Assembly (NCBI RefSeq): GCF_013376415.1
Contig: NZ_WYET01000007.1
Coordinates: 124,001 to 188,000 of the forward strand
Reading direction: 5' to 3'
DNA from: Flagellimonas chongwuensis
Lineage (GTDB): Bacteria; Bacteroidota; Bacteroidia; Flavobacteriales; Flavobacteriaceae
Length of the DNA stretch: 64,000 nt
The translations under genes were made by a program, and so were the position numbers. Shown piece after piece: positions 1 to 64,000 of this stretch (position 1 is the stretch's first letter; each line of letters begins with the position of its first letter). The notes beneath the pieces were generated by a model. That model was not told where the DNA came from. It did not search any database and saw nothing but the letters and a program-made list of their open reading frames with translations.

Positions 1-68
1 ATAAATTGAATTTATAATTCACATAATGATTGATTCGATAAGTGATCATTATATACGACCAAAGTTGC

Positions 69-115
69 TTATAAATTAAAAGGAGGTGCCATTGGCACCT
101 CCTTTTAATTTATAA
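69..115 (-). terminator. Perfect long hairpin after the beta-helix lipoprotein gene
   Basis: Positions 69-90 and 94-115 are perfect reverse complements (22 bp) around a 3-base loop. The core GGAGGTGCC pairs with GGCACCTCC, and the stem ends are A/T-rich, so the transcript from either side would end in a U-rich arm. It lies 14 bp after the stop of the minus-strand lipoprotein gene and would work as a bidirectional intrinsic terminator. The 1-68 stretch to its left shows no gene. Confidence 0.85.
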
Positions 116-129
116 ATCCAGTTAATTCT

Positions 130-2184
130 CTATTGACAAGTATTGTTTCCAATAGACACACTACCTGTAGATTCGTCCAGGATACAGGTATAATTGCCGG
201 ATACATCAATATTGTTGTCTCGAATAGTTGTTTCTGTCAAACCACCTTTTAAATGAATACCATTTGAATTATCAGGAGATAAGGTATTGTTTAATACATC
301 AATATTTGAAGCATTAATAACTTGAACCATTCCATTTGAAATATTGTTACTATAAGTCACTCCTGAAGAGCTAGAGATAACAGAGGTTGCGCTACTTGCG
401 AAATTATTTCCAATCACTTGCACAGAATTATCTAATCCTGCATCTCTATTTAACTGGACAAAATAAATGGCATTATTTCTAACATCAATGTCGTTGTTTT
501 GTATAACGACATTGTTTGCAGTGGTGATTTGCCCTGATATACCTCGTCCGCTGGTGGTATTAGTAATCCTATTTTCACTTATAAAAATATCTTCAGCATC
601 TTTTATTTGAATACCTGAATTACAATCATTTATGATGTTACCCGTAACCTCTATATCTTTATAATATGTTGCAATGGCTAATCCATAACCCTCAATTGTA
701 TTACCAGACACTGAATTATTAAATACAGTCTCTCCTGGTCCACCGACAATAATTGCAGGTTTACCAGCAGAAACATTACTTGCTGTAAATTTATTGTTTC
801 TGATTTGTGTATCTGAAGCTAAAGAAAAGGAGGCGCTGGTCTCAAAGTCATTGTTTTCAATTACGATTCTTTGACCAATAAAAACGATTATCGAGCCTTC
901 CCTACTACCCCTTTCAACATTATTTCTTATTGTAACATCATGAACCTTTTGATATTCAACTAATTCATTGGATGAATTTCTTGTTCTTACAGGCTCAAGA
1001 TTAATTGCAAAACCTACTACTCCTCCATCAGAATTTGAGGAAGGCTGAGCATTATTTAAGAAGGTATTCGAATTTATATCTATGTTATTACCGTCTGTCA
1101 ATGCAATACTCATCATTCTATTGGAATCGAAAACACAATTTCTGACCACAACATTGTTAGTTGGGTCATAGTTGGAATCAAATGTATGTCCAACTGAATT
1201 TATGTTTAGTCCTCCTAATGATCCTTTTGTAAACTTTATACCGTCTAAAACAATATTCTTACCAGACCGAATCGTCATTAAATGGGCTCCCTCTTCTGCG
1301 TTTTCCCTAGAATAAGAACGATTATCCCTATCTCCAACTAAAATACCTCCCCGAATGGTAACATTATCGACCTCTCTAACACCGATTAAAGCTGCTGAAG
1401 TAGTACCTATTGTTGGAAAGACTCTCAAAAAGGTATTATTAGTCATTGACAAAGTAAAATCTGAAGGTAGGTTTACTGCCTCTAAACTTGGATAAAAATT
1501 CTGATTTGTTGTGGTAGAAGTAACCTTGGTAACCTCAAAGTAGGCATCAAATTCATCAGTTTGAAAGGTAGTAGCCCCTAACTCTTTTACATAAAACATT
1601 AATCCTTCAAAATTGGTATTGTTCTTCAAAGCGCGATCAGAATTTACTTGTCCCTGAACAATATCCCATCGCTCTGGATAAAACTGAAAAATTGGGTCAT
1701 CCAATTTAACATCACCTTCAATGGTCAAATCCTTATTGAGCAAATCACCGTCAATGGTACCTTGAGCAGAAAAGTTTAATGTTCCGTTTATAATTTCACC
1801 TCCTGCAAAAACAAAAGTGACTCCGGAAGGCACCGTTATGGTTTGTCCTCCCAAGTCCATCCGACAGGCAATTTCCAAGGTTGAGTTGCTTTCAATACCA
1901 TCCAATGTATAGTCACATGGGGTATTATCTATTTTAAGCCCCTCTGAGGAATCAAAATCAGGGCCATTGTCTGTTTCTCCCAAATCTGGAGTATCTTGAT
2001 CATTGGAATCATCGGAATCTCCATCAGAATCTCCATCCGAACCATCAACGGTTTCCTCATCAGGGTCTTCCAAACCAACTAAGTCTATAAGGTCTTCATC
2101 TTGCGAACAAGAGATAAATGAGGCTTGAATTAAGCAAAGAAAAATTACCGAAAAGAAAAGTAATTTTGGGGTGTTCTTTTGCAT
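130..2184 (-). CDS. Surface lipoprotein with right-handed parallel beta-helix
   Basis: The 684-residue product starts with a lipoprotein signal peptide ending in FISC, so Cys26 is the likely lipidated residue. An Asp/Ser-rich linker follows (about 30-82, with DGDSDGDS runs), of the sort found in Bacteroidota surface lipoproteins. Residues about 270-680 carry many short repeats with an Asn ladder (for example NNVVVRNCVF, NNIDINSNTF), the mark of a pectate-lyase-like right-handed beta-helix. Proteins of this fold bind or cleave polysaccharides, often acidic ones. No catalytic residues can be assigned here, so enzyme activity is unproven. It is divergent from the glycan locus beginning at 2508 and is followed by a strong terminator, so it is probably monocistronic. 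A role in processing or holding the neighbouring glycan is inferred from position only. Confidence 0.8.
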   Translation of the reverse strand: MQKNTPKLLFFSVIFLCLIQASFISCSQDEDLIDLVGLEDPDEETVDGSDGDSDGDSDDSNDQDTPDLGETDNGPDFDSSEGLKIDNTPCDYTLDGIESNSTLEIACRMDLGGQTITVPSGVTFVFAGGEIINGTLNFSAQGTIDGDLLNKDLTIEGDVKLDDPIFQFYPERWDIVQGQVNSDRALKNNTNFEGLMFYVKELGATTFQTDEFDAYFEVTKVTSTTTNQNFYPSLEAVNLPSDFTLSMTNNTFLRVFPTIGTTSAALIGVREVDNVTIRGGILVGDRDNRSYSRENAEEGAHLMTIRSGKNIVLDGIKFTKGSLGGLNINSVGHTFDSNYDPTNNVVVRNCVFDSNRMMSIALTDGNNIDINSNTFLNNAQPSSNSDGGVVGFAINLEPVRTRNSSNELVEYQKVHDVTIRNNVERGSREGSIIVFIGQRIVIENNDFETSASFSLASDTQIRNNKFTASNVSAGKPAIIVGGPGETVFNNSVSGNTIEGYGLAIATYYKDIEVTGNIINDCNSGIQIKDAEDIFISENRITNTTSGRGISGQITTANNVVIQNNDIDVRNNAIYFVQLNRDAGLDNSVQVIGNNFASSATSVISSSSGVTYSNNISNGMVQVINASNIDVLNNTLSPDNSNGIHLKGGLTETTIRDNNIDVSGNYTCILDESTGSVSIGNNTCQ

Positions 2185-2507
2185 CTGTTACTTTTTAATT
2201 TACAAATTTGTTCTTTTAAGTTCAAAAAACGACAAAATGTGTCTTTTTTTCGACGAAATACACCAGCACTTACGTTCAATACCAAACAATTAGATGTTTA
2301 ACCTATCGATTTTAACAAAAAAATCGATGAAATGCATCTTCTTTGCTATTTTTCAGGTTAGCCCCCATTCACTTTATCTATAATTTATCACACTAAATCT
2401 AAAAGTAATTTTTATTTAACCCTTTTCAACTTATATGGAATTATATTTGACATCCTGAAAAGTCCCCATATTTTAAATCAATTGCCACCTAACCCATTAC
2501 CTATTCC
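2185..2507. promoter_or_regulatory. Divergent intergenic region with one inverted repeat
   Basis: This 323 bp gap separates the minus-strand lipoprotein gene from the plus-strand glycosyltransferase gene and holds no credible ORF. It contains an inverted repeat, ATCGATTTT at 2305-2313 pairing with its complement at 2320-2328 around a 6-base loop. Lying between divergent genes, that could be an operator, but nothing proves it. No TAnnTTTG box was found toward the lipoprotein gene. Confidence 0.4.
2442..2449 (+). promoter_or_regulatory. Candidate -7 box (TATATTTG) for the glycan operon
   Basis: TATATTTG matches the Bacteroidota -7 consensus TAnnTTTG and lies about 58 bp before the ATG at 2508, a usual leader length. 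No TTG stands at the expected -33 distance, so only half of the promoter is supported. Confidence 0.4.
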
Positions 2508-3668
2508 ATGAAACAAAAATTAATAAGGATAACTACAGTTCCAATTTCACTTGGGGGACTGTTGCAGGGACAATCCAAATTTATGAGTCAGTTCTATGAG
2601 GTTGTCGGTATCTCATCGGATAAGGAAAACTTGGAAAAAGTAGGGGTCAAAGAAGAAATAAGAGTGATTCCCGTAAATCTTACAAGAAAAATTACCCCTT
2701 TTCAAGATTTACAGGCTTTAATAAAGCTTTACAAAATCCTAAAAAAAGAAAAACCGTTCATTGTCCACTCCCATACACCAAAGGCAGGGACAATAGGCAT
2801 GATGGCCGCGCGCTTCGCCGGTGTTCCACACAGATTACACACTATTGCCGGGCTACCCCTTGTGGAAGCTACCGGACCAAAAAGAGTTTTGTTGAATACC
2901 GTAGAAAAATTGACCTATTTCTGCGCAACTAAAGTATATCCAAATTCGTTGGGACTACAGGAAATTGTATTGGACCACAAGTTCACGGATGCAAAAAAAT
3001 TAAAGGTGATCGGCCATGGCAGCTCCAATGGTATAGATACCTCCTATTTTGACCCAAGCTTATATTCCAATGCATCAAAACTTGAGCTTCGCAAAAAACT
3101 AAAGCTCGCCGATGATGACTATGTGTTTGTATTTGTTGGCCGATTGGTAGGGGACAAAGGAATCAATGAACTTATTGCTGCCTTCAAAAATATTTTGGAT
3201 GAGTATACCAATGTACAACTGTTGTTGGTGGGCAATCCTGAAGAAGAGCTTGACCCCATGTTACCCGAAACAGAAGATTTTATCTTCAAGTCCGATAAAG
3301 TGATTGCCACGGGGTGGGTAGATGATGTGCGCCCCTATTTTGCCATCAGTGATTGTTTGACGTTTCCCAGCTATCGTGAAGGTTTTCCCAATGTGGTAAT
3401 GCAATCCGGGGCAATGGGGCTTTATAGTATTGTAAGTGATATTAATGGTTGTAATGAGATTGTAGAAGAGGGAGTCAACGGAACCATTATACCTACTAAA
3501 AATACCGAGGCGCTATACACCGCTATGAAAAACGTGTTGGAGAACAAAGAGAAGTTTGCTGCAGAAAAAAATGTTTACCGGGAAATGATCAAAAAGAGGT
3601 ATGAAAGGTCCTTTATTTGGAACGAACTCTTAAAAGAATATCAAGAGCTGGAAGGTACCAAAGATTGA
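2508..3668 (+). CDS. Glycosyltransferase family 4 (CapM-like)
   Basis: A 386-residue GT-B glycosyltransferase that would transfer a sugar from a nucleotide donor to a lipid-linked glycan on the cytoplasmic face of the inner membrane. The N-terminal half has the GT4 acceptor domain (SHTPKAGTIG near 89-98). The C-terminal half carries VFVGRLVGDKG (208-218) and the donor site region REGFPNVVMQSGA (290-302). In the family EX7E motif the first Glu is E291 but the second position is Gln299. Its first-gene position, just before a PglC-type transferase and two PglD-type acetyltransferases, points to synthesis of an oligosaccharide with modified amino sugars. Donor and acceptor cannot be predicted. 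Confidence 0.88.
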   Translation: MKQKLIRITTVPISLGGLLQGQSKFMSQFYEVVGISSDKENLEKVGVKEEIRVIPVNLTRKITPFQDLQALIKLYKILKKEKPFIVHSHTPKAGTIGMMAARFAGVPHRLHTIAGLPLVEATGPKRVLLNTVEKLTYFCATKVYPNSLGLQEIVLDHKFTDAKKLKVIGHGSSNGIDTSYFDPSLYSNASKLELRKKLKLADDDYVFVFVGRLVGDKGINELIAAFKNILDEYTNVQLLLVGNPEEELDPMLPETEDFIFKSDKVIATGWVDDVRPYFAISDCLTFPSYREGFPNVVMQSGAMGLYSIVSDINGCNEIVEEGVNGTIIPTKNTEALYTAMKNVLENKEKFAAEKNVYREMIKKRYERSFIWNELLKEYQELEGTKD

Positions 3669-3915
3669 TTCAAAACATACAGTTTACCCAAAGCTACGCT
3701 CCAATATCTAAAGGATTCTGTAAAGTTCAATACTAAATGGAATTGAAGCCAAACTCTTCTTTTAATCTAGAACTTTTACAATTCGTCTAAAATATCATTT
3801 CCTTAAACCATTAATCAATGCATTTTGCCAATGTTGCCCTAATTTTAAAGAATCGTAGTGCTTTTTGTTTGTACTAAATAGAATATTATCCCTAAATCCC
3901 TGTTTAACCTCATAT

Positions 3916-4518
3916 ATGTACAGCGTTTTTATAAAACCGATCATAGATTTTCTCATTGCATTAGTTCTACTGGTGCTCCTGTCGCCATTATTGTTGGTCC
4001 TGATACTTTTACTATTGGTCGTTAACCATGGTAGACCATTCTTTTTGCAGCCTCGACCTGGAAAGAATGGTAAAGTTTTCAAAATCATTAAATTCAAGAC
4101 CATGCGCGATTTTAAACCTGGGTCATCAATCGATATCCATAGCCCCAAGCGAGTAACACCTATAGGTGGATTCGTTCGCAAATACTCTCTGGACGAGCTC
4201 CTGCAATTGGTAAACGTGCTTAAGGGCGATATGTCCCTTGTAGGCCCAAGGCCTTTATTGGTAGAATACCTGCCGCTTTATAATGAAGAACAGCGCAAAC
4301 GGCACAATGTAAGACCTGGAATAACAGGGTGGGCCCAAATAAATGGCAGAAATACAATCGATTGGAATCAAAAATTCAAGTTGGACGTTTGGTATGTTGA
4401 AAACATTTCTGCAATGTTGGACTTGAAGATTATCTATAAAACATTTATAAAAGTGATCAAGAAAAGTGACATCAATCAAAATGAAAACAAAACAATGCCT
4501 CAATGGGCCGGTAATTGA
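3916..4518 (+). CDS. PglC-type phosphoglycosyl transferase (sugar transferase)
   Basis: About 200 residues from the ATG at 3916. An in-frame ATG at 3865 would add 17 residues that do not resemble the family, so the internal start, which gives a typical MYSVFIKPIID beginning, is preferred. It is a monotopic phosphoglycosyl transferase that moves a sugar phosphate from a UDP-sugar to undecaprenyl phosphate, starting a glycan. Visible features are the hydrophobic reentrant helix (about 5-37), the catalytic Asp93-Glu94 pair in SLDELLQL, VGPRPLL (109-115) and RPGITGWAQINGRN (133-146). It is followed by two PglD-like genes, the arrangement seen in bacillosamine-type pathways. The 247 bp before it (3669-3915) shows no gene. 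A second, minus-strand paralogue lies at 9598-10236. Confidence 0.9.
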   Translation: MYSVFIKPIIDFLIALVLLVLLSPLLLVLILLLLVVNHGRPFFLQPRPGKNGKVFKIIKFKTMRDFKPGSSIDIHSPKRVTPIGGFVRKYSLDELLQLVNVLKGDMSLVGPRPLLVEYLPLYNEEQRKRHNVRPGITGWAQINGRNTIDWNQKFKLDVWYVENISAMLDLKIIYKTFIKVIKKSDINQNENKTMPQWAGN

Positions 4519-4557
4519 CCGATCTATATAAATTAATTTCCCTGAACACTACACAAC

Positions 4558-5199
4558 ATGAAAAAAGTAAGAATCTATGGAGCAGGCGGACACTCTCAGG
4601 TTATTCGAAAAGTTCTCGAATTAAACGACATCGTCGTTACAGACACTTATGATGACAAGCCGTCAACAGTTCACAGTGCTTATCAAAATACAAATATTGA
4701 AACTGGGGCGAGGGATGGAAAGGATGCATTCCCCCACGAAGGAGATCCGGTAATCATAGCTGTTGGCAATAATTTACAACGAGCGGAAATTGCTGAATTT
4801 TTGAAAAGTACGTTTGAGAAAGCTATTCATCCATCATCAATAATTGCCGAAAGTGCAATAGTTGGAGAAGGAACAGTTGTTTTTGCAGGCGCAATCATAC
4901 AACCGAACACTACGGTCGGCAAACATGTGATTGTAAACACGGCAGCAAGCATTGATCACGATAATAGTATTGGCGACTATGCCCATATTTCCCCAAAAGC
5001 TGCACTTTGCGGACATGTGGAGGTTGGTGAAGGTTCGCATGTGGGAGTAGGTGCAGTTGTGATACCAAAAATAAAAATAGGAAAGTGGTGTACCATCGGA
5101 GCTGGGACCGTTGTTATAAAAGATGTGCCAGATTATGCAACGGTAGTGGGCAATCCCGGTAGGGTCATCAAGATCAATAACCCATTTGTGTCTCAATAG
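4558..5199 (+). CDS. PglD/NeuD-type sugar O/N-acetyltransferase (copy 1)
   Basis: A 213-residue left-handed beta-helix acetyltransferase. The N-terminal Rossmann-like part contains YGAGGHSQVI (7-16), where PglD enzymes bind the UDP-sugar. The C-terminal half consists of hexapeptide repeats from about residue 92 to 205 (IIQPNTTVGKHVIVNTAAS and similar). His134 in SIDHDN is at the place of the PglD catalytic base. By family, it acetylates the 4-amino group of a UDP-4-amino-4,6-dideoxy sugar using acetyl-CoA. The next gene is a close paralogue. The PLP aminotransferase (PglE-like) that would make the amino-sugar substrate is not in this window, so the exact substrate is inferred. Confidence 0.85.
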   Translation: MKKVRIYGAGGHSQVIRKVLELNDIVVTDTYDDKPSTVHSAYQNTNIETGARDGKDAFPHEGDPVIIAVGNNLQRAEIAEFLKSTFEKAIHPSSIIAESAIVGEGTVVFAGAIIQPNTTVGKHVIVNTAASIDHDNSIGDYAHISPKAALCGHVEVGEGSHVGVGAVVIPKIKIGKWCTIGAGTVVIKDVPDYATVVGNPGRVIKINNPFVSQ

Positions 5200-5228
5200 T
5201 TTTTAATGGTTGTTCACATTTAAACGTA

Positions 5229-5882
5229 GTGGAAGGTCAAAATAAAAATATAAGATTATACGGTGCTGGGGGACATTCCGGGGTAATAAGGGATGTAGCC
5301 GAACTTACTGCCTACAAAATCATTGAAATTTTTGATGACCATCCATCCGATAGTGTGCATTGGGATTCTGGAGTTGTCAAGATTGGGCTTTTATCTTCCG
5401 AGGACTTTCCCCATGAAGGGGCTCCTTTTGTCATTGCAATTGGTGATAATAAAACAAGGGCGGAACTATCCCATAAAATAAAAGCTATTTTTAAAACATT
5501 GATACACCCCTCTGCTGTCATAAGCAAAGAGAGCAGTATTGGTGACGGGACGGTAGTATATGCCGGAGTGGTAATTCAACCCAATACAACCATTGGAAAA
5601 CATGTTATAGTAAATACTTCGGCAAGTATTGATCACGACAATTACATAGCTGATTTTGTACACGTAGCCCCCAAAGTTGCACTTACAGGTCATGTTGAGG
5701 TCGGAGAGGGTTCGTTCATAGGAGCCGGTGCCGTGGTCATACCAAAAATAAAAATCGGCAAATGGTGCACCATAGGTGCCGGAAGTGTCGTTATAAAGGA
5801 TGTCCCGGACAATGCGGTCGTTGTAGGAAATCCTGCGAAAATTATCAGATATCAAAATTTAAACGAAAGTAATGGAAAATAA
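5229..5882 (+). CDS. PglD/NeuD-type sugar acetyltransferase (copy 2)
   Basis: The 217-residue paralogue of the preceding gene has a GTG start at 5229. It keeps YGAGGHSGVI (11-20), the hexapeptide beta-helix and the catalytic-position His136 in SIDHDN. The C-terminal halves of the two copies are very alike (both have PKIKIGKWCTIGAG), while the N-terminal nucleotide-sugar-binding halves differ much more, suggesting a changed substrate after duplication. Its last 11 bp overlap the start of the next gene (ATGGAAAATAA at 5872-5882), so translation of the two is probably coupled. Two such enzymes in a row suggest two differently substituted amino sugars in the product. Confidence 0.85.
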   Translation: MEGQNKNIRLYGAGGHSGVIRDVAELTAYKIIEIFDDHPSDSVHWDSGVVKIGLLSSEDFPHEGAPFVIAIGDNKTRAELSHKIKAIFKTLIHPSAVISKESSIGDGTVVYAGVVIQPNTTIGKHVIVNTSASIDHDNYIADFVHVAPKVALTGHVEVGEGSFIGAGAVVIPKIKIGKWCTIGAGSVVIKDVPDNAVVVGNPAKIIRYQNLNESNGK

Positions 5883-8484
5883 AATTCCTTTCAATCTTGC
5901 ATTCATTGGTTCGGGAATTTCGTCAACTTTCACCTTGTACCATACCCTCAAGAAACTGGAGAAAAAAGAACATGGTGGCACAACTCGAATTGCTGTTGTG
6001 GAAAAGTTTGAAACCTTCCATAGTGGGATTCCCTATGGTGAAAGGTCGGGAAGCACGACCTTGCTGATCACCTCACTCAAAAACTTTTTGCCGGAACCCG
6101 AATTGTCAGAGTTTATAGAATGGCTCAACAAAAACAAACAACGGCTTTTGAATGAGCTTGAGGAACAAGGAGGGCCATTGTCTCTGGAATGGATACAAAA
6201 ACACCATTATGAACTAGAGAACAACCAATGGGAAGACCTCTTTATCCCAAGAAGGTTCTTTGGTTATTACATGGACGAAAAAATAGGGACAGTTGTACAG
6301 GCCCTAGAAAAGCAAAAAGAAGTCTCAGTTTCATATATCAGAGGTAAGGTAATCGACTTGGCACAAAATGAAGGAGCATGGGAAATCCATTTTAAGGAGC
6401 AATCCCCCATTTTTGCAGAAAAGGCCATCTTGGCCATTGGTTCTTTGCCTTCCAATTACTTGTGGAAAAGAAAGAAACGATTTAAAAAAGACAACTTCCT
6501 CTTGATCAATGACCCTTACAAACCAAGGTTATCGAAAACCATTGAAAGTATCAGGGACTTCGCTTTTCAATCCAAAGAAGCCATTAATGTTTCCATTATA
6601 GGAGCCAATGCCAGTGGTCTAGAAATGCTTTACCAGCTCAACGACCATCCGGATATCAAGGAAAGGATCAACCATTTTTACATGATATCCACTCAAGGAC
6701 TCCTACCCGATTCAAAAATAGACCATACTAAGCTAAAGCAGTTTAAAACTGTCCATTTGGATGGTTTAAATAAAAAAGAATCCTTAAAGGCATCAGAAAT
6801 TGCCGAAGCCGTATATCTAGATCTAGATTTAGCGGATAATATAAAATTGGGTGCTTCCAGTACCGTTGGTATTGTATCCCAAAAATTTGGGGCGCTCCTG
6901 GAAAAGCTCGACCGAGATGAGTTGGAAAGATTCGCCTGTCATTATGGGAACCAGATAGGCAGAAGACAGCGATGCGCAGGGGAACATTATGCCAACGTGG
7001 CAAGGATTCTAAAAAAGAAAAAAAAGTTTACCCACATTGCCGGTAGATTCGCGGATATAATTCCAAACCCTTCGGGATATGAGCTTGTATATACAGATCA
7101 GGACAATTTGCCTCAAACTGTTGAGAAACCAATACATATTGTTATCAATTGTATTAGTGGGATTACGCTTTCGCATCCTAATATTCCAAAATTGATAGCT
7201 GGTCTGATTTCCAAAAATAGGATTCAGGCAAATGAATCCGAGATAGGCATACGGGTGAACAACGAGTTTGAGGGCGCTGAGAACCTTCATGTCATAGGCC
7301 CTTTATTGGCCGGCAACATTATTGGCGGCAAAGCAGTTTGGCATGTCGAGCATTGCGGAAGAATCATTGCCTTTTCGAAAATGCTCTCTGATTTTTTAGT
7401 TGATGATTCCCCATATAATTTCGAGCTCGACATCATTCAGTTGAACCAGCAAGAAGGCATAGACTCCTACAAGCATCTGATAAAAACAGAATGGAATAAC
7501 AATCCATATTATTTATATGAATACTTGTCCCATCACAAATCGGACAACAACAAGATCATAGCGTTCAACTTTAAGGTAAACGGTGCATCAACCATAGTAA
7601 TGCCTATGATATTGCGAGAAATTGAAGTTTCAGAAAAACCTTTTTATGATATCATTTCTCCCTATGGCTACAATGGACCGCTCTATGAAGAGGGTATCAA
7701 TAAACAGATAATCAAAAAGTTCTGGGAACTTGTCGATGAGTGGTACTCCAAAAACAATGTGGTTTCAGAGTTCGTTCGGTTTCATTTAAATGGTAACCAC
7801 CAAAATTATTCTGGTGAAACGGTATCAACATTGAACAATGTTTTTGGTCCATTGATGAACAATTTTGAAGAACAATGGGATTCCTTTGTTTCCAAAGTAA
7901 GAAACAACTATCGTAAGGCAGAAAAGGAAGACCTTACCATAAAATTTTATGAAGGAACAGCTATTGAAGACCATCATATAGCTACATTTTACAACATTTA
8001 TGTAAGTACCATGAAAAGGAATGGGGCTTCTAAAATGCTCTACTTTTCTTTGGAACATTTTGAGAAAATGATTCTCAACAATAAGGAAAATTTTACCATA
8101 ATACTTGTCTATAAGGATGATGTTGCCATATCCACAGAACTTGTTATTCACCTCAACGATTGTCTGTATGCATATCTGGGTGGCACCCTATCGGATTATT
8201 TCAATTGTCGTCCAAATGACTACTTGCGGGTAGAGGTCATCCGCTGGGGCATTGAAAAAGGAAAGAGCCATTATATTCTTGGTGGGGGCATCACCAATGG
8301 GGACGGATTGTACAAATTCAAGAAATCCCTGTTTCCAAATTCCACTGACCGTGTTTTTTATACGGGGCGGAAAATCATAAATAAAACTAAATACGATGAA
8401 CTTTGTGAGTTGGTCTGTGGACCTGTGAACGAAAAAGAGACAGGTTCCTTTTTTCCGCTTTACCGGATGAAACCTTCATCATAG
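5872..8484 (+). CDS. FAD/NAD(P)-binding oxidoreductase fused to FemAB-like acyltransferase
   Basis: An 870-residue two-part protein. Residues 8-500 form a flavoprotein domain with FIGSGISS (11-18) as FAD-binding fold, HSGIPYG (50-56) and a second dinucleotide fold SIIGANASGLE (241-251). This layout fits the FAD-NAD(P)-binding family (Pfam PF13454) related to flavin monooxygenases. Residues about 530-870 are a FemAB/GNAT-type domain with PYGYNGPLY near 600, YILGGG (801-806), LYKFKKSLF and a terminal FFPLYR. The same C-terminal pattern occurs in the next gene as a free-standing protein. The combination suggests one protein that oxidises a substrate (for example N-hydroxylation or alcohol oxidation) and transfers an acyl or aminoacyl group to it. 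That is inference. There is no frameshift at the junction, so it is a true fusion. It overlaps the previous gene by 11 bp. Confidence 0.8.
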   Translation: MENKIPFNLAFIGSGISSTFTLYHTLKKLEKKEHGGTTRIAVVEKFETFHSGIPYGERSGSTTLLITSLKNFLPEPELSEFIEWLNKNKQRLLNELEEQGGPLSLEWIQKHHYELENNQWEDLFIPRRFFGYYMDEKIGTVVQALEKQKEVSVSYIRGKVIDLAQNEGAWEIHFKEQSPIFAEKAILAIGSLPSNYLWKRKKRFKKDNFLLINDPYKPRLSKTIESIRDFAFQSKEAINVSIIGANASGLEMLYQLNDHPDIKERINHFYMISTQGLLPDSKIDHTKLKQFKTVHLDGLNKKESLKASEIAEAVYLDLDLADNIKLGASSTVGIVSQKFGALLEKLDRDELERFACHYGNQIGRRQRCAGEHYANVARILKKKKKFTHIAGRFADIIPNPSGYELVYTDQDNLPQTVEKPIHIVINCISGITLSHPNIPKLIAGLISKNRIQANESEIGIRVNNEFEGAENLHVIGPLLAGNIIGGKAVWHVEHCGRIIAFSKMLSDFLVDDSPYNFELDIIQLNQQEGIDSYKHLIKTEWNNNPYYLYEYLSHHKSDNNKIIAFNFKVNGASTIVMPMILREIEVSEKPFYDIISPYGYNGPLYEEGINKQIIKKFWELVDEWYSKNNVVSEFVRFHLNGNHQNYSGETVSTLNNVFGPLMNNFEEQWDSFVSKVRNNYRKAEKEDLTIKFYEGTAIEDHHIATFYNIYVSTMKRNGASKMLYFSLEHFEKMILNNKENFTIILVYKDDVAISTELVIHLNDCLYAYLGGTLSDYFNCRPNDYLRVEVIRWGIEKGKSHYILGGGITNGDGLYKFKKSLFPNSTDRVFYTGRKIINKTKYDELCELVCGPVNEKETGSFFPLYRMKPSS

Positions 8485-8503
8485 AGATGAACCAAGCTAT
8501 TGT

Positions 8504-9556
8504 ATGTTTAAAGTTATTACAGAGGAAAATGAATGGAACACGATAATAAGTTCTTTTGAAAAAAAGGACTTTTATCACTCCTATGATTATCACCAGGTCT
8601 GCATAAAGGACAATGAAGTGGCAAAGCTTCTTTTCTACAGTTCCGGTGATACGTCCATCGCATTCCCTTTGGTAATAAGGCCCATCAATGGCAGTGGTTT
8701 TTTTGACGCTACATCGGTATATGGATATGCTGGACCATTGATTTCCCACCTTCCCTCCCACTTCGATTTTCAAGATTGGAAAGAACAAATGCTCGGGTAC
8801 TTCCTGGGTGATAAGATCATCAGCATTTTTTCAAGTACAAACCCTTTTATCGATGATCAAGAACAGCTGCTTTCGCATATGGGAGAAATCGAGTCCCTAG
8901 GCGATATTGTATATTTTGACCTAATGGAATCCACAGGACATAAAAAACAATACTCAAAGACTACAAAAAGATACATAAAGCGAAACAAAGAGCTTTTCAA
9001 TATTAGAGAGGGAAATTCTGAAGATGATGCGCGTCAGTTTTTGGAAATATATTATCAAAGTATGGAACGCGTAGGAGCCAGTAGCCAGTACTATTTTAAA
9101 CTTCCCTACTTCATCAAACTTTTACAGAACAACAGTTTTTTTGATGCCAGCTTTGTATTTGCAACTTCCAAAAAAAACGGAGATGTTGCCTCTGGTGCTT
9201 TTATCATCCGTACTAAAAATCACATCGTTCAATATCACTTGTCCGGTACGGTAGATGCCTACAGGCACTTATCGCCAATTCGTGGTGTTATAGACCATGT
9301 GCGGAGCAAAAACAAGTCCGACAAATTCAATTTCTTTAATCTGGGAGGGGGCGTTGGCAGTAAAAATGATTCTTTATACGATTTTAAGGCTTCCTTTTCC
9401 AAGAAAAGAGCACCTTTTAAAGTTTGGAAGTATATATCCAATACCGAGGTATATGACAGGTTGTGCAAAATAGCAAAAGAAAAAGAAGGAAAAGAAAGTT
9501 TAAACACCAATTATTTTCCAGCGTACCGTACCAATTCGTATTTTGATACTCCCTAA
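8504..9556 (+). CDS. FemAB-like GNAT acyltransferase
   Basis: A 350-residue protein homologous along its length to the C-terminal part of the preceding fusion. Both contain YGYxGPL (here YGYAGPL), a basic central helix (KTTKRYIKRNKELF), SMxRxGAS (SMERVGASSQYY), LGGG (280-283) followed by LYDFKASFSK, and a terminal FPAYR. FemAB-like proteins use a double GNAT fold to attach amino acids or acyl groups to amines, classically from aminoacyl-tRNA to lipid II. In glycan loci, relatives are thought to acylate amino sugars. Donor and acceptor are unknown here. It starts 19 bp after the fusion gene and is probably in the same transcript. It ends convergently, 41 bp from the sugar transferase on the other strand. 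Confidence 0.75.
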   Translation: MFKVITEENEWNTIISSFEKKDFYHSYDYHQVCIKDNEVAKLLFYSSGDTSIAFPLVIRPINGSGFFDATSVYGYAGPLISHLPSHFDFQDWKEQMLGYFLGDKIISIFSSTNPFIDDQEQLLSHMGEIESLGDIVYFDLMESTGHKKQYSKTTKRYIKRNKELFNIREGNSEDDARQFLEIYYQSMERVGASSQYYFKLPYFIKLLQNNSFFDASFVFATSKKNGDVASGAFIIRTKNHIVQYHLSGTVDAYRHLSPIRGVIDHVRSKNKSDKFNFFNLGGGVGSKNDSLYDFKASFSKKRAPFKVWKYISNTEVYDRLCKIAKEKEGKESLNTNYFPAYRTNSYFDTP

Positions 9557-9597
9557 CCTCTAAAACTTACTAGAACCAAATTGGGGCAGTTACTTTT

Positions 9598-10236
9598 TCA
9601 GGTTGATTTCACAGCTTCTTCAAGCTGTTTCTTGCGGTGTACATCAAAGCTCTCAATAAAAGCATTGGGATCCTCAGCAACATCTTTGCCCAGCAAAGCC
9701 TTTTTAAAAGTCTGTAGCAATATTTTAGCATCCATCAAAAAGCCTATATTCTCCACATATTCCACATCTAGGTCAAACCTTTCCTCCCATGTCAAAAAAT
9801 TTCTTCCGGAAATTTGTGCCAATCCTGTGATACCGGGGCGTACCAAATGTCTTTTTTTCTCCACCTCGTTATAAAAAGGCAGATAGTATGTTCTCAACGG
9901 TCTGGGTCCGACCAAGCTCATATCCCCTTTTACTATATTGATAAGTTGTGGAATCTCGTCCAAGGAGGTCTTTCTTACGAATGCGCCTACTTTGGTTATA
10001 CGTTGGTTGTCGGGCAGCAACTTTCCGGATTTATCTGTTTTGTCGTTCATAGTCTTAAACTTTAGAATATGAAAAACCCTCTCATTTTTACCGGGCCTCT
10101 CTTGAGTGAAAAAAGGAGAACCCTTAAAATCGATCCAAAGTAAAATGGTCACCAAAATAAAGATTGGCGATAACAAAATCAAACCAACCAATGCGGCGGT
10201 TAAATCAAAACACCTTTTAAAAAAATTACTGTACAA
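9598..10236 (-). CDS. Second PglC/WcaJ-type phosphoglycosyl transferase
   Basis: A 212-residue initiating transferase, closely similar in plan to the plus-strand copy at 3916. It has a hydrophobic reentrant helix (about 8-36), RPGKN, the catalytic pair Asp93-Glu94 in SLDEIPQL, VGPRPLR (109-115) and RPGITGLAQISGRN. The start is TTG at 10236. An in-frame stop lies only four codons upstream and no ATG is available, so the TTG is the only reasonable start. It follows the formyltransferase gene by 12 bp and forms a two-gene minus-strand unit with it. The tail after residue 185 is hydrophilic and unlike that of the first copy. Two initiating transferases in one locus suggest either two glycans or alternative first sugars. 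Confidence 0.87.
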   Translation of the reverse strand: MYSNFFKRCFDLTAALVGLILLSPIFILVTILLWIDFKGSPFFTQERPGKNERVFHILKFKTMNDKTDKSGKLLPDNQRITKVGAFVRKTSLDEIPQLINIVKGDMSLVGPRPLRTYYLPFYNEVEKKRHLVRPGITGLAQISGRNFLTWEERFDLDVEYVENIGFLMDAKILLQTFKKALLGKDVAEDPNAFIESFDVHRKKQLEEAVKST

Positions 10237-10248
10237 CGGGATATAAGT

Positions 10249-10860
10249 TTAGTTGGTTGTATTATTCAAATCAAAACCTTGGTTCTGGCTTTCCATCAAT
10301 CTCATAGTCTCAATGATCAATGGAAGTCCCTTGCTTGAAAACTTCGGATAAAGCGTATCAAAAGTATCTCCCTCATCTATCCTAACAGGCTCTTGACACA
10401 AGATGATTCCTCGGTCGAACCTGTCATCTATAATATGGGTAGTGATTCCGGTTACTTTCACCCCGTAATCAAGGGCATCCTGTATGGCTGTCTTAGTAGC
10501 CAAAAAACTAGGAAACAAGGAGGGGTGTATATTCGCTATTCTATTTGGGAATGCATCCAACATTTGCTTTCGGATAAGGTGTTCGAACCCGAGAAGGAAA
10601 ATGTGCGTTATCCCCTTCTCCAATAAAATATCGATCATTTTAGCTTGATGGTCCCTCTTATTGTCAAAATCTTTTAAAGGCATATGGACATGATTGATTC
10701 CATTCAATTTTGCCTCTTCGGCTGCCCCACAATTTTCCTGTTCATAAATGACCATTCCTATTTTATCTATTTGACCATTTTCAGCGTGCCATTCAATGGC
10801 ATCTTTGGCATTTTTGCCCCAAAAACTACATAAAAATGCCCATTTGATGTTTCTATCCAT
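10249..10860 (-). CDS. PurN-like formyltransferase, probably sugar or amino-acid N-formyltransferase
   Basis: This 203-residue protein has the formyltransferase fold of PurN, Fmt and sugar N-formyltransferases. The catalytic triad is visible: Asn110 and His112 in ANIHPSLFPSF, and Asp149 in HIIDDRFDRG. These proteins use N10-formyltetrahydrofolate to formylate an amine. The N-terminal part lacks the usual PurN glycine-rich phosphate loop and begins with WAFLCSFWGKN, so glycinamide ribotide is unlikely to be the substrate. Placed with glycan genes, it most likely N-formylates an amino sugar or an activated precursor. It is the first gene of a two-gene minus-strand unit with the sugar transferase. 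Confidence 0.72.
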   Translation of the reverse strand: MDRNIKWAFLCSFWGKNAKDAIEWHAENGQIDKIGMVIYEQENCGAAEEAKLNGINHVHMPLKDFDNKRDHQAKMIDILLEKGITHIFLLGFEHLIRKQMLDAFPNRIANIHPSLFPSFLATKTAIQDALDYGVKVTGITTHIIDDRFDRGIILCQEPVRIDEGDTFDTLYPKFSSKGLPLIIETMRLMESQNQGFDLNNTTN

Positions 10861-11145
10861 ATAAAGTGTTCGTTAATAACTTCCGCAAATAGGAAAGAAA
10901 TGCCCTAACTGATTGACCAATTCCCGATACGGTTCTTCAACAATTGCTAAGATAATCTGTGGTACTACAATACACCAAGAATTTCTGCCGAACGTCCTTA
11001 TTTTACCTATAAGATGGCAAACGCCTTTAAATAGTGTGTTCATCGATGAAACCTGCTAGATTAACTCTATGGTGTTTTAAAATATCCAATTAATCTTACT
11101 TTTACAAAGAACCAACCAACAGTTTTCCAAACACAAGGATTAGCC
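10861..11145. other. Divergent intergenic region, no gene seen
   Basis: This 285 bp gap lies between the divergent formyltransferase and MBOAT genes and must carry promoters for both. No TAnnTTTG box with a spaced TTG, no strong hairpin and no credible small ORF was found in it. Confidence 0.5.
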
Positions 11146-12588
11146 ATGCTTTTCAATTCTTTTGAGTTCCTACTTTTTTTTCCAATAGTACTTTTAATGT
11201 ACTATCTGCTACCTCATAAACTACGGTGGCTGTTCTTATTGGCTTCAAGTTATTATTTCTATGCCGCATCGGAACCCTATCTGATTATCCTGTTGCTCAT
11301 ATCCACTCTGGTGGACTACTATTGCGGCCTAAAAATCGGCAATGTAGATCCCAGAAGGAAAAGATATTATCTATGGCTCAGCATAGTGGTCAACGTAGGT
11401 ATCCTTGTTGCCTTCAAGTACTTGTTTTTCTTCATTGATTCCACAAACAGCATCTTGGAATATTTTGGGGTAGAGATATCCTCTTCCGAACAGGTACAGT
11501 CCTACAGAATTGACCAAATCTTGTTACCGGTAGGTATCAGCTTCTATACTTTTCAGACTATGAGCTACACTATAGAGGTATACCGCGGCAATATGAGGCC
11601 GGAGAAACATCTTGGTAGATTCGCCCTTTTTGTTGCTTTCTTTCCGCAATTGGTCGCTGGCCCTATTGAAAAGGCCACTAGGCTGTTACCTCAGTTAAAA
11701 AAAACGATTTCTCCCGATATATCCCAAATCAAAAGAGGAATGATCATTATGGCATGGGGATTCTTTTTAAAGATTGTTGTGGCCGATCGTTTGGGCATTT
11801 ACGTGGACGCTGTGTATGCTGATCCAGACGGTCATCAGGGACTTCCCACTTTGTTGGCAGCTTTCTTTTTTGTTTTCCAGATATACTTTGATTTCGCTGC
11901 CTATACGTACATTGCCATAGGAGCTGCAAAGACCATGGGGATTTCATTGATCAATAATTTTAACAGACCTTTGTTCTCAATCAATATTACGCAGTTCTGG
12001 CAACGCTGGCATATATCGCTTACCCAATGGATCAGGGATTATCTCTATAGTCCTTTGAGAAGAAAGGCCCATTTAAATCGGTTGGTTTCCGTACTGTTGG
12101 TCTTCTTTATTATGGGACTATGGCACGGAGCCAATTGGACATTTGTGGTCTGGGGATTGCTCAATGCCTTGTTTTTGATAATTGAAGTGGCTACCAACAA
12201 ATGGAGAAAAAACATTTTTGACCGTTTGCACATCCCCTCCAAGCTTAGATCCATTATGGGTTGGGCAATATCATTTACTTTAATGATGCTATCCTTGATT
12301 TTCTTTAGATCGGCATCGATACAGGAGGCAATCCACTTTATTGGCAACCTTTTTGTTGTTCCAAACTTGCACATCAATGTACTCAACAACTATCTGGAGC
12401 TCTTTTTGAGCATCCTTTTGATCGTAGGTGTACAATGGGTTCACTTTGTTAAGGGGAACAATAGAATATATGAATTGGTGGAAGGGCGGCCAATTTGGGC
12501 CCGGTGGTCCATGTACTTGGCATATATCGCCATTATTGTGATGCTCGGCATCAATAGGCAAGAGAGTTTTATTTATTTTCAATTCTGA
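11146..12588 (+). CDS. MBOAT O-acyltransferase (AlgI/DltB type), copy 1
   Basis: A 480-residue polytopic membrane protein beginning MLFNSFEFLLFF, typical of the AlgI/DltB branch. Key sites are LLPVGISFYTFQTMSY (126-141), FPQLVAGPIE (166-175), QFWQRWHISLTQWIRDYLYSPL split across 283-304, and the catalytic-position His327 in GLWHGANWT. Such proteins pass an acyl group from a cytoplasmic donor (acyl-CoA or acyl-carrier protein) across the inner membrane to an SGNH partner that loads it on a glycan. The next gene, 5 bp downstream, encodes such a partner. The usual CDFSGYSDIAIG segment is altered to FDFAAYTYIAIG. The acyl group is unknown. A DltA/DltC-like pair in the same locus makes an aminoacyl or other thioester-bound donor plausible. 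Confidence 0.9.
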   Translation: MLFNSFEFLLFFPIVLLMYYLLPHKLRWLFLLASSYYFYAASEPYLIILLLISTLVDYYCGLKIGNVDPRRKRYYLWLSIVVNVGILVAFKYLFFFIDSTNSILEYFGVEISSSEQVQSYRIDQILLPVGISFYTFQTMSYTIEVYRGNMRPEKHLGRFALFVAFFPQLVAGPIEKATRLLPQLKKTISPDISQIKRGMIIMAWGFFLKIVVADRLGIYVDAVYADPDGHQGLPTLLAAFFFVFQIYFDFAAYTYIAIGAAKTMGISLINNFNRPLFSINITQFWQRWHISLTQWIRDYLYSPLRRKAHLNRLVSVLLVFFIMGLWHGANWTFVVWGLLNALFLIIEVATNKWRKNIFDRLHIPSKLRSIMGWAISFTLMMLSLIFFRSASIQEAIHFIGNLFVVPNLHINVLNNYLELFLSILLIVGVQWVHFVKGNNRIYELVEGRPIWARWSMYLAYIAIIVMLGINRQESFIYFQF

Positions 12589-12593
12589 TTGTA

Positions 12594-13529
12594 ATGAGAT
12601 ATTTTATCCTAAAACTCATTCTGTTTTTTACGCTATTTGCAATGGCATATGCGTTTATGGTCAATAAACTTTCCGAAGGTTATGTGGATATGTATTACCC
12701 TAAATATACCCAAGATGCCGGTAGTTTGGTGATTGGGCTCTCAAGGGCTGACCAAGGAATTGACCCCAAAACGGTGACTAAAAACATCAATCATGAAATA
12801 GATCTGCCATTGATAAATTTTGCAGCTAACCAGTACTATTATGGAGAGATATATCTGGAAGCCATCAGAAAGAAACTCATAAAGGCCAATGGCAAAGGCT
12901 TATTTATACTAAGTGTATCTCCAGGTAGCTTTACTGCCCCTATTGGCTTTGGAGCTGAAGGAATCAAAAAAATGGATGAGAAAGCCGCTATTGGAAAAAC
13001 CGAAGACTTCAACTCAAATCCCAACTATAGTTACATCATAAACTGTTATGGACAGGGGCTTTACCATGCCCTGTTTGCCCAAAGGGCACCAGGAAATGTA
13101 ATTACGCATAACAATGGATGGAACGAGGTCTTGGTATCCGGAAGTGACTTTACCCTGAGCGATGCTTTGAAAATGGACTGGAAAAGACAAAATCTTGCCT
13201 ATTTTCAACGTAGACTACCCAAGGAAGAAACTAAAAGTTATAGATGGGAATGGTTTGGAAGGACCATTGAGTACCTTAAGGACAAGGGACAGGTAATTTT
13301 GGTTAGAATGCCGGCCGACAAAGAAATTATTGATTTCGAAAATGAGAATTCCCCCAATTTTAGAAAGTCAATGGACAGCATTACAAAAATTCATCAAATT
13401 CCCTATCTCGACTATTCCAAAAATACCCCCGATTACGAAACCTATGATGGGTCGCACCTACATTCTGAGAGCGCTATCCAATTTTCTACACAATTGGCCA
13501 AGGATATGGCCGTTCATATAAAAAAGTGA
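12594..13529 (+). CDS. Membrane-anchored SGNH-like partner of MBOAT (DltD/AlgJ-like)
   Basis: A 311-residue protein with an N-terminal signal anchor (about 3-22) and a periplasmic domain. The sequence LVIGLSRADQGI (45-56) puts Ser50 at the SGNH nucleophile position, and YDGSHLHSE (284-292) gives Asp285 and His288 as the DxxH dyad. This is the architecture of DltD-like proteins that complete MBOAT-mediated acylation. It begins 5 bp after the MBOAT gene and ends 7 bp before the first GNAT of the tandem array, so all are probably on one transcript. The similarity is mainly in the active-site blocks, so the exact subfamily is uncertain. Confidence 0.75.
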   Translation: MRYFILKLILFFTLFAMAYAFMVNKLSEGYVDMYYPKYTQDAGSLVIGLSRADQGIDPKTVTKNINHEIDLPLINFAANQYYYGEIYLEAIRKKLIKANGKGLFILSVSPGSFTAPIGFGAEGIKKMDEKAAIGKTEDFNSNPNYSYIINCYGQGLYHALFAQRAPGNVITHNNGWNEVLVSGSDFTLSDALKMDWKRQNLAYFQRRLPKEETKSYRWEWFGRTIEYLKDKGQVILVRMPADKEIIDFENENSPNFRKSMDSITKIHQIPYLDYSKNTPDYETYDGSHLHSESAIQFSTQLAKDMAVHIKK

Positions 13530-13536
13530 TAGCCGC

Positions 13537-14574
13537 TTGATAAGTGAAAAAAAACATATAATTCCCCCACCATTTGATGGCCCGTATACTTCGGATACCT
13601 TCACCTCCATTTGGTCACAACACTTTGCAACAGGTTTGGAAACCATAAATGTTGATTATTTTGAAGGAATATCGTTTTATAAAAAAGGTAAGCTTGCCAT
13701 ATATAACAATGTTGGGGCCACTAATACAAAAGGTATTCACTACAGTACCAATCCCTCGTCCATGACCATTGTGAATGATAACAAGGTCTATCTTATTTAC
13801 GATGTTCCAGATTTTGGGTTCCGAGGCAAACAGATACCAAATGGCCTTAGATTGATTACCGTACCACAATACGAGGGCTACATTTGTGATTTGACCAATG
13901 AGAAGTCCGCCGAAGGATACCTCACTACCCAACTAAGCTCACGGAGCCGGTCCAAGTTGAGGAATTACGGAAATAAATTGAAAAAGAAATATTCGGTGGA
14001 ATACCAGATGATATGGGGCGATGTAGCAGAAAACCAATATGATGCCCTTTTTGAAAAATTCCATGAACTTCTTATCCGCCGGTTTGATGAAAAACAGGTG
14101 GTGAACAACAATCTTGACCCAAAAGAATGGTCTTTTTTTAAGGATGTCACTTTACCAATGATGCGCAATAAGGAGGCTGGTTTATTTGTTGGCTCTGTTC
14201 AGGGCAATCCAATAGCCATTACACTGCTTAATTTTTCCAAGGACCATGCCTATGACGTCATACGGGTTTTTGATATCGATTTTTCACAGTATAGGATAGG
14301 TAGTCTCAGTATAGTTGAGCAAATAGACTGGTGCATTAAAAACAGTTTTAAGATTCTGGACTTTTCCAAAGGTCAATTTGATTATAAGGAGAGATGGTGC
14401 AATCGTTCCTATATGCTAAATTATCATATCTGGTACAATCCCAAGAGCTTGATGAGCAGGGGAATTGCCATCCTATTGGCTACAAAGTTCAAACTTAAAT
14501 ACTGGGCGCGTAGACAGGGAATTCATAAAAGCTTGCATAAAATACGCTATAAACTGGGACACAAACCTAAGTAA
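13537..14574 (+). CDS. CelD/FemAB-like GNAT acyltransferase, array member 1
   Basis: A 345-residue GNAT-fold protein of the BioF2/CelD-like type (Pfam PF13480-like by pattern). The start is TTG at 13537, the only start near the end of the SGNH gene and 7 bp after it. Blocks shared with the other six members are YDVPDF (88-93), a basic helix around 138-150, RRFDEKQ (181-187), FDIDFSQYRIG (245-255), IDWC (263-266) and FSKGQFDYKERW (276-287). The last resembles the acyl-donor end of FemAB-type folds. It is one of three members without the extra C-terminal tail. It probably transfers an acyl or aminoacyl group to an amine. Donor and acceptor are unknown. Confidence 0.78.
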   Translation: MISEKKHIIPPPFDGPYTSDTFTSIWSQHFATGLETINVDYFEGISFYKKGKLAIYNNVGATNTKGIHYSTNPSSMTIVNDNKVYLIYDVPDFGFRGKQIPNGLRLITVPQYEGYICDLTNEKSAEGYLTTQLSSRSRSKLRNYGNKLKKKYSVEYQMIWGDVAENQYDALFEKFHELLIRRFDEKQVVNNNLDPKEWSFFKDVTLPMMRNKEAGLFVGSVQGNPIAITLLNFSKDHAYDVIRVFDIDFSQYRIGSLSIVEQIDWCIKNSFKILDFSKGQFDYKERWCNRSYMLNYHIWYNPKSLMSRGIAILLATKFKLKYWARRQGIHKSLHKIRYKLGHKPK

Positions 14575-14585
14575 AAAGTTGAACA

Positions 14586-15533
14586 ATGACTGGCCTTCCC
14601 AAGCACTATACCGACCATTGTCTGTTTCAGTTATACCTGAATAAAACCCTGCATGCCGTACACCAAGGGAAAGTTCAGAACCTGCTTGTGAATCGTTATT
14701 TATCACTAACCCCCTCAATCTATCAAGAAGATGGGAAATCATTTTATATAATCAAAGACGTACCCGACTATCTTTATTTTCAAGAACATGTTCCCCTTGA
14801 CCATGGCTTTATCAAGGTACCACAATATGATGGACATTTGGTCAACCTATTTACCTACCAAAACCTCTCTGAATATTTGAACGACCAGCTCAGTAAACGT
14901 AATATCAAAAATCTTAAGAGTAAAAAAAGGAAATTGGAATCCTTGGGGAAGATAGAATATAAGGTATTGTCCGGTGATTTGGCGGAATCTGAATATGAAA
15001 AAACATTCGTCCGTTTTAAAGAACTTCTGTCCAAAAGGTTTGATCAAAAGGGTATTCTAAACAGGGACCTTGCCCACTGGCAGCAATTGTATGGTTTTAC
15101 ACTGCCTAAGTTACGTGCGGACGAGGCCAAATTGTTTGTTATATATAAGGATAAATTACCCATATGCATTGCCTTGAACTACATTGTGGACCATGTAATG
15201 TTCAGTCATATCCAAACCTACGACATTGATTATTCACCATACAATTTGGGCGATATACATATGCAGTTCCAGCTGGAATGGTGTCTTTCCAATAATATTG
15301 ACATTTATGACGTTTCCAAGGGTACCAACCCTTACAAGGAAAAATGGTGTAACCATCGTTATCGTTTGTTCCACGAAATCGTATATTCAAAAAAATCCGT
15401 TGTGTGCATCATAAGGGCCAAGTCTAAAAAAATGAAACTGGACATCTTACAATGGCTTCGGAATATGGGAGTTTTGGGAAATCTAATAAAGGTAGACAAA
15501 TGGTTATATACCATAAATAAATGGCGCAAATAG
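14586..15533 (+). CDS. CelD/FemAB-like GNAT acyltransferase, array member 2
   Basis: The 315-residue protein is the shortest of the array. It has the family blocks DVPDYLYF (58-65), KRFDQKG (150-156), LFVIYKDKLPICIALNY (183-199), YDIDYSPYNLG (212-222), LEWC (230-233), and YDVSKG (241-246) followed by YKEKW. It ends soon after the core domain, with a lysine-rich tail but no extra domain. It starts 11 bp after member 1. Nearest by eye is member 1 (both have VPQYDG/VPQYEG before the central part), so these two may stem from the most recent duplication. Function as for a FemAB/CelD-like acyltransferase; substrates unknown. Confidence 0.78.
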   Translation: MTGLPKHYTDHCLFQLYLNKTLHAVHQGKVQNLLVNRYLSLTPSIYQEDGKSFYIIKDVPDYLYFQEHVPLDHGFIKVPQYDGHLVNLFTYQNLSEYLNDQLSKRNIKNLKSKKRKLESLGKIEYKVLSGDLAESEYEKTFVRFKELLSKRFDQKGILNRDLAHWQQLYGFTLPKLRADEAKLFVIYKDKLPICIALNYIVDHVMFSHIQTYDIDYSPYNLGDIHMQFQLEWCLSNNIDIYDVSKGTNPYKEKWCNHRYRLFHEIVYSKKSVVCIIRAKSKKMKLDILQWLRNMGVLGNLIKVDKWLYTINKWRK

Positions 15534-15566
15534 GTTATTTTCTATAACAGGTGAGAATCACTAATC

Positions 15567-16733
15567 ATGTCGAGAATTCTTAACATACTATCCAATCACA
15601 TCGATTTTCATGAACTTGTTCTTCTTGAAAAAAGAGCGGACAAGTTGTATCGCTGGATAAGGAATTCATTTACCGGCAATTTGACATATCAAAAAAAGCT
15701 TCCCCAAGAAAATCCTAACTACGGTGGACAAAGGCCCATGGTACTAACCAGTGTGCCTAATTATATTGATACGGAACTGGACCTTGGAACCGATATAATC
15801 ATTAAAAAAGTCCGGACCTTCCCTGGCTCATTGATAAAACTATCGGCCTATAAAAGTTACGAGGAGTACTTAAAAAAGACCTTTGATCAAAAAGGGCGGT
15901 CTCATTTTGCCAAATGTCAGAATCTCCTGAATGAGTGTTTTACCATCCGGCATCAGATCTATTATGGTTCCATGGAAAAAGAACAATACCAAATAGTTTT
16001 TAATGCTTTTGAGCAAATGCAGGCTAGGCGTTTTAAACAAAAGGGGATACAATCCGCTACTGATCCTATGCTATCGGAATACCGAGAAAAAACCTTGGAA
16101 CTTGTTCGCAATAAACAGGCTTGCATTTCGGTCATATATAACGGGGATACGCCCATCGCCATAAGTCTGAACTATATACTGGGAAAAATTATTCATGGTT
16201 TCACCAAAACCTTTGATTCGGCATATTCCAAATTTAGTCTAGGACACATTGAACTTCTCAATGTCATAAAGTGGTCTTTTGATGAAGGATTTGAAGTGTT
16301 CGATTTTATGAAAGGTGAATACAGCTACAAAAATAGGTTTGCAGATACCTCCTACCCTTTTTTGGTCGAAACCATATACCACAAGAAAGGAAGCTTAAAT
16401 CGCATTTGGGGCCATTCCGTTTTTTTGGGGCTAAAACTTTTTTATTTTATCTATCACGCAACAAGACTTGCTAAATCATCCAATCCCAAAAGGTCTAGGA
16501 ACATATCCAGAAATTTGTTGAAAGTTCAAAAGATACCTGTAGATGGTAGTACCACTAGCGTTGAGGAGAAAAGAGTACATTTCAATGAAATACAGAGCCA
16601 ATATATTCAAAAAGCCATCTGTGATTATTGTTATCACAACAGAGAGCCCATGGATTCCTTGAAATTTTATTTAAATGAGGACCATATAAAAATGATATCC
16701 AAGAAAGAAGTTCTGATATTTAAGGAGCTATAG
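15567..16733 (+). CDS. CelD/FemAB-like GNAT acyltransferase, array member 3 (with C-terminal tail)
   Basis: A 388-residue array member. Core blocks are TSVPNYID (61-68), ARRFKQKG (153-160), SVIYNGDTPIAISLNY (188-203), FDSAYSKFSLG (216-226), IKWSFDEGF (234-242) and FDFMKGEYSYKNRF (245-258). After the GNAT core it carries about 75 extra residues (about 310-388). The end of this tail (SLKFYLN, then VLIFKEL) resembles the ends of members 4, 5 and 7. It follows member 2 by 33 bp, the longest gap in the first part of the array. No frameshift or premature stop is seen, so it appears functional. Confidence 0.78.
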   Translation: MSRILNILSNHIDFHELVLLEKRADKLYRWIRNSFTGNLTYQKKLPQENPNYGGQRPMVLTSVPNYIDTELDLGTDIIIKKVRTFPGSLIKLSAYKSYEEYLKKTFDQKGRSHFAKCQNLLNECFTIRHQIYYGSMEKEQYQIVFNAFEQMQARRFKQKGIQSATDPMLSEYREKTLELVRNKQACISVIYNGDTPIAISLNYILGKIIHGFTKTFDSAYSKFSLGHIELLNVIKWSFDEGFEVFDFMKGEYSYKNRFADTSYPFLVETIYHKKGSLNRIWGHSVFLGLKLFYFIYHATRLAKSSNPKRSRNISRNLLKVQKIPVDGSTTSVEEKRVHFNEIQSQYIQKAICDYCYHNREPMDSLKFYLNEDHIKMISKKEVLIFKEL

Positions 16734-16739
16734 ACCAAT

Positions 16740-17936
16740 ATGAAGAACGTTTCCTTTTTAGCAGAGCTACTCGAAAAAGACAGTATTACCGAGCATGTAA
16801 GGTCTATCTCCCTAAAAAATGATCCTAGCAAGGTGTATCTAAACACCAACGATAGGCAGGAATCCATTGGAGAAAATGTGCTCTATACTGATGTACCGGG
16901 ATACTTGAATATTTCTTTTGCTCAAAACGGCCAGAAAAAATGGGAAAAATCAGTGGCTACTTTTGAAGGTTCCTATATTGATTTAAAGAAATACAATGAC
17001 CTTGACCATTTCTTAAAAAGCAAATTGAGTTCCAAAAGAGCGTCAAGATTAAGAGCCTACAAAAGAACCTTGGAAAAGGTATTCCCTATAGAATATCAAT
17101 ATTATTATGGTGAGATACAGGATCATACCTATGAAAAATTGATGAACACCTTGAAACGGATGGTCACCACGCGTTTTGATGAAAAGCAAATGAACCATAT
17201 GGCCCTCACGGAATGGGATCGATTCAAGGAACTAGGAAAAGGACTTATTCGAGAAAAAAAAGCATCCTTGATCGTAATTTACCATGGTGATGAGCCTATA
17301 CACATTTCCTTCAATTATATCTGGAAACAATTGGTTTTTGGCTATGTCAGGGGTTTCAACATTGATTACTCCAAGTTTTATCTGGGGTATATCGATATTA
17401 TGATCCAACTACAATGGTGTTTTGAGATGGGCTTCGAAATCTATGACCTTTTACGGGAAAATATGGAGTATAAACTTCGTTTTGCCGATCATACCTATCT
17501 CTATGCCAATCATATAACGGTTGCCAAACAAGGACCTTTTTCTATAATAAGTCCTTTAATAACTTGGCTCTCGCTCTCACTAAAATTTGACATCTATTAC
17601 CCATTCATTTCAAGATTAAGAGCCATTTACCACCGAATCCCATTCTTGCCCAAAAGAAAGGAAAAGAGAATTCAGCCCTTATACCAATTGGAAAAACTGG
17701 ACAAAGAACAATGGGCAAAAATGGACAAGGAAAGATTCTCGCAAACTGGAATAGACTCTTTGAACGAACCCTATGGCAAACGAGCCGTATATCACTTTTT
17801 GTACCTTTCCAAAGAGAAACTGGAGCATCTCAAAATCTACACCAGTTTGGACGATGAGCATTCAATTATTTTGGAATGCCCCGACAGTTTAGGAAAAGTC
17901 ATTTTCAAAAACAGAGTGGAAAAGCATGGGAAATAA
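16740..17936 (+). CDS. CelD/FemAB-like GNAT acyltransferase, array member 4 (with C-terminal tail)
   Basis: A 398-residue member, the longest of the array. The core shows DVPGYLNI (51-58), TRFDEKQ (144-150), LIVIYHGDEPIHISFNY (177-193), FNIDYSKFYLG (206-216), LQWCFEMGF (224-232) and YDLLRENMEYKLRF (235-248). In the last block the usual Lys-Gly is replaced by Arg-Glu, unlike the other members. A C-terminal tail from about 310 ends in LKIYTS, then SLGKVIFK. Its final 11 bp overlap the start of member 5 (ATGGGAAATAA), implying coupled translation. The changed motif could mean altered substrate or reduced activity. Confidence 0.77.
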   Translation: MKNVSFLAELLEKDSITEHVRSISLKNDPSKVYLNTNDRQESIGENVLYTDVPGYLNISFAQNGQKKWEKSVATFEGSYIDLKKYNDLDHFLKSKLSSKRASRLRAYKRTLEKVFPIEYQYYYGEIQDHTYEKLMNTLKRMVTTRFDEKQMNHMALTEWDRFKELGKGLIREKKASLIVIYHGDEPIHISFNYIWKQLVFGYVRGFNIDYSKFYLGYIDIMIQLQWCFEMGFEIYDLLRENMEYKLRFADHTYLYANHITVAKQGPFSIISPLITWLSLSLKFDIYYPFISRLRAIYHRIPFLPKRKEKRIQPLYQLEKLDKEQWAKMDKERFSQTGIDSLNEPYGKRAVYHFLYLSKEKLEHLKIYTSLDDEHSIILECPDSLGKVIFKNRVEKHGK

Positions 17937-19104
17937 ACCATCCAATAAAATCATCTTTTTGAGATCGCTATTAGCAGATGAAAGATTTCCTGATGCCATC
18001 GAAAAGGTGTTGGACTCCAGAAATGGCCTTCCACTCTATGAAAAAAAATCAGCCAAACCACTACTGATAGAAAATAAGTCCTTTGTCCTTCAAGATGTGC
18101 CCGGTTACGTAAATTTGATATTAGGTCAACATCAGAAAAAGTTTTCAATCCATACCATTACCACTCAACATACGCATGTAATAGAACTCGAGCGATATTT
18201 GGATGGGAACCAATACATGGAGCAACATTTTGGTCCAAAAACCCGGTCTGCCCTTAGAAGGTATAAAAAACGCTTGGAGGAATGTTTTGATATCCGATAT
18301 GAAGTATTTCAAGCCAACATCGATAAAAAATGGTACAATGAAATCTTTGAACAACTTAGAACACTCATGATAAGAAGGTTCAAAGAAAAGAACGAAGAGA
18401 ACTATGAACTGCCGCATCTTGACGAAATAAAGGCAGATCTGTACCCAATGCTATTGCAAAATCGGGCAACATTATTCGTCATATATGCAAATGGAGAACC
18501 CATCAGTATCAGGATCAATATGATGAAGGACAAACTGGCCTTTTACATACTCAGTGCGTATAATCCGGATTATGATGTGTTTCGATTGGGAAAATTGGAC
18601 ATGTGGCAAAATATTTCTTGGTTCATAAATCAAGGCTACATCGCATACGACCTGCTAAAAGGATATGCCTACATCAAGGAAAAATGGTCGGACAGAACGT
18701 ATGCCAACAACCTGGTTTTTGTAAACGGGAGCTCAAGTTTATGGAACCGGCTAAAGTTTTGCGGTACCCTAACAAGTTTGCGACTTAAGCACACCATGGT
18801 AAAAAAATTAAAATATATAGGGCTGGACAAAATCATACAGCGAACAAAAACAGGAAGAGCAAAACATCTTGACAAAGCCAACTATGTGGTTTTACCTTTG
18901 AAAGAAACAGAAGCCATCGAAATAATCCAAAAAAATGCCCGGATAAACCTAAAAGAAAACAAATCACTGATTGCACCGATTATTGAGCTAGCGTATAAAC
19001 ATCGATGCCGTTTCGACCAGATACAAGTGTTCTTAAAAAACGAAAAATCCATGGAATACTATATCCATATCAAGGACCGTTACTATTTTTTAAAGGTAAG
19101 TTGA
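17926..19104 (+). CDS. CelD/FemAB-like GNAT acyltransferase, array member 5 (with C-terminal tail)
   Basis: A 392-residue member that starts inside the end of member 4 (11 bp overlap). Core blocks are QDVPGYVNL (56-64), RRFKEKN (150-156), LFVIYANGEPISIRIN (183-198), YNPDYDVFRLG (212-222), ISWFINQGY (230-238) and YDLLKG (241-246) followed by YIKEKW. The tail (about 300-392) ends with IQVFLKNEK and YYFLKV, matching the tail pattern of members 3, 4 and 7. Members 4 and 5 share DVPGY, so they may be sister copies. Donor and acceptor cannot be predicted. Confidence 0.77.
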   Translation: MGNKPSNKIIFLRSLLADERFPDAIEKVLDSRNGLPLYEKKSAKPLLIENKSFVLQDVPGYVNLILGQHQKKFSIHTITTQHTHVIELERYLDGNQYMEQHFGPKTRSALRRYKKRLEECFDIRYEVFQANIDKKWYNEIFEQLRTLMIRRFKEKNEENYELPHLDEIKADLYPMLLQNRATLFVIYANGEPISIRINMMKDKLAFYILSAYNPDYDVFRLGKLDMWQNISWFINQGYIAYDLLKGYAYIKEKWSDRTYANNLVFVNGSSSLWNRLKFCGTLTSLRLKHTMVKKLKYIGLDKIIQRTKTGRAKHLDKANYVVLPLKETEAIEIIQKNARINLKENKSLIAPIIELAYKHRCRFDQIQVFLKNEKSMEYYIHIKDRYYFLKVS

Positions 19105-19126
19105 TCCCTTCCAAAACCACAGACCA

Positions 19127-20101
19127 ATGAGAGCTAGGTTTCTTCTTGACATACTTTTGGGGCCTTCCCATATCATAAAACCTGTCCTTACGGGCAAGGT
19201 GGATGACGAGGGGAGATATCAGGTGTCATTGGGCGAAAACCAAGATAAGGATAAGACTTACACCATAATCGATGTGCCCGACCATCAACCGGTAAAATTT
19301 ATGGAATCGCTTGCTTCCCATAGCAGGCTTGTTTCTCCTCTATACCAAGGTTATCTTATAGAATTAAACGGACACGATAGCTTCGAAGATTATTTCAGGG
19401 CACGTTTTAACGCAAAAGGAGCCAGAAATCTAAGGAGGCAAGGTAAAAAGCTTATCAAGGAAACCTTTGCCCGTAAGGTCACTTATTACGGAAATACAGA
19501 AAGAGAAACTCTGGACATGCTATTTGAAAAATTGGGCCAGTTCTTGGAAAAGCGGTTTGAGCAAAAGGAAGTGTCCAACTATGAGATTCCACTCTTGCCC
19601 CTTTATAAAAAGATGTTCCAAAAATTGCTCCCAGAAAAAAAAGCTGTGATTTTTTCCTTGCTCGATGGGAACGACCCCATAGCTTTGGGCATCGGTTTTA
19701 TTTATGGAGATACGCTTTATCTTTTCAATATTGCATATGATATGGACTACTCCCAATATGGGCCGGGAAACCAAATTATGATAGAGGCCGTGGCTTGGTG
19801 CTTTGATAACGGTATCACCCGTGTAGATATGGGCCGGGGCGATTTTTTACACAAAAGAAAATGGGTAAATACTTCGTACACTTATACACAAATAGACCTG
19901 TACGACCCTAAAAATATTGGAACAAGGTTGCGGGCTTTACTTTCTTGGACCTTGAACACCTCTCGCTTTTATGGAATCCGATTCCTAAAAAAACTACAGG
20001 TGCACCAATTGGCCAAAAGATGGTTTATTTGGAAATATAGGGTCAAAGGTCTGCTAAGTGCTAAAAAAAATCATTCCCAAAAAAATATATCTGAGTCCTG
20101 A
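19127..20101 (+). CDS. CelD/FemAB-like GNAT acyltransferase, array member 6
   Basis: A 324-residue member without the extra tail. Core blocks are IDVPDHQPV (48-56), KRFEQKE (142-148), DPIALGIGFIYG (183-194), YDMDYSQYGPG (204-214), AWCFDNGI (223-230) and VDMGRGDFLHKRKW (233-246). The end of the core (MGRGD) differs from the SKG/MKG of its relatives. By eye this is one of the most diverged members. Its ATG lies 22 bp after member 5 and its stop is 2 bp before member 7. Confidence 0.77.
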   Translation: MRARFLLDILLGPSHIIKPVLTGKVDDEGRYQVSLGENQDKDKTYTIIDVPDHQPVKFMESLASHSRLVSPLYQGYLIELNGHDSFEDYFRARFNAKGARNLRRQGKKLIKETFARKVTYYGNTERETLDMLFEKLGQFLEKRFEQKEVSNYEIPLLPLYKKMFQKLLPEKKAVIFSLLDGNDPIALGIGFIYGDTLYLFNIAYDMDYSQYGPGNQIMIEAVAWCFDNGITRVDMGRGDFLHKRKWVNTSYTYTQIDLYDPKNIGTRLRALLSWTLNTSRFYGIRFLKKLQVHQLAKRWFIWKYRVKGLLSAKKNHSQKNISES

Positions 20102-20103
20102 CC

Positions 20104-21276
20104 ATGAGCAAAGTAAAACACATAAATATCTTTCAATCCCTTTATGAACGGGGGAACTTGCCCATGGAATTGATGTATGCCAAAATAATGGACACCTCTT
20201 TAGAAGAGGATGGATATACATGGCTTCAACAGGGCAAAAATGCAATTTCGTGTCGTTTAGTCCCCTCCTATTTTACGGTTGACCAATTATTCTCATGCAA
20301 CATCAGAACTGTTGATCAATACAATTGGGGGTATTCCATTGATCTCTCCAATTGCTCCTCCATCGATGACTACCTATCTTCACAGTTCAAATCAAAGCCA
20401 AGGAGTATCATTCGACGTTATGTCAACAGACTGGAAACTTGTTTCCCAATATCATACAAGCTGTATCATGGGGAACTTGAAAAGGAGATTTACAACGCTG
20501 TTTTTGATTCACTACGTGATATGATCAAGAAACGGTTTCAAGAACGCGAAGAGACCCATAAAGAAATGTGGAGATGGGAAGGACTAAAACAAAACACCTA
20601 TCAACAAATCTTAAACAAGCAGGCCTCGTTATTTGTGATTTATGATGGAAACAAACCCATAGAGATATCCTTAAATTATCATATGGGTCCAGTTCTTTTC
20701 AGTTCGGTATCGTCATACGACCTTGACTACGGAAAGTTCGGCCTTGGCCATGTAGAAATCTACAAACAGCTGGAGTGGTGCCTATCCAATGGATATAAAT
20801 TATTTGAAATGGGTGTCGGCGGAATGGATTACAAAAGAAAATGGAGCAACCATATCTACCAGTTTTCTCACTGGATAATAACCCCAAAAGAAAATTTTTT
20901 CCTAGGGTTGGTCGGTAAGATTGAACTCTGGAAGGTTCGTCTGAAGGAATATCTAAAATCAAAAAAAATGAACGAACTCCGTGATAGGGTTATTGAACTC
21001 ATCAATTTTGATAAAACAAAGAAAATAGTTTTGGATGAAGTTGATTTTTCAACTGAAGCAGTCAATGGTCACATCGACTTTCAAATGCTAACGCTGTTAA
21101 CTCCCAAAGAGGTGGAACAGATAGAAGGGCTTAGAAAGGCTATTAACGATTTTCTCTATACCAATACCTTGGGCTACTCAAAAATCAAAGTATATAAGGC
21201 CAATAGCAATTCCAGAGGCTTTTTGGTAGGATATAATTACCAAGGAAAAGATAAATTCATCGAACTAACACGCTAA
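20104..21276 (+). CDS. CelD/FemAB-like GNAT acyltransferase, array member 7 (with C-terminal tail)
   Basis: The 390-residue last member of the array. Core blocks are CRLVPSYF (50-57, where the usual Asp before VP is Leu), KRFQERE (143-149), LFVIYDGNKPIEISLNY (176-192), YDLDYGKFGLG (205-215), LEWCLSNGY (223-231) and FEMGVGGMDYKRKW (234-247). The tail from about 300 ends with IKVYKANSN and FIELTR, like members 3-5. It starts 2 bp after member 6. After it comes a 323 bp gap, so the array transcript probably ends here. Confidence 0.77.
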   Translation: MSKVKHINIFQSLYERGNLPMELMYAKIMDTSLEEDGYTWLQQGKNAISCRLVPSYFTVDQLFSCNIRTVDQYNWGYSIDLSNCSSIDDYLSSQFKSKPRSIIRRYVNRLETCFPISYKLYHGELEKEIYNAVFDSLRDMIKKRFQEREETHKEMWRWEGLKQNTYQQILNKQASLFVIYDGNKPIEISLNYHMGPVLFSSVSSYDLDYGKFGLGHVEIYKQLEWCLSNGYKLFEMGVGGMDYKRKWSNHIYQFSHWIITPKENFFLGLVGKIELWKVRLKEYLKSKKMNELRDRVIELINFDKTKKIVLDEVDFSTEAVNGHIDFQMLTLLTPKEVEQIEGLRKAINDFLYTNTLGYSKIKVYKANSNSRGFLVGYNYQGKDKFIELTR

Positions 21277-21599
21277 TAAAATTAAACAAACCACTATTGG
21301 CTAGATTAATTAGGAACATATTAAATAAATTATGTCGTCTAATTTGAGCATTATATCATAAAAATATCCCTATTGATAATTTCTCTTTTTATTTTTAAAC
21401 CATATAGACAAATAAAAGAATTAGGCTGGCTTAATTAAAAGCCTATCAATAAAAAAAGATGACAATATACTCCCCAAAATTGTCTTTTCCTGAACTTATT
21501 TATTATGATAAATCATTTTATACTTATTGATATGGGCCAGACCAAATCATGGTGCTTTACCCCATTGGCAAATAACATTTTGAAACAGGGATAAGGCTT
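21277..21599. other. AT-rich intergenic gap between GNAT array and ligase operon
   Basis: This 323 bp AT-rich stretch splits the plus-strand island into two transcription units. It has a weak terminator-like hairpin (GACAAT at 21461-21466 pairing with ATTGTC at 21479-21484, then TTTT) and a short dyad around 21422-21445. A 20-codon reading frame at 21532-21594 has no recognisable similarity and is not called a gene. No TAnnTTTG promoter box was found, although a promoter for the next unit is expected here. Confidence 0.4.
21461..21488 (+). terminator. Weak hairpin plus T-tract after the GNAT array
   Basis: A 6 bp stem (GACAAT/ATTGTC) with a 12-base loop is followed by TTTT. It is short and A/T-rich and lies 185 bp after the stop of the last array gene, so termination here is possible rather than clear. 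Confidence 0.25.
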
Positions 21600-22700
21600 A
21601 TGAACAAAAATGATCTACAGGTAGTTTTTTTGACTAAAAAAGAACTACGAGAATATCTTCAATCCCCACAGGACCAGCGTACATATCAATTACCTTTTTC
21701 CCTGAACAAGGCACAATGGCTCTTGGACAAACCGGGACTTGATGAAAACGATCTCTTGGCCGTAATGGCAGTTTCAAGAGGGGAACTACTGAGTTTTGCC
21801 CACTTGGTGCCGGATTTCCTGTCTTCACCCGACCAAGATACCGGAACTAAGATATACTGGATAGTGCAATGGTGGGCGGCACCTTCTGTCAAAAGTACTG
21901 TTGTCTCTACCTATGTTTTTAGTGAAGCCCTACGGTTGAGCAACAACATGGCATTGACCAAGGCCTATGAAGAAAATGCCGATACCTTTTATAAAAAGCA
22001 ACCTTTCACTGTCATCGGAACCATGGACCGGCACACCATTTTTATAGGGGCAGCCAAGGACATGGTAAACCAAAAGCTACATTTACCCAAATGGTTGAGC
22101 CCCATTACGAGTTGGGTGGAATCCATTTCAATGAAATACTATAATGCCATCAATAGTTCACGGATAAATACTCTGACAAAGGATTTAGACCTCAGGTATA
22201 TGAACCAATTGGATGGAGAGGCTTGGAATTTTATTCAACCTTACATCCAAAGTGACTTGGCTGCAAAAAGTTTGGCCCAAATCAATTGGCAATTGGACCC
22301 TAGGCAGTATGTATCAAAACCATGGAACCATGGTAAAATGGATGGTTCAAAAATTAAGGGATTTGCCGAGAGGATAGGCATTGTCAGCTTTCTTGTGTAC
22401 CGTGATGGGAAGTCGATCGGTTTTATTTCCTTCCACTACATACACAGTACGGCCTATATGAAATATTGTATTGCCAACGATGCCGATATGCCAATGGTAT
22501 GTGCTTGTTTATATAAGAACCTATACAAATTGAACATTTCTTATATGTTCACGGACAATCAAACTTTGGCGGAACATTTCACCAAGACCTTGTCCGTTTT
22601 TTATCATTATCGTCAAACCAAAAAGTCCATGGCACATAATACCTTGCACAAAGAACTACAGGTATCGCAATTGGCCGAACAGGATGGACACTTTATTTAA
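21600..22700 (+). CDS. Orphan GNAT-like acyltransferase preceding the ligase
   Basis: A 366-residue protein not assigned to a known family with certainty. The C-terminal part (about 205-345) looks like a GNAT fold, with FLVYRDGKSIGFISFHYI (about 258-275) as a beta-hairpin like the central strands of acyltransferases. The N-terminal half contains WIVQWWAAPSVKS and shows no motif I recognise. It lacks the signature blocks of the seven-member array, so it is a separate type. It starts a new transcript unit after a 323 bp gap and is followed after 9 bp by the adenylate-forming ligase and then the carrier protein. That makes a role in using or making the carrier-bound acyl group likely (inference). 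Confidence 0.6.
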   Translation: MNKNDLQVVFLTKKELREYLQSPQDQRTYQLPFSLNKAQWLLDKPGLDENDLLAVMAVSRGELLSFAHLVPDFLSSPDQDTGTKIYWIVQWWAAPSVKSTVVSTYVFSEALRLSNNMALTKAYEENADTFYKKQPFTVIGTMDRHTIFIGAAKDMVNQKLHLPKWLSPITSWVESISMKYYNAINSSRINTLTKDLDLRYMNQLDGEAWNFIQPYIQSDLAAKSLAQINWQLDPRQYVSKPWNHGKMDGSKIKGFAERIGIVSFLVYRDGKSIGFISFHYIHSTAYMKYCIANDADMPMVCACLYKNLYKLNISYMFTDNQTLAEHFTKTLSVFYHYRQTKKSMAHNTLHKELQVSQLAEQDGHFI

Positions 22701-22709
22701 CCCAGCAAT

Positions 22710-24203
22710 ATGAAATTTCTCGAGACCCTTCAAAATTCCATTGAGGTACACAGTGACCGAAATGCTTTTTTTATCAACGGAAATCATTATACCTATCGGG
22801 AACTGGGTACGGCCATAACGGCAATTAGAGTGGCCATACAGAAAGAAATACCATTATCTGAGAAATATGTGGGACTGATCACCAATGATGACTTGGAGAC
22901 CTATGCGGCTATCATTGCGCTTTGGTTCGAGGGGAAAGCCTATGTTGCCATCAATCCCATTTATCCCAAATCAAGAAACGAAGAGATTCTTGCCCAGACC
23001 AATTCAATGTTTGTAATGGACTCTTCACCATCACCGTATTTTGAAAAGGGGTTTAAGGTCATTACAACCCATACGCTGGATATGGTTGATAATAATGACC
23101 TTTCTGCTCCCAAAAAAGTGGAGCCAAACGATATTGCCTATGTCATCTTTACATCGGGAAGTACGGGCATACCTAAAGGGGCTCCGGTCAGTTTCAAGAA
23201 CCTGAACGGTTTTGCCAATGCCATTGACAACAACCTTTCCTTCTCGCTTTCCGAGACAGACCGTTGCCTACAAATGTTCGAATTGACCTTTGACATGTCT
23301 GTGGTATCCTACCTTGCCCCTTTGTTAAAAGGAGCTTGTGTATATACGGTGCCAAAGGATAGCATCAAGTATTTTCAGATCATTAAATTGTTATCCGAGC
23401 ACCAACTTACCCTGTTGATCATGGTTCCCTCAATTATTCATTTCCTAAGACCTTATTTCAAAGAAATTCGAAGTGAAAGCGTCCGATATTCCTGTTTTGC
23501 CGGAGGCAAACTCTATAGTGATATTGGCAAGGAGTGGAACGCATGTATTCCAAATGCCCAGATCATCAACTACTATGGCCCTACCGAGACCACCATATAT
23601 TGTGGAGGTTATCTCTTTGACAAAGAAGGGAACAACAAAGAGGAAAACGGAGTGGTGTCCATAGGCAAACCTTTTGACAATACCACCTATTTGGTCATCG
23701 ATGAAAACAACAATGAAGTAGAAGATGGACAAACGGGAGAATTATGTATTGCGGGGGAGCAATTGTTCCCTGGTTATATCCAAAACGAAGAAAGGAACAA
23801 GCTAGTCTTTTTTGAAAAACAACATAATGGTAAATCTCTACGGTTTTACAAATCAGGCGATATGTGTTATCGTGATCAAGATGGGGATTATATGTATGTG
23901 GGCCGTGCCGACTTTCAGGTTAAAATAAGAGGGTTCCGTGTGGAACTGGGGGAAATTGAATACCACGTAAAGAAAAAATTACCGGGCTTGGATATCACGG
24001 TAATCGATTTGGATGACGGGAACGGAAATACCGAACTCGGTCTTGCCGTTTGTTCGAAGGAAATAGACTTGAAACCTACCCTTTCATATTTGAAGGAAAA
24101 CTTACCTCCATATATGATTCCAACAAGGTTCCTATTTGTAGACAAATTGCCTCACAGTGTCAATGATAAAATTGATATGAAGAAACTTAGAACACTTTTT
24201 TAA
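22710..24203 (+). CDS. DltA-like AMP-forming ligase (stand-alone adenylation enzyme)
   Basis: The 497-residue ANL-superfamily enzyme activates a carboxylic acid, often an amino acid, as an acyl-AMP and loads it on a carrier protein. Core motifs are FTSGSTGIPKG (147-157, phosphate loop), NYYGPTETTIY (about 287-297), YKSGDMCYRDQDG (about 385-397), GRADFQVKIRGFRVELGEIE (the hinge region) and Lys487 in NDKID as the adenylation lysine. The length and layout match DltA and stand-alone NRPS adenylation enzymes without condensation or thioester domains. The substrate cannot be read from the pocket by eye. A carrier protein follows 21 bp downstream, completing a DltA/DltC-type pair. Confidence 0.88.
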   Translation: MKFLETLQNSIEVHSDRNAFFINGNHYTYRELGTAITAIRVAIQKEIPLSEKYVGLITNDDLETYAAIIALWFEGKAYVAINPIYPKSRNEEILAQTNSMFVMDSSPSPYFEKGFKVITTHTLDMVDNNDLSAPKKVEPNDIAYVIFTSGSTGIPKGAPVSFKNLNGFANAIDNNLSFSLSETDRCLQMFELTFDMSVVSYLAPLLKGACVYTVPKDSIKYFQIIKLLSEHQLTLLIMVPSIIHFLRPYFKEIRSESVRYSCFAGGKLYSDIGKEWNACIPNAQIINYYGPTETTIYCGGYLFDKEGNNKEENGVVSIGKPFDNTTYLVIDENNNEVEDGQTGELCIAGEQLFPGYIQNEERNKLVFFEKQHNGKSLRFYKSGDMCYRDQDGDYMYVGRADFQVKIRGFRVELGEIEYHVKKKLPGLDITVIDLDDGNGNTELGLAVCSKEIDLKPTLSYLKENLPPYMIPTRFLFVDKLPHSVNDKIDMKKLRTLF

Positions 24204-24224
24204 ATAAAATAGAATTACAAAGCA

Positions 24225-24470
24225 ATGACAAACGACGAAAAGATATTGACTGAGCTTAAAGAAATATTCATAGAGACCCTTGGTCACGATAATTTTGAGC
24301 TCGATGGGAACACCACGGCCAACGATGTTGACGGTTGGGATTCCGTGACACACATGATGCTCATCAATGAGGTCGAGAAGAAATATGACATGAAGTTCTC
24401 TTTAATGGACCTAATGAGCCTTGAAAGAGTGGCCGATTTGGTGAAGGCCATAGAAAATAGACAGGCTTAG
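24225..24470 (+). CDS. Acyl/peptidyl carrier protein (DltC-like)
   Basis: An 81-residue carrier protein. The phosphopantetheine attachment site is Ser40 in GWDSVTHM (37-44). The rest folds as a four-helix ACP (LTELKEIFIETLG at the start, VEKKYDMKFSLMDLMSL after the site). It would be charged by the ligase encoded just upstream and hand the thioester-bound group to an MBOAT or GNAT acyltransferase. It is short, has no additional domain and is distinct from a fatty-acid AcpP in lacking the usual DSLDTVE pattern. It ends convergently, 9 bp from the minus-strand SGNH gene. Confidence 0.88.
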   Translation: MTNDEKILTELKEIFIETLGHDNFELDGNTTANDVDGWDSVTHMMLINEVEKKYDMKFSLMDLMSLERVADLVKAIENRQA

Positions 24471-24479
24471 ATTTATGAA

Positions 24480-25439
24480 CTAGTTGATAATACCGGCGAC
24501 TTTTAAATCTTCTACCAATAGTTCCGCAATCAAGGTACGTCCAAAATTGTTCCAATGCCTATCGTACACCAAAGTGGTATTACGATCGGCATTGTTGAGC
24601 TTTTGTCCAAAATCGATGTAATCAAAACCATTGGTATCCAAATAGTCTAAAAACAGTTTTGGCGTTGTGGACACATCCATCAACAGAACGGTCTTGTCCT
24701 TGTCATATCCGTACAGGGCCACTAAATTCTTAAAGTTTTCAAGGAACATTTTATCTTTTGATTCCGTCTTCTGCTGTGTTACCGATTTTGACCTGCTTGA
24801 ACCCTGCACCAACATCCTGGCATCATTGATCATGTTCTTAACCGGTGTCAGTGCTCCTATTTCCGAGAGGTACACCAACAACTTACTTTTTTTTAAGGCT
24901 TTGTTCAAGGGCGACTCCAAATTCAACCTTTCGCTCTGTATATAATACTCTCCCCTATTGAGATCGTTGGAGAATTTCATTTTGATATATATGCGGTCTA
25001 TCAACTCAAAGTCTTCCCGGTAGGCATGGATCAAATGCATTTGGTCTGCCATATCATAACCGGCATAACCATATTCAAACACTTTTATTTTTTCCCCTAG
25101 TTCCAATTCTATTTTTCTGCCTATAGAAGATTTATAGGGCTGGTGAAATCCTTCGATAAAGGAATCACCTACCAAGGCAACTTCATAACCATCTTCGGTG
25201 GGCTCAAACTCTTGGTAAGAATTAAAACCTGAACTATTTATATTATATCGTACAAAGTTTTGGTTTCTATTACCGGTAACAGAATACCCCTCTTGGTTCG
25301 GTCTCCATTTTTCAACCCTGTTTTCGTCCACAAAACGGGATGGCTTATCTTCTCCGAGATAAAATATCCGGACTAAGACTTCCAAGGAAATCAGGATGAG
25401 AAAAGCATAAACCCCTAATTTGATGACTAACTTTTTCAT
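24480..25439 (-). CDS. SGNH hydrolase-like membrane-anchored acyltransferase partner, copy 2
   Basis: A 319-residue protein with a signal anchor at 5-27 and a periplasmic SGNH domain. ALVGDSFIEGF (88-98) gives Ser93 as nucleophile, YGYAGYDMADQM holds the Gly/Asn block region, and YDRHWNNFG (292-300) gives Asp293 and His295. This layout is that of AlgX/AlgJ or DltD-type partners of MBOAT proteins. It starts 2 bp after the stop of the second MBOAT gene. It is not obviously a close copy of the first SGNH protein, whose block I is GLSR rather than GDS, so the two pairs probably have different acceptors. Confidence 0.82.
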   Translation of the reverse strand: MKKLVIKLGVYAFLILISLEVLVRIFYLGEDKPSRFVDENRVEKWRPNQEGYSVTGNRNQNFVRYNINSSGFNSYQEFEPTEDGYEVALVGDSFIEGFHQPYKSSIGRKIELELGEKIKVFEYGYAGYDMADQMHLIHAYREDFELIDRIYIKMKFSNDLNRGEYYIQSERLNLESPLNKALKKSKLLVYLSEIGALTPVKNMINDARMLVQGSSRSKSVTQQKTESKDKMFLENFKNLVALYGYDKDKTVLLMDVSTTPKLFLDYLDTNGFDYIDFGQKLNNADRNTTLVYDRHWNNFGRTLIAELLVEDLKVAGIIN

Positions 25440-25441
25440 GG

Positions 25442-26896
25442 TTAAAACTGGAAATATATGAACGATCTATCAAAACCACTATCGTAGAACAATAGCATGG
25501 CAAAAATGACCAGGGCATACGCTAAAAAACGGACAGACTTCGATTTGAACTGGAACGGATTCCTTTCATCTCTTCGGATTCGATACTCATAAAGAACAAA
25601 TACGGCCAGAAGGATAAAGTAATCCAACATACGATACCCATTGGGATGCTCATACGGTGCATAACTAAAGTCACTGAATATTCTCCCTATAAAGTTGAAG
25701 GAGTCTGTCAACGATTCGGACCTAAAGAAAATACGGGAAAAAGTAACGATACCGAACGTAAGTACCAATTGGCCCAATTCAATCAAGGAGGGAAAGAAAG
25801 AATTTTCACCTACAACATTATCCTTATAAATGGTATTTCTTCCCATTAAAAACACAGGAATGTACGCTAAGGCATGGAAACCTCCCCAAAAGATAAAGGT
25901 CCAATTGGCACCGTGCCAAAATCCGCTCACCAAAAATATGATACAGATATTTCGTAATGCCCTTGCTTGGCCCACACGCGATCCTCCCAGCGGGATATAT
26001 ACATAGTGCCTAAACCAAGTGGATAGCGATATGTGCCACCTTTGCCAATACTCGGCAACATTTCTTGAGAAGTTCGGGAACTTGAAATTGGACATCAATT
26101 CCACTCCGAACAATTTGGCCGTACCAATGGCTATGTCGGAATATCCACTAAAATCACCATAAACTTGGAAACTGAATAGTGTTACACCCAATATCAGGGT
26201 GGATGCGGGATATGTTTCATGATTCAAGAAAATATCATCCACAATCGGCGCTATGCCATCCGCTATCACCAACTTTTTAAAAAGTCCCCAAAGAATGAGT
26301 TTCAGCCCACTTACTATTTGATTATAGTTAAACGTTCTCTTATTCGTAATTTGATGTAATAAATTAGAAGCCCGCTCGATGGGACCAGCCACCAATTGTG
26401 GAAAGAATGCAACAAAGGTCGCAAAGGATAGAAAATCGTGGCAAGGCTTTATTCTTTTGTAATAAATATCCATGGAGTAGGACATCGTTTGGAAGGTATA
26501 GAAGGAAATCCCCACTGGCAATATAATCTTGAGTGTCCAAGTACTTTTGATGGAATATCCCATAACCTCAAATAGGTCTATAAAGGAATCCACAAAAAAA
26601 TTATAGTACTTAAAGAAACCGAGCAAGGATATATTGAAAATGACACTTGCCCATAACCACAATTTCTGCTTTGGCCTATCGCCCTCGTTCCTGTGGATCA
26701 TGATGCCCACAAAATAATCTACGGCCGTACTGGCAATTATAAGAAACAAAAACCTCCAGTCCCAGAGCCCATAAAAAAAATAGCTTCCAACAAGAACAAG
26801 CGTATTTTGAAGTCTTAATCCCTTACCAAGAACGAACCAGTACAAAAGGAACATTATCGGCAGAAAAATAAAATACTCAAGGGAGTTGAACAACAT
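25442..26896 (-). CDS. MBOAT O-acyltransferase (AlgI/DltB type), copy 2
   Basis: A 484-residue polytopic protein starting MLFNSLEYFIFL. It shows KIILPVGISFYTFQTMSY (123-140), FPQLVAGPIERAS (165-177), QVYGDFSGYSDIAIGTAKLFG (split over 244-264), YWQRWHISLSTWFRHYVYIPLG (283-304) and catalytic-position His328 in GFWHGANWT. Compared with copy 1, it keeps the classical DFSGYSDIAIG segment. It forms a unit with the SGNH gene immediately downstream. The OmpA-family gene ends 31 bp upstream on the same strand, so they may be co-transcribed. The acyl donor could be the carrier protein encoded opposite (24225-24470) or acyl-CoA. This is not decided by the sequence. Confidence 0.9.
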   Translation of the reverse strand: MLFNSLEYFIFLPIMFLLYWFVLGKGLRLQNTLVLVGSYFFYGLWDWRFLFLIIASTAVDYFVGIMIHRNEGDRPKQKLWLWASVIFNISLLGFFKYYNFFVDSFIDLFEVMGYSIKSTWTLKIILPVGISFYTFQTMSYSMDIYYKRIKPCHDFLSFATFVAFFPQLVAGPIERASNLLHQITNKRTFNYNQIVSGLKLILWGLFKKLVIADGIAPIVDDIFLNHETYPASTLILGVTLFSFQVYGDFSGYSDIAIGTAKLFGVELMSNFKFPNFSRNVAEYWQRWHISLSTWFRHYVYIPLGGSRVGQARALRNICIIFLVSGFWHGANWTFIFWGGFHALAYIPVFLMGRNTIYKDNVVGENSFFPSLIELGQLVLTFGIVTFSRIFFRSESLTDSFNFIGRIFSDFSYAPYEHPNGYRMLDYFILLAVFVLYEYRIRRDERNPFQFKSKSVRFLAYALVIFAMLLFYDSGFDRSFIYFQF

Positions 26897-26927
26897 AATA
26901 TATTCTTTACTTTATTATGGTGGCACT

Positions 26928-28097
26928 TTAAAATTCAATAATCAAGAACTCAGATCTCCGGTTTTTTGAATGCTTTTCCTCGGTACAATAAACTCCATCT
27001 GTACACTCGTTGACCAATTGTGTTTCCCCGAAAGCCGCATGGACTATCCTGTCCTTTGAGATTCCTTTGGACACCACATAATCGACTGTTCTTTGCGCCC
27101 TACGCTCGGATAGCCATTGATTATATTTTTCGGTACCCCTGGAGTCCGTATGGGCGGTTACCTTGATGTGCAAACTTGGTTCTTCACTCATAATGGCGAC
27201 CAAACGGTCCAATAGTTCTTTGTCTTCAGCTGTCAAATATGATGAATTGAATTTAAAGTATACATTCCCCAGTTGGTTCAGTTTTGTTTGTAATGCTCTC
27301 TTCTCTGCTTCTTTTGCTTCCTTCTTCGCCATTTCAGCTGCTGCCAGTTCAGCTGCTTCTTTTTCCTTTTGCAATTGTTCTGCAAGCAAACGAGCTTTTT
27401 CATCAGCTCTTGTAATGGAATCTTGAATTCTCTTTTGCTCTTTCTCCATTTCTTGTAGAAGAGCCAGTTTTTCTTGACCTTTTCGGGAAAGCCCTTTTTC
27501 TGCTTTAAACCTGTAGGCAACGGCTATGGCATGTTGGATATGGTTGGTGACGCTTTCTGTGTCCATAGCCCATTTTCCTGTTGTATTAAAATCCAATCCC
27601 CAATGATTTGAAAACCAAGTTTTAAAACCAAGCACGCCGTTATAGGTGCCCCTGCCCTGATTATTCGCGTCGGTATATCCTGCACCGATACCAATATAGG
27701 GGTCAAAAAAACCGGTATGTCCCAATATTTTGTTCAGGTCATAGCTTAACCTAAAGTCAAAGGCCCAGTAGCCTATATCATCGGTCAAAACAACTTCATC
27801 AACCACCTTACCTTCTCTGTATCGGTTATGAGATCCGATTGCCTCCAATCCAACGCCGTTCTTAAAATAGCGACCGATACTTATCCTCGACGGATAAGGA
27901 GCAATGTTCCAAGCCGAGCGAACATCAAAAAGTTCCCGGAATTCGTCTCCAGAGTCATCAACGGCATTGGTTCCAACAGAAACCATCCAATAACTTTGCA
28001 CAATACTGTCCTTTTTTGTCAGTTCCATGTCTTGAGCAAGTCCAAAAGTAAAACAAGCCAATGCCATTACCATAATGGTAGGACGTAGAATATGCAT
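26928..28097 (-). CDS. OmpA-family outer membrane protein with coiled coil
   Basis: A 389-residue protein with a signal peptide ending GLAQ (about residue 21). It has an N-terminal outer membrane beta-barrel-like domain (about 30-190), a long charged coiled coil (about 200-280, rich in EKE and AAEMAKK runs) and a C-terminal OmpA peptidoglycan-binding domain (about 285-389) with TAHTDSRGT and NQWLSERRAQRTVDY. It would tether the outer membrane to peptidoglycan. The coiled coil between the barrel and OmpA domain is longer than usual. Its gene is 31 bp upstream of the MBOAT/SGNH pair in the same direction, so it may be the first gene of that operon. Confidence 0.85.
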   Translation of the reverse strand: MHILRPTIMVMALACFTFGLAQDMELTKKDSIVQSYWMVSVGTNAVDDSGDEFRELFDVRSAWNIAPYPSRISIGRYFKNGVGLEAIGSHNRYREGKVVDEVVLTDDIGYWAFDFRLSYDLNKILGHTGFFDPYIGIGAGYTDANNQGRGTYNGVLGFKTWFSNHWGLDFNTTGKWAMDTESVTNHIQHAIAVAYRFKAEKGLSRKGQEKLALLQEMEKEQKRIQDSITRADEKARLLAEQLQKEKEAAELAAAEMAKKEAKEAEKRALQTKLNQLGNVYFKFNSSYLTAEDKELLDRLVAIMSEEPSLHIKVTAHTDSRGTEKYNQWLSERRAQRTVDYVVSKGISKDRIVHAAFGETQLVNECTDGVYCTEEKHSKNRRSEFLIIEF

Positions 28098-28115
28098 TCT
28101 TAATGATTTGAGGTT

Positions 28116-28142
28116 AACGCTTTCAAAGCTATGTTAAGCGTT
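28116..28142 (-). promoter_or_regulatory. Candidate -7 box inside an inverted repeat upstream of the OmpA gene
   Basis: On the minus strand TAGCTTTG (28131-28124) fits TAnnTTTG and would start transcription about 20 bases before the ATG at 28097. It lies within an inverted repeat, AACGCTT (28116-28122) and AAGCGTT (28136-28142), so a repressor bound there would cover the promoter. No TTG is present at the usual -33 spacing. Confidence 0.35.
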
Positions 28143-28211
28143 CTAATCTTGGAACTTTGCCCTTTCAAGTGCGCTATTTATCGATAAGAAGTAGGAATAA
28201 TATTGAAAAGA

Positions 28212-28715
28212 CTATTCCTCAATCTTTTGAAAAACCACTGCTTTATCGACCAATGGCATTTTGTAGAGATAAAATGGGAAGTATACAGGCTGAATTGAAA
28301 TTTCTTCTTCTATTGATATATTTTGGACATCCAGTGCTATCAACATTTCTTGGTCCGTTTCTTTTAATTTGGACAATTGAATCGTTTTTTCTCCATGCTG
28401 CTCACCTAAACAGACCAAAATCAACATATCCTTGGAAAAGTCGACCATTGGCACCGGCAATCCAGGTTTACGTGTTTTGTTGATTTGCTTATAAAATTTG
28501 CCCAATGTTTTTGTATCCCGTATCACACGGGTTTCAAAAGAATCAATATTTGTAAAGTTTTGATGCTCGATCAATGTCAAACCATCAATATGCTCACCAA
28601 CGGTAGAGTTTGCAGACTTTTGAGCCTTGCAGGAAAGTAAGCAAATCGACGCTATGATAAAAAAGTGTTTGATATTAAAATGTGTTTTTAAAACGTGATT
28701 TAAATGCCTTTTCAT
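28212..28715 (-). CDS. Small lipoprotein of unknown function
   Basis: About 168 residues from the ATG at 28715. Upstream in-frame ATGs at 28727 and 28769 exist, but the internal start gives a normal lipoprotein signal peptide with lipobox LLSC. The mature part has no motif I recognise. It includes FETRVIRDTKTLGKFYKQINKTRKPGLP and a central beta-strand pattern LILVCLGEQHG, suggestive of the small protease-inhibitor-like domain seen in some Bacteroidota lipoproteins, but this is a guess. The start overlaps the 3' end of bshA by 41 bp, so the genes are probably co-transcribed. It may sit in the periplasm-facing or outer membrane leaflet. Confidence 0.6.
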   Translation of the reverse strand: MKRHLNHVLKTHFNIKHFFIIASICLLSCKAQKSANSTVGEHIDGLTLIEHQNFTNIDSFETRVIRDTKTLGKFYKQINKTRKPGLPVPMVDFSKDMLILVCLGEQHGEKTIQLSKLKETDQEMLIALDVQNISIEEEISIQPVYFPFYLYKMPLVDKAVVFQKIEE

Positions 28716-29817
28716 AAAGGTCTTCATATAAGGGAAGGATATGTACGATGTCGAATTTAGAAGCAACATTGAAAGCGTTTTCCTTGAACCTTACAAGGGT
28801 CTCATCGTCCCTCAGAATCTCAATGGCCTTTGCCGACATGGTCTCTACATCACCAACATCTGCAAGATAACCGGACACACCATCTATGTTAACTTCCGGG
28901 ATACCCCCTGTGTTGCTGGAAACTATCGCCACCTTATTGATCATGGCCTCCAATGCCGCCAAACCAAAACTTTCGGTTTCGGAGGGCAACAAGAACATAT
29001 CGGAGAAACAAAGAATGCGGTCAATCTCGTTGCTGTTACCTAAAAACAGGACCTTATCCTTTATCCCCAATGAATCGCACAAATCTTCCGCTTTTTCCTT
29101 TTCCGGCCCTTCGCCTACCATGATAAGTTTAGCGGGCATTTCCTTTTGGATGCGATGGAATATTTTGATGACATCGGGAATACGCTTTACCTTTCTAAAA
29201 TTACTTATGTGTGTTATGATGCGTTCATTCTCCTTCGCCATCATACTACGTTGGCAATCGGTGTAGGTCTTTTTGTATTTTGTTGTTTCTATAAAATTCG
29301 GAATCACCTCAATTTCCTTCTCAATATCAAAAAGTTTTAAAGTCTCGTTCTTAAGTGCCTCGGAAACGGAAGTAACCACATCGGATTTGTTGATACTGAA
29401 GGTTACCGCTGGTTTATAAAAAGGGTGTTTGCCCACCAAAGTGATATCCGTACCATGGAGCGTGGTGATCATGGGTATAAAAATCCCATACTCCTGAAGC
29501 ATTTTTTTCGCCATATATCCGGCATAGGCATGTGGAATGGCATAGTGCACGTGCAGCAGTTCAATATCATATAGTTTGATGGTGTCCACCAACTTACTGG
29601 ACAGCGCCAGCTCATAAGGTTGATAGTGGAACAACGGGTATTCCGGTACATGTACCTCATGAAAATGGATATTATTTCCCAAAAGCTCCAATCGAACGGG
29701 CTGACGATACGTAATAAAGTGTACTTCGTGGCCCCTTTCCGCAAGGGCAATACCCAATTCCGTGGCAACAACACCACTACCGCCAAAGGTCGGGTAACAC
29801 ACAATCGCTATTTTCAT
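28675..29817 (-). CDS. bshA: N-acetyl-alpha-D-glucosaminyl L-malate synthase (bacillithiol synthesis)
   Basis: A 380-residue GT4 enzyme matching BshA along its length. It has an N-terminal MKIAIVCYPTFGGSGVVATELG, YRQPVRLE, LLHVHYAIPHAYAGY, TTLHGTDITLVG and the EX7E motif in ETESFGLAALEAM. It joins GlcNAc from UDP-GlcNAc to L-malate, the first step of bacillithiol formation in the cytoplasm. Bacillithiol replaces glutathione in many Bacteroidota. No bshB or bshC is in the window, so the pathway is dispersed. It is followed by an overlapping lipoprotein gene and preceded at 29 bp by the GH3 fusion gene on the same strand. Confidence 0.92.
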   Translation of the reverse strand: MKIAIVCYPTFGGSGVVATELGIALAERGHEVHFITYRQPVRLELLGNNIHFHEVHVPEYPLFHYQPYELALSSKLVDTIKLYDIELLHVHYAIPHAYAGYMAKKMLQEYGIFIPMITTLHGTDITLVGKHPFYKPAVTFSINKSDVVTSVSEALKNETLKLFDIEKEIEVIPNFIETTKYKKTYTDCQRSMMAKENERIITHISNFRKVKRIPDVIKIFHRIQKEMPAKLIMVGEGPEKEKAEDLCDSLGIKDKVLFLGNSNEIDRILCFSDMFLLPSETESFGLAALEAMINKVAIVSSNTGGIPEVNIDGVSGYLADVGDVETMSAKAIEILRDDETLVRFKENAFNVASKFDIVHILPLYEDLYEKAFKSRFKNTF

Positions 29818-29846
29818 AAGAACAAATCTACGGCAATATTTTATAC

Positions 29847-32759
29847 CTAATTAATAATGGAATCATAAATGGCCTGCTGTATTCGTGTCCGCAGCCCGGA
29901 TTTTATGAGCAAGGTGTTCGTTGCCGACGGATAGGTCCTATTGGACAAAAACACATAAACAATTTCCTCATCAGGGTCGGCCCATGTATAGGTTCCAGTA
30001 AACCCACTGTGTCCAAAACTCTTTTGGGAGACACATCCACAGGTAGGCCCACTTTCATTCAACTGGGGCTTATCAAAGCCCACACCCCTCCTCACATTCT
30101 TGTTACAGAAATAGCACGTGTTGAACCGTTTCACCGTTCTCGCATTAAAAAACTGCTCTCCGCCATAATAACCTCCCTGCAAATACATCTGCATAATTTT
30201 GGCTACCTCGTTGGCGGTACTAAAGAGCCCCGCATGTCCACCGACTCCTCCTTGCATAGCCGCGCCCATATCATGTACATACCCTTGTACAGTTTGATAT
30301 CTATAATAGTCGTCCTCTTCTGTAGGAACTATCTCTTCTTTGGGAAATTTTTTTAAAGGATTAAAGGTTGTTCGTTGTAAACCCATGGGGCTGTAGAGGA
30401 ATTCATTGACCAATTCATCAATAGGCATGGCGTAGGCCTTCTCAATATATTCCTTAAAAACGTAGTAACCTACATCGCTATACCTGTACCGATTCGATTT
30501 TAGGCTTTGCCGACCGATTCTATTGTAGATCGAATCCTTGTATGATCTGGTTAGGTATAAATGCTCAGCTACTTTATATGGAAATGCTTCGGATGGATTA
30601 GGGCTATAAAACTCTGATGATGGTTTCCTGTCCTTGTCCAACGTATCCAAATAAAAAGCTATCCAGGAGGGTAAGCGCCCATAGTGAGAAAGTGCCTTTA
30701 ATACAGAAACATCTTTAAGCTCCGTATCCGCATAAGCTGGAATTAGGTCTTTAAAGGTATCGTTCAAGGCTATTTTTCCTTCTTCCTCCATTTTCATGAT
30801 CATGGGCAGGGTAGAAAGTATTTTTGTCAGGGAAGCTAAGTCGTAAATGGATTCTTCAGATATTCTTTCTTTAGAATCATACGTAGGGTGACCAAAGTTC
30901 TTGTTGTAAATCACTTTTCCCTTTCTCGCAATCAATACCTGCGCACCCGGAAACATTAAGGAATCCAATCCGTGCTGCATCAAGGTGTCCACCTCTGCCA
31001 AAAGCTCCGAACTCATCCCGACCCTTTCAGGAATACTGTATCCCAAACGTTGAATGGGTTCTACATCGACCCCTGTCCCAACGGGAAACTCATCGTGGGC
31101 CGATACCGGAAGCTTCCCTGTAGCCCCTGTGGCGCCAAAAATGACCTCGGCCACCTTTTCTTGCGCAATCTTGCTGTTCTGATAACCGACCACTACGCCG
31201 TCCATGGTATCAAAATTGAGGACATCCAACAACGCATAGGGCCTTGCAAAAAGGGCTAAAATAGTATTGCTAGTCCTCATACGGGAGATTTCCTCCATCC
31301 AAAAAAGTTCGTTCTGGGAAAATTTATATCCTTTCCAAGGACTCGAATTATCCTTATGGAACCCAATTATGACCAAGTTATAGTTTGCCAGCTCCTTTTT
31401 ATACTGGGCAATATCTTTAGCCTTAATGTGGGTTACTTTAAAATATTTGTTCAATGATTCATGAAAAGTGGTTCCAGAATCGTCCCCGAAATGAACATAG
31501 GCTATTTTCTTGTTGTCCAATTTTTTGATGGGCATCAAGGAAAAATTGTTTTTCGCGACCGTTATGGCCCCCTCGATGGCCTCTTCGTAAATCACATCAT
31601 TTTCAACTCCGTTCAAATCTTCATACAAATTCTCCAACTTTACGGGTTGATAATTGTACAGACCAGCTTTGTATTTGGCCATCAATATTTTTTTGACGGA
31701 CTCGGCCAACCTTTCCTCCGTAATCAATCCCTCATTATAAGCTTGGATGAAAGTTTCTTTTGCTTTTAGAACGTTCTCCGGCATCAACAACAAATCATTA
31801 CCTGCCAAAAAAGCTTCCAGTTCCACTTTGCCCTCTGGAGCAAATTCGGATACCGCCTTCATATTCAAAGCATCGGTGATAACCAAACCTTCAAAACCTA
31901 ACCGGTTCTTTAAAACTCCCGTAACGATACTTTTGGACAGGGTCGAGGGATGCCCTTCCCTACTCTCCAAGCTGGGAACGTCCAAATGTGCTACCATGGT
32001 AGAGCTAAGTCCAGCCTCCATTGTTTTCTTAAATGGATAGAGCTCTATAGAATCCAACCGTTCCACGGAAGAGGTGATGATAGGTAAGGATTTATGGGAA
32101 TCCGTAGCGGTATCTCCATGACCTGGAAAGTGTTTGCCACTTGAAAGTACGCCGGCCTTTTCCATTCCCCGAACAAAAGCACGTCCTTTTTGGGCCACAT
32201 TTTTTGGGTCTTCTCCAAAAGACCGGTTTCCAATGATGGGATTCTGTGGATTGTTATTGACGTCAAGGTCCGGAGCAAAATTGATATGGACTCCCAACCG
32301 CTTGGCATGTTTTCCAATCTGATAACCTACCTTTTCTACGATGGTACTATCTCGAATGGCTCCCAACGTCATGTTCCAAGGAAATGCATAAGTAGAGTCC
32401 AGACGCATGGCCATTCCCCATTCAGCATCGGAACCAATCAATAATGGCACTTTAGAAACGGATTGGTATTCGTTGGTCAATTTAGCTTGTTGTACCGGTC
32501 CGCCCACCAAAAAGATAACACCTCCTATACCCTGCTTCTCAACAAGGTTCTTGACCTTATCGGTCGCAGCTTTGCTTTGATTGGATGCAACGCTTACCAT
32601 GAACAACTGTCCTACTTTTTCCTGTAGAGACATGTTCGCATATTGATTTTCGACCCATGCCATTTGAGCCATCGAGTCTTTGACAATCAAGGGATTTGAT
32701 TGACCAAAGGTTTGAATGCATACGAGTAGGAAAAAGGGGAATTGGAATATTATCCGCAT
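29847..32759 (-). CDS. GH3 beta-N-acetylhexosaminidase fused to class C beta-lactamase-like serine hydrolase
   Basis: A 970-residue exported two-domain protein. Residues 1-20 are a signal peptide. The GH3 domain (about 30-370) shows KHFPGHGDTATDSH (209-222), whose final His is the NagZ-type acid/base, and the nucleophile Asp296 in VITDALNM. A GH3 C-terminal-like region follows (about 395-560). Residues about 585-970 are a serine hydrolase with the SxxK motif S643-L-T-K646, a Tyr-Ser-Asp (about 761) and HSGFTG (about 918). NagZ-like enzymes remove GlcNAc from muropeptides and penicillin-binding-protein-like hydrolases act on D-Ala peptides. The fusion suggests cell-wall turnover in the periplasm. 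Such fusions are known in Bacteroidota. Confidence 0.88.
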   Translation of the reverse strand: MRIIFQFPFFLLVCIQTFGQSNPLIVKDSMAQMAWVENQYANMSLQEKVGQLFMVSVASNQSKAATDKVKNLVEKQGIGGVIFLVGGPVQQAKLTNEYQSVSKVPLLIGSDAEWGMAMRLDSTYAFPWNMTLGAIRDSTIVEKVGYQIGKHAKRLGVHINFAPDLDVNNNPQNPIIGNRSFGEDPKNVAQKGRAFVRGMEKAGVLSSGKHFPGHGDTATDSHKSLPIITSSVERLDSIELYPFKKTMEAGLSSTMVAHLDVPSLESREGHPSTLSKSIVTGVLKNRLGFEGLVITDALNMKAVSEFAPEGKVELEAFLAGNDLLLMPENVLKAKETFIQAYNEGLITEERLAESVKKILMAKYKAGLYNYQPVKLENLYEDLNGVENDVIYEEAIEGAITVAKNNFSLMPIKKLDNKKIAYVHFGDDSGTTFHESLNKYFKVTHIKAKDIAQYKKELANYNLVIIGFHKDNSSPWKGYKFSQNELFWMEEISRMRTSNTILALFARPYALLDVLNFDTMDGVVVGYQNSKIAQEKVAEVIFGATGATGKLPVSAHDEFPVGTGVDVEPIQRLGYSIPERVGMSSELLAEVDTLMQHGLDSLMFPGAQVLIARKGKVIYNKNFGHPTYDSKERISEESIYDLASLTKILSTLPMIMKMEEEGKIALNDTFKDLIPAYADTELKDVSVLKALSHYGRLPSWIAFYLDTLDKDRKPSSEFYSPNPSEAFPYKVAEHLYLTRSYKDSIYNRIGRQSLKSNRYRYSDVGYYVFKEYIEKAYAMPIDELVNEFLYSPMGLQRTTFNPLKKFPKEEIVPTEEDDYYRYQTVQGYVHDMGAAMQGGVGGHAGLFSTANEVAKIMQMYLQGGYYGGEQFFNARTVKRFNTCYFCNKNVRRGVGFDKPQLNESGPTCGCVSQKSFGHSGFTGTYTWADPDEEIVYVFLSNRTYPSATNTLLIKSGLRTRIQQAIYDSIIN

Positions 32760-32848
32760 AAATATCTTGTCTTAAACCTCAACTTAATGCTCATAAAAAT
32801 ATTGCATTTCGTCGAGGAAAGTATGGAAATTAAGATAAATTAAGGGTT

Positions 32849-33346
32849 TTACGATACAAATCTGGAGTGCCAACTTTCGCTAGCGGGAACCTCCCAGTTT
32901 TCCAAGTATTCCTGTTTGGTAGCGACCAAATTATTGAATACGATGGTACTTGGGGAAACTGATTTGGCCTTGGCCATTTTCTTAAAATCCACTAATGGTT
33001 TATAGGCAATGTATTCTCCTTGCTTGAAAGAAACGTTCATCCTATCCAAAAGCTCCACACTATATTTTTGCTCCAAACTTTGGATAAAGTGCACAGAGGT
33101 ATCAATGGAACATCCTGATGCACTGACATTGGTCTGGTCCAATCCAATTACAATAAACCGTTTGTATTTTATCTCGAACCCAGCGTGAAGATCACTGCCA
33201 TGGGCCGTCCATTCCTTCAAAAAAGCGGTCAGGCTTTCCTCCAATTCTTTCTGTTCTTCGTCAGTAAAACTCCTGTTGGCTTGGTATATCCAAACTCTGG
33301 AGTGGTCTGGCAATTCATTAAAATCTGCTAGCATATATTTTTTCAA
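32849..33346 (-). CDS. Conserved flavobacterial protein of unknown function (often labelled ABC transporter ATPase)
   Basis: A 165-residue cytoplasmic protein that begins MKKYMLADFNELPDHSRVWIY and contains HAGFEIKYKRFIVIGLD and SGCSIDTSVHFIQ. I recognise it as a widespread Bacteroidota family frequently labelled ABC transporter ATPase. However, it has no Walker A, Walker B or signature motif, so that label is not supported. The CSIDTSVHFIQ segment is the most conserved-looking part. It lies between the iron-sulphur protein gene (33388) and the GH3 fusion gene, all on the minus strand. No function can be assigned. Confidence 0.75.
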   Translation of the reverse strand: MKKYMLADFNELPDHSRVWIYQANRSFTDEEQKELEESLTAFLKEWTAHGSDLHAGFEIKYKRFIVIGLDQTNVSASGCSIDTSVHFIQSLEQKYSVELLDRMNVSFKQGEYIAYKPLVDFKKMAKAKSVSPSTIVFNNLVATKQEYLENWEVPASESWHSRFVS

Positions 33347-33387
33347 TAAGGTCTCGACAATGCTCGACCTGAATTTTAAAACTTCTT

Positions 33388-34179
33388 TTACAATCCCTGG
33401 GAATTCGCCAATACTTCGGCTACATCCAAAACTGTGACACTGTCCTCCTTCTCATGTGCCTTGATACCATCCGTCATCATAGTGTTACAGTAAGGACATC
33501 CTGTGGCTATAATATTGGGATTGGTCTCCAAAGCGCCTTTAGTCCGTAGCACATTGACATCCATATCTCCCTTTTCGGGCTCTTTGAACATTTGTGCACC
33601 ACCAGCCCCACAGCACAGTGCCGTTTTTTTATGACGTTTCATCTCCACCAGTTCCGCATTGGTCTTCGTAAGCAGTTCTCTTGGTGCATCAAAAACGGAA
33701 TTTGCCCTGCCCAGATAACATGGGTCGTGAAAAGTGATTCGCTTGCCTTTATACCCATCCCCGGTAATGGTCAAACGACCGTTGTCGATAAGTTCTTTAA
33801 GGTATTGTGTATGGTGCAGTACATCATAGTTCCCGCCCAAACTTGGATACTCGTTTTTTAACGTATTGAAGGAATGTGGGTCACAGGTTACAATTCGCTT
33901 AATTTCATAGCCATTCAACAACTCGATATTCATCATGGCCTGCATCTGAAACAAAAACTCGTTCCCTGCCCGTTTGGCCACATCGCCCGTTGAACTTTCT
34001 TCTGTTCCCAATACCGCAAAATCAACATTGGCCTTGTTCAACAACTTTACAAAAGCTCTTGATATTTTCTTGGCACGATCATCAAAACTACCGGCGGAAC
34101 CCACCCAAAACAATATCTCTGGCTGTTTTCCTTCTGCCATAAACTCTTGCATGGTCTTAACCTTCAATTGTTCGCTCAT
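33388..34179 (-). CDS. Iron-sulphur binding protein with CCG domain (HdrB/LutA-like)
   Basis: A 263-residue cytoplasmic protein. The second half has a complete CCG set: Cys154 in HDPCYLG, Cys189-Cys190 in CCGAGGAQMF, and Cys228/Cys231 in CPYC, expected to bind a noncubane iron-sulphur cluster. The first half has the same outline (GSAGSFDDRA, GTEESSTGD, TCDPHSFN) but mostly Ser where CCG domains carry Cys, so probably only one cluster is present. It starts 10 bp after the membrane iron-sulphur protein gene and should be its redox partner, in the style of heterodisulphide-reductase or lactate-utilisation modules. The electron donor and acceptor are unknown. Confidence 0.85.
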   Translation of the reverse strand: MSEQLKVKTMQEFMAEGKQPEILFWVGSAGSFDDRAKKISRAFVKLLNKANVDFAVLGTEESSTGDVAKRAGNEFLFQMQAMMNIELLNGYEIKRIVTCDPHSFNTLKNEYPSLGGNYDVLHHTQYLKELIDNGRLTITGDGYKGKRITFHDPCYLGRANSVFDAPRELLTKTNAELVEMKRHKKTALCCGAGGAQMFKEPEKGDMDVNVLRTKGALETNPNIIATGCPYCNTMMTDGIKAHEKEDSVTVLDVAEVLANSQGL

Positions 34180-34189
34180 AGTTATAGAT

Positions 34190-35515
34190 TTATTCGTTTA
34201 CCCAGTTCAGACGGTCCATTTGGTTGTACGGCCAAGGGGCTCCGTTGTTTTCGATATTGGACATCATATTGTTCAACTCGGTAGGCGCCGCGGACTGTTC
34301 CATCACCAAATATCTGCGCATTTCCACAATAATGGACAATGGGTCGATGCTTACGGGACAGGCTTGTACACATGCATTGCACGTAGTACACGCCCAAAGT
34401 TCCTCCGGGGTGATATAATCGTTTAATAATTGTTTGCCATCGGAAACAAATTCTCCGTTATTGGCATCCATGATTTTACCCACTTCCTCCAACCGGTCAC
34501 GGGTATCCATCATTATTTTTCGTGGTGATAGTTTTTTACCTGTTTGGTTGGCCGGACATTCTGATGTACATCGCCCACATTCGGTACAGGTATACGCGTT
34601 GAGCAATTGCACCCAATTTAGGTCCATGACATCGGATGCCCCAAATTTTTCTGGCTCGGCGGCATCTTCTTCGGCTGGAGCGGCATAGGGGTCGGCATCA
34701 GGGTCCATCATCAATTTAACCTCCTTGGTGACGGATTCCAGATTGTTGAACTGCCCTTGTGGTTTTAGCTTACCGTAATAGGTATTGGGGAACGCCAACA
34801 GAATGTGTAAATGTTTAGAGTAATAGAGGTAGTTCAAAAAGGCCAAAATTCCTAAAATATGTAACCACCAAGCGGTTCTTTCTACCAAAATCAAAGACGA
34901 TTCGGAAAGATTATCCAACAATGGCACCATAAATTGACTTATTGGAAATGCTCCCGCTTCGTGATAATGCTCGGCACCCAGTTGCTGCAACTGAAAATCG
35001 GCTGCGTTCATGGTGAGAAACAAAATCATCAATACAAACTCAATGTAAAGGATCATATTTCCATCTGTCTTGGGCCATCCCTTCATTTCGGGTTTTATGA
35101 AACGTTGAATCCTGATAATGTTCCTTCGTATCCAGAAGACAATGACCGCCACGATGACCAGTAGTGCTAATACTTCAAAAGAACCAATCAAAAAATCATA
35201 AACAGAACCTAGTGGCGAAAACAATCTATGTGTTCCCAAAAGTCCATCGAGGATGATTTCCAACACTTCAATATTTATAATGATAAAGCCTACATAAACA
35301 ATAACGTGCATAATGCCCGCTACAGGTCTTACCACCATTTTCGTTTGGCCCAAGGCTATCCTTGCCATGTTCTTCCAACGCTGCGATTTGTTGTCGCTTA
35401 CATCAACATCCTTTCCCAGCTTAATGTTCCGGGTCAACTTTTTTACGTTACGTGTAAAAAAGCCAATGCCCGCTATCAGGGCCACGGCAAATATGATATT
35501 GGGCAGATATTCCAT
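34190..35515 (-). CDS. Membrane protein with two 4Fe-4S clusters (HdrC/HdrE-like redox subunit)
   Basis: A 441-residue protein. The first 240 residues contain about five membrane helices (about 5-20, 65-90, 110-130, 152-170, 215-232) with several His, a pattern like the nitrate-reductase gamma/HdrE cytochrome b fold. Two ferredoxin-type motifs follow: CTECGRCTSECP (Cys310, 313, 316, 320) and CTTCNACVQACP (Cys376, 379, 382, 386). It would pass electrons between quinones and the CCG protein encoded next. An acidic linker (270-290) separates the membrane and ferredoxin parts. This gene pair is common in Bacteroidota. It ends 10 bp before its partner and starts directly at the end of the MlaD gene. 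Confidence 0.85.
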   Translation of the reverse strand: MEYLPNIIFAVALIAGIGFFTRNVKKLTRNIKLGKDVDVSDNKSQRWKNMARIALGQTKMVVRPVAGIMHVIVYVGFIIINIEVLEIILDGLLGTHRLFSPLGSVYDFLIGSFEVLALLVIVAVIVFWIRRNIIRIQRFIKPEMKGWPKTDGNMILYIEFVLMILFLTMNAADFQLQQLGAEHYHEAGAFPISQFMVPLLDNLSESSLILVERTAWWLHILGILAFLNYLYYSKHLHILLAFPNTYYGKLKPQGQFNNLESVTKEVKLMMDPDADPYAAPAEEDAAEPEKFGASDVMDLNWVQLLNAYTCTECGRCTSECPANQTGKKLSPRKIMMDTRDRLEEVGKIMDANNGEFVSDGKQLLNDYITPEELWACTTCNACVQACPVSIDPLSIIVEMRRYLVMEQSAAPTELNNMMSNIENNGAPWPYNQMDRLNWVNE

Positions 35516-36508
35516 TTACGGGTTGTTTTCTTTTTGTTCGGTAGAATTTCCCTCTTGTTCAGCAGGATCGTCCTCCGGAAGTGTGTACTCCTTTTGCTTT
35601 TTACCGAATACGGAAACGTTGACGTATCGTTTTGGGTTTAGCCTAAAGTCCTGAAGCAATAAATCTAGTTCGCGCGATGCTGACGCCAAATTATTGTAGA
35701 GGGCATCATCCTTATGCAGTTTTCCCAAAGAACCTTCGCCCTGCTCGATCTTGGCAAGAATACCATTCAATTTACCTACAGTACCCTGAAACTGTTCCAG
35801 AGTTCCGCCCAAATCGGCATTGACCAAGGAGTCGGAAAGTTTTGAAAAGTTAGAGGTAATATGGCTTACATTTTTCAAGGAGCTGTCCAGTTGCATTTTG
35901 TTGTTATCCAACAGAACGTTTAAATTATCGGCACTTGTCTTAAAGGATTTTACCAACTGATTTAGCGAAGCTATGGTTTCCTGAAGTTGCTTTTTGGTCG
36001 GGTCGTCCAAAATTTGGTTTACGTTCATTAACAATGAATCCGCATTGGAGACCGCCCCTTCCACCTTCATCTGCAACGGGGTCAATTTCTGTTGTACCAA
36101 TTCGGTAAGTCCGGGTTTTATTTTGGACTGTAGTGTGTCTCCCGATTTTGCCGGTGGCGCATTATCCAATACCGGCACAATTTGTACTCCCTTACCACCA
36201 ATAATACCTGTATCAAACAATTCTGCGATACTATTACCGGAGAACTCAAATTCGTTGGTAACGGTCAAGGTCACCAATAATTTCCCGGACCCATCCCTGA
36301 ACCTGATATCGGTAACATTACCGACATCAAAACCGTTGATCGTCACCTTTGTTCCTGGTTGCAAACCTCCTACATCATCATAAACGGCGTAAAAAGTTTT
36401 ACTTTTTTCAAAAAGAGCGGAGGATTTTAAGTAGCTAAGTCCAAAGATCAAGGCCACTATTCCAGCGACTACAATGATCCCAGTTTTTATTTCCCTGGAT
36501 AGTTTCAA
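35516..36508 (-). CDS. MlaD/MCE-domain lipid transport protein
   Basis: A 330-residue protein with one N-terminal transmembrane anchor (8-28) and an MCE domain at about 36-115 (AVYDDVGGLQPGTKVTINGFDVGNV). The remainder is a long helical region (about 140-285) with heptad-like spacing. The end is polar and Glu/Gln-rich. MCE proteins form hexameric rings that move phospholipids between inner and outer membranes, working with an MlaE permease and MlaF ATPase, which are not in this window. It lies between the amidase gene and the iron-sulphur genes on the same strand, and its stop abuts the next start. Confidence 0.87.
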   Translation of the reverse strand: MKLSREIKTGIIVVAGIVALIFGLSYLKSSALFEKSKTFYAVYDDVGGLQPGTKVTINGFDVGNVTDIRFRDGSGKLLVTLTVTNEFEFSGNSIAELFDTGIIGGKGVQIVPVLDNAPPAKSGDTLQSKIKPGLTELVQQKLTPLQMKVEGAVSNADSLLMNVNQILDDPTKKQLQETIASLNQLVKSFKTSADNLNVLLDNNKMQLDSSLKNVSHITSNFSKLSDSLVNADLGGTLEQFQGTVGKLNGILAKIEQGEGSLGKLHKDDALYNNLASASRELDLLLQDFRLNPKRYVNVSVFGKKQKEYTLPEDDPAEQEGNSTEQKENNP

Positions 36509-36573
36509 AAGATTCGGTTTATGTTTTAAACAAAATTAGGAATAATTTTCACAAGAGGGCATTTGAAGCATTG

Positions 36574-37794
36574 CTACTTCAACGCGTTCGTTATCGGAAC
36601 CCTTACCCCATTTTTGTATGCAACTATATAGGATGTGGTATAACCCTTTGCATCCGCATCATTTTTCAACCGTTTAGCCGCCTCATAATTGCTGGCATTA
36701 CCATACATATATCTAAACATGTTCTTATATGGCTCTTTGGACAATTGGTCCAGCCCGTTAAAATTATCCGGTCTTAAAGGTATCGTTTTTCCACTTGCCA
36801 TGAGCTGCACTTTAAAAACTACACCCGTATCCTTGGATTCCACAACAGTTTCTTTTTCCGAATCTGATGAAGCGGCAGTATTGGTTTCTTGTTTTACCGA
36901 CTCCTTTTCAACTATTGTCTCTTTGATTATTTCTTTAGGCGTTTCTTCTTTGACATTGTCATCAACTTCAACGTCTTCGATCTTTTGCACATCGGGAACG
37001 GAAATTGAAGTAGTAAGGCCCATTTCTTCTTTATATGCCAAAACCGCTTTAGCAATGGCATTTCCCATTTCTTCCTGACCGTTTTTTGAATTAAGATAGC
37101 TTCCTTCACTCTTATTGGTCAAAAATCCGGCCTCGACCAAGACACTTGGCATAAAAGTCTGGTGAAGTACAATGAATCCCGCCTGCTTCACTTTTCGGTC
37201 CTTACGCTTTAACTGTTTTGTAAAATTGTCCTGAAGCTTTTTGCCCAATTGTATGCTCTGGTCCAAAAATTCTTCCTGCATAATGGTAAGACCAATTACT
37301 GATTCGGGTGAATTGATGTCGTACTCGGCATACCGTTGTTCATAATTATCCTCCAAATAGATCACAGAGTTCTCTTTCTTGGCCACTTCAAAGTTTTGAC
37401 GATTGGCATGCAACCCCAATACATAGGTCTCGGTACCATACGCATCGGAACTATGGGCATTGCAATGTACGGATACAAATAAATCCGCATTGGCCTTGTT
37501 GGCAATCTCCCCTCTCTCGAACAGATCCACAAATGTATCGTCATCCCGTGTATAAACGACCTTAATGTCTTGATGCTTCTCGAGATGTCTTCCTACATTG
37601 AGTACAATGGCAAGGGCAATTTTTTTCTCCAAATAGCCGTTTCCAATGTTTCCCGGGTCATGCCCACCATGCCCTGCATCCAAAACAACAACAAATTTAT
37701 CCTTCGATTGAACCTCGGTATCATTTTTGTTGAATGAGGTCAAAGGAAGGGCCAGAAGTATAAAAACTAAAAATGCCGACCGACTTTTATTCAT
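36574..37794 (-). CDS. N-acetylmuramoyl-L-alanine amidase (Amidase_3) with SPOR-like tail
   Basis: About 406 residues from the ATG at 37794, which gives a clear signal peptide. A start 18 codons upstream at 37848 lengthens it with unlikely residues. The Amidase_3 domain (about 33-250) shows zinc ligands His42 in LDAGHGG, Glu56 and His110 in SVHCNAH, and the catalytic Glu in VLVEAGFLTNK. After an acidic Glu/Lys linker (260-325) comes a C-terminal SPOR-like domain beginning VVFKVQLMASG and ending near RVPITNALK. SPOR domains bind glycan strands lacking stem peptides at the division septum. The enzyme cleaves the amide between N-acetylmuramate and the peptide. It is divergent from lptD. Confidence 0.9.
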   Translation of the reverse strand: MNKSRSAFLVFILLALPLTSFNKNDTEVQSKDKFVVVLDAGHGGHDPGNIGNGYLEKKIALAIVLNVGRHLEKHQDIKVVYTRDDDTFVDLFERGEIANKANADLFVSVHCNAHSSDAYGTETYVLGLHANRQNFEVAKKENSVIYLEDNYEQRYAEYDINSPESVIGLTIMQEEFLDQSIQLGKKLQDNFTKQLKRKDRKVKQAGFIVLHQTFMPSVLVEAGFLTNKSEGSYLNSKNGQEEMGNAIAKAVLAYKEEMGLTTSISVPDVQKIEDVEVDDNVKEETPKEIIKETIVEKESVKQETNTAASSDSEKETVVESKDTGVVFKVQLMASGKTIPLRPDNFNGLDQLSKEPYKNMFRYMYGNASNYEAAKRLKNDADAKGYTTSYIVAYKNGVRVPITNALK

Positions 37795-37870
37795 AAGATT
37801 TGAGTAATTATAGTGTTCAGTAATGGTTAAAAATATTGTAATCCCCAATTAGTAGAACAAAAAATATATG

Positions 37871-37910
37871 TAAGTTTGACCCCTGAACTGGGCCAACTAG
37901 CACAAAAATA
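37871..37910. promoter_or_regulatory. Divergent candidate promoters for lptD and the amidase gene
   Basis: On the plus strand TAAGTTTG (37871-37878) fits the -7 consensus about 45 bp before the lptD start, with TTA instead of TTG at the -33 spacing. On the minus strand TATTTTTG (37910-37903) fits the same consensus for the amidase gene about 110 bp away. Only the -7 halves are convincing. Confidence 0.35.
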
Positions 37911-37922
37911 GGATTTATCACG

Positions 37923-40616
37923 TTGCAACCAAATAAACATCTTTTACTTTTCCTATTTGTTCTTCTTTGCGGCATCGCTACCTTAAGTGCTCAGGAAGAT
38001 CCAATTAAACCCTTGCCCATCAAGGCCATAAAGGACACAATTTATGCTCCTTTGCTTCCTGCGAACATTCTTAGCAGTTCCACCAAAACCGATTCTGTTG
38101 AAACTGATACCGTGACCAAAAAGCAACCTTTGCTATTGGATAAAATAAAATATAAAGCTAAGGATTATGTAAAGTTAAGTCAAAAGGACAATAAAATTTA
38201 CCTGTACGACGAAGCGGAAATCTATTACCAGGATACCGAACTCAAAGCTGGTGTAATTGTAATGGATTACGTGAAAAACGAGGTATATGCCGGCCGTATG
38301 AAGGATTCGTTGGGCAATTACTCCCAATTGCCTTTTTTTAAACAAGGAGAACAGGAAGTTCGACCTGACTCGATACGGTTCAATTTTGATACACAAAAAG
38401 CATTGATCTGGAATTCGAGAACAGAACAAGAGGCTGGTCTCGGGCAATTGGGCAGCGACGCCATGAAAGTTTATGCCGAAAAGACCAAAAAGGAGAACGA
38501 TTCCGTCTATTTCTTGAACGAAGGCAAGTTGACCACATCCAACGATACCGTTAACCCCGACTATTACATTCGGGTGCGAAAGGCAAAGTTTGTCCCCAAA
38601 AAGAAAATTATCGCAGGGTACAGTAACATGTACATTATGGATGTTCCCACACCCATAGCGCTTCCCTTTGCTTATTTTCCTTTAACCACTGGAAGGGTGG
38701 CAGGTATCCTGTTCCCTACCTTCGGTAACGACCCTAGAAGGGGATATTTTATACAAAATGGCGGGTATTACCTGCCCATTAGCGACTATGTTGATCTTAG
38801 TATCACCGGTGATTATTATACCAATGGCAGTTATGGATTGCAAGGTAGGTCCATTTACTCCAAAAGATACAAGTTCAACGGAAACGTAAATATAAGCTAC
38901 GAAAACTTGGTGACCAGCCAAAAAGGTTTTGATGATTACAGTCGAACTAGCAATTATAATATTCGGATTTCCCACTCCCAAGACCCAAAGGCCAGTCCAA
39001 ATTCCCGGTTTTCGGCTTCCGTTAACTTAGGTTCCAGTCAATATTATTCGAACTCCCTGAACCAATTTAACCGGAACAATTCACAAACAAACACCTTTGC
39101 ATCCTCCATAAGTTACTCCAAAACATTCCCAGAATACCCGTCCGTAAATACCAGTCTTACGCTGAGCCATACGCAAAACAACCGTTCGGAGGAAAGGACG
39201 ATAAACATGTCATTGCCAACTTTTCAGGCAAGTATGGAACGTATCTACCCTTTTGTGAAGCGGGATGCAGTGAAAAAAGGTGTTTTTGAGAACATCAATT
39301 TTCAGTATGATGTGAATGCACAGAACAGCATCACCACTACGGAGGAAAACTTTTTTAAAAGTGGAATGTTCGATGATGCCCGTATCGGGGCCCGCCATAG
39401 AATCCCTGTTGCTACCAACTTTAAGCTGGCAAAGTACCTTAGTGTAAGCTTGAACGGTAACTACGAGGACGTATGGACCATGGAAACCATAAGGCGCCGG
39501 TATGATGCCGAAATAGAGGAGGTAGTGACAGATACTATTTCCGGATTCGATAGGTTCAACAGGTATAGTTTCGGTACCAGTATCGGAACAACGGTCTATG
39601 GTACATGGAACCGCGGAGAAGATAAAAAAATACAGGCTTTGCGCCACGTAATGCGTCCCTCCATAAGCTATAGTTACACCCCATCCTTTGAGCAATTCTA
39701 CGATAGTTATATTGATGAAGATGGAGATGAAGTGGAATACACCCCATACGAAACTAGTTTATACGGGAGACCTTCACTGAACAAAGGGAGTTCCTTGAGT
39801 TTTTCCCTTCAAAACTCCTTGGAGGCCAAGGTAAGGGACAAGGATTCCACGGCTACGGAACCGAAAAAGGTCAAAATCCTTAGCAACCTGAGTTTCAACG
39901 CCAGTTATAACCTTGAAGCAGATTCATTAAAGCTCAGTCCAATAAGTATGAGCGGTGCAACGGAAATCATAAAAAATGTGCCCATCAACTTTGCGGCAAC
40001 GTTCGATCCCTATGCCATCGACAATAGTGGTAGACGAATTAATACGCTGAACATAAAAAATGGTGGAGGTATCGCCCGTTTAACATCGGCCCGAGTCAAC
40101 ACCAGTTTTTCCTTGAACAGCGAAATGTTCCAAAAAGGTGGGGCAAAGGAGAATACCGACGAGGAGAAACAGTCCAACTTTAGTGACAACCCATTTGCCA
40201 TGGACGATGTTCGAGGGGAGCAGTCCAGGTTTGACAGAGGAAGAACCAATGAGAGGGAAAGTAATAAGAACGACGAGCAACAATTGTACAACAACAAATT
40301 ACCGTGGGATGCAAGGTTCACCTATGTTGCCTCTTACAACAATAGTAATAGGCAAAGTGAGATAACCAACCACTCTCTGATGTTTTCCGGAAATATTCAG
40401 CTAACGCCGAAATGGGAAGTAGGGTTCAACTCCGGTTACGATTTAAAGAACAAGGGCTTTGCCGATACCCGATTTGCTTTTAAACGTGACCTTGGTAGTT
40501 TTAGGCTCAGTTTTGACTGGACTCCCTTTGGAAGGTACGAGCGTTGGTACTTCTTTATTGGGATAAAGAGTTCCATTTTGAGCGATATTAAATGGGAAAA
40601 TAGAAGTCAGCGTTAG
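37923..40616 (+). CDS. lptD: LPS-assembly protein LptD (OstA)
   Basis: An 897-residue outer membrane protein with TTG start at 37923 and signal peptide ending TLSAQ. The N-terminal OstA/beta-jellyroll region (about 65-250) includes AEIYYQDTELKAG and the inner repeats of the LptA fold. The long C-terminal part (about 260-895) alternates amphipathic strands and ends with an aromatic residue pattern typical of barrels. It inserts lipopolysaccharide in the outer leaflet together with LptE. The protein is longer than enterobacterial LptD and has the loops typical of Bacteroidota. It is probably transcribed with ridA. Confidence 0.9.
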   Translation: MQPNKHLLLFLFVLLCGIATLSAQEDPIKPLPIKAIKDTIYAPLLPANILSSSTKTDSVETDTVTKKQPLLLDKIKYKAKDYVKLSQKDNKIYLYDEAEIYYQDTELKAGVIVMDYVKNEVYAGRMKDSLGNYSQLPFFKQGEQEVRPDSIRFNFDTQKALIWNSRTEQEAGLGQLGSDAMKVYAEKTKKENDSVYFLNEGKLTTSNDTVNPDYYIRVRKAKFVPKKKIIAGYSNMYIMDVPTPIALPFAYFPLTTGRVAGILFPTFGNDPRRGYFIQNGGYYLPISDYVDLSITGDYYTNGSYGLQGRSIYSKRYKFNGNVNISYENLVTSQKGFDDYSRTSNYNIRISHSQDPKASPNSRFSASVNLGSSQYYSNSLNQFNRNNSQTNTFASSISYSKTFPEYPSVNTSLTLSHTQNNRSEERTINMSLPTFQASMERIYPFVKRDAVKKGVFENINFQYDVNAQNSITTTEENFFKSGMFDDARIGARHRIPVATNFKLAKYLSVSLNGNYEDVWTMETIRRRYDAEIEEVVTDTISGFDRFNRYSFGTSIGTTVYGTWNRGEDKKIQALRHVMRPSISYSYTPSFEQFYDSYIDEDGDEVEYTPYETSLYGRPSLNKGSSLSFSLQNSLEAKVRDKDSTATEPKKVKILSNLSFNASYNLEADSLKLSPISMSGATEIIKNVPINFAATFDPYAIDNSGRRINTLNIKNGGGIARLTSARVNTSFSLNSEMFQKGGAKENTDEEKQSNFSDNPFAMDDVRGEQSRFDRGRTNERESNKNDEQQLYNNKLPWDARFTYVASYNNSNRQSEITNHSLMFSGNIQLTPKWEVGFNSGYDLKNKGFADTRFAFKRDLGSFRLSFDWTPFGRYERWYFFIGIKSSILSDIKWENRSQR

Positions 40617-40662
40617 TAGATTCTATTTTATCTTTATCCTAAATTCAATAAAAACTATTCTC

Positions 40663-41043
40663 ATGAAAAAAATAATCAACACCTCAAAAGCACCAGCTCC
40701 AATCGGGCCATACAATCAAGCAGTACTTGTAAAAGACACTCTTTATATTTCCGGACAGATTCCTATAGACCCGGCTACGGGTAAATTGGTCGAAGGAGAC
40801 ATTAAGAAGGAGACAAAACAATCCATGGAAAACCTAAAGGCAATTCTGGAAGAAGCGGGAATGACTTTTGAGCACGCGATCAAGTCCTCCATTTTTATAA
40901 AGGACATGAACCAGTTTGCTCAAATCAATGAGGTTTATGGAACTTATTTTGATGCTGATACTGCCCCCGCCAGAGAAACAGTAGAGGTTGCAAACCTTCC
41001 CAAGTTTGTTAATGTAGAAATATCGATGATCGCGGTTAAATAG
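40663..41043 (+). CDS. ridA: RidA family reactive enamine/imine deaminase
   Basis: A 126-residue protein of the YjgF/RidA family. The start KKIINTSKAPAPIGPYNQAV, the signature APARETVEVANLPK (Arg of the active site near 105) and the usual length support this. RidA hydrolyses reactive 2-aminoacrylate and related imines in the cytoplasm. It lies 46 bp after lptD in the same direction, and its stop overlaps by 8 bp that of the convergent sugar kinase gene. Confidence 0.93.
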   Translation: MKKIINTSKAPAPIGPYNQAVLVKDTLYISGQIPIDPATGKLVEGDIKKETKQSMENLKAILEEAGMTFEHAIKSSIFIKDMNQFAQINEVYGTYFDADTAPARETVEVANLPKFVNVEISMIAVK

Positions 41044-41887
41044 TATCTCTGTGGAACTCCACCAAGCCTTCTATAGGTCTTCTTCTGATAACACCAAGAA
41101 TCAGGTCGTTTCGCTCAATACAAGCTTTTAATTCGTCCTGCAAGAAATGTGCGATACTGCCCACGAAGCTCACAGGAACCTTTGTGGCCAGTTCATATTG
41201 CATAATATAGTTGTTAACGAACTGCTGTAGACCTTTTTCAATGACTCCCTTGCAGTAGGGATGCTCCTTGTTCTCAATAATGAACCTGGCAAAAGTGGCC
41301 AAATAGGTATTGGGGTTGGGTTGTTTGTAGAGATGCTCTTTGATTACATCGGCATCGAGATCGTATTCCTTGGCAAACTTCATTCCCAAATCCTGTGGCA
41401 TTTTGTGGAAATAATAATCCCTGATCAGTTTACGTCCAAAGAAATTACCACTGCCATCATCCATTAGGATATATCCCAAAGATGTTACCTTTTGTATCAA
41501 TTGGTGACCATCATAATAACTACAATTGGATCCTGTACCCAAAATACACACGATACCTTGTCTTCCAATTTTAGTAGTGGCGTAAATGGCCGCATAAGTA
41601 TCTTCCCGTACCTCCGCCTTAGCATTGGGAAAGAAATCCTTGAAAATGGATTTTAAAAAATTCTTCATTCTATCGGTTCCGCAACCGGCCCCGTAAAAAT
41701 AAAGTTGACGTACTTTTTCTTTGTTCTTGGACAGTTCAAAATTGTTGGCCAATCTATCCTCTATTACTTCTTTAGTAAGTACTTCCGGACTAAGTCCAAG
41801 TGTCTGGGTAACAAAAAGCTGCTCCCCTTTTTCATCAAGGGCAATCCAATCGGATTTAGTGGCGCCACTATCCACGATCAAAATCAT
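41036..41887 (-). CDS. BadF/BcrA-type ATPase, probable N-acetylglucosamine kinase
   Basis: About 283 residues from the ATG at 41887. The reading frame continues 13 codons upstream, but the family begins with MILIVDSGATKSDW. It has the ASKHA-fold phosphate-binding loops DSGATKSDW (6-14), GTGSNC (about 117-122) and DDGSGNFFGRKL (about 139-150). In Bacteroidota this family phosphorylates amino sugars such as GlcNAc. Neighbours do not decide the substrate. Its stop overlaps that of ridA by 8 bp, and a strong hairpin separates it from gapA. Confidence 0.8.
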   Translation of the reverse strand: MILIVDSGATKSDWIALDEKGEQLFVTQTLGLSPEVLTKEVIEDRLANNFELSKNKEKVRQLYFYGAGCGTDRMKNFLKSIFKDFFPNAKAEVREDTYAAIYATTKIGRQGIVCILGTGSNCSYYDGHQLIQKVTSLGYILMDDGSGNFFGRKLIRDYYFHKMPQDLGMKFAKEYDLDADVIKEHLYKQPNPNTYLATFARFIIENKEHPYCKGVIEKGLQQFVNNYIMQYELATKVPVSFVGSIAHFLQDELKACIERNDLILGVIRRRPIEGLVEFHRDTI

Positions 41888-41910
41888 ACGTCGAGATTTA
41901 AGTATATAAA

Positions 41911-41937
41911 CCTGAAGAGGGGTCAACCCTCTTCAGG
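41911..41937 (-). terminator. Intrinsic terminator between gapA and the sugar kinase gene
   Basis: CCTGAAGAGGG (41911-41921) pairs with CCCTCTTCAGG (41927-41937) in an 11 bp GC-rich stem with a 5-base loop. On the minus strand it is followed by TTTATATACTT. It lies 24 bp after the gapA stop and 24 bp before the kinase start, so it ends the pfkA-gapA transcript or attenuates read-through to the kinase. Confidence 0.75.
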
Positions 41938-41960
41938 ATAAATGTTATGTAAGATATAAA

Positions 41961-43972
<2,012 letters not shown>

Positions 43973-43989
43973 TCAAATTTTTAAGAGAT

Positions 43990-43997
43990 CAAAACTA
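43990..43997 (-). promoter_or_regulatory. Candidate -7 box (TAGTTTTG) for pfkA-gapA
   Basis: Read on the minus strand, TAGTTTTG matches TAnnTTTG and stands 18 bp before the pfkA start codon, implying a short leader. No TTG lies at the usual -33 spacing. Confidence 0.35.
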
Positions 43998-44116
43998 GGA
44001 AACTTTATTCAAATTTTAAATGTCTTAATAATTTATTTGTTTTTAAGGCGTCTCTCAAACGTTTTCGTAATAAATTAGTACAAAAACACTTAAAAATATA
44101 AAATATATCAGATTGA

Positions 44117-47100
44117 TTATGGCCGATTTATGGGCTTTTCCGAAAAACGAATCAAGCTATCCTTCCCCATAACCTGAACCTGCCTCTCTTTCGGTAATGA
44201 ATCCTCAACTTTTGACGGCTCTTCCCGCTTATTGAACACCTTTCTCATCAACTCTCTAAAACTATCAAAATCCACCTGATAGGACAATCCCAGTCCTTGA
44301 GTATAGCCTTGTCGTTCGGCCAAGAATTGTTGTATTTGATTTTCCCGGTTAAATATCTTGGCACTCAAGGTACCTTCATCGTTCAATAGTACTTGCACCT
44401 CAACGTCCCCTGCCACTACGGTTTCCGAAACTCCACCTACCGGCACCCCTACTCTTCCGTTTACCAAGATTCGGTCGGATAATTGGGTGGATACCGTTAC
44501 CCCTATCCTATCCTCTGTGGCAATATCTGCATTGGGATCGTTATAGCCCTGTTCGTAGGATACACCAAAGTTCAGTTTATCATTATTGCCCGAGAGAATT
44601 TGATTGAAAAGTCCCGAAGCAGTCTGAATCAGGTTGCCGGTTACGGCCTGTTGATTTATCCCTCCTGATTGCGGGTTTACAAAGGTGCCCTGCGCCAATA
44701 AAAAGAATGCGTTTCTTTCCTTGATAGTTGGGTCTTGCAACCGATACTCCAGTTCCGATTGCACAACGGATGTAGTGCCCGGAAAGTCGATATCAAACGT
44801 GATATTTGGACTTTCAAGTTCGCCATCCAATCGCACCACGACCTCGGTAGGGATTCTACCCGTGTATCCGGCATTATCCAAAAGTGGGGCGGGGTTTGCA
44901 TTCAGGGAATAAACGGCTTCCAGCCCTAATTGGGCGGCCAATGGGTCTTGCTCCCACAAAATAGTTCCTCCTGGACGCACTTGGAATTTTTTATCGATAA
45001 CACCACCATATTTAAAGTTATACTCCCCTGTGACCACTACGAAATCCCCATACATGTTGAACTTTCCATTGGTATTGATCTCTATCAGCAAAATACCTTC
45101 ACCGGTTCCCTTCAGAGAACTCCCGGTGGTCTGGTCGACCACTATCTCCACTTCGGCCTCCGGGGTTACGGCAAGGTCAAATGCCATTTCCAGCCCTTGG
45201 TATTCTTCAAGAATCCGTTCTTCTTCCAAAGCTCCTTCGCCTCCCCGTTCTATAAAGTTGATAAAGGAATAATCACCTACGCTGGTTACATCGCTCAATG
45301 GAATCTTTAGCGAGGTTCCCCTTGCTGTGCTGGCATCCACTGATATGGTCAAAGCGTCTACAGGACCATAAATACTTCCCGTTCCATTGATAAATCCTTG
45401 TCCGTAGTACAGTGATTCCTCGTCGTACTCGGTATTCAAGATCATAAAACGATCGTTTTTGGTATCAACATCCAATCCAAGATACCAATCATCAAAACCT
45501 GTATGGCTAATGGTCCCGTCCAAGGTTGCGGTGGTTCCCTCTTCCACATCCGACAATAGCACATTTTCAAAATAAAAGGTTTGATCAAAGAGCCTTACCT
45601 GAGAGCGCGGAGCAAAATCATAGTCCACATTGAGGTATGGGATTCCGATTCCCGCATCGTTCAAAGCCAACTGTCCATTAATCGAGGGATTGTTCACATC
45701 TCCTGTAATCACTGCATCCCCACTTATAAAGCCTCTAATGTTCGAAATGATATCTTGTCCCAATGGTTTAAAGGGTTCCATGGCAAAATCCTTAAAATTG
45801 GCCGTTAGATCAAGTTCCTGTTTGTTGTTGATATTGGTTACCCTACCATTTACGCTCATGCGTTCCTTTCCATCATCATTCAGCCAAGTACTGACACCAA
45901 ATTCGGTAAGATCGTTGTTCCCATAGATTCCGACCTCCAAATCACCCATTCGCATATCGTTGACGGTAAAGTTTTTGATATTTAGGCTGGAGGTGGGCAA
46001 ATAGTTGCCATCTTTCTGCAAAATGTTGAGAAACCCCTCTACTTCTCCATTGAGCTTTAAACTATCTATAGTCGGAGTGATCTTGTTGAGGGAAACCAAT
46101 TTGAACTGAAGATCTAAATCCTTATATGTCGAATCTGCCAACTCGCCCCTTAACCGAATCTGTTCCTCGTTATTGTTGTCCATCACCACATCCTCTATCC
46201 GGATGCTGTCCAAGGAACTATTGAAGATGACCTTGTTCTTGTCGTTTCCATTTTTGTTAAGTACCCACGTATTGCCCTTAAAACTCACATCCGATTTTTT
46301 TAGACCGATCACCGAACGATTGTTCTCGTTGAACGTATGGTAAAAATTGAGGTTATAACTGTCATTGAACTCGCTCCCTCCTTTGAACTCCGTTCTAAAG
46401 AAGAGCGTATCCTTCAAGGTGGTATTGATCAAGCTAAAATCCTTGATATCATAATACACCGTGGACATGTCCTCAACGGATACGAAGGTATTGAACAACG
46501 GATTTTTATTATCTATCTTTAATTCGATATTATCAAACTTGTTCCCAAACGCTTCAATACTGGGAGATCTAAAGGTGAGCTTAAAATCGCTTTGGTCGGC
46601 CCGAATGGCCCCTCGGATGAACGTGTTTGCATCAAAAGCAATTTCTGGTACGAACACATCAACGATTTTATTGTAAATCCTAAAATTGAAATCGAGGTAT
46701 TGCCCATCGGAAATCTTGAAGGGTTGATAGTTAGTATAAATGCTTCCTACTGAGTTCTGAACCAATTGGCCCAGCTCGTTGATCTTGAAGCTGCCCCTCA
46801 TGTATCCTGTAATAATATCCGGGGAGTTGATCTCTATGGTACGGATAGTATCGCTATCAAAAGAGGATACTACACTAAAATCCTCAAAATAATAGGTGTC
46901 ATTTTTATTTTGATATGTGGTGTTGGAAAATCGCAATTGTCCGGCCATATCGTCCAGATTGTTGCCTTCGATATCCATGTTAACGTGCCCCTTGAAAATT
47001 GAAATGCTATCGTTGATGAATTTCAAGGCTTTTAAATCCGCGTAATCGACGGCTGCAACAAAATTGAATTTGTTCTCACGCTCACCAAAGTTGGCCAACC

Positions 47101-48568
47101 CTTGAAAATCGAATCTGAAGTTTTCGTCGTTACAGAGAAGGACCCCATCGAACAATTGATTCCTTAGGATACCTGATACTTTTATTTTATTGTATTCGTA
47201 GCCATTGAATTCAAATTTGTAAACATCACCCGAAATCTCCGTGTTCAAACTCTCTGCTACAAAGCCTTTTCCTTCAACATTCATGTCCATCGAAGCCAGC
47301 CCCAATTGGTCATTGTCTATAAATTCTCCGAGATTAAAATCGATCAAGGATATAAAACCAATGTAAGAAGCATCTTCAATTGTCTGCACATTTGTCATTT
47401 GCAAATCAACATAACTATCCCCTACCGCAGTATTCAGGTTCACAGTAACATCTATTGAGGTCTCCGTGATCTCAGTATCTCCACGGACGGTGAACTGCCC
47501 GAGTTTTTGTACGGACGAAGGAATATTGTCTCCCAAAATTTTGGGCAGGATGCTCCGTAGCTGATAGTAGCTGGAGGTGAGGTTATCTATATCGCCCCGA
47601 AGTACGAAAGGAGCCTGCTCGCTGAACATGTTGTCGAACCTAAAATCTCCCCTGATACCTGTATTGTCCGTAAAAAGAAACAGATCATCTACTTGAAGCT
47701 GATTAAGTTTACCGCTAAAATTCCCAGTAAAATTCACAATCTTGTCCTGTCCGAACTCATCAAAAAAGGCATTTACCTCGTTCAGGGCAACCGTAGATTC
47801 CGTAAAGTTGGCCTCAATATCTACCAGGTCAACAAAATTGGCAAGATCTTCCCTATTGTATTTAAACACGAGATTCCCCTTGAGCTCGGACTGCTCAGTG
47901 TCTATCAATAGGGAATCAAAACGCATGTATTCCGTGGTATATTGAAAATCGGCAGCAAGTTTTTCCAATCGGATTCCCCTTTTGGCCAACGTGGAGAGGT
48001 TTTCAATTTTTAAAGAAACATCTGGACCAAGGATTTCAAAATCATGTGCCAGAATATCTATTTCGGAAAAGTTCAAGACTTCGGCAGCTTCCAAATTTTC
48101 ATCGACCAGCCTGAATTTTCCGTTATGGATCTCTACCTCTCCCGATGACAAGAAAAATGGAGGAGTGCCCGGGGCACGGGGCTTCCCATCATCCAACTTA
48201 TCCACAAAAACATCCAGATTGGTCTGAGACTCGTCTTTGTACGTCTTTAAATTAAAGGTAAGACCGTCCAACTCCATATCGCCAAATTCCATTTTATTAT
48301 TGGCCATGTTCCGAAGGTTTAGAATGGAGGTGGTGAGTTTGCGTATATAAAAGAGGGTATCCTGTTTATAGTCTTCAACATAAACGCCTTTCAACCCCGC
48401 ATTTAAATTAAATAGCGATATACTAACCCTATCAACTTGGATATTGGTCCCAAACTCCTCGTTTAACCTATCCGTTGCATATTTTCCCAATTTGGTCTGT
48501 ACCGATGGCATGGAAAGCACCAATGACCCCAAAACCAGAATAAGGATGATGGCCATTAGGATACGCAA
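44117..48568 (-). CDS. tamB: TamB-like translocation and assembly module / AsmA-like protein
   Basis: The product has 1483 residues. An N-terminal membrane anchor (about 1-20) is followed by a very long beta-strand-rich body. The C-terminal DUF490/TamB domain (about 1120-1440) is marked by GEYNFKYGGVIDKKF and RPGGTILWEQDPLAAQLG. TamB-like proteins span the periplasm as a hydrophobic groove and carry phospholipids or help outer membrane protein assembly. The start is uncertain: TTG at 48568 is used, and ATG at 48556 is an alternative. The same frame stays open upstream to a stop at 48650, reading a basic stretch KKLRKILLRIL that looks like a natural TamB N-terminus, but without ATG/GTG/TTG. 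It is divergent from tsaD. Confidence 0.88.
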   Translation of the reverse strand: MRILMAIILILVLGSLVLSMPSVQTKLGKYATDRLNEEFGTNIQVDRVSISLFNLNAGLKGVYVEDYKQDTLFYIRKLTTSILNLRNMANNKMEFGDMELDGLTFNLKTYKDESQTNLDVFVDKLDDGKPRAPGTPPFFLSSGEVEIHNGKFRLVDENLEAAEVLNFSEIDILAHDFEILGPDVSLKIENLSTLAKRGIRLEKLAADFQYTTEYMRFDSLLIDTEQSELKGNLVFKYNREDLANFVDLVDIEANFTESTVALNEVNAFFDEFGQDKIVNFTGNFSGKLNQLQVDDLFLFTDNTGIRGDFRFDNMFSEQAPFVLRGDIDNLTSSYYQLRSILPKILGDNIPSSVQKLGQFTVRGDTEITETSIDVTVNLNTAVGDSYVDLQMTNVQTIEDASYIGFISLIDFNLGEFIDNDQLGLASMDMNVEGKGFVAESLNTEISGDVYKFEFNGYEYNKIKVSGILRNQLFDGVLLCNDENFRFDFQGLANFGERENKFNFVAAVDYADLKALKFINDSISIFKGHVNMDIEGNNLDDMAGQLRFSNTTYQNKNDTYYFEDFSVVSSFDSDTIRTIEINSPDIITGYMRGSFKINELGQLVQNSVGSIYTNYQPFKISDGQYLDFNFRIYNKIVDVFVPEIAFDANTFIRGAIRADQSDFKLTFRSPSIEAFGNKFDNIELKIDNKNPLFNTFVSVEDMSTVYYDIKDFSLINTTLKDTLFFRTEFKGGSEFNDSYNLNFYHTFNENNRSVIGLKKSDVSFKGNTWVLNKNGNDKNKVIFNSSLDSIRIEDVVMDNNNEEQIRLRGELADSTYKDLDLQFKLVSLNKITPTIDSLKLNGEVEGFLNILQKDGNYLPTSSLNIKNFTVNDMRMGDLEVGIYGNNDLTEFGVSTWLNDDGKERMSVNGRVTNINNKQELDLTANFKDFAMEPFKPLGQDIISNIRGFISGDAVITGDVNNPSINGQLALNDAGIGIPYLNVDYDFAPRSQVRLFDQTFYFENVLLSDVEEGTTATLDGTISHTGFDDWYLGLDVDTKNDRFMILNTEYDEESLYYGQGFINGTGSIYGPVDALTISVDASTARGTSLKIPLSDVTSVGDYSFINFIERGGEGALEEERILEEYQGLEMAFDLAVTPEAEVEIVVDQTTGSSLKGTGEGILLIEINTNGKFNMYGDFVVVTGEYNFKYGGVIDKKFQVRPGGTILWEQDPLAAQLGLEAVYSLNANPAPLLDNAGYTGRIPTEVVVRLDGELESPNITFDIDFPGTTSVVQSELEYRLQDPTIKERNAFFLLAQGTFVNPQSGGINQQAVTGNLIQTASGLFNQILSGNNDKLNFGVSYEQGYNDPNADIATEDRIGVTVSTQLSDRILVNGRVGVPVGGVSETVVAGDVEVQVLLNDEGTLSAKIFNRENQIQQFLAERQGYTQGLGLSYQVDFDSFRELMRKVFNKREEPSKVEDSLPKERQVQVMGKDSLIRFSEKPINRP

Positions 48569-48640
48569 CAGTATTTTACGAAGTTTTTTGATAGGGCTTT
48601 TATGTTTTACCTTTGATGACCAATTTTTGTTCCAAAACCT

Positions 48641-49669
48641 GTGGAAAATTCAAAAAAATATATTCTAGCAATCGAATCATCCTGCGATGATACTTCGGCG
48701 GCCGTACTTTGCCATACAAAAGTACTGAGCAATGTTGTAGCCACACAAGAAATCCACAAGCAATATGGAGGTGTCGTCCCCGAATTGGCATCCAGGGCCC
48801 ATCAACAAAATATTGTTCCCGTGGTGCACCAAGCCTTGGCCAAGGCAAATATCGATAAAAAACAACTATCTGCCATAGCATTTACCAGAGGCCCCGGACT
48901 TATGGGATCATTATTGGTCGGGACTTCTTTTGCCAAGTCCTTGGCACTTGGGTTGGACATTCCCTTGATCGAGGTCAACCATATGGAAGCACATATTCTT
49001 GCCCATTTTATAGAAGATGAGGCGCAGAGGGCTCCTTCTTTTCCTTTTTTGGCCATGACCATTAGCGGTGGACACACACAAATTGTAAAGGTGACCGACC
49101 ATTTTACCATGGAGGTTTTGGGTGAGACCTTGGACGATGCAGTTGGTGAGGCTTTTGATAAAAGTGCCAAATTAATGGGACTGCCCTATCCGGGAGGCCC
49201 ACTCATCGACAAATATGCGAAGCTGGGAAATCCGACCGCCTTTACCTTTCCCAAACCAAAGGTCGATGGTCTAAATTTCAGTTTTAGCGGATTAAAAACC
49301 AGTATTCTTTACTTTTTGCAACGCGAGTCCCAAAAGAACCCTGATTTTGTGACAGAGAACATAAACGATATTTGCGCCTCGGTACAGTATACCATTTTGG
49401 AAATACTAATGGAAAAGCTTCAAATCGCTGTTGAGCAGACCAATATAACCCAAATTGCCATTGGTGGCGGAGTTGCCGCCAATTCAGGAATCCGTGGGAG
49501 ATTAAGAGATGCTGAGGAAAACTTGGGCTGGCAAACCTTTATTCCTAAATTTGAGTATTGCACGGACAATGCCGCCATGATCGGTATTGTGGGCTACCTC
49601 AAATTCAATAAAGGGGAATTTACCCAACAAAATATTGCCGCCAAAGCAAGATATGCCATAGGCAGCTAA
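48641..49669 (+). CDS. tsaD: tRNA N6-adenosine threonylcarbamoyltransferase
   Basis: A 342-residue protein with GTG start at 48641. TsaD features are ILAIESSCDDTSAAV (8-22), the metal-binding HMEAH near 115-119, TISGGHTQ and YCTDNAAMIG near the end. It transfers threonylcarbamoyl from threonylcarbamoyl-AMP to A37 of ANN-decoding tRNAs together with TsaB and TsaE, which are not in this window. The gene heads a plus-strand run of housekeeping genes (rsmE, DUF4159 protein, permease, methyltransferase). It is divergent from tamB, with only 72 bp between the annotated starts. Confidence 0.95.
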   Translation: MENSKKYILAIESSCDDTSAAVLCHTKVLSNVVATQEIHKQYGGVVPELASRAHQQNIVPVVHQALAKANIDKKQLSAIAFTRGPGLMGSLLVGTSFAKSLALGLDIPLIEVNHMEAHILAHFIEDEAQRAPSFPFLAMTISGGHTQIVKVTDHFTMEVLGETLDDAVGEAFDKSAKLMGLPYPGGPLIDKYAKLGNPTAFTFPKPKVDGLNFSFSGLKTSILYFLQRESQKNPDFVTENINDICASVQYTILEILMEKLQIAVEQTNITQIAIGGGVAANSGIRGRLRDAEENLGWQTFIPKFEYCTDNAAMIGIVGYLKFNKGEFTQQNIAAKARYAIGS

Positions 49670-49687
49670 CTAATTTAAACCTTAGCT

Positions 49688-50395
49688 ATGCAACTTTTTT
49701 ACAATGCCAAATTGGACAATAGCGCCAAGCAATTTGTTTTTCCTCCGGACGAGAGTAAACACATTGTAAAGGTGCTCAGAAAATCCGAAGGGGATACAGT
49801 CCAAATCACCAATGGCAAAGGCTACCTCTTCGAGGCAGAGATTTTGGAGGCGAACCAAAAAAGGTGCAAGGTGCGCATTATTTCGGAAAGTAGGACCATT
49901 CCCAAGAGATACAAACTGCACATGGCGGTAGCCCCGACAAAAATGAACGACCGCTACGAATGGTTTTTGGAAAAGGCTACGGAAATTGGCGTGGATGAGA
50001 TCACTCCTATCATTTGTGACCATTCCGAAAGAAAGACCATCAAACTGGAACGGATGGAAAGAGTGCTGCAATCGGCCATGAAACAATCTTTGCAAACCAT
50101 TTTACCCAAGATCAATCCACCCATTTCTTATAAAGAATTCATGGAAACAAATATTTCTGTGGGCTTCAAGTTCATTGCACATTGCCAGAACGGGGAAAAG
50201 ATGGAATTAAAACGAAGAGTTATCGCTGATAACGATGTCACCATACTTATCGGTCCCGAAGGTGACTTCTCAAAGGAAGAAATCGATTTGTCCAAAGAAA
50301 AGGGCTATGTCCCCATTTCCTTAGGCCAAAATAGACTCCGTACCGAGACTGCTGCCATTGTGGCTTGTACTACCGTTGCGATTATCAACAACTAA
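49688..50395 (+). CDS. rsmE: 16S rRNA m3U1498 methyltransferase RsmE
   Basis: A 235-residue SPOUT methyltransferase. The N-terminal PUA-like part (MQLFYNAKLDN, DESKHIVKVLRKSEGD) and the C-terminal knot (ILIGPEGDFSKEE, SLGQNRLRTETAA) are diagnostic. It methylates U1498 of 16S rRNA using S-adenosylmethionine. The start is 18 bp after tsaD in the same direction. Confidence 0.95.
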   Translation: MQLFYNAKLDNSAKQFVFPPDESKHIVKVLRKSEGDTVQITNGKGYLFEAEILEANQKRCKVRIISESRTIPKRYKLHMAVAPTKMNDRYEWFLEKATEIGVDEITPIICDHSERKTIKLERMERVLQSAMKQSLQTILPKINPPISYKEFMETNISVGFKFIAHCQNGEKMELKRRVIADNDVTILIGPEGDFSKEEIDLSKEKGYVPISLGQNRLRTETAAIVACTTVAIINN

Positions 50396-50458
50396 AGAGA
50401 AACACTTCATTTTTTTACAAATGATTGTCCTATTTTTAGGGTCGGTTAACCACTCTTC

Positions 50459-51109
50459 ATGAAAAAGAATTTCATTTTTATGGTTTTGCTGGTACTATTT
50501 GCATTAAATATGTCCATTGGTCAGCAAATAGCCATTCTCAAATACGGAGGTGGTGGCGATTGGTATTCGAACCCCACGGCACTACCCAACCTGATTGAGT
50601 TTTGCAACACCAACATAGACACCAAAATAGATGTGCAACCCGAAACTGTTGAGGCAGGAAGCGTTTCCATATTCAAATATCCCTTTTTGCACATGACCGG
50701 CCATGGAAATGTGTTTTTTAATGATGATGAAGTCCAAAATTTACGGACCTATCTTTTATCCGGTGGGTTTCTGCATATTGATGACAACTACGGTATGGAA
50801 CCCTATTTAAAAAGGGAACTGGAAAAACTATTTCCGGACAGGCAATTGGAAGAGCTTGGGGTAGACCATCCCATTTTTTCTCAAAAGTTCACTTTTCCCG
50901 ATGGATTGCCTAAAATCCATGAACACGACGGCAAGCGTCCACAGGCGTTCGGCATCTTTGAAAAGGGACGACTTGTTTTGCTGTATACCTACGAATCCGA
51001 TCTTGGTGATGGCTGGGAAGATCCTACCGTACATAACGACCCTGAAGAAGTTAGGACAAAGGCTCTTCAAATGGGGTCAAACATAATCGAATATGTATTT
51101 AAAGGTTGA
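50459..51109 (+). CDS. DUF4159 domain protein, exported
   Basis: A 216-residue protein with signal peptide (about 1-21, ending SIGQ) and a DUF4159 domain that begins IAILKYGGGGDWYSNPTALPNL and includes LSGGFLHIDDNYGM. The fold is related to glutamine-amidotransferase-like/ThuA-like sandwich proteins, but no catalytic triad is obvious. Its function is unknown. Position between rsmE and the AI-2E-family permease gene (3 bp upstream of it) suggests an operon rather than a shared job. Confidence 0.85.
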   Translation: MKKNFIFMVLLVLFALNMSIGQQIAILKYGGGGDWYSNPTALPNLIEFCNTNIDTKIDVQPETVEAGSVSIFKYPFLHMTGHGNVFFNDDEVQNLRTYLLSGGFLHIDDNYGMEPYLKRELEKLFPDRQLEELGVDHPIFSQKFTFPDGLPKIHEHDGKRPQAFGIFEKGRLVLLYTYESDLGDGWEDPTVHNDPEEVRTKALQMGSNIIEYVFKG

Positions 51110-51112
51110 TCA

Positions 51113-52213
51113 ATGAACTCAAAAACAATAGCCAACGGAATATTGAGGGCAGTAGCCATAATGGTAGGTGCAGTACTCATTTGCTGGTTCTTTTATAAAA
51201 TACAGTCCGTATTGGCCTATTTGGCCATAGCGGCCGTAATAGCCTTGCTGGGGCGCCCTGTTGTCAGGTTTTTGAGGGACAGGCTGAAATTTCCCAACAC
51301 ATTTGCGGTCGTGATCACCATGATATTTATGTTGTTCCTTTTCTTGGGAATACTTGCGCTATTTATCCCGCTTGTTGCCGAACAGAGCAAAAACCTTTCC
51401 CTATTGGATATGGAAACGCTCAAAAACGATCTTAATTCGCTGTACCTTCAAACATTGGATTATTTTGGAGCATCCACACGAAGTGTGAACAATATGCTTG
51501 ACGAATCCAAGATTGAAGAAAACGTGCTCAAGGGACTGGATCTAAAGTTTATTCCCAACTTCATCAATTCCATAGTCAATGTTTTGAGCAATTTTAGCAT
51601 TGGCCTATTTTCAGTGCTCTTCATCTCTTTCTTTTTTTTAAAGGACAGTAAATTGATGCAAAACGGTATTCTGACTTTTGTTCCCGATGACAAGGAAAGT
51701 AATCTGGTAAAATCCGTTGACAAGATCAATAATTTACTTTCAAGATATTTTGCCGGTATCCTATTACAACTGTTCATTCTCTTTGTAATCTACACTATTT
51801 CGCTGTTGATTGTAGGCGTTGAAAACGCAATCGTGATCGCGTTCCTCTGTGCCCTTTTCAACATCATTCCATACATAGGTCCGATCATAGGCGGGGTAAC
51901 TATGGTTCTTTTAACAATGACCACTTTTATCGATGCCGATTTCAGCACCGTAATTCTCCCGAAAGCGATGTATGTTTTAATAGGTTTGACCGTGGGACAA
52001 TTGATCGATAATTTCTTCTCCCAACCCTTTATTTTTTCCACAAGTGTTAAATCGCATCCGTTGGAAATCTTCTTGATCATTATCATCGCCGGACTTCTTT
52101 TTGGCGTGGTGGGAATGGTTGTTGCTGTTCCTGGATATACAGCGATCAAAGTAATTTTGAAGGAGTTTTTAGCCGAAAACTCCTTTGTTAAAAAACTAAC
52201 TAAAAACCTATAG
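51113..52213 (+). CDS. AI-2E family transporter (TqsA/PerM-like membrane protein)
   Basis: A 366-residue polytopic protein with about eight membrane helices, matching the AI-2E exporter family (Pfam PF01594 by pattern). The later conserved region includes NIIPYIGPIIGG and HPLEIFLIIIIAGLLFGVVGM, typical of this family. Members are thought to be secondary transporters, but most lack proven substrates. It starts 3 bp after the DUF4159 gene and ends 7 bp before the methyltransferase gene. Confidence 0.9.
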   Translation: MNSKTIANGILRAVAIMVGAVLICWFFYKIQSVLAYLAIAAVIALLGRPVVRFLRDRLKFPNTFAVVITMIFMLFLFLGILALFIPLVAEQSKNLSLLDMETLKNDLNSLYLQTLDYFGASTRSVNNMLDESKIEENVLKGLDLKFIPNFINSIVNVLSNFSIGLFSVLFISFFFLKDSKLMQNGILTFVPDDKESNLVKSVDKINNLLSRYFAGILLQLFILFVIYTISLLIVGVENAIVIAFLCALFNIIPYIGPIIGGVTMVLLTMTTFIDADFSTVILPKAMYVLIGLTVGQLIDNFFSQPFIFSTSVKSHPLEIFLIIIIAGLLFGVVGMVVAVPGYTAIKVILKEFLAENSFVKKLTKNL

Positions 52214-52220
52214 TTTTAGT

Positions 52221-53405
52221 TTGAATAAACTAATTTTAAATACTGGTCCACAGGAATTTATACTAAAAAATATTTCAACTGACATCGTGTCAGTTTTACT
52301 GGCGAAACCTATTTTTGAAGGAATTCTGCAAAAAGAGCTAGCCGAGCAGATTGAAGCTAAGAAAAAGTGCAAGAACAAACTCCCTACGTGGTTCCGAACG
52401 GCCAACATTTATTATCCGAACAAACTGAATATTGAGCAAACCAGCTCAGAGACAACCGCAACATATAAAGCTAGGTTAACAGATGGAAAATCACTCTTGG
52501 ATGTTACCGGAGGGTTTGGTGTTGACAGCTACTTTTTTTCCAAAAGAATCACCACCATTTTTCACTGCGAAATCAACAAGGATTTGAGTGAAATTGCACA
52601 CCATAATTTTAAAGTTTTAGGACAAAAAAATATTGAATGTCTGGCTGAGGACGGTATTGAATTCTTAAAAAATTCCTCCTATAATTTTGATTGGATATAC
52701 GTAGATCCTTCTCGAAGAAATGATGCAAAAGGAAAAGTATTTTTGTTGGAAGATTGTCTGCCCAACCTACCCGAACATCTCCCCTTACTTTTTCAAAAAA
52801 CCCAAAATATACTGGTAAAAACTTCTCCGCTTTTGGATATAAAATTGGGTGTTGAAGAATTGAATTTTGTGAAGGAAGTTCATGTGGTCGCCGTTCAAAA
52901 TGAAGTAAAGGAACTTTTGTTTGTTTTGGAAAAGGAGTACCATGGAAGTATCAAAATAAGAACCATTAACGCAACCCCGGTACAGGAAGAGACCTTCGAT
53001 TTTAAACTGGAGCAAGAGCAAGATTCCCAAGCTGATTTTGGCAAACCATCATCCTACTTGTATGAGCCCAATGCCGCAATTTTAAAATCAGGAGGGTTCA
53101 AATCTGTTGGAAAAAGCTACAACCTTGCCAAATTACATCCTCATTCCCATTTGTACTCGTCGGATAAAATCATCGACTTTCCCGGCAGAAGATTTAAAAT
53201 CATCAAAGCACTGCCTTACTCAAAAAAATCAGTTAAATCAATGGACGTGGCCAAAGCAAATATTACGACACGTAATTTTCCCATATCAGTGGCCGAAATC
53301 CGTAAAAAACATAAAATAAAGGATGGTGGGAACAGATACCTTTTCTTCACCAAATCCATCGATGATTCATTGTTAGTATTGAATTGCGAAAAAATACAGG
53401 ACTAG
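52221..53405 (+). CDS. SAM-dependent methyltransferase with THUMP-like domain
   Basis: A 394-residue protein with TTG start at 52221. A Rossmann methyltransferase domain (about 85-240) shows motif I DVTGGFGVDSYFF and motif IV DWIYVDPSRR. The region after about 320 (PGRRFKIIKALPYSKKSVK and later KHKIKDGGNRYLFF) matches the C-terminal THUMP-like domain (Pfam PF18096). It probably modifies RNA, but the target is unknown. The gene overlaps the convergent alpha/beta hydrolase gene by 4 bp. Confidence 0.85.
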   Translation: MNKLILNTGPQEFILKNISTDIVSVLLAKPIFEGILQKELAEQIEAKKKCKNKLPTWFRTANIYYPNKLNIEQTSSETTATYKARLTDGKSLLDVTGGFGVDSYFFSKRITTIFHCEINKDLSEIAHHNFKVLGQKNIECLAEDGIEFLKNSSYNFDWIYVDPSRRNDAKGKVFLLEDCLPNLPEHLPLLFQKTQNILVKTSPLLDIKLGVEELNFVKEVHVVAVQNEVKELLFVLEKEYHGSIKIRTINATPVQEETFDFKLEQEQDSQADFGKPSSYLYEPNAAILKSGGFKSVGKSYNLAKLHPHSHLYSSDKIIDFPGRRFKIIKALPYSKKSVKSMDVAKANITTRNFPISVAEIRKKHKIKDGGNRYLFFTKSIDDSLLVLNCEKIQD

Positions 53406-54382
53406 TCCAGATTGGCCACCCAATCAAAAAAGAGGTCTATCCAACCTTTCAACTTTTGGTCCTTCAATGCAAGAGAAAACCCATGGCCACCTGTTGGGTA
53501 CACATGCATGGTAGTCGGAACATTGTGCTCCCTCAAAGCGTCAAAAAACATGATGGAATTTTCCACGGGAACCGCACCATCATCCATTGCATGCAGTAAA
53601 AAAGTAGGCGGAGTATTAGCTTGCACATGTTTTTCGTTGGATAAATAATTCACTGATTCATCAGCTGCATCCTCACCCAGCAGCGAAACCCTGGAACCTG
53701 TATGGGTACTTGGCTCCCCTAACGTAATCACAGGGTAAATCAACGCCATGAAATCTGGACGGGCGGATAAATCATCAACTTCATCCTGCCTTTTGTAAAC
53801 ACTTTCATTATAGTGTGTCCCCAAAGTTGAGGCCAAATGCCCGCCAGCAGAAAATCCCATTATTCCAATTTTTTTGGAATCGATGTTCCACTCATCGGAT
53901 TTGGACCTGACCAATCTAATAGCGCGTTGCGCATCCTGTAATGGGACAACATGTTTACCTTCGGAAATGGATTTGGACCCGGGCAATCGGTATTTTACCA
54001 CAATGCCAGCTATCCCCTTTGTCGTCAACACTTTGGCTATATCGGTTCCTTCCCAATCATATGCAAGACCAGCGTATCCGCCCCCTGGGAAAATAATCAC
54101 TGCCTGTCCGGTCATGTTTCTTTTTGAAGGAAGGTACACTTCCAATGTAGGTTCTTGAACGTTTGTCACCCAAAGAATACCATCATCAGATTTACTTATC
54201 ACCTCTTCTCCATTAGATTGATGTTGATTAGGTATGGATTTTGGCCAAAGTGGCATTATGGTATCTTGTGCCGACATTCCAACTGAAATTAATATTATAA
54301 CTAAGGTTGATTTTTTAAGTGTTTTTATAAAGTTGAAATGGTTATTGATTACATTCCCATTTAAAATTGGCCACTGGATCAT
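53402..54382 (-). CDS. Exported alpha/beta hydrolase, BD-FAE or acetyl-xylan-esterase-like
   Basis: A 326-residue alpha/beta hydrolase. After a signal peptide-like segment (about 22-38, ending GMSAQ) come PGGGY (99-103, oxyanion hole), GFSAGGH (176-182, nucleophile Ser178) and GGHGFS near 305 with the His. This is the pattern of acetyl-xylan esterases and BD-FAE (carbohydrate ester) enzymes. The annotated ATG at 54382 overlaps the 3' end of the dipeptidase gene by 41 bp and gives an unusually long pre-signal stretch. No other start is obvious. It may remove ester groups from sugars, which is inferred. Confidence 0.85.
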   Translation of the reverse strand: MIQWPILNGNVINNHFNFIKTLKKSTLVIILISVGMSAQDTIMPLWPKSIPNQHQSNGEEVISKSDDGILWVTNVQEPTLEVYLPSKRNMTGQAVIIFPGGGYAGLAYDWEGTDIAKVLTTKGIAGIVVKYRLPGSKSISEGKHVVPLQDAQRAIRLVRSKSDEWNIDSKKIGIMGFSAGGHLASTLGTHYNESVYKRQDEVDDLSARPDFMALIYPVITLGEPSTHTGSRVSLLGEDAADESVNYLSNEKHVQANTPPTFLLHAMDDGAVPVENSIMFFDALREHNVPTTMHVYPTGGHGFSLALKDQKLKGWIDLFFDWVANLD

Positions 54383-55067
54383 TGGAGGCTGCGGATAGAT
54401 TGTAATGCCACCACTCGGTTCTTATGGACCAAAAACCATGTGCTTCCATGGTTTCCTTAAGTAGTTTCCGGTTGTCTAATATATCTTGTGGTAAATCCAT
54501 GTTATCGTGATAGGCCCTTTTTCCAAAGTAATCAAAGTCAGTCCCCATATCCAGTTCTTTGCCGTCCATGTCCACTAACGTAATGTCCACGGCCCCACCC
54601 TTATTGTGAATAGAGCCCTTATCAGGATTGGCAACATATTGAGGATTGGGCACTATTTCCCACATTTTGTATTGTACGGAGTTGGGTCGGTAGCAATCAT
54701 AAAATTTGATTTTGACACCTTTTTCCATAAAATCCTTGTTGGCCTGTATCAATGCTTTTGCTGTTTTTACCCGGGTGAAACACTCGGCACAATCGTAAAC
54801 TTTGGCCTTTAGGAAATTATTCTCTGTCGCATAGCGCATATCATAGGCAAAATCCTCGCTAAAGTCAGCGAGCCTTACAAAAGTGGTATCTGGCAGCCCT
54901 TCAAAGGTTTCTAGTTTGGGCTTGTCAACCTTTATGATAGAATCTTTGGACATAGAATCCATAACGATTCCCGTCTCAACTTCCGCAGTATTGTTTTGAT
55001 CGGTCTTTTTTCTTTGATTACAACTTATGGTAAGAAGAATTGAGAATAAAACAATTGAATATTTCAT
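54342..55067 (-). CDS. VanX/DdpX-like D-Ala-D-Ala dipeptidase, lipoprotein
   Basis: A 241-residue M15-type zinc peptidase. A lipoprotein signal peptide ends TISC (Cys16). The motifs of VanX are present: Arg127 in CYRPNS, the zinc-binding GSIHNKGGAVDIT with His154 and Asp161, and EWWHYN with Glu218 and His221. It would hydrolyse D-Ala-D-Ala or similar dipeptides in the periplasm, for cell-wall turnover. Being lipid-anchored, it is unlikely to be a glycopeptide-resistance factor of the cytoplasmic VanX type. It is flanked by two alpha/beta hydrolases on the same strand. Confidence 0.88.
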   Translation of the reverse strand: MKYSIVLFSILLTISCNQRKKTDQNNTAEVETGIVMDSMSKDSIIKVDKPKLETFEGLPDTTFVRLADFSEDFAYDMRYATENNFLKAKVYDCAECFTRVKTAKALIQANKDFMEKGVKIKFYDCYRPNSVQYKMWEIVPNPQYVANPDKGSIHNKGGAVDITLVDMDGKELDMGTDFDYFGKRAYHDNMDLPQDILDNRKLLKETMEAHGFWSIRTEWWHYNLSAASNDPVANFKWECNQ

Positions 55068-55072
55068 AGGGT

Positions 55073-55795
55073 TTATTTAGTTCGTTTTTTGCTGGCCAAC
55101 CATGTATACAATGAATCTGTGGTGTATGCTCTGTCCCATGCATTATGGCCAACGCCCTTATATCTTGTATAGCGAACATCGTATCCCATTTCACGTAACT
55201 TATCGACCATCTTATCGGACTCCTCCACATTGATTACATCGTCTTTATCCCCATGGAAAACCCATATGGGCATTTCTTTGTCTATCCAATGGGCGTAAGG
55301 CAGGGGCGTCATGCCGCAGACCACCGCCATGGCGGCAAACTTTTCGGGGTATTGGGTCGCCAGCTCCCAAGAGGCACTACCTCCCCTACTCAATCCTGTT
55401 AAATAAATCCTGTTCTTATCCACCCGGTTGGCTTGCGTTACAGAATCCAACAATTGGACGACCGCATCGGTATTCCACCACTTTTGTGCATGTGGGTTCT
55501 GTGGGGCAAGTATTAAAAATGGAAATTGTTTGCCTTCAACCAACATTTTGGGCGGGCCAGTATCTTTGATTTCCTCAACATTCCTGCCCGACTCACCTCC
55601 TCCATGAAGAAAGAGCAATAGGCCGAATTCTTTGTTTTCGGATTTAAAATAATCCTCAGGATAGTAGAGGTAGTATTTTAAATGTTCTTTGGTAACGGTT
55701 TCCAGCTCATCTTGAACTAAATGGGATTGTCCGGCACAGGCCTGAAGCATCAATACTGCGAAAAAAATAAAAAACCGGGATAGTTTGTTTTGCAT
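55073..55795 (-). CDS. Alpha/beta hydrolase (esterase/peptidase-like), lipoprotein
   Basis: A 240-residue protein with lipoprotein signal ending LQAC (Cys20). The oxyanion segment is LLLFLHGGGESG (59-70) and the nucleophile elbow is GLSRGGS with Ser136. The Asp is in GDKDDVINVEE and the His in GVGHNAWDRAY. It resembles the phospholipase/carboxylesterase and prolyl oligopeptidase-like group seen in Bacteroidota carbohydrate esterases. The exact substrate is unknown. It starts 12 bp after the phosphatase gene and ends 5 bp before the dipeptidase gene. Confidence 0.85.
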   Translation of the reverse strand: MQNKLSRFFIFFAVLMLQACAGQSHLVQDELETVTKEHLKYYLYYPEDYFKSENKEFGLLLFLHGGGESGRNVEEIKDTGPPKMLVEGKQFPFLILAPQNPHAQKWWNTDAVVQLLDSVTQANRVDKNRIYLTGLSRGGSASWELATQYPEKFAAMAVVCGMTPLPYAHWIDKEMPIWVFHGDKDDVINVEESDKMVDKLREMGYDVRYTRYKGVGHNAWDRAYTTDSLYTWLASKKRTK

Positions 55796-55807
55796 TGTAA
55801 TTGCAAT

Positions 55808-56329
55808 TTACAAAAGTTTCTCCGCTATATCCTTCCAAGTATCCGCTCTCTCAAATGATGTGACATTGGTATTATGTGGAGAGGTAAACATAATTGACCT
55901 ACCATCAAAAAAATCAAGGTTTTTGCTTCTATCATCTATAAGGACATCGCCTTTTAAAATATGTTTGTTACCACACAGTATTCTATTTTGCCATGGAATA
56001 AATGGAAAATGTGCATCCAGCCAATCCGATTTTTCCCGTAAAGATTGTGGAAACTCCATCGCTGCGGATGCTATATATACCTCGTGTTTCTTGCTCAATT
56101 CTTCGAGTACTTCTTGACTGTCGGGCATCACCTTTAAACCGGCAAAAAATCCATCGCGCCTTGTATGGCCTTTAATGGATTCTTGATGAATTTCGGGAAC
56201 GGTTTGCCAAAATTCCTTACCAAAACAGTCCTCAATTTTTACTTGGGCGTTAAACTCCTGATTGTAAATTTCCAGATGGGCGGTATAAGCATCTGCAATA
56301 ACCTCATCCATATCAACAAAAATGACCAT
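55808..56329 (-). CDS. 5'(3')-deoxyribonucleotidase-like HAD phosphatase
   Basis: About 173 residues from the ATG at 56329. The frame extends to 56389, but the extra 20 residues do not resemble the family. The start VIFVDMDEVIAD carries the HAD nucleophile Asp6 and Asp8. A second motif appears in EVYIASAAME and the acidic DVLIDDRSKNLDFF near 115-128. These match the small NT5C-like phosphatases that dephosphorylate (deoxy)nucleoside monophosphates. It is the first gene of a minus-strand run with two hydrolases and a dipeptidase. Confidence 0.8.
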   Translation of the reverse strand: MVIFVDMDEVIADAYTAHLEIYNQEFNAQVKIEDCFGKEFWQTVPEIHQESIKGHTRRDGFFAGLKVMPDSQEVLEELSKKHEVYIASAAMEFPQSLREKSDWLDAHFPFIPWQNRILCGNKHILKGDVLIDDRSKNLDFFDGRSIMFTSPHNTNVTSFERADTWKDIAEKLL

Positions 56330-56517
56330 AGAAGTAGTATTTAAGTTGTGAAGTACGCAAAAACTGAATAAAAAATCAAAGTTTTCCACAATTCAAAACA
56401 CAGCTTTTACAATTTGGTCATAAGGCTATGATCAACCGATGAAATACCGGTTTAAGAATAGCTTAACGCAATTCAACGTCAAATAAAAACTGTTCAAAAA
56501 ACTCCTTAAAAACCATA

Positions 56518-56547
56518 TTGCCAAGCATTTATTACTCAATACTTTTG
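56518..56547 (+). promoter_or_regulatory. Bacteroidota promoter (TTG-N19-TACTTTTG)
   Basis: TTG at 56518-56520 and TACTTTTG at 56540-56547 are exactly 19 bp apart, the textbook flavobacterial -33/-7 arrangement. Transcription would start about 12 bases before the CAP-domain lipoprotein ATG at 56566. The TTG at 56518 is in frame with that gene but is better read as the -33 element than a start codon. Confidence 0.7.
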
Positions 56548-56565
56548 CACCCGAATTTTAAGATT

Positions 56566-57045
56566 ATGAAAGGATTTAGCAGAATATTAGGTGTTTTAAT
56601 GGTGTTTACTTTTGTTGTTTCTTGCTCCACAGATTCTGTAGAGGATGTAGAAACTTTTCACTACGAATCTCAATTATCACCCATGGAGATGGAGATTCTT
56701 GACCTTGTCAACCAGCATAGGGATTCAATTGGTTTGAGTACACTTGAATTTGACAAAATTGCCTACGATTTTGCTATTGAGCACACCATGGATATGATTG
56801 ATAAAAATAAAATCAGTCATGATAATTTTGACCGAAGATCCTCTGACCTTACCATAGCGGCCAAAGCCAACTACGTATCAGAAATTGTTGGACGAAATTT
56901 TGTTACGGCTAAAGGTGTGGTCAATGCCTGGCTAAAAAGTGATTCGCACCGTAAAGCAATTGAGGGTAATTATAAGTTCACTGCGGTAAGTGCAAAATTA
57001 AATGACAAAGGTGTTTTTTACTTCACCCAAATGTTTTACAGATAG
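56566..57045 (+). CDS. CAP-domain (SCP/PR-1) lipoprotein
   Basis: About 159 residues from the ATG at 56566. A lipoprotein signal peptide ends VVSC (Cys20). The CAP domain (about 40-159) shows ILDLVNQHRDSIGL, AIEHTMDMID, ISHDNFDRR, and NAWLKSDSHRKAI followed by FTQMF. The His/Glu pairs correspond to the CAP metal-binding cleft. Bacterial CAP proteins are secreted proteins of mostly unknown role, sometimes linked to binding of lipids or proteolysis. It is preceded by a complete promoter and followed by 217 bp without a gene, so it is probably monocistronic. Confidence 0.87.
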   Translation: MKGFSRILGVLMVFTFVVSCSTDSVEDVETFHYESQLSPMEMEILDLVNQHRDSIGLSTLEFDKIAYDFAIEHTMDMIDKNKISHDNFDRRSSDLTIAAKANYVSEIVGRNFVTAKGVVNAWLKSDSHRKAIEGNYKFTAVSAKLNDKGVFYFTQMFYR

Positions 57046-57262
57046 TCTAACTCCTTCTTTATTAAAAATATTTTCCTACATATTTTTTATCAAAATATTT
57101 AATATCTGATTTCCCTGTATTACCAGATTTTATGCGTATTTACACGAAAACGTTGAATATCAGTTATTTATTCATTTTTCCTATTTAATAACGAGTTTTT
57201 TCCTACAATTTAAAATATTTGACATATAATTACGTTTTAAACAATAATTAAAACATTTTTTT

Positions 57263-60200
57263 ATGGATCAAGTATTACTTTGCTTAAAAAAGTGCTTATT
57301 TACTATTTTAATCTTGTCTATTAATTGGACAGTAGGAGCACAAACCTTCGCGACAACCGTCAATAGCGAAAATGAAGTTGACAATTCTGCTAATGCAATT
57401 GACGGGAACCTTTCTACCCAAGCCACTATCAGGGCAAGCTCAGGCCTTGCTCTTGGTGCAGGAGCTTATGATGGACATTTAGAGTTAGAATTCCCATCTA
57501 CATTACCATCGAATACACAATCGTTTGTTAAAATTGATACAGAAGATGACCTACTGCCTTCGCTTTTGGGAGGTAGTTTAGGGGGACTATTGGCTGATGT
57601 CCTAGGAACGGTCCTTATAGGAAATCAAGAATTTACGGTAACCATAAGTAACAATGGCGCCATGTTACTACAGGAATCATCAGGAAGTAACAATGCTTTT
57701 TCGTCAGATCAACTTAGAGTCGTAACGGATGCCAACAACGATTTTTTTCTGGCCATATCCCCTAGTGCGGATTATAACCGCGTCAGGATCGATAACCAAA
57801 TAGGTGCTATCCTTGGTTTGTTCAACACTCGGGCTTTGGATGTATTCGGAGCTTTTTCCGGTAGTGACCCCAATGTATGCGGAACACCAAGCTACACCTC
57901 CTTTGATGGGAGCGGTCTTTCCTTGGACCTATTGGGATTGGGAGGGGCCGGTGTCACAGATTCACACTTGGCCATAGATGGTGACCCAAATACAGCTTCC
58001 GAAATAGGTCTCGGTGTTCTCGGTGTAGCTGCGAGCATTGAACAAACTATATATTTCGAATCCCTTTCCCAGTCTGGTGACAATTTTTATATCCAACTCG
58101 CCATTGATCCATCACTATTGAGCTTGGGATTGGCAAACAACATACAGGTTATTGCACAAAATGGTTCTAACTCACCTACCTTTAACGGAAGCCTTTCCTC
58201 ATTACTGGATTTGGACCTTTTAGGGCTTTTGGAAGGAGGTCAAGTCGCTACCATACCCATAGATCCCACTGGTCAGGCCAATCGAATTACACTTCGCCTA
58301 TCGTCGCTATTGAATGTTGACATTGCACAATCCATCAATCTATATGAGGTTTTTCGTGCTCCTGCATTGCCCGATTTGGATGCCGATTCCCAAGACGTGA
58401 GCATCTGTTCAGGAGAATCTGTTGATTTGGTCGCCACAACGGTTGGTGGAGCTGAATTAAGATGGTACAATGCACAGACTGGTGGTACACTTTTGGCTAC
58501 GGTAAATTCAGGTGATCCATACACAACCCCTGTTTTAACTTCCAGCACTACCTATTTTGTTGCTTCTGCAGATCCAGCGTGTCCAGAAGAGTCACCAAGA
58601 ATTCCAGTAGAGGTAAATGTCGTGGATATTCCTACAGCCGCCGATATAGACATTTCTGGAGATGAATCACCTATATGTTCATCCAACGATGTGGTACTGA
58701 TCCCGTCAAGCGATATTGATGGAACATACACTTGGTTTTTCGATGTCAATGCGACCAGTGAAATTACCGATGGACTTACCGTTGGTTCGGTCAACTATTC
58801 CATTGACCCCCAAGATGGATCACTCACTATTACCGGACTAGATGAAGCTGGTAGCCCATACAACTATTTTGTACGAGTGACCGAATCATCCGCAGGCTGT
58901 GAAAATCCTGCTGGAGATCTACAATCCACAACAGTGGAAATTGTGGACTCGGGAGCAAGTATCTCCATAGATGCCACACCAGAAATCACTCTGGATATAC
59001 TGGCGGATATTTTTCAACTGGACCCTACATTTAATGTCTCTGGAAGTATAAGTGGCGATGCCAGTCCTGGCGATGCCATTATCCTAAACGTAAACGGACA
59101 GAGCTTTAATGGCGTCTTGGATACAAATCTGGATTTCAGTGTAGACGTGAACGGTATAGACCTATCCTTGGATGCCAATAGCACCATTGATGTATTTGTG
59201 GATGCTGGCCTGTGTACACTGACCGGGGGCATCGAAATCGACATCCCTGATTTGATCATCGATGATTTGGTTCAGACATTCTGTGCATCGGACAATCCCA
59301 CCCTACTGGATTTAGTGGTCAATGTGAACGATGTACTCTTCTTTGATAGTCTTGATGCTGACCTTGCCCTAGACCTTAGCACACCCTTGGTTGACGGCGA
59401 AGTATACTTTGCTGGAATCTTGGATGTTCCCATTGAAGTACTGGTGCGTGTAGGCATTTCAGTAAACCTTATTGATCCCCCGGCTCCAACCACTAGCGAA
59501 ACTGAACAAACTTTTTGTGCAAGTGAAAATGCAACACTGGCTGACCTTCAAGTCAACGAATCCAGTGTCCTGTTCTATTCGGATGCCGAAGGAAATAATC
59601 TTCTTGACCCATCCACACCACTTGTAGACCAAGAATCCTATTTCGTTTCCAATGTAAGTCCAGAAGGCTGCGAAAGTACATCGTTATTGGAAGTATCCGT
59701 GCTGGTGGAAGAAGGGGAACCAATTACCGTTAGCGGCCAATCCGAGGATACGTGCTTGAATGAAGAGTACACCTATACCACCGAAAGTGGAAAACAGAAT
59801 TACACATGGACGGTTACCGGAGGCACTGTTGTTGATGGTGGCGGCACATCCGATGATTTTGTATCCGTTACTTGGAACAGCCTTGATAATAATTCCATCA
59901 GTGTAGCATACGACGATCCTGTTTCTTGTACATCTACAGATTCATTTCAATTGGATATTGCGACCATAGAATGTGGAGAGGTATTGGATGAGGAGTTTTG
60001 CCTACGGGTATACAATGAGTTTTCGCCCAACAATGACGGCTTCAACGATTTCTTTGAAATTGAATGCATTGAAGACTACTCCAATACCATTGAAGTTTTT
60101 AACAGGAATGGAAATACTGTGTTCAAAGCGGTCGATTATCGCAACACTTGGGACGGTATAGCAAATGTGAACGGAATCCTGAACAAAGGAGACCATCTTC

Positions 60201-60280
60201 CTTCTGGAACATATTATTATGTAATCAACATTCCAGAACTGGACCGTAACCTTGTAGGCTGGTTACAACTCGCCAGGTAG
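57263..60280 (+). CDS. Large T9SS-secreted protein with gliding-motility type C-terminal domain
   Basis: A 1005-residue protein with signal peptide ending VGAQ (about residue 26). Two N-terminal discoidin-like stretches (about 30-200 and 210-370) each carry an AxDGDxxT-like pattern (NAIDGNLST and LAIDGDPNT). Ig-like or PKD-like blocks follow (about 375-910). Two copies of a unit starting QTFCAS (near 670 and 745) and ending in PLVDxExYF are internal repeats. The C-terminal domain begins NEFSPNNDGFND and matches the type B (gliding motility-associated) sorting signal of type IX secretion. The protein is exported across the outer membrane and displayed or released. It is followed by the PorP/SprF and PorE-like genes needed for such cargo. 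Confidence 0.9.
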   Translation: MDQVLLCLKKCLFTILILSINWTVGAQTFATTVNSENEVDNSANAIDGNLSTQATIRASSGLALGAGAYDGHLELEFPSTLPSNTQSFVKIDTEDDLLPSLLGGSLGGLLADVLGTVLIGNQEFTVTISNNGAMLLQESSGSNNAFSSDQLRVVTDANNDFFLAISPSADYNRVRIDNQIGAILGLFNTRALDVFGAFSGSDPNVCGTPSYTSFDGSGLSLDLLGLGGAGVTDSHLAIDGDPNTASEIGLGVLGVAASIEQTIYFESLSQSGDNFYIQLAIDPSLLSLGLANNIQVIAQNGSNSPTFNGSLSSLLDLDLLGLLEGGQVATIPIDPTGQANRITLRLSSLLNVDIAQSINLYEVFRAPALPDLDADSQDVSICSGESVDLVATTVGGAELRWYNAQTGGTLLATVNSGDPYTTPVLTSSTTYFVASADPACPEESPRIPVEVNVVDIPTAADIDISGDESPICSSNDVVLIPSSDIDGTYTWFFDVNATSEITDGLTVGSVNYSIDPQDGSLTITGLDEAGSPYNYFVRVTESSAGCENPAGDLQSTTVEIVDSGASISIDATPEITLDILADIFQLDPTFNVSGSISGDASPGDAIILNVNGQSFNGVLDTNLDFSVDVNGIDLSLDANSTIDVFVDAGLCTLTGGIEIDIPDLIIDDLVQTFCASDNPTLLDLVVNVNDVLFFDSLDADLALDLSTPLVDGEVYFAGILDVPIEVLVRVGISVNLIDPPAPTTSETEQTFCASENATLADLQVNESSVLFYSDAEGNNLLDPSTPLVDQESYFVSNVSPEGCESTSLLEVSVLVEEGEPITVSGQSEDTCLNEEYTYTTESGKQNYTWTVTGGTVVDGGGTSDDFVSVTWNSLDNNSISVAYDDPVSCTSTDSFQLDIATIECGEVLDEEFCLRVYNEFSPNNDGFNDFFEIECIEDYSNTIEVFNRNGNTVFKAVDYRNTWDGIANVNGILNKGDHLPSGTYYYVINIPELDRNLVGWLQLAR

Positions 60281-60310
60281 TCCCAATATTAAAAATCAAT
60301 TCCATCAATT

Positions 60311-61234
60311 ATGATAAAGAACATTCAATATAAAATGGTTGCTTCTCTGTGCATAGTCTTGGCTCACTTTGGCACAACAGCACAGCAAGCCCCACAGTAC
60401 ACACAGTACATGTACAATACCACTGTACTCAATTCCGGATATACCGGTACATCTGCCAACTTCGAGGCAAATGTCCTGTACCGCTCGCAATGGGTAGGTT
60501 TGGACGGGGCCCCGGAAACCCAATCCTTTACCGTTCAGGGAAGGACTGGTGAAAAAATAGGGCTCGGATTAACAGCGATCAACGATAATATCGGAGCATC
60601 CAACAATGTTCGCGTAAACGGACATTTTGCTTATGAACTTACCACCGGGGCAAGCACAAAACTATCCCTTGGAATCAATGCAGGTGCCGATATCCTGAGC
60701 ATTGACTGGTCCAAAGGGGTCTTTAATGACGATTTGGACCCTGTTTTTAGCGAAAACCTGAACAAGACAAGGCCCATCGTTGGGTTTGGGGCATTCTTTT
60801 ATAGCGACCATTGGTATTTGGGAGCTTCGACAGATAACTTTCTGAACTCAGAAATATACAATGATGATGACCGTGAAGTAACCGATAGAAAAAGTCAATA
60901 TTATTTTATGGGAGGCTATGTGTTTGACCTATCCCCATCCTTAAAGTTCAAACCAGCACTGCTTACAAAACATATAGCAGGGGCACCCCTAACAGTGGAC
61001 ATCTCGGCCAACTTCTTGATTCAGGAAAAAGTGAACCTTGGTCTGGCCTACAGATACGACGATGCGCTAAGTGCATTGGCCGGTTTTCATTTGGGCAGCA
61101 AGTTCTTTATTGGCTATGCCTATGATTACTCTTTGACAGGACTCGAAAACTATAATGATGGGTCCCATGAAATCATTCTTAAGTTCACTGTTTTTGATAG
61201 GAACAAAAGAGCATTATCACCCCGATTCTTTTAA
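60311..61234 (+). CDS. PorP/SprF-family type IX secretion outer membrane protein
   Basis: A 307-residue outer membrane beta-barrel with a signal peptide (ending TTAQQA). It has the family start APQYTQYMYNT and later RSQWVGLDGAP and GLGLTAINDNIG. SprF proteins accompany large T9SS-secreted proteins with type B C-terminal domains and help their export or surface attachment. It sits 30 bp after its presumed cargo and 11 bp before the PorE-like gene. Confidence 0.93.
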   Translation: MIKNIQYKMVASLCIVLAHFGTTAQQAPQYTQYMYNTTVLNSGYTGTSANFEANVLYRSQWVGLDGAPETQSFTVQGRTGEKIGLGLTAINDNIGASNNVRVNGHFAYELTTGASTKLSLGINAGADILSIDWSKGVFNDDLDPVFSENLNKTRPIVGFGAFFYSDHWYLGASTDNFLNSEIYNDDDREVTDRKSQYYFMGGYVFDLSPSLKFKPALLTKHIAGAPLTVDISANFLIQEKVNLGLAYRYDDALSALAGFHLGSKFFIGYAYDYSLTGLENYNDGSHEIILKFTVFDRNKRALSPRFF

Positions 61235-61245
61235 AAAATCGCATC

Positions 61246-63195
61246 ATGAAAAAAATAATACTACTTATAGTTCTCGGTTACTCAATAGCGGGCCTCGCCC
61301 AGAGCAAATTGGATAGGGCCGATCAATACTTCGATGAGTTCAAGTTTGAAAAAGCAATTACACTTTACAACGATCTTGCTTCCGAAGACAGAAAAACTTC
61401 CATTCACGTTATCCAGCGATTGGCCGATGCCCATTTTAATATGAGCGAGTACCAAAATGCAAAGGATTGGTACATGAAACTCCATGCCATGCAAGGACAA
61501 AATGTGGGCGAAAGCAACATTATAAAACTTGTACAATGTTTAAAAGCCAGTATGGAACCCCAAAAAGCGGATCAGTTGCTCAAGGACTTTTATTCTTCCG
61601 ATCAAGATAGGTTGAATATGATTCTGGCACAAAAGGAACAATTGGAAAGTCTTAAGGAGGAAAATCCAAAGTTCGAAATCAAAAAATTGGACTTTAACAG
61701 TAAAAAATCCGACTTCGCCCCGGCAATGTTCAACGATATGCTAGTTTTTGCATCGGCAAGGGACACTTTAAGGTCCAGCGGTAAGATATATCCTTGGAAC
61801 AATCAACCTTATCTGGATGTGTACCTGACCAACCCGAACGTTGCTGATTATGTTCCAGAAAAGTTCTTGGACAACATGGACTCAGATTTCCACGACTCCA
61901 ATGTAGCCTTCGCTCCGGGGTCACAGACCGTATATTTTACCCGAAACTACATTAAAAAGAACAAGTTGAACGCCAACAACGATGGTCTATCCAATATGCA
62001 AATCTTAAAAGGTAGTATTTATCAGAACAAGCTTATTGAGGTTACATCACTATCGTTCAATAGTAAAGATTATTCCTGCGGCCATCCTGCAATAAGTTCG
62101 GACGGTAAATTCCTATACTTTACCTCCAATATGCCCGGCGGATATGGGCACAGTGATATTTATGTGGTAGAAATTGGAATGGAAGGGGATGCCATATCGC
62201 CACCAAAAAATTTGGGGAAACAGATAAATACCAAGGGGCGTGAAATGTTCCCCTTTGTAGATGGTGATACGCTTTATTTTGCTTCTGATGGGCATTATGG
62301 CCTTGGTGGGTTGGATGTTTTTGGCTCCACTATTTTATCAGAAAACAAGTTTGATTTGCCTAGTAATTTGGGTGAGCCCATCAATGGAAACATGGATGAC
62401 TTTTCCCTTATCTACAATGCTAAAAAGGACCTTGGCTTTTTTGCATCCAACCGATTCGGAGGCGCTGGGGATGACGACATTTACCAGATAAATAAAGCCA
62501 AACCAGTGGACTGCCTAGTATATTCCGGCTATGTCTTGAACAAAAATACAGGGGATCCCATACCTCTTTCCAAAATTGAACTTTACGATGGCGCAACTGG
62601 ATTTGTAAGTGCGCTTCAAACGGATGGTAATGGCTACTTCAACATTACGCTGCCTTGTAACAAAGAGAATAAACTTGTATTCTCTAAACCCCGTTTCACT
62701 AAAGAGGAAGTAAGCATCATTACCGGAGAAAACCCTCAAGAACCCTCCGAGGAAAATATGATCTACCTCACTCCTTTTGAAAGCCTAGTTGTAAAGGAAG
62801 GAGACGTTGAAAAAATTAAGGTGAACCCCATTTATTTTGAATATGACAAATCAGATATCACCCCTAGAGCGGAAATAGAGCTGGAAAAAGTGCTCTACGC
62901 CATGAGGGAGTTTCCAGGCATCAAAATAAAAATCGAATCCCATACCGATTCTAGAGGTAGTGACCAATATAATTTTAAACTATCGGACGATAGGGCCAAA
63001 TCGACCATGAGATATCTAATATCCAAGGGTATAGATCATGGCAGAATTGTAAGTGCCGACGGTTATGGGGAATATCGATTGAAAAATAGATGCTCCAACG
63101 GTGTCAAGTGCAGTGAGCAAGAACATTTGCTCAATAGACGTTCGGATTTTATCATTGTTGAAAAAAATGAAAATATGGAGAACGTCCAAAGATAA
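61246..63195 (+). CDS. PorE-like OmpA-family protein with TPR, PD40 and carboxypeptidase-regulatory domains
   Basis: A 649-residue exported protein (signal ending GLAQ). Domains in order are TPR-like helices (about 20-140), a WD40/PD40 beta-propeller (about 160-420, with CGHPAISSDGKFLYFTS and GHSDIYVVE), a carboxypeptidase-regulatory-like fold (about 425-510) and a C-terminal OmpA peptidoglycan-binding domain (about 530-640, with IESHTDSRGSDQYN and KLSDDRAKSTM). This order is that of PorE, which anchors the T9SS to peptidoglycan. It ends 78 bp before a terminator hairpin. The C-terminal OmpA domain is related to that of the 26928-28097 protein. Confidence 0.9.
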   Translation: MKKIILLIVLGYSIAGLAQSKLDRADQYFDEFKFEKAITLYNDLASEDRKTSIHVIQRLADAHFNMSEYQNAKDWYMKLHAMQGQNVGESNIIKLVQCLKASMEPQKADQLLKDFYSSDQDRLNMILAQKEQLESLKEENPKFEIKKLDFNSKKSDFAPAMFNDMLVFASARDTLRSSGKIYPWNNQPYLDVYLTNPNVADYVPEKFLDNMDSDFHDSNVAFAPGSQTVYFTRNYIKKNKLNANNDGLSNMQILKGSIYQNKLIEVTSLSFNSKDYSCGHPAISSDGKFLYFTSNMPGGYGHSDIYVVEIGMEGDAISPPKNLGKQINTKGREMFPFVDGDTLYFASDGHYGLGGLDVFGSTILSENKFDLPSNLGEPINGNMDDFSLIYNAKKDLGFFASNRFGGAGDDDIYQINKAKPVDCLVYSGYVLNKNTGDPIPLSKIELYDGATGFVSALQTDGNGYFNITLPCNKENKLVFSKPRFTKEEVSIITGENPQEPSEENMIYLTPFESLVVKEGDVEKIKVNPIYFEYDKSDITPRAEIELEKVLYAMREFPGIKIKIESHTDSRGSDQYNFKLSDDRAKSTMRYLISKGIDHGRIVSADGYGEYRLKNRCSNGVKCSEQEHLLNRRSDFIIVEKNENMENVQR

Positions 63196-63272
63196 TGTAA
63201 GCGGTAATCCAATTGTGGCCATGGATATGATTTTGAAATTTTTAAAGGTCAATCCTCATAATTCCCCTAGTC

Positions 63273-63309
63273 AAAACCAAGTATCCATAGATAATGGGCA
63301 CTTGGTTTT
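63273..63309 (+). terminator. Hairpin terminator after the T9SS operon
   Basis: AAAACCAAGT (63273-63282) pairs with ACTTGGTTTT (63300-63309), and inner bases add a further short stem. Downstream is the T-rich ACTTTTGG. A TACTTTTG (63309-63316) at its foot also fits a -7 box that could drive the next gene, about 80 bp ahead. Confidence 0.6.
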
Positions 63310-63396
63310 ACTTTTGGCAAATATCCACTACCTTCACACATTACAAATACGTAGGGGGATACCAAATGTTTTCTTTACGTTAAAAACCAACCTTGC

Positions 63397-64000
63397 ATGC
63401 TGCCAAAAGGAAATTTTCCCGAAAAAGTCTTTTTGAATGGAGAAATCGTATCTGCCGAAGATGCCAAAATATCAGTTTTTGATCGAGGTTTTTTGTTCGG
63501 AGACGGCATTTACGAAGTTATGGTACAATTGGAGAACGGTATATTCTACAAAAAGGCCCACTTGGACCGATTACAGGACAATTTGAATAAAATCGGTATA
63601 TCCTACGATGTCAAAAATATTGATGATGCATTGGAACCACTTCTCAAAGCCTCGGGTCTCACGGAAAAATCTTGTTTGATCTATATGCAAGTAACCCGTG
63701 GGACAGCTCCAAGGAAACACTCCTACCCAAAAGATGTTCCTGCAAGCGTGATGATGTATGCGCTTCCCTATGTGCTTCCCACCATCAACCTAAAACATAT
63801 AAAAGCTATCTTGGAGCCAGATTTTAGATGGCATCGATGTGATATTAAATCCATCTCCCTGCTGGGAAATATTATGGCCAATGAAGCAGCAATGGACCAT
63901 TTGGCCGATGAAGCTGCGTTGGTACGTGATGGTATGATTTCGGAGGGCTCGCACACCAACATCTTTTTTGTAAAGAATGGAACCGTAATCACTCATCCTG
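63397..64000 (+). CDS. D-amino-acid aminotransferase (class IV), cut by the window end
   Basis: The first 201 codons of a class IV PLP aminotransferase; the rest lies outside the window. The ATG at 63397 gives MLPKGNFPEKVFLNG, a normal start. Lys151 in RCDIKSISLLGN is the PLP-binding lysine. RGTAPRKHSYP (101-111) is the D-aminotransferase-like signature (Arg and His of the substrate clamp), and EGSHTNIF (183-190) is the conserved PLP pocket. It would interconvert D-alanine and D-glutamate with their keto acids, feeding cell-wall synthesis. It is not linked in sequence to the DltA-like system, so no direct connection is claimed. Confidence 0.85.
   Translation, partial: MLPKGNFPEKVFLNGEIVSAEDAKISVFDRGFLFGDGIYEVMVQLENGIFYKKAHLDRLQDNLNKIGISYDVKNIDDALEPLLKASGLTEKSCLIYMQVTRGTAPRKHSYPKDVPASVMMYALPYVLPTINLKHIKAILEPDFRWHRCDIKSISLLGNIMANEAAMDHLADEAALVRDGMISEGSHTNIFFVKNGTVITHP

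Follow-up and report, generated by a model that had tools for sequence, protein, structure and literature searches.

The locus analyzed here raises the question of whether an adenylation ligase, a carrier protein and the MBOAT/SGNH pairs that share a block with them work as one Dlt-like chain, and what a tandem row of GNAT genes does in the same block. The block lies in a 64,000-nucleotide stretch of the Flagellimonas chongwuensis genome (contig NZ_WYET01000007.1, positions 124,001 to 188,000), referred to below as the window, whose first nucleotide is position 1. A sequence-only reading had taken it for a pathway that decorates a surface glycan or lipid of Flavobacteriaceae with several acyl groups; for a surface glycan, this was supported by the gene context. 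No system with such a combination was described in the open-licence PMC literature, among the matches listed.

Organization of the locus

An MBOAT/SGNH pair, seven tandem GNATs, an orphan protein, a ligase, a carrier protein and a second MBOAT/SGNH pair were all found as intact open reading frames in the places first assigned to them, but two details were revised. The second MBOAT/SGNH pair is present, but its genes are on the minus strand and converge with that of the carrier. The seven GNATs stand as described, but two more proteins are members of PF13480, giving nine in total: FADGNAT (5872–8484, plus strand), in which NAD_binding_9 (PF13454; E value, 1.5e-16) is fused to a FemAB-like domain (PF04339; E value, 1e-9), and GNAT0 (8504–9556, plus strand), a FemAB-group transferase according to the profile matches of the protein and of its group.

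The reported setting among glycan genes was also recovered, with sugar transferases, PglD-like proteins and a formyltransferase to the left of the block. These genes encode a GT4 glycosyltransferase (2508–3668, plus strand; PF00534), the initiating sugar-phosphate transferase SugTr1 (3865–4518, plus strand; PF02397), the amino-sugar N-acetyltransferase-like proteins PglD1 (4558–5199) and PglD2 (5229–5882), both on the plus strand and in PF17836, and, on the minus strand, SugTr2 (9598–10236; PF02397) and the formyltransferase FmtL (10249–10860; PF00551). The arrangement recurs in relatives, and all seven genes of the row (GN1–GN7) were under purifying selection (dN/dS 0.13–0.25); these two results together argue that the block is not noise. 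Places shared by two genome collections according to their coordinates (L017/G580, L018/G635, L019/G603, and L020/G625) were counted once. A tRNA scan and an Rfam search returned no match, and scans for the Bacteroidota-type promoter pattern, sigma-70 promoters and terminators gave no excess over shuffled sequences.

The row of PF13480 transferases

GN1–GN7 occupy positions 13537–21276 on the plus strand, and all matched PF13480 (Acetyltransf_6) with 31.9–67.5 bits against a Pfam cut-off of 22 bits; in the wider set of GNs, 45 of 45 matched this family. In order, they are GN1 (13537–14574; TTG start; E value, 4.2e-13), GN2 (14586–15533), GN3 (15567–16733), GN4 (16740–17936), GN5 (17926–19104), GN6 (19127–20101), and GN7 (20104–21276). 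GN1, GN2, GN5, and GN6 each have a clade of their own, GN4 was assigned by PF13480 and the tree, and GN3 is a lineage-specific extra that the tree groups with P4-type rows. The order is kept across genera, with six positions everywhere and the seventh in one lineage, and the genes of the row seem to travel together. That the array arose by recent or redundant duplication was ruled out by the positional clades and the purifying selection. Together with GNAT0 and FADGNAT, GN1–GN7 make up the nine PF13480 proteins of the genome, among the matches listed.

The predicted model of GN7 has the dual-GNAT FemX fold, and the first 18 structure matches were FemX, FemA, Sba18/Sbb17, and MprF-type synthases. 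The row resembles enzymes that take amino acids from transfer RNA, and aminoacyl-tRNA is the most likely donor predicted for it. By sequence, the GN profile gave chance-level matches only when compared with the PDB, and PF02388 was not one of the 19 families that the 45 GNs matched at an E value of 0.05. PF02388 was matched by 10 of the 13 proteins of the GNAT0/FADGNAT group (best E value, 2.2e-14) and was not listed for the window’s own GNAT0 or FADGNAT; the profile of this group retrieved FemX from the PDB at 1.4e-13.

The ligase, its carrier and ORPH

LIG (22710–24203, plus strand) was assigned as a stand-alone amino-acid adenylation enzyme of type A based on an AMP-binding match (E value, 1.5e-58), the tree and its pocket letters. 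It scored 320.1 bits for TIGR01733 (cut-off, 317.4), and its closest PDB matches were NRPS modules. For the DltA equivalog TIGR01734 it reached 252.5 bits, far under the cut-off of 559.85, which was exceeded in none of the 31 family genomes compared to two of 14 controls. With the pocket numbered by what we take to be the GrsA-PheA positions, the Asp and Lys of an amino-acid pocket were present in 23 of 23 ligases; the pocket of LIG reads DMVICAYIYK, and these letters differ among type-A ligases. The carrier protein CP (24225–24470, plus strand; PP-binding, PF00550; E value, 3.6e-7) has its serine in DGWDS, and a W-x-S serine was present in the 24 carriers listed. Three of 12 matches (30–34% identity) were left out as NRPS-like or distant.

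ORPH (21600–22700, plus strand), the orphan protein, is a dual-GNAT protein whose predicted structure has the N-myristoyltransferase (NMT) fold over its whole length. The chain ends of ORPH and NMT coincide in the alignment, and the end DGxFx is conserved in 19 of 19 orthologs. In NMT, the C-terminal carboxylate is the catalytic base. ORPH itself had no Pfam match; 8 of 17 orthologs touched Acetyltransf_1 at E values up to 1 (best, 2.7e-5), and the NMT sequence family PF01233 was touched by 2 of 17 (best, 0.087). When the ORPH profile was searched against the PDB, no NMT appeared at E values up to 5 and the matches were at chance level, and a profile comparison of ORPH with the GNs found no relation. 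ORPH differs from NMT in being bacterial and marginally linked to it by sequence, and its predicted donor is an aminoacyl-carrier, whereas that of NMT is myristoyl-CoA. A search for plasmid carriage of ORPH gave no match.

ORPH accompanied LIG and CP in 17 of 17 type-A loci. In the type-A locus of G121, the glycan-type neighbour of the cassette is a formyltransferase.

The MBOAT/SGNH pairs

MBOAT1 (11146–12588, plus strand; PF03062; E value, 1.4e-22) is an O-acyltransferase with a WHG motif and a C-terminal FIYFQF acyl-shuttle motif. SGNH1 (12594–13529, plus strand; GLS...DGSH) has one N-terminal hydrophobic segment by hydropathy and lies 3' of MBOAT1 in syntenic loci. At the boundary of the locus, MBOAT2 (25442–26896, minus strand; PF03062; E value, 6.6e-28), assigned by tree and motif, also ends in FIYFQF, and its partner is SGNH2 (24480–25439, minus strand; GDS...DRHW). 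Neither SGNH protein had a Pfam match; motifs of the G-x-S and D-x-x-H type are present in both. The WHG histidine and a C-terminal FXYXXF were found in 38 of 38 MBOATs, and a pattern search detected the SGNH motifs in most of the adjoining partners and missed them in some. Two further MBOAT genes lie in the 20 kb preceding the window, making four within about 38 kb. In genomes without the ligase, 11 of 20 GN loci held relatives of MBOAT2 (69–78% identity). In the MBOAT tree, proteins were labelled MBOAT2 if they shared 60% identity with the one in the window, so that MBOAT2 as one clade is partly built in. No dN/dS was obtained for MBOAT1 against L017, where a paralog was matched and the ortholog lies outside the locus, or for SGNH2 against G589, where the comparison was saturated.

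Alternative explanations

The sequence-only reading had joined ligase, carrier and MBOAT/SGNH in one Dlt-like chain. As formulated here, LIG would activate an amino acid, CP would carry it and MBOAT1/SGNH1 or MBOAT2/SGNH2 would export the ester, the GNATs being separate acetyltransferases. The genes do adjoin, and in relatives the sister ligase clade (type B) is followed by CP and then MBOAT in six of six loci, in the order LIG-CP-MBOAT-SGNH. The type-A ligases of the genus are convergent with SGNH2-MBOAT2, and one exceptional type-A locus (G044) has an MBOAT-SGNH pair immediately 5' of ORPH in the same orientation. However, the constant partner of type-A ligase-carrier pairs is ORPH, and a same-strand MBOAT was found among the four genes after LIG in none of the 17 type-A loci, window included. 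Six of the seven carrier-following MBOATs fall in one clade, to which neither MBOAT1 nor MBOAT2 belongs, the exception being L026, a long branch near MBOAT1. Genomes without the ligase carry both window MBOAT clades, and G589 and G630 have the whole block without ORPH-LIG-CP. MBOAT1 scored 170 bits for the DltB model (cut-off, 375), so that the cut-offs of both DltA and DltB were missed. These cut-offs, the ligase and MBOAT trees and the type-A gene order rule out the chain as the main reading, and we consider it improbable. The expected co-occurrence of the parts in relatives did hold, but they occur as separable modules.

ORPH-LIG-CP might also have arrived in the locus by chance, as a cassette for an unrelated small molecule or lipopeptide. 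This would fit the NRPS-like features of LIG and the patchy distribution of the cassette (6 of 71 genus genomes), but 11 of 12 type-A loci of other genera have a gene for a sugar transferase, a PglD-like protein or a formyltransferase only a few genes away, and this explanation is improbable as well. A rather unlikely, though more serious, alternative is that GN1–GN7 are acetyl-CoA or acyl-CoA dependent N-acyltransferases, each serving a different amino sugar, with neither tRNA nor peptide involved. The FemX-type structure matches argue against it, as does the family search of the GN set, where 17 of 45 GNs matched ATE_C and 8 FemAB_like, compared to one for Acetyltransf_1.

Proposed pathway

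On balance, we lean toward reading the block as three modules of a surface-polysaccharide locus, namely the GN array with MBOAT1/SGNH1, ORPH-LIG-CP, and MBOAT2/SGNH2. This division follows the observed gene content, module separability, colinearity, clades and active-site motifs and the predicted folds of GN7 and ORPH; from these we infer donors, acceptors, products and the order of steps. In the first module, GN1–GN7, GNAT0, and FADGNAT would be cytoplasmic FemX-type transferases that move amino acids, most likely from aminoacyl-tRNA, to the amino group of a lipid- or nucleotide-linked sugar precursor, and further amino acids may be added onto the products of other GNs. The GN positions would have separate, non-redundant jobs, and the glycan would thus carry several amino acids or a short peptide. 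With CoA as the probable donor, MBOAT1 would load an acyl group on the tyrosine in its FIYFQF tail and deliver it through the membrane to SGNH1, the partner that would attach it to the exported glycan.

In the second module, LIG would activate a small alpha-amino acid and load it onto CP, and ORPH would pass the CP-bound amino acid to a cytoplasmic amine. The module would be an optional add-on and would not feed the MBOATs. MBOAT2/SGNH2 would form a second, independent O-acylation pair. The ordered GN row and the three-gene add-on suggest the presence of amino acids or short peptides on the surface sugars, and ORPH-LIG-CP probably attaches one more amino acid. More tentatively, the nine FemX-type enzymes, of which seven stand in a conserved row, might work as a non-ribosomal, tRNA-dependent assembly line that builds peptides on the surface glycan of a Gram-negative bacterium. 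The optional cassette would then contribute one more amino acid independently of tRNA, by way of a carrier and an NMT-fold enzyme using its own chain end as catalyst, and sister ligase-carrier pairs would be coupled alternately to an N-acyltransferase of this kind or to export by MBOAT/SGNH.

Comparison with known systems

The FemXAB enzymes build peptidoglycan bridges in Gram-positive bacteria, where FemX adds one glycine and FemA and FemB two each; here, seven ordered paralogs and two more stand in a Gram-negative glycan locus, and their acceptor is probably not peptidoglycan. Sba18/Sbb17 are aminoacyl-tRNA-dependent synthases of streptothricin-type antibiotics, acting as single enzymes in the antibiotic pathway, whereas the window has a battery for a surface polymer. 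With the Dlt system (DltA, C, B, D, and X) the window shares an adenylation enzyme, a carrier, an MBOAT with FXYXXF and an SGNH partner, and type-B loci of relatives resemble Dlt in gene order as well; in the window, by contrast, the carrier cassette belongs with ORPH and the shuttle motif is fused to the MBOAT. PatAB-type MBOAT-SGNH O-acetylation involves a WHG histidine, a C-terminal FXYXXF and an SGNH partner (PMC12148441), features shared by the window MBOATs, but here four MBOAT genes lie close together. HfsK of the Caulobacter holdfast is a soluble FemX-like GNAT whose presumed role is the modification of a surface polysaccharide (PMC5362036); it is a single gene under c-di-GMP control and has no array, in contrast to the window. 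A Vibrio cholerae O1 tetronate/perosamine precedent was considered, but only unrelated tetronate literature was found among the matches listed, and the analogy was not used.

Significance

We know of no settled job for FemAB-like proteins in exopolysaccharide loci. With seven GNs in conserved order and strains that naturally carry or lack the cassette, the donor, the acceptor and the product can be put to the test. Should the proposal be true, the surface glycans of marine Flavobacteriaceae would carry tRNA-derived amino acids or peptides, the N-myristoyltransferase fold would act on carrier-bound substrates in bacteria, and ligase-carrier pairs of a single kind would be able to supply either Dlt-type O-acylation outside the cell or N-acylation within it.

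Locus content and genomic setting

The MBOAT/SGNH pairs, seven GNATs, orphan, ligase and carrier named in the sequence-only reading are real and intact in the window. Their order is MBOAT1-SGNH1-GN1..GN7, ORPH-LIG-CP and SGNH2-MBOAT2, where GN1–GN7 are tandem PF13480 transferases (13537–21276, plus strand), ORPH is an orphan acyltransferase of predicted NMT fold, LIG an adenylation ligase and CP a carrier protein. Two further PF13480 proteins, FADGNAT and GNAT0, lie to the left, and all nine PF13480 matches listed for the host genome fall inside the locus. FADGNAT (5872–8484) joins an FAD/NAD(P)-binding domain and a FemAB-like domain in one protein; its counterpart is longer in G006 and G072 (about 1230 aa), probably through fusion with GNAT0. 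A simple hydropathy scan gave no membrane segments in GN1–GN7, ORPH, LIG or CP, one N-terminal segment in the SGNH proteins and several in the MBOATs.

The host genome belongs to Flagellimonas/Allomuricauda, and LIG is 95% identical to the ligase of Allomuricauda abyssi W52. The polysaccharide locus around the block also encodes two initiating sugar transferases, two PglD-like proteins, a formyltransferase and glycosyltransferases, and the idea of multi-acyl decoration was retained in this setting. The 20 kb before the window encode two nucleotide-sugar dehydrogenases, a polysaccharide-synthesis membrane protein, a pyruvyltransferase, an EpsG-like protein and two additional MBOATs (L031:8446-10830 and L031:17577-19970). 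An SGNH1-like gene follows one of these, and the other adjoins a gene that matches DUF1574 weakly; the host thus carries four MBOAT genes within about 38 kb. In many mapped relatives, the right border is formed by OmpA-like, small unknown and BshA-like (glycosyltransferase) genes (window 26928–29817).

Two kinds of ligase

A tree of 23 ligases and three outgroup rows separated type A (17 rows, including the window; weak support, 34/40) from type B (six rows; 93/95). In every type-A locus (17/17), LIG is immediately preceded by ORPH in the same orientation and followed by CP; none (0/17) has a same-strand MBOAT within four genes after LIG. G044 is partly contrary: there, ORPH itself is immediately preceded by an MBOAT-SGNH pair of the same orientation. 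At the type-B loci (L015, L016, L024, L025, L026 and L027), ORPH is never beside the ligase (0/6) and CP then MBOAT follow in 6/6, with an extra gene before CP in one and a recognised SGNH in five. The truly Dlt-like gene order in Gram-negative Flavobacteriaceae is therefore that of type-B cassettes in relatives, whereas LIG in the window is type A. For LIG, a Dlt-like chain is no longer the main reading and is kept as a less likely rival.

All 38 MBOATs examined carry FIYFQF at the C-terminus and also contain WHG. In the simplest reading of both window pairs, the MBOAT would take an acyl group, probably from CoA, onto its FIYFQF tail and hand it to its SGNH partner. Seven MBOATs come after a carrier gene: those of the six type-B loci and one next to an FkbH-type protein. 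Six of the seven cluster together, separate from the MBOAT1 (5 rows) and MBOAT2 (13 rows, labelled by identity) clades, and the seventh, from L026, sits on a long branch near MBOAT1. These carrier-before-MBOAT cassettes are exceptions to the simplest reading. G019 and G070 hold both ligase types about 30 kb apart. In G070, an FkbH_N protein-carrier-MBOAT-SGNH cassette (L038:13609-17942) lies beside the type-B LIG-CP-MBOAT-SGNH cassette; FkbH supplies glyceryl-type acyl groups, and such a group might leave the cell through the same MBOAT pathway. Near the carrier cassette, relatives also encode PylC-like and sugar-transfer-associated ATP-grasp proteins and a PLP decarboxylase-type protein (L045:13294-14385, L037:17052-19328, L032:14714-15757), which adds to the amino-acid chemistry of such loci.

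Among 199 Flavobacteriaceae genomes (one per genus code, host included), window-clade ligases (about 50% identity or more) were found in nine, excluding three further matches at 30–34% identity, and ORPH in the identical nine. In the genus sample, both occurred in the same 6/71 genomes. The association is extremely strong in either sample (Fisher p 9e-16 for the family and 7e-9 for the genus, a guide only, as the genomes are related). A wider phylum draw, with five candidates scored per genome, gave ORPH in 3/395, one match being weak and partial.

The cassette is separable from the array and MBOATs

G589 and G630, two genomes from the window's genus that are very alike and treated as one event, have FADGNAT, GNAT0, the sugar transferase SugTr2, the formyltransferase FmtL, MBOAT1, SGNH1, GN1–GN7, SGNH2 and MBOAT2 in window order at 72–94% identity. 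ORPH-LIG-CP is absent, leaving a gap of about 45 bases between GN7 and SGNH2, and neither genome gave an ORPH or LIG match anywhere. Five other ligase-less genomes (G581, G598, G600, G626 and G120) carry MBOAT1-SGNH1 with five to seven GNs, and 11 of the 20 GN loci retrieved from genomes lacking the ligase hold an MBOAT2 relative (69–78%). Conversely, G603 and G121 have the cassette and no GN match, and a 20 kb stretch of G387 with the cassette shows no GNs. GN dN/dS was 0.13–0.25 against L017 (cassette present) and 0.14–0.20 against G589 (cassette absent), so the genes are under purifying selection either way. The array and MBOATs therefore do not depend on ligase and carrier. The search for co-occurrence in other genomes found the parts together, but ORPH-LIG-CP, array and MBOATs also occur apart; with this and the absence of a nearby same-strand MBOAT downstream of type-A ligases, the proposed single Dlt-like chain gives way to three modules.

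An ordered and old GN array

GN2–GN7 share only 23–32% identity with GN1. In a tree of 67 proteins, array positions P1, P2, P5, P6 and P7 each formed one clade and P3 and P4 were mixed, probably by local duplication. Across 12 arrays (78 labelled GNs), seven label changes sufficed for seven labels (minimum 6; shuffled mean 52.9). The 13th, unlabelled array (G120, five GNs) was placed in the order P2, P3/P4, P5, P6, P7. The 13 arrays represent six genera. Seven-member arrays with a window-type P3 occur in only part of the genus, and G070 has its own additional P4-like copy. GNs of G598 and G626, from the window's genus, are closer to those of other genera in 5/6 position clades (supports 77–99), suggesting that the whole array was transferred together. 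Other arrays (e.g., L090, L091 and G617) combine GN1-like and several GN7-like members, differently arranged. GN7 has a confidently predicted C-terminal extension of roughly 80–100 residues (window 20971–21276), with matching ends in GN3, GN4 and GN5 and none in GN1, GN2 or GN6.

GN profiles at E 1e-10 matched 46/199 family genomes, including eight of the nine with the ligase (p 4e-5), although only five of these nine have six or more GNs. At E 1e-30, GNs were found in 44/71 genus genomes, with no association with the ligase within the genus (5/6 vs. 39/65, p 0.25).

The main novelty would be the FemX-type GN battery, followed by the putative NMT-fold, carrier-dependent cassette. The type-B and FkbH carrier-MBOAT cassettes of relatives are also worth study.
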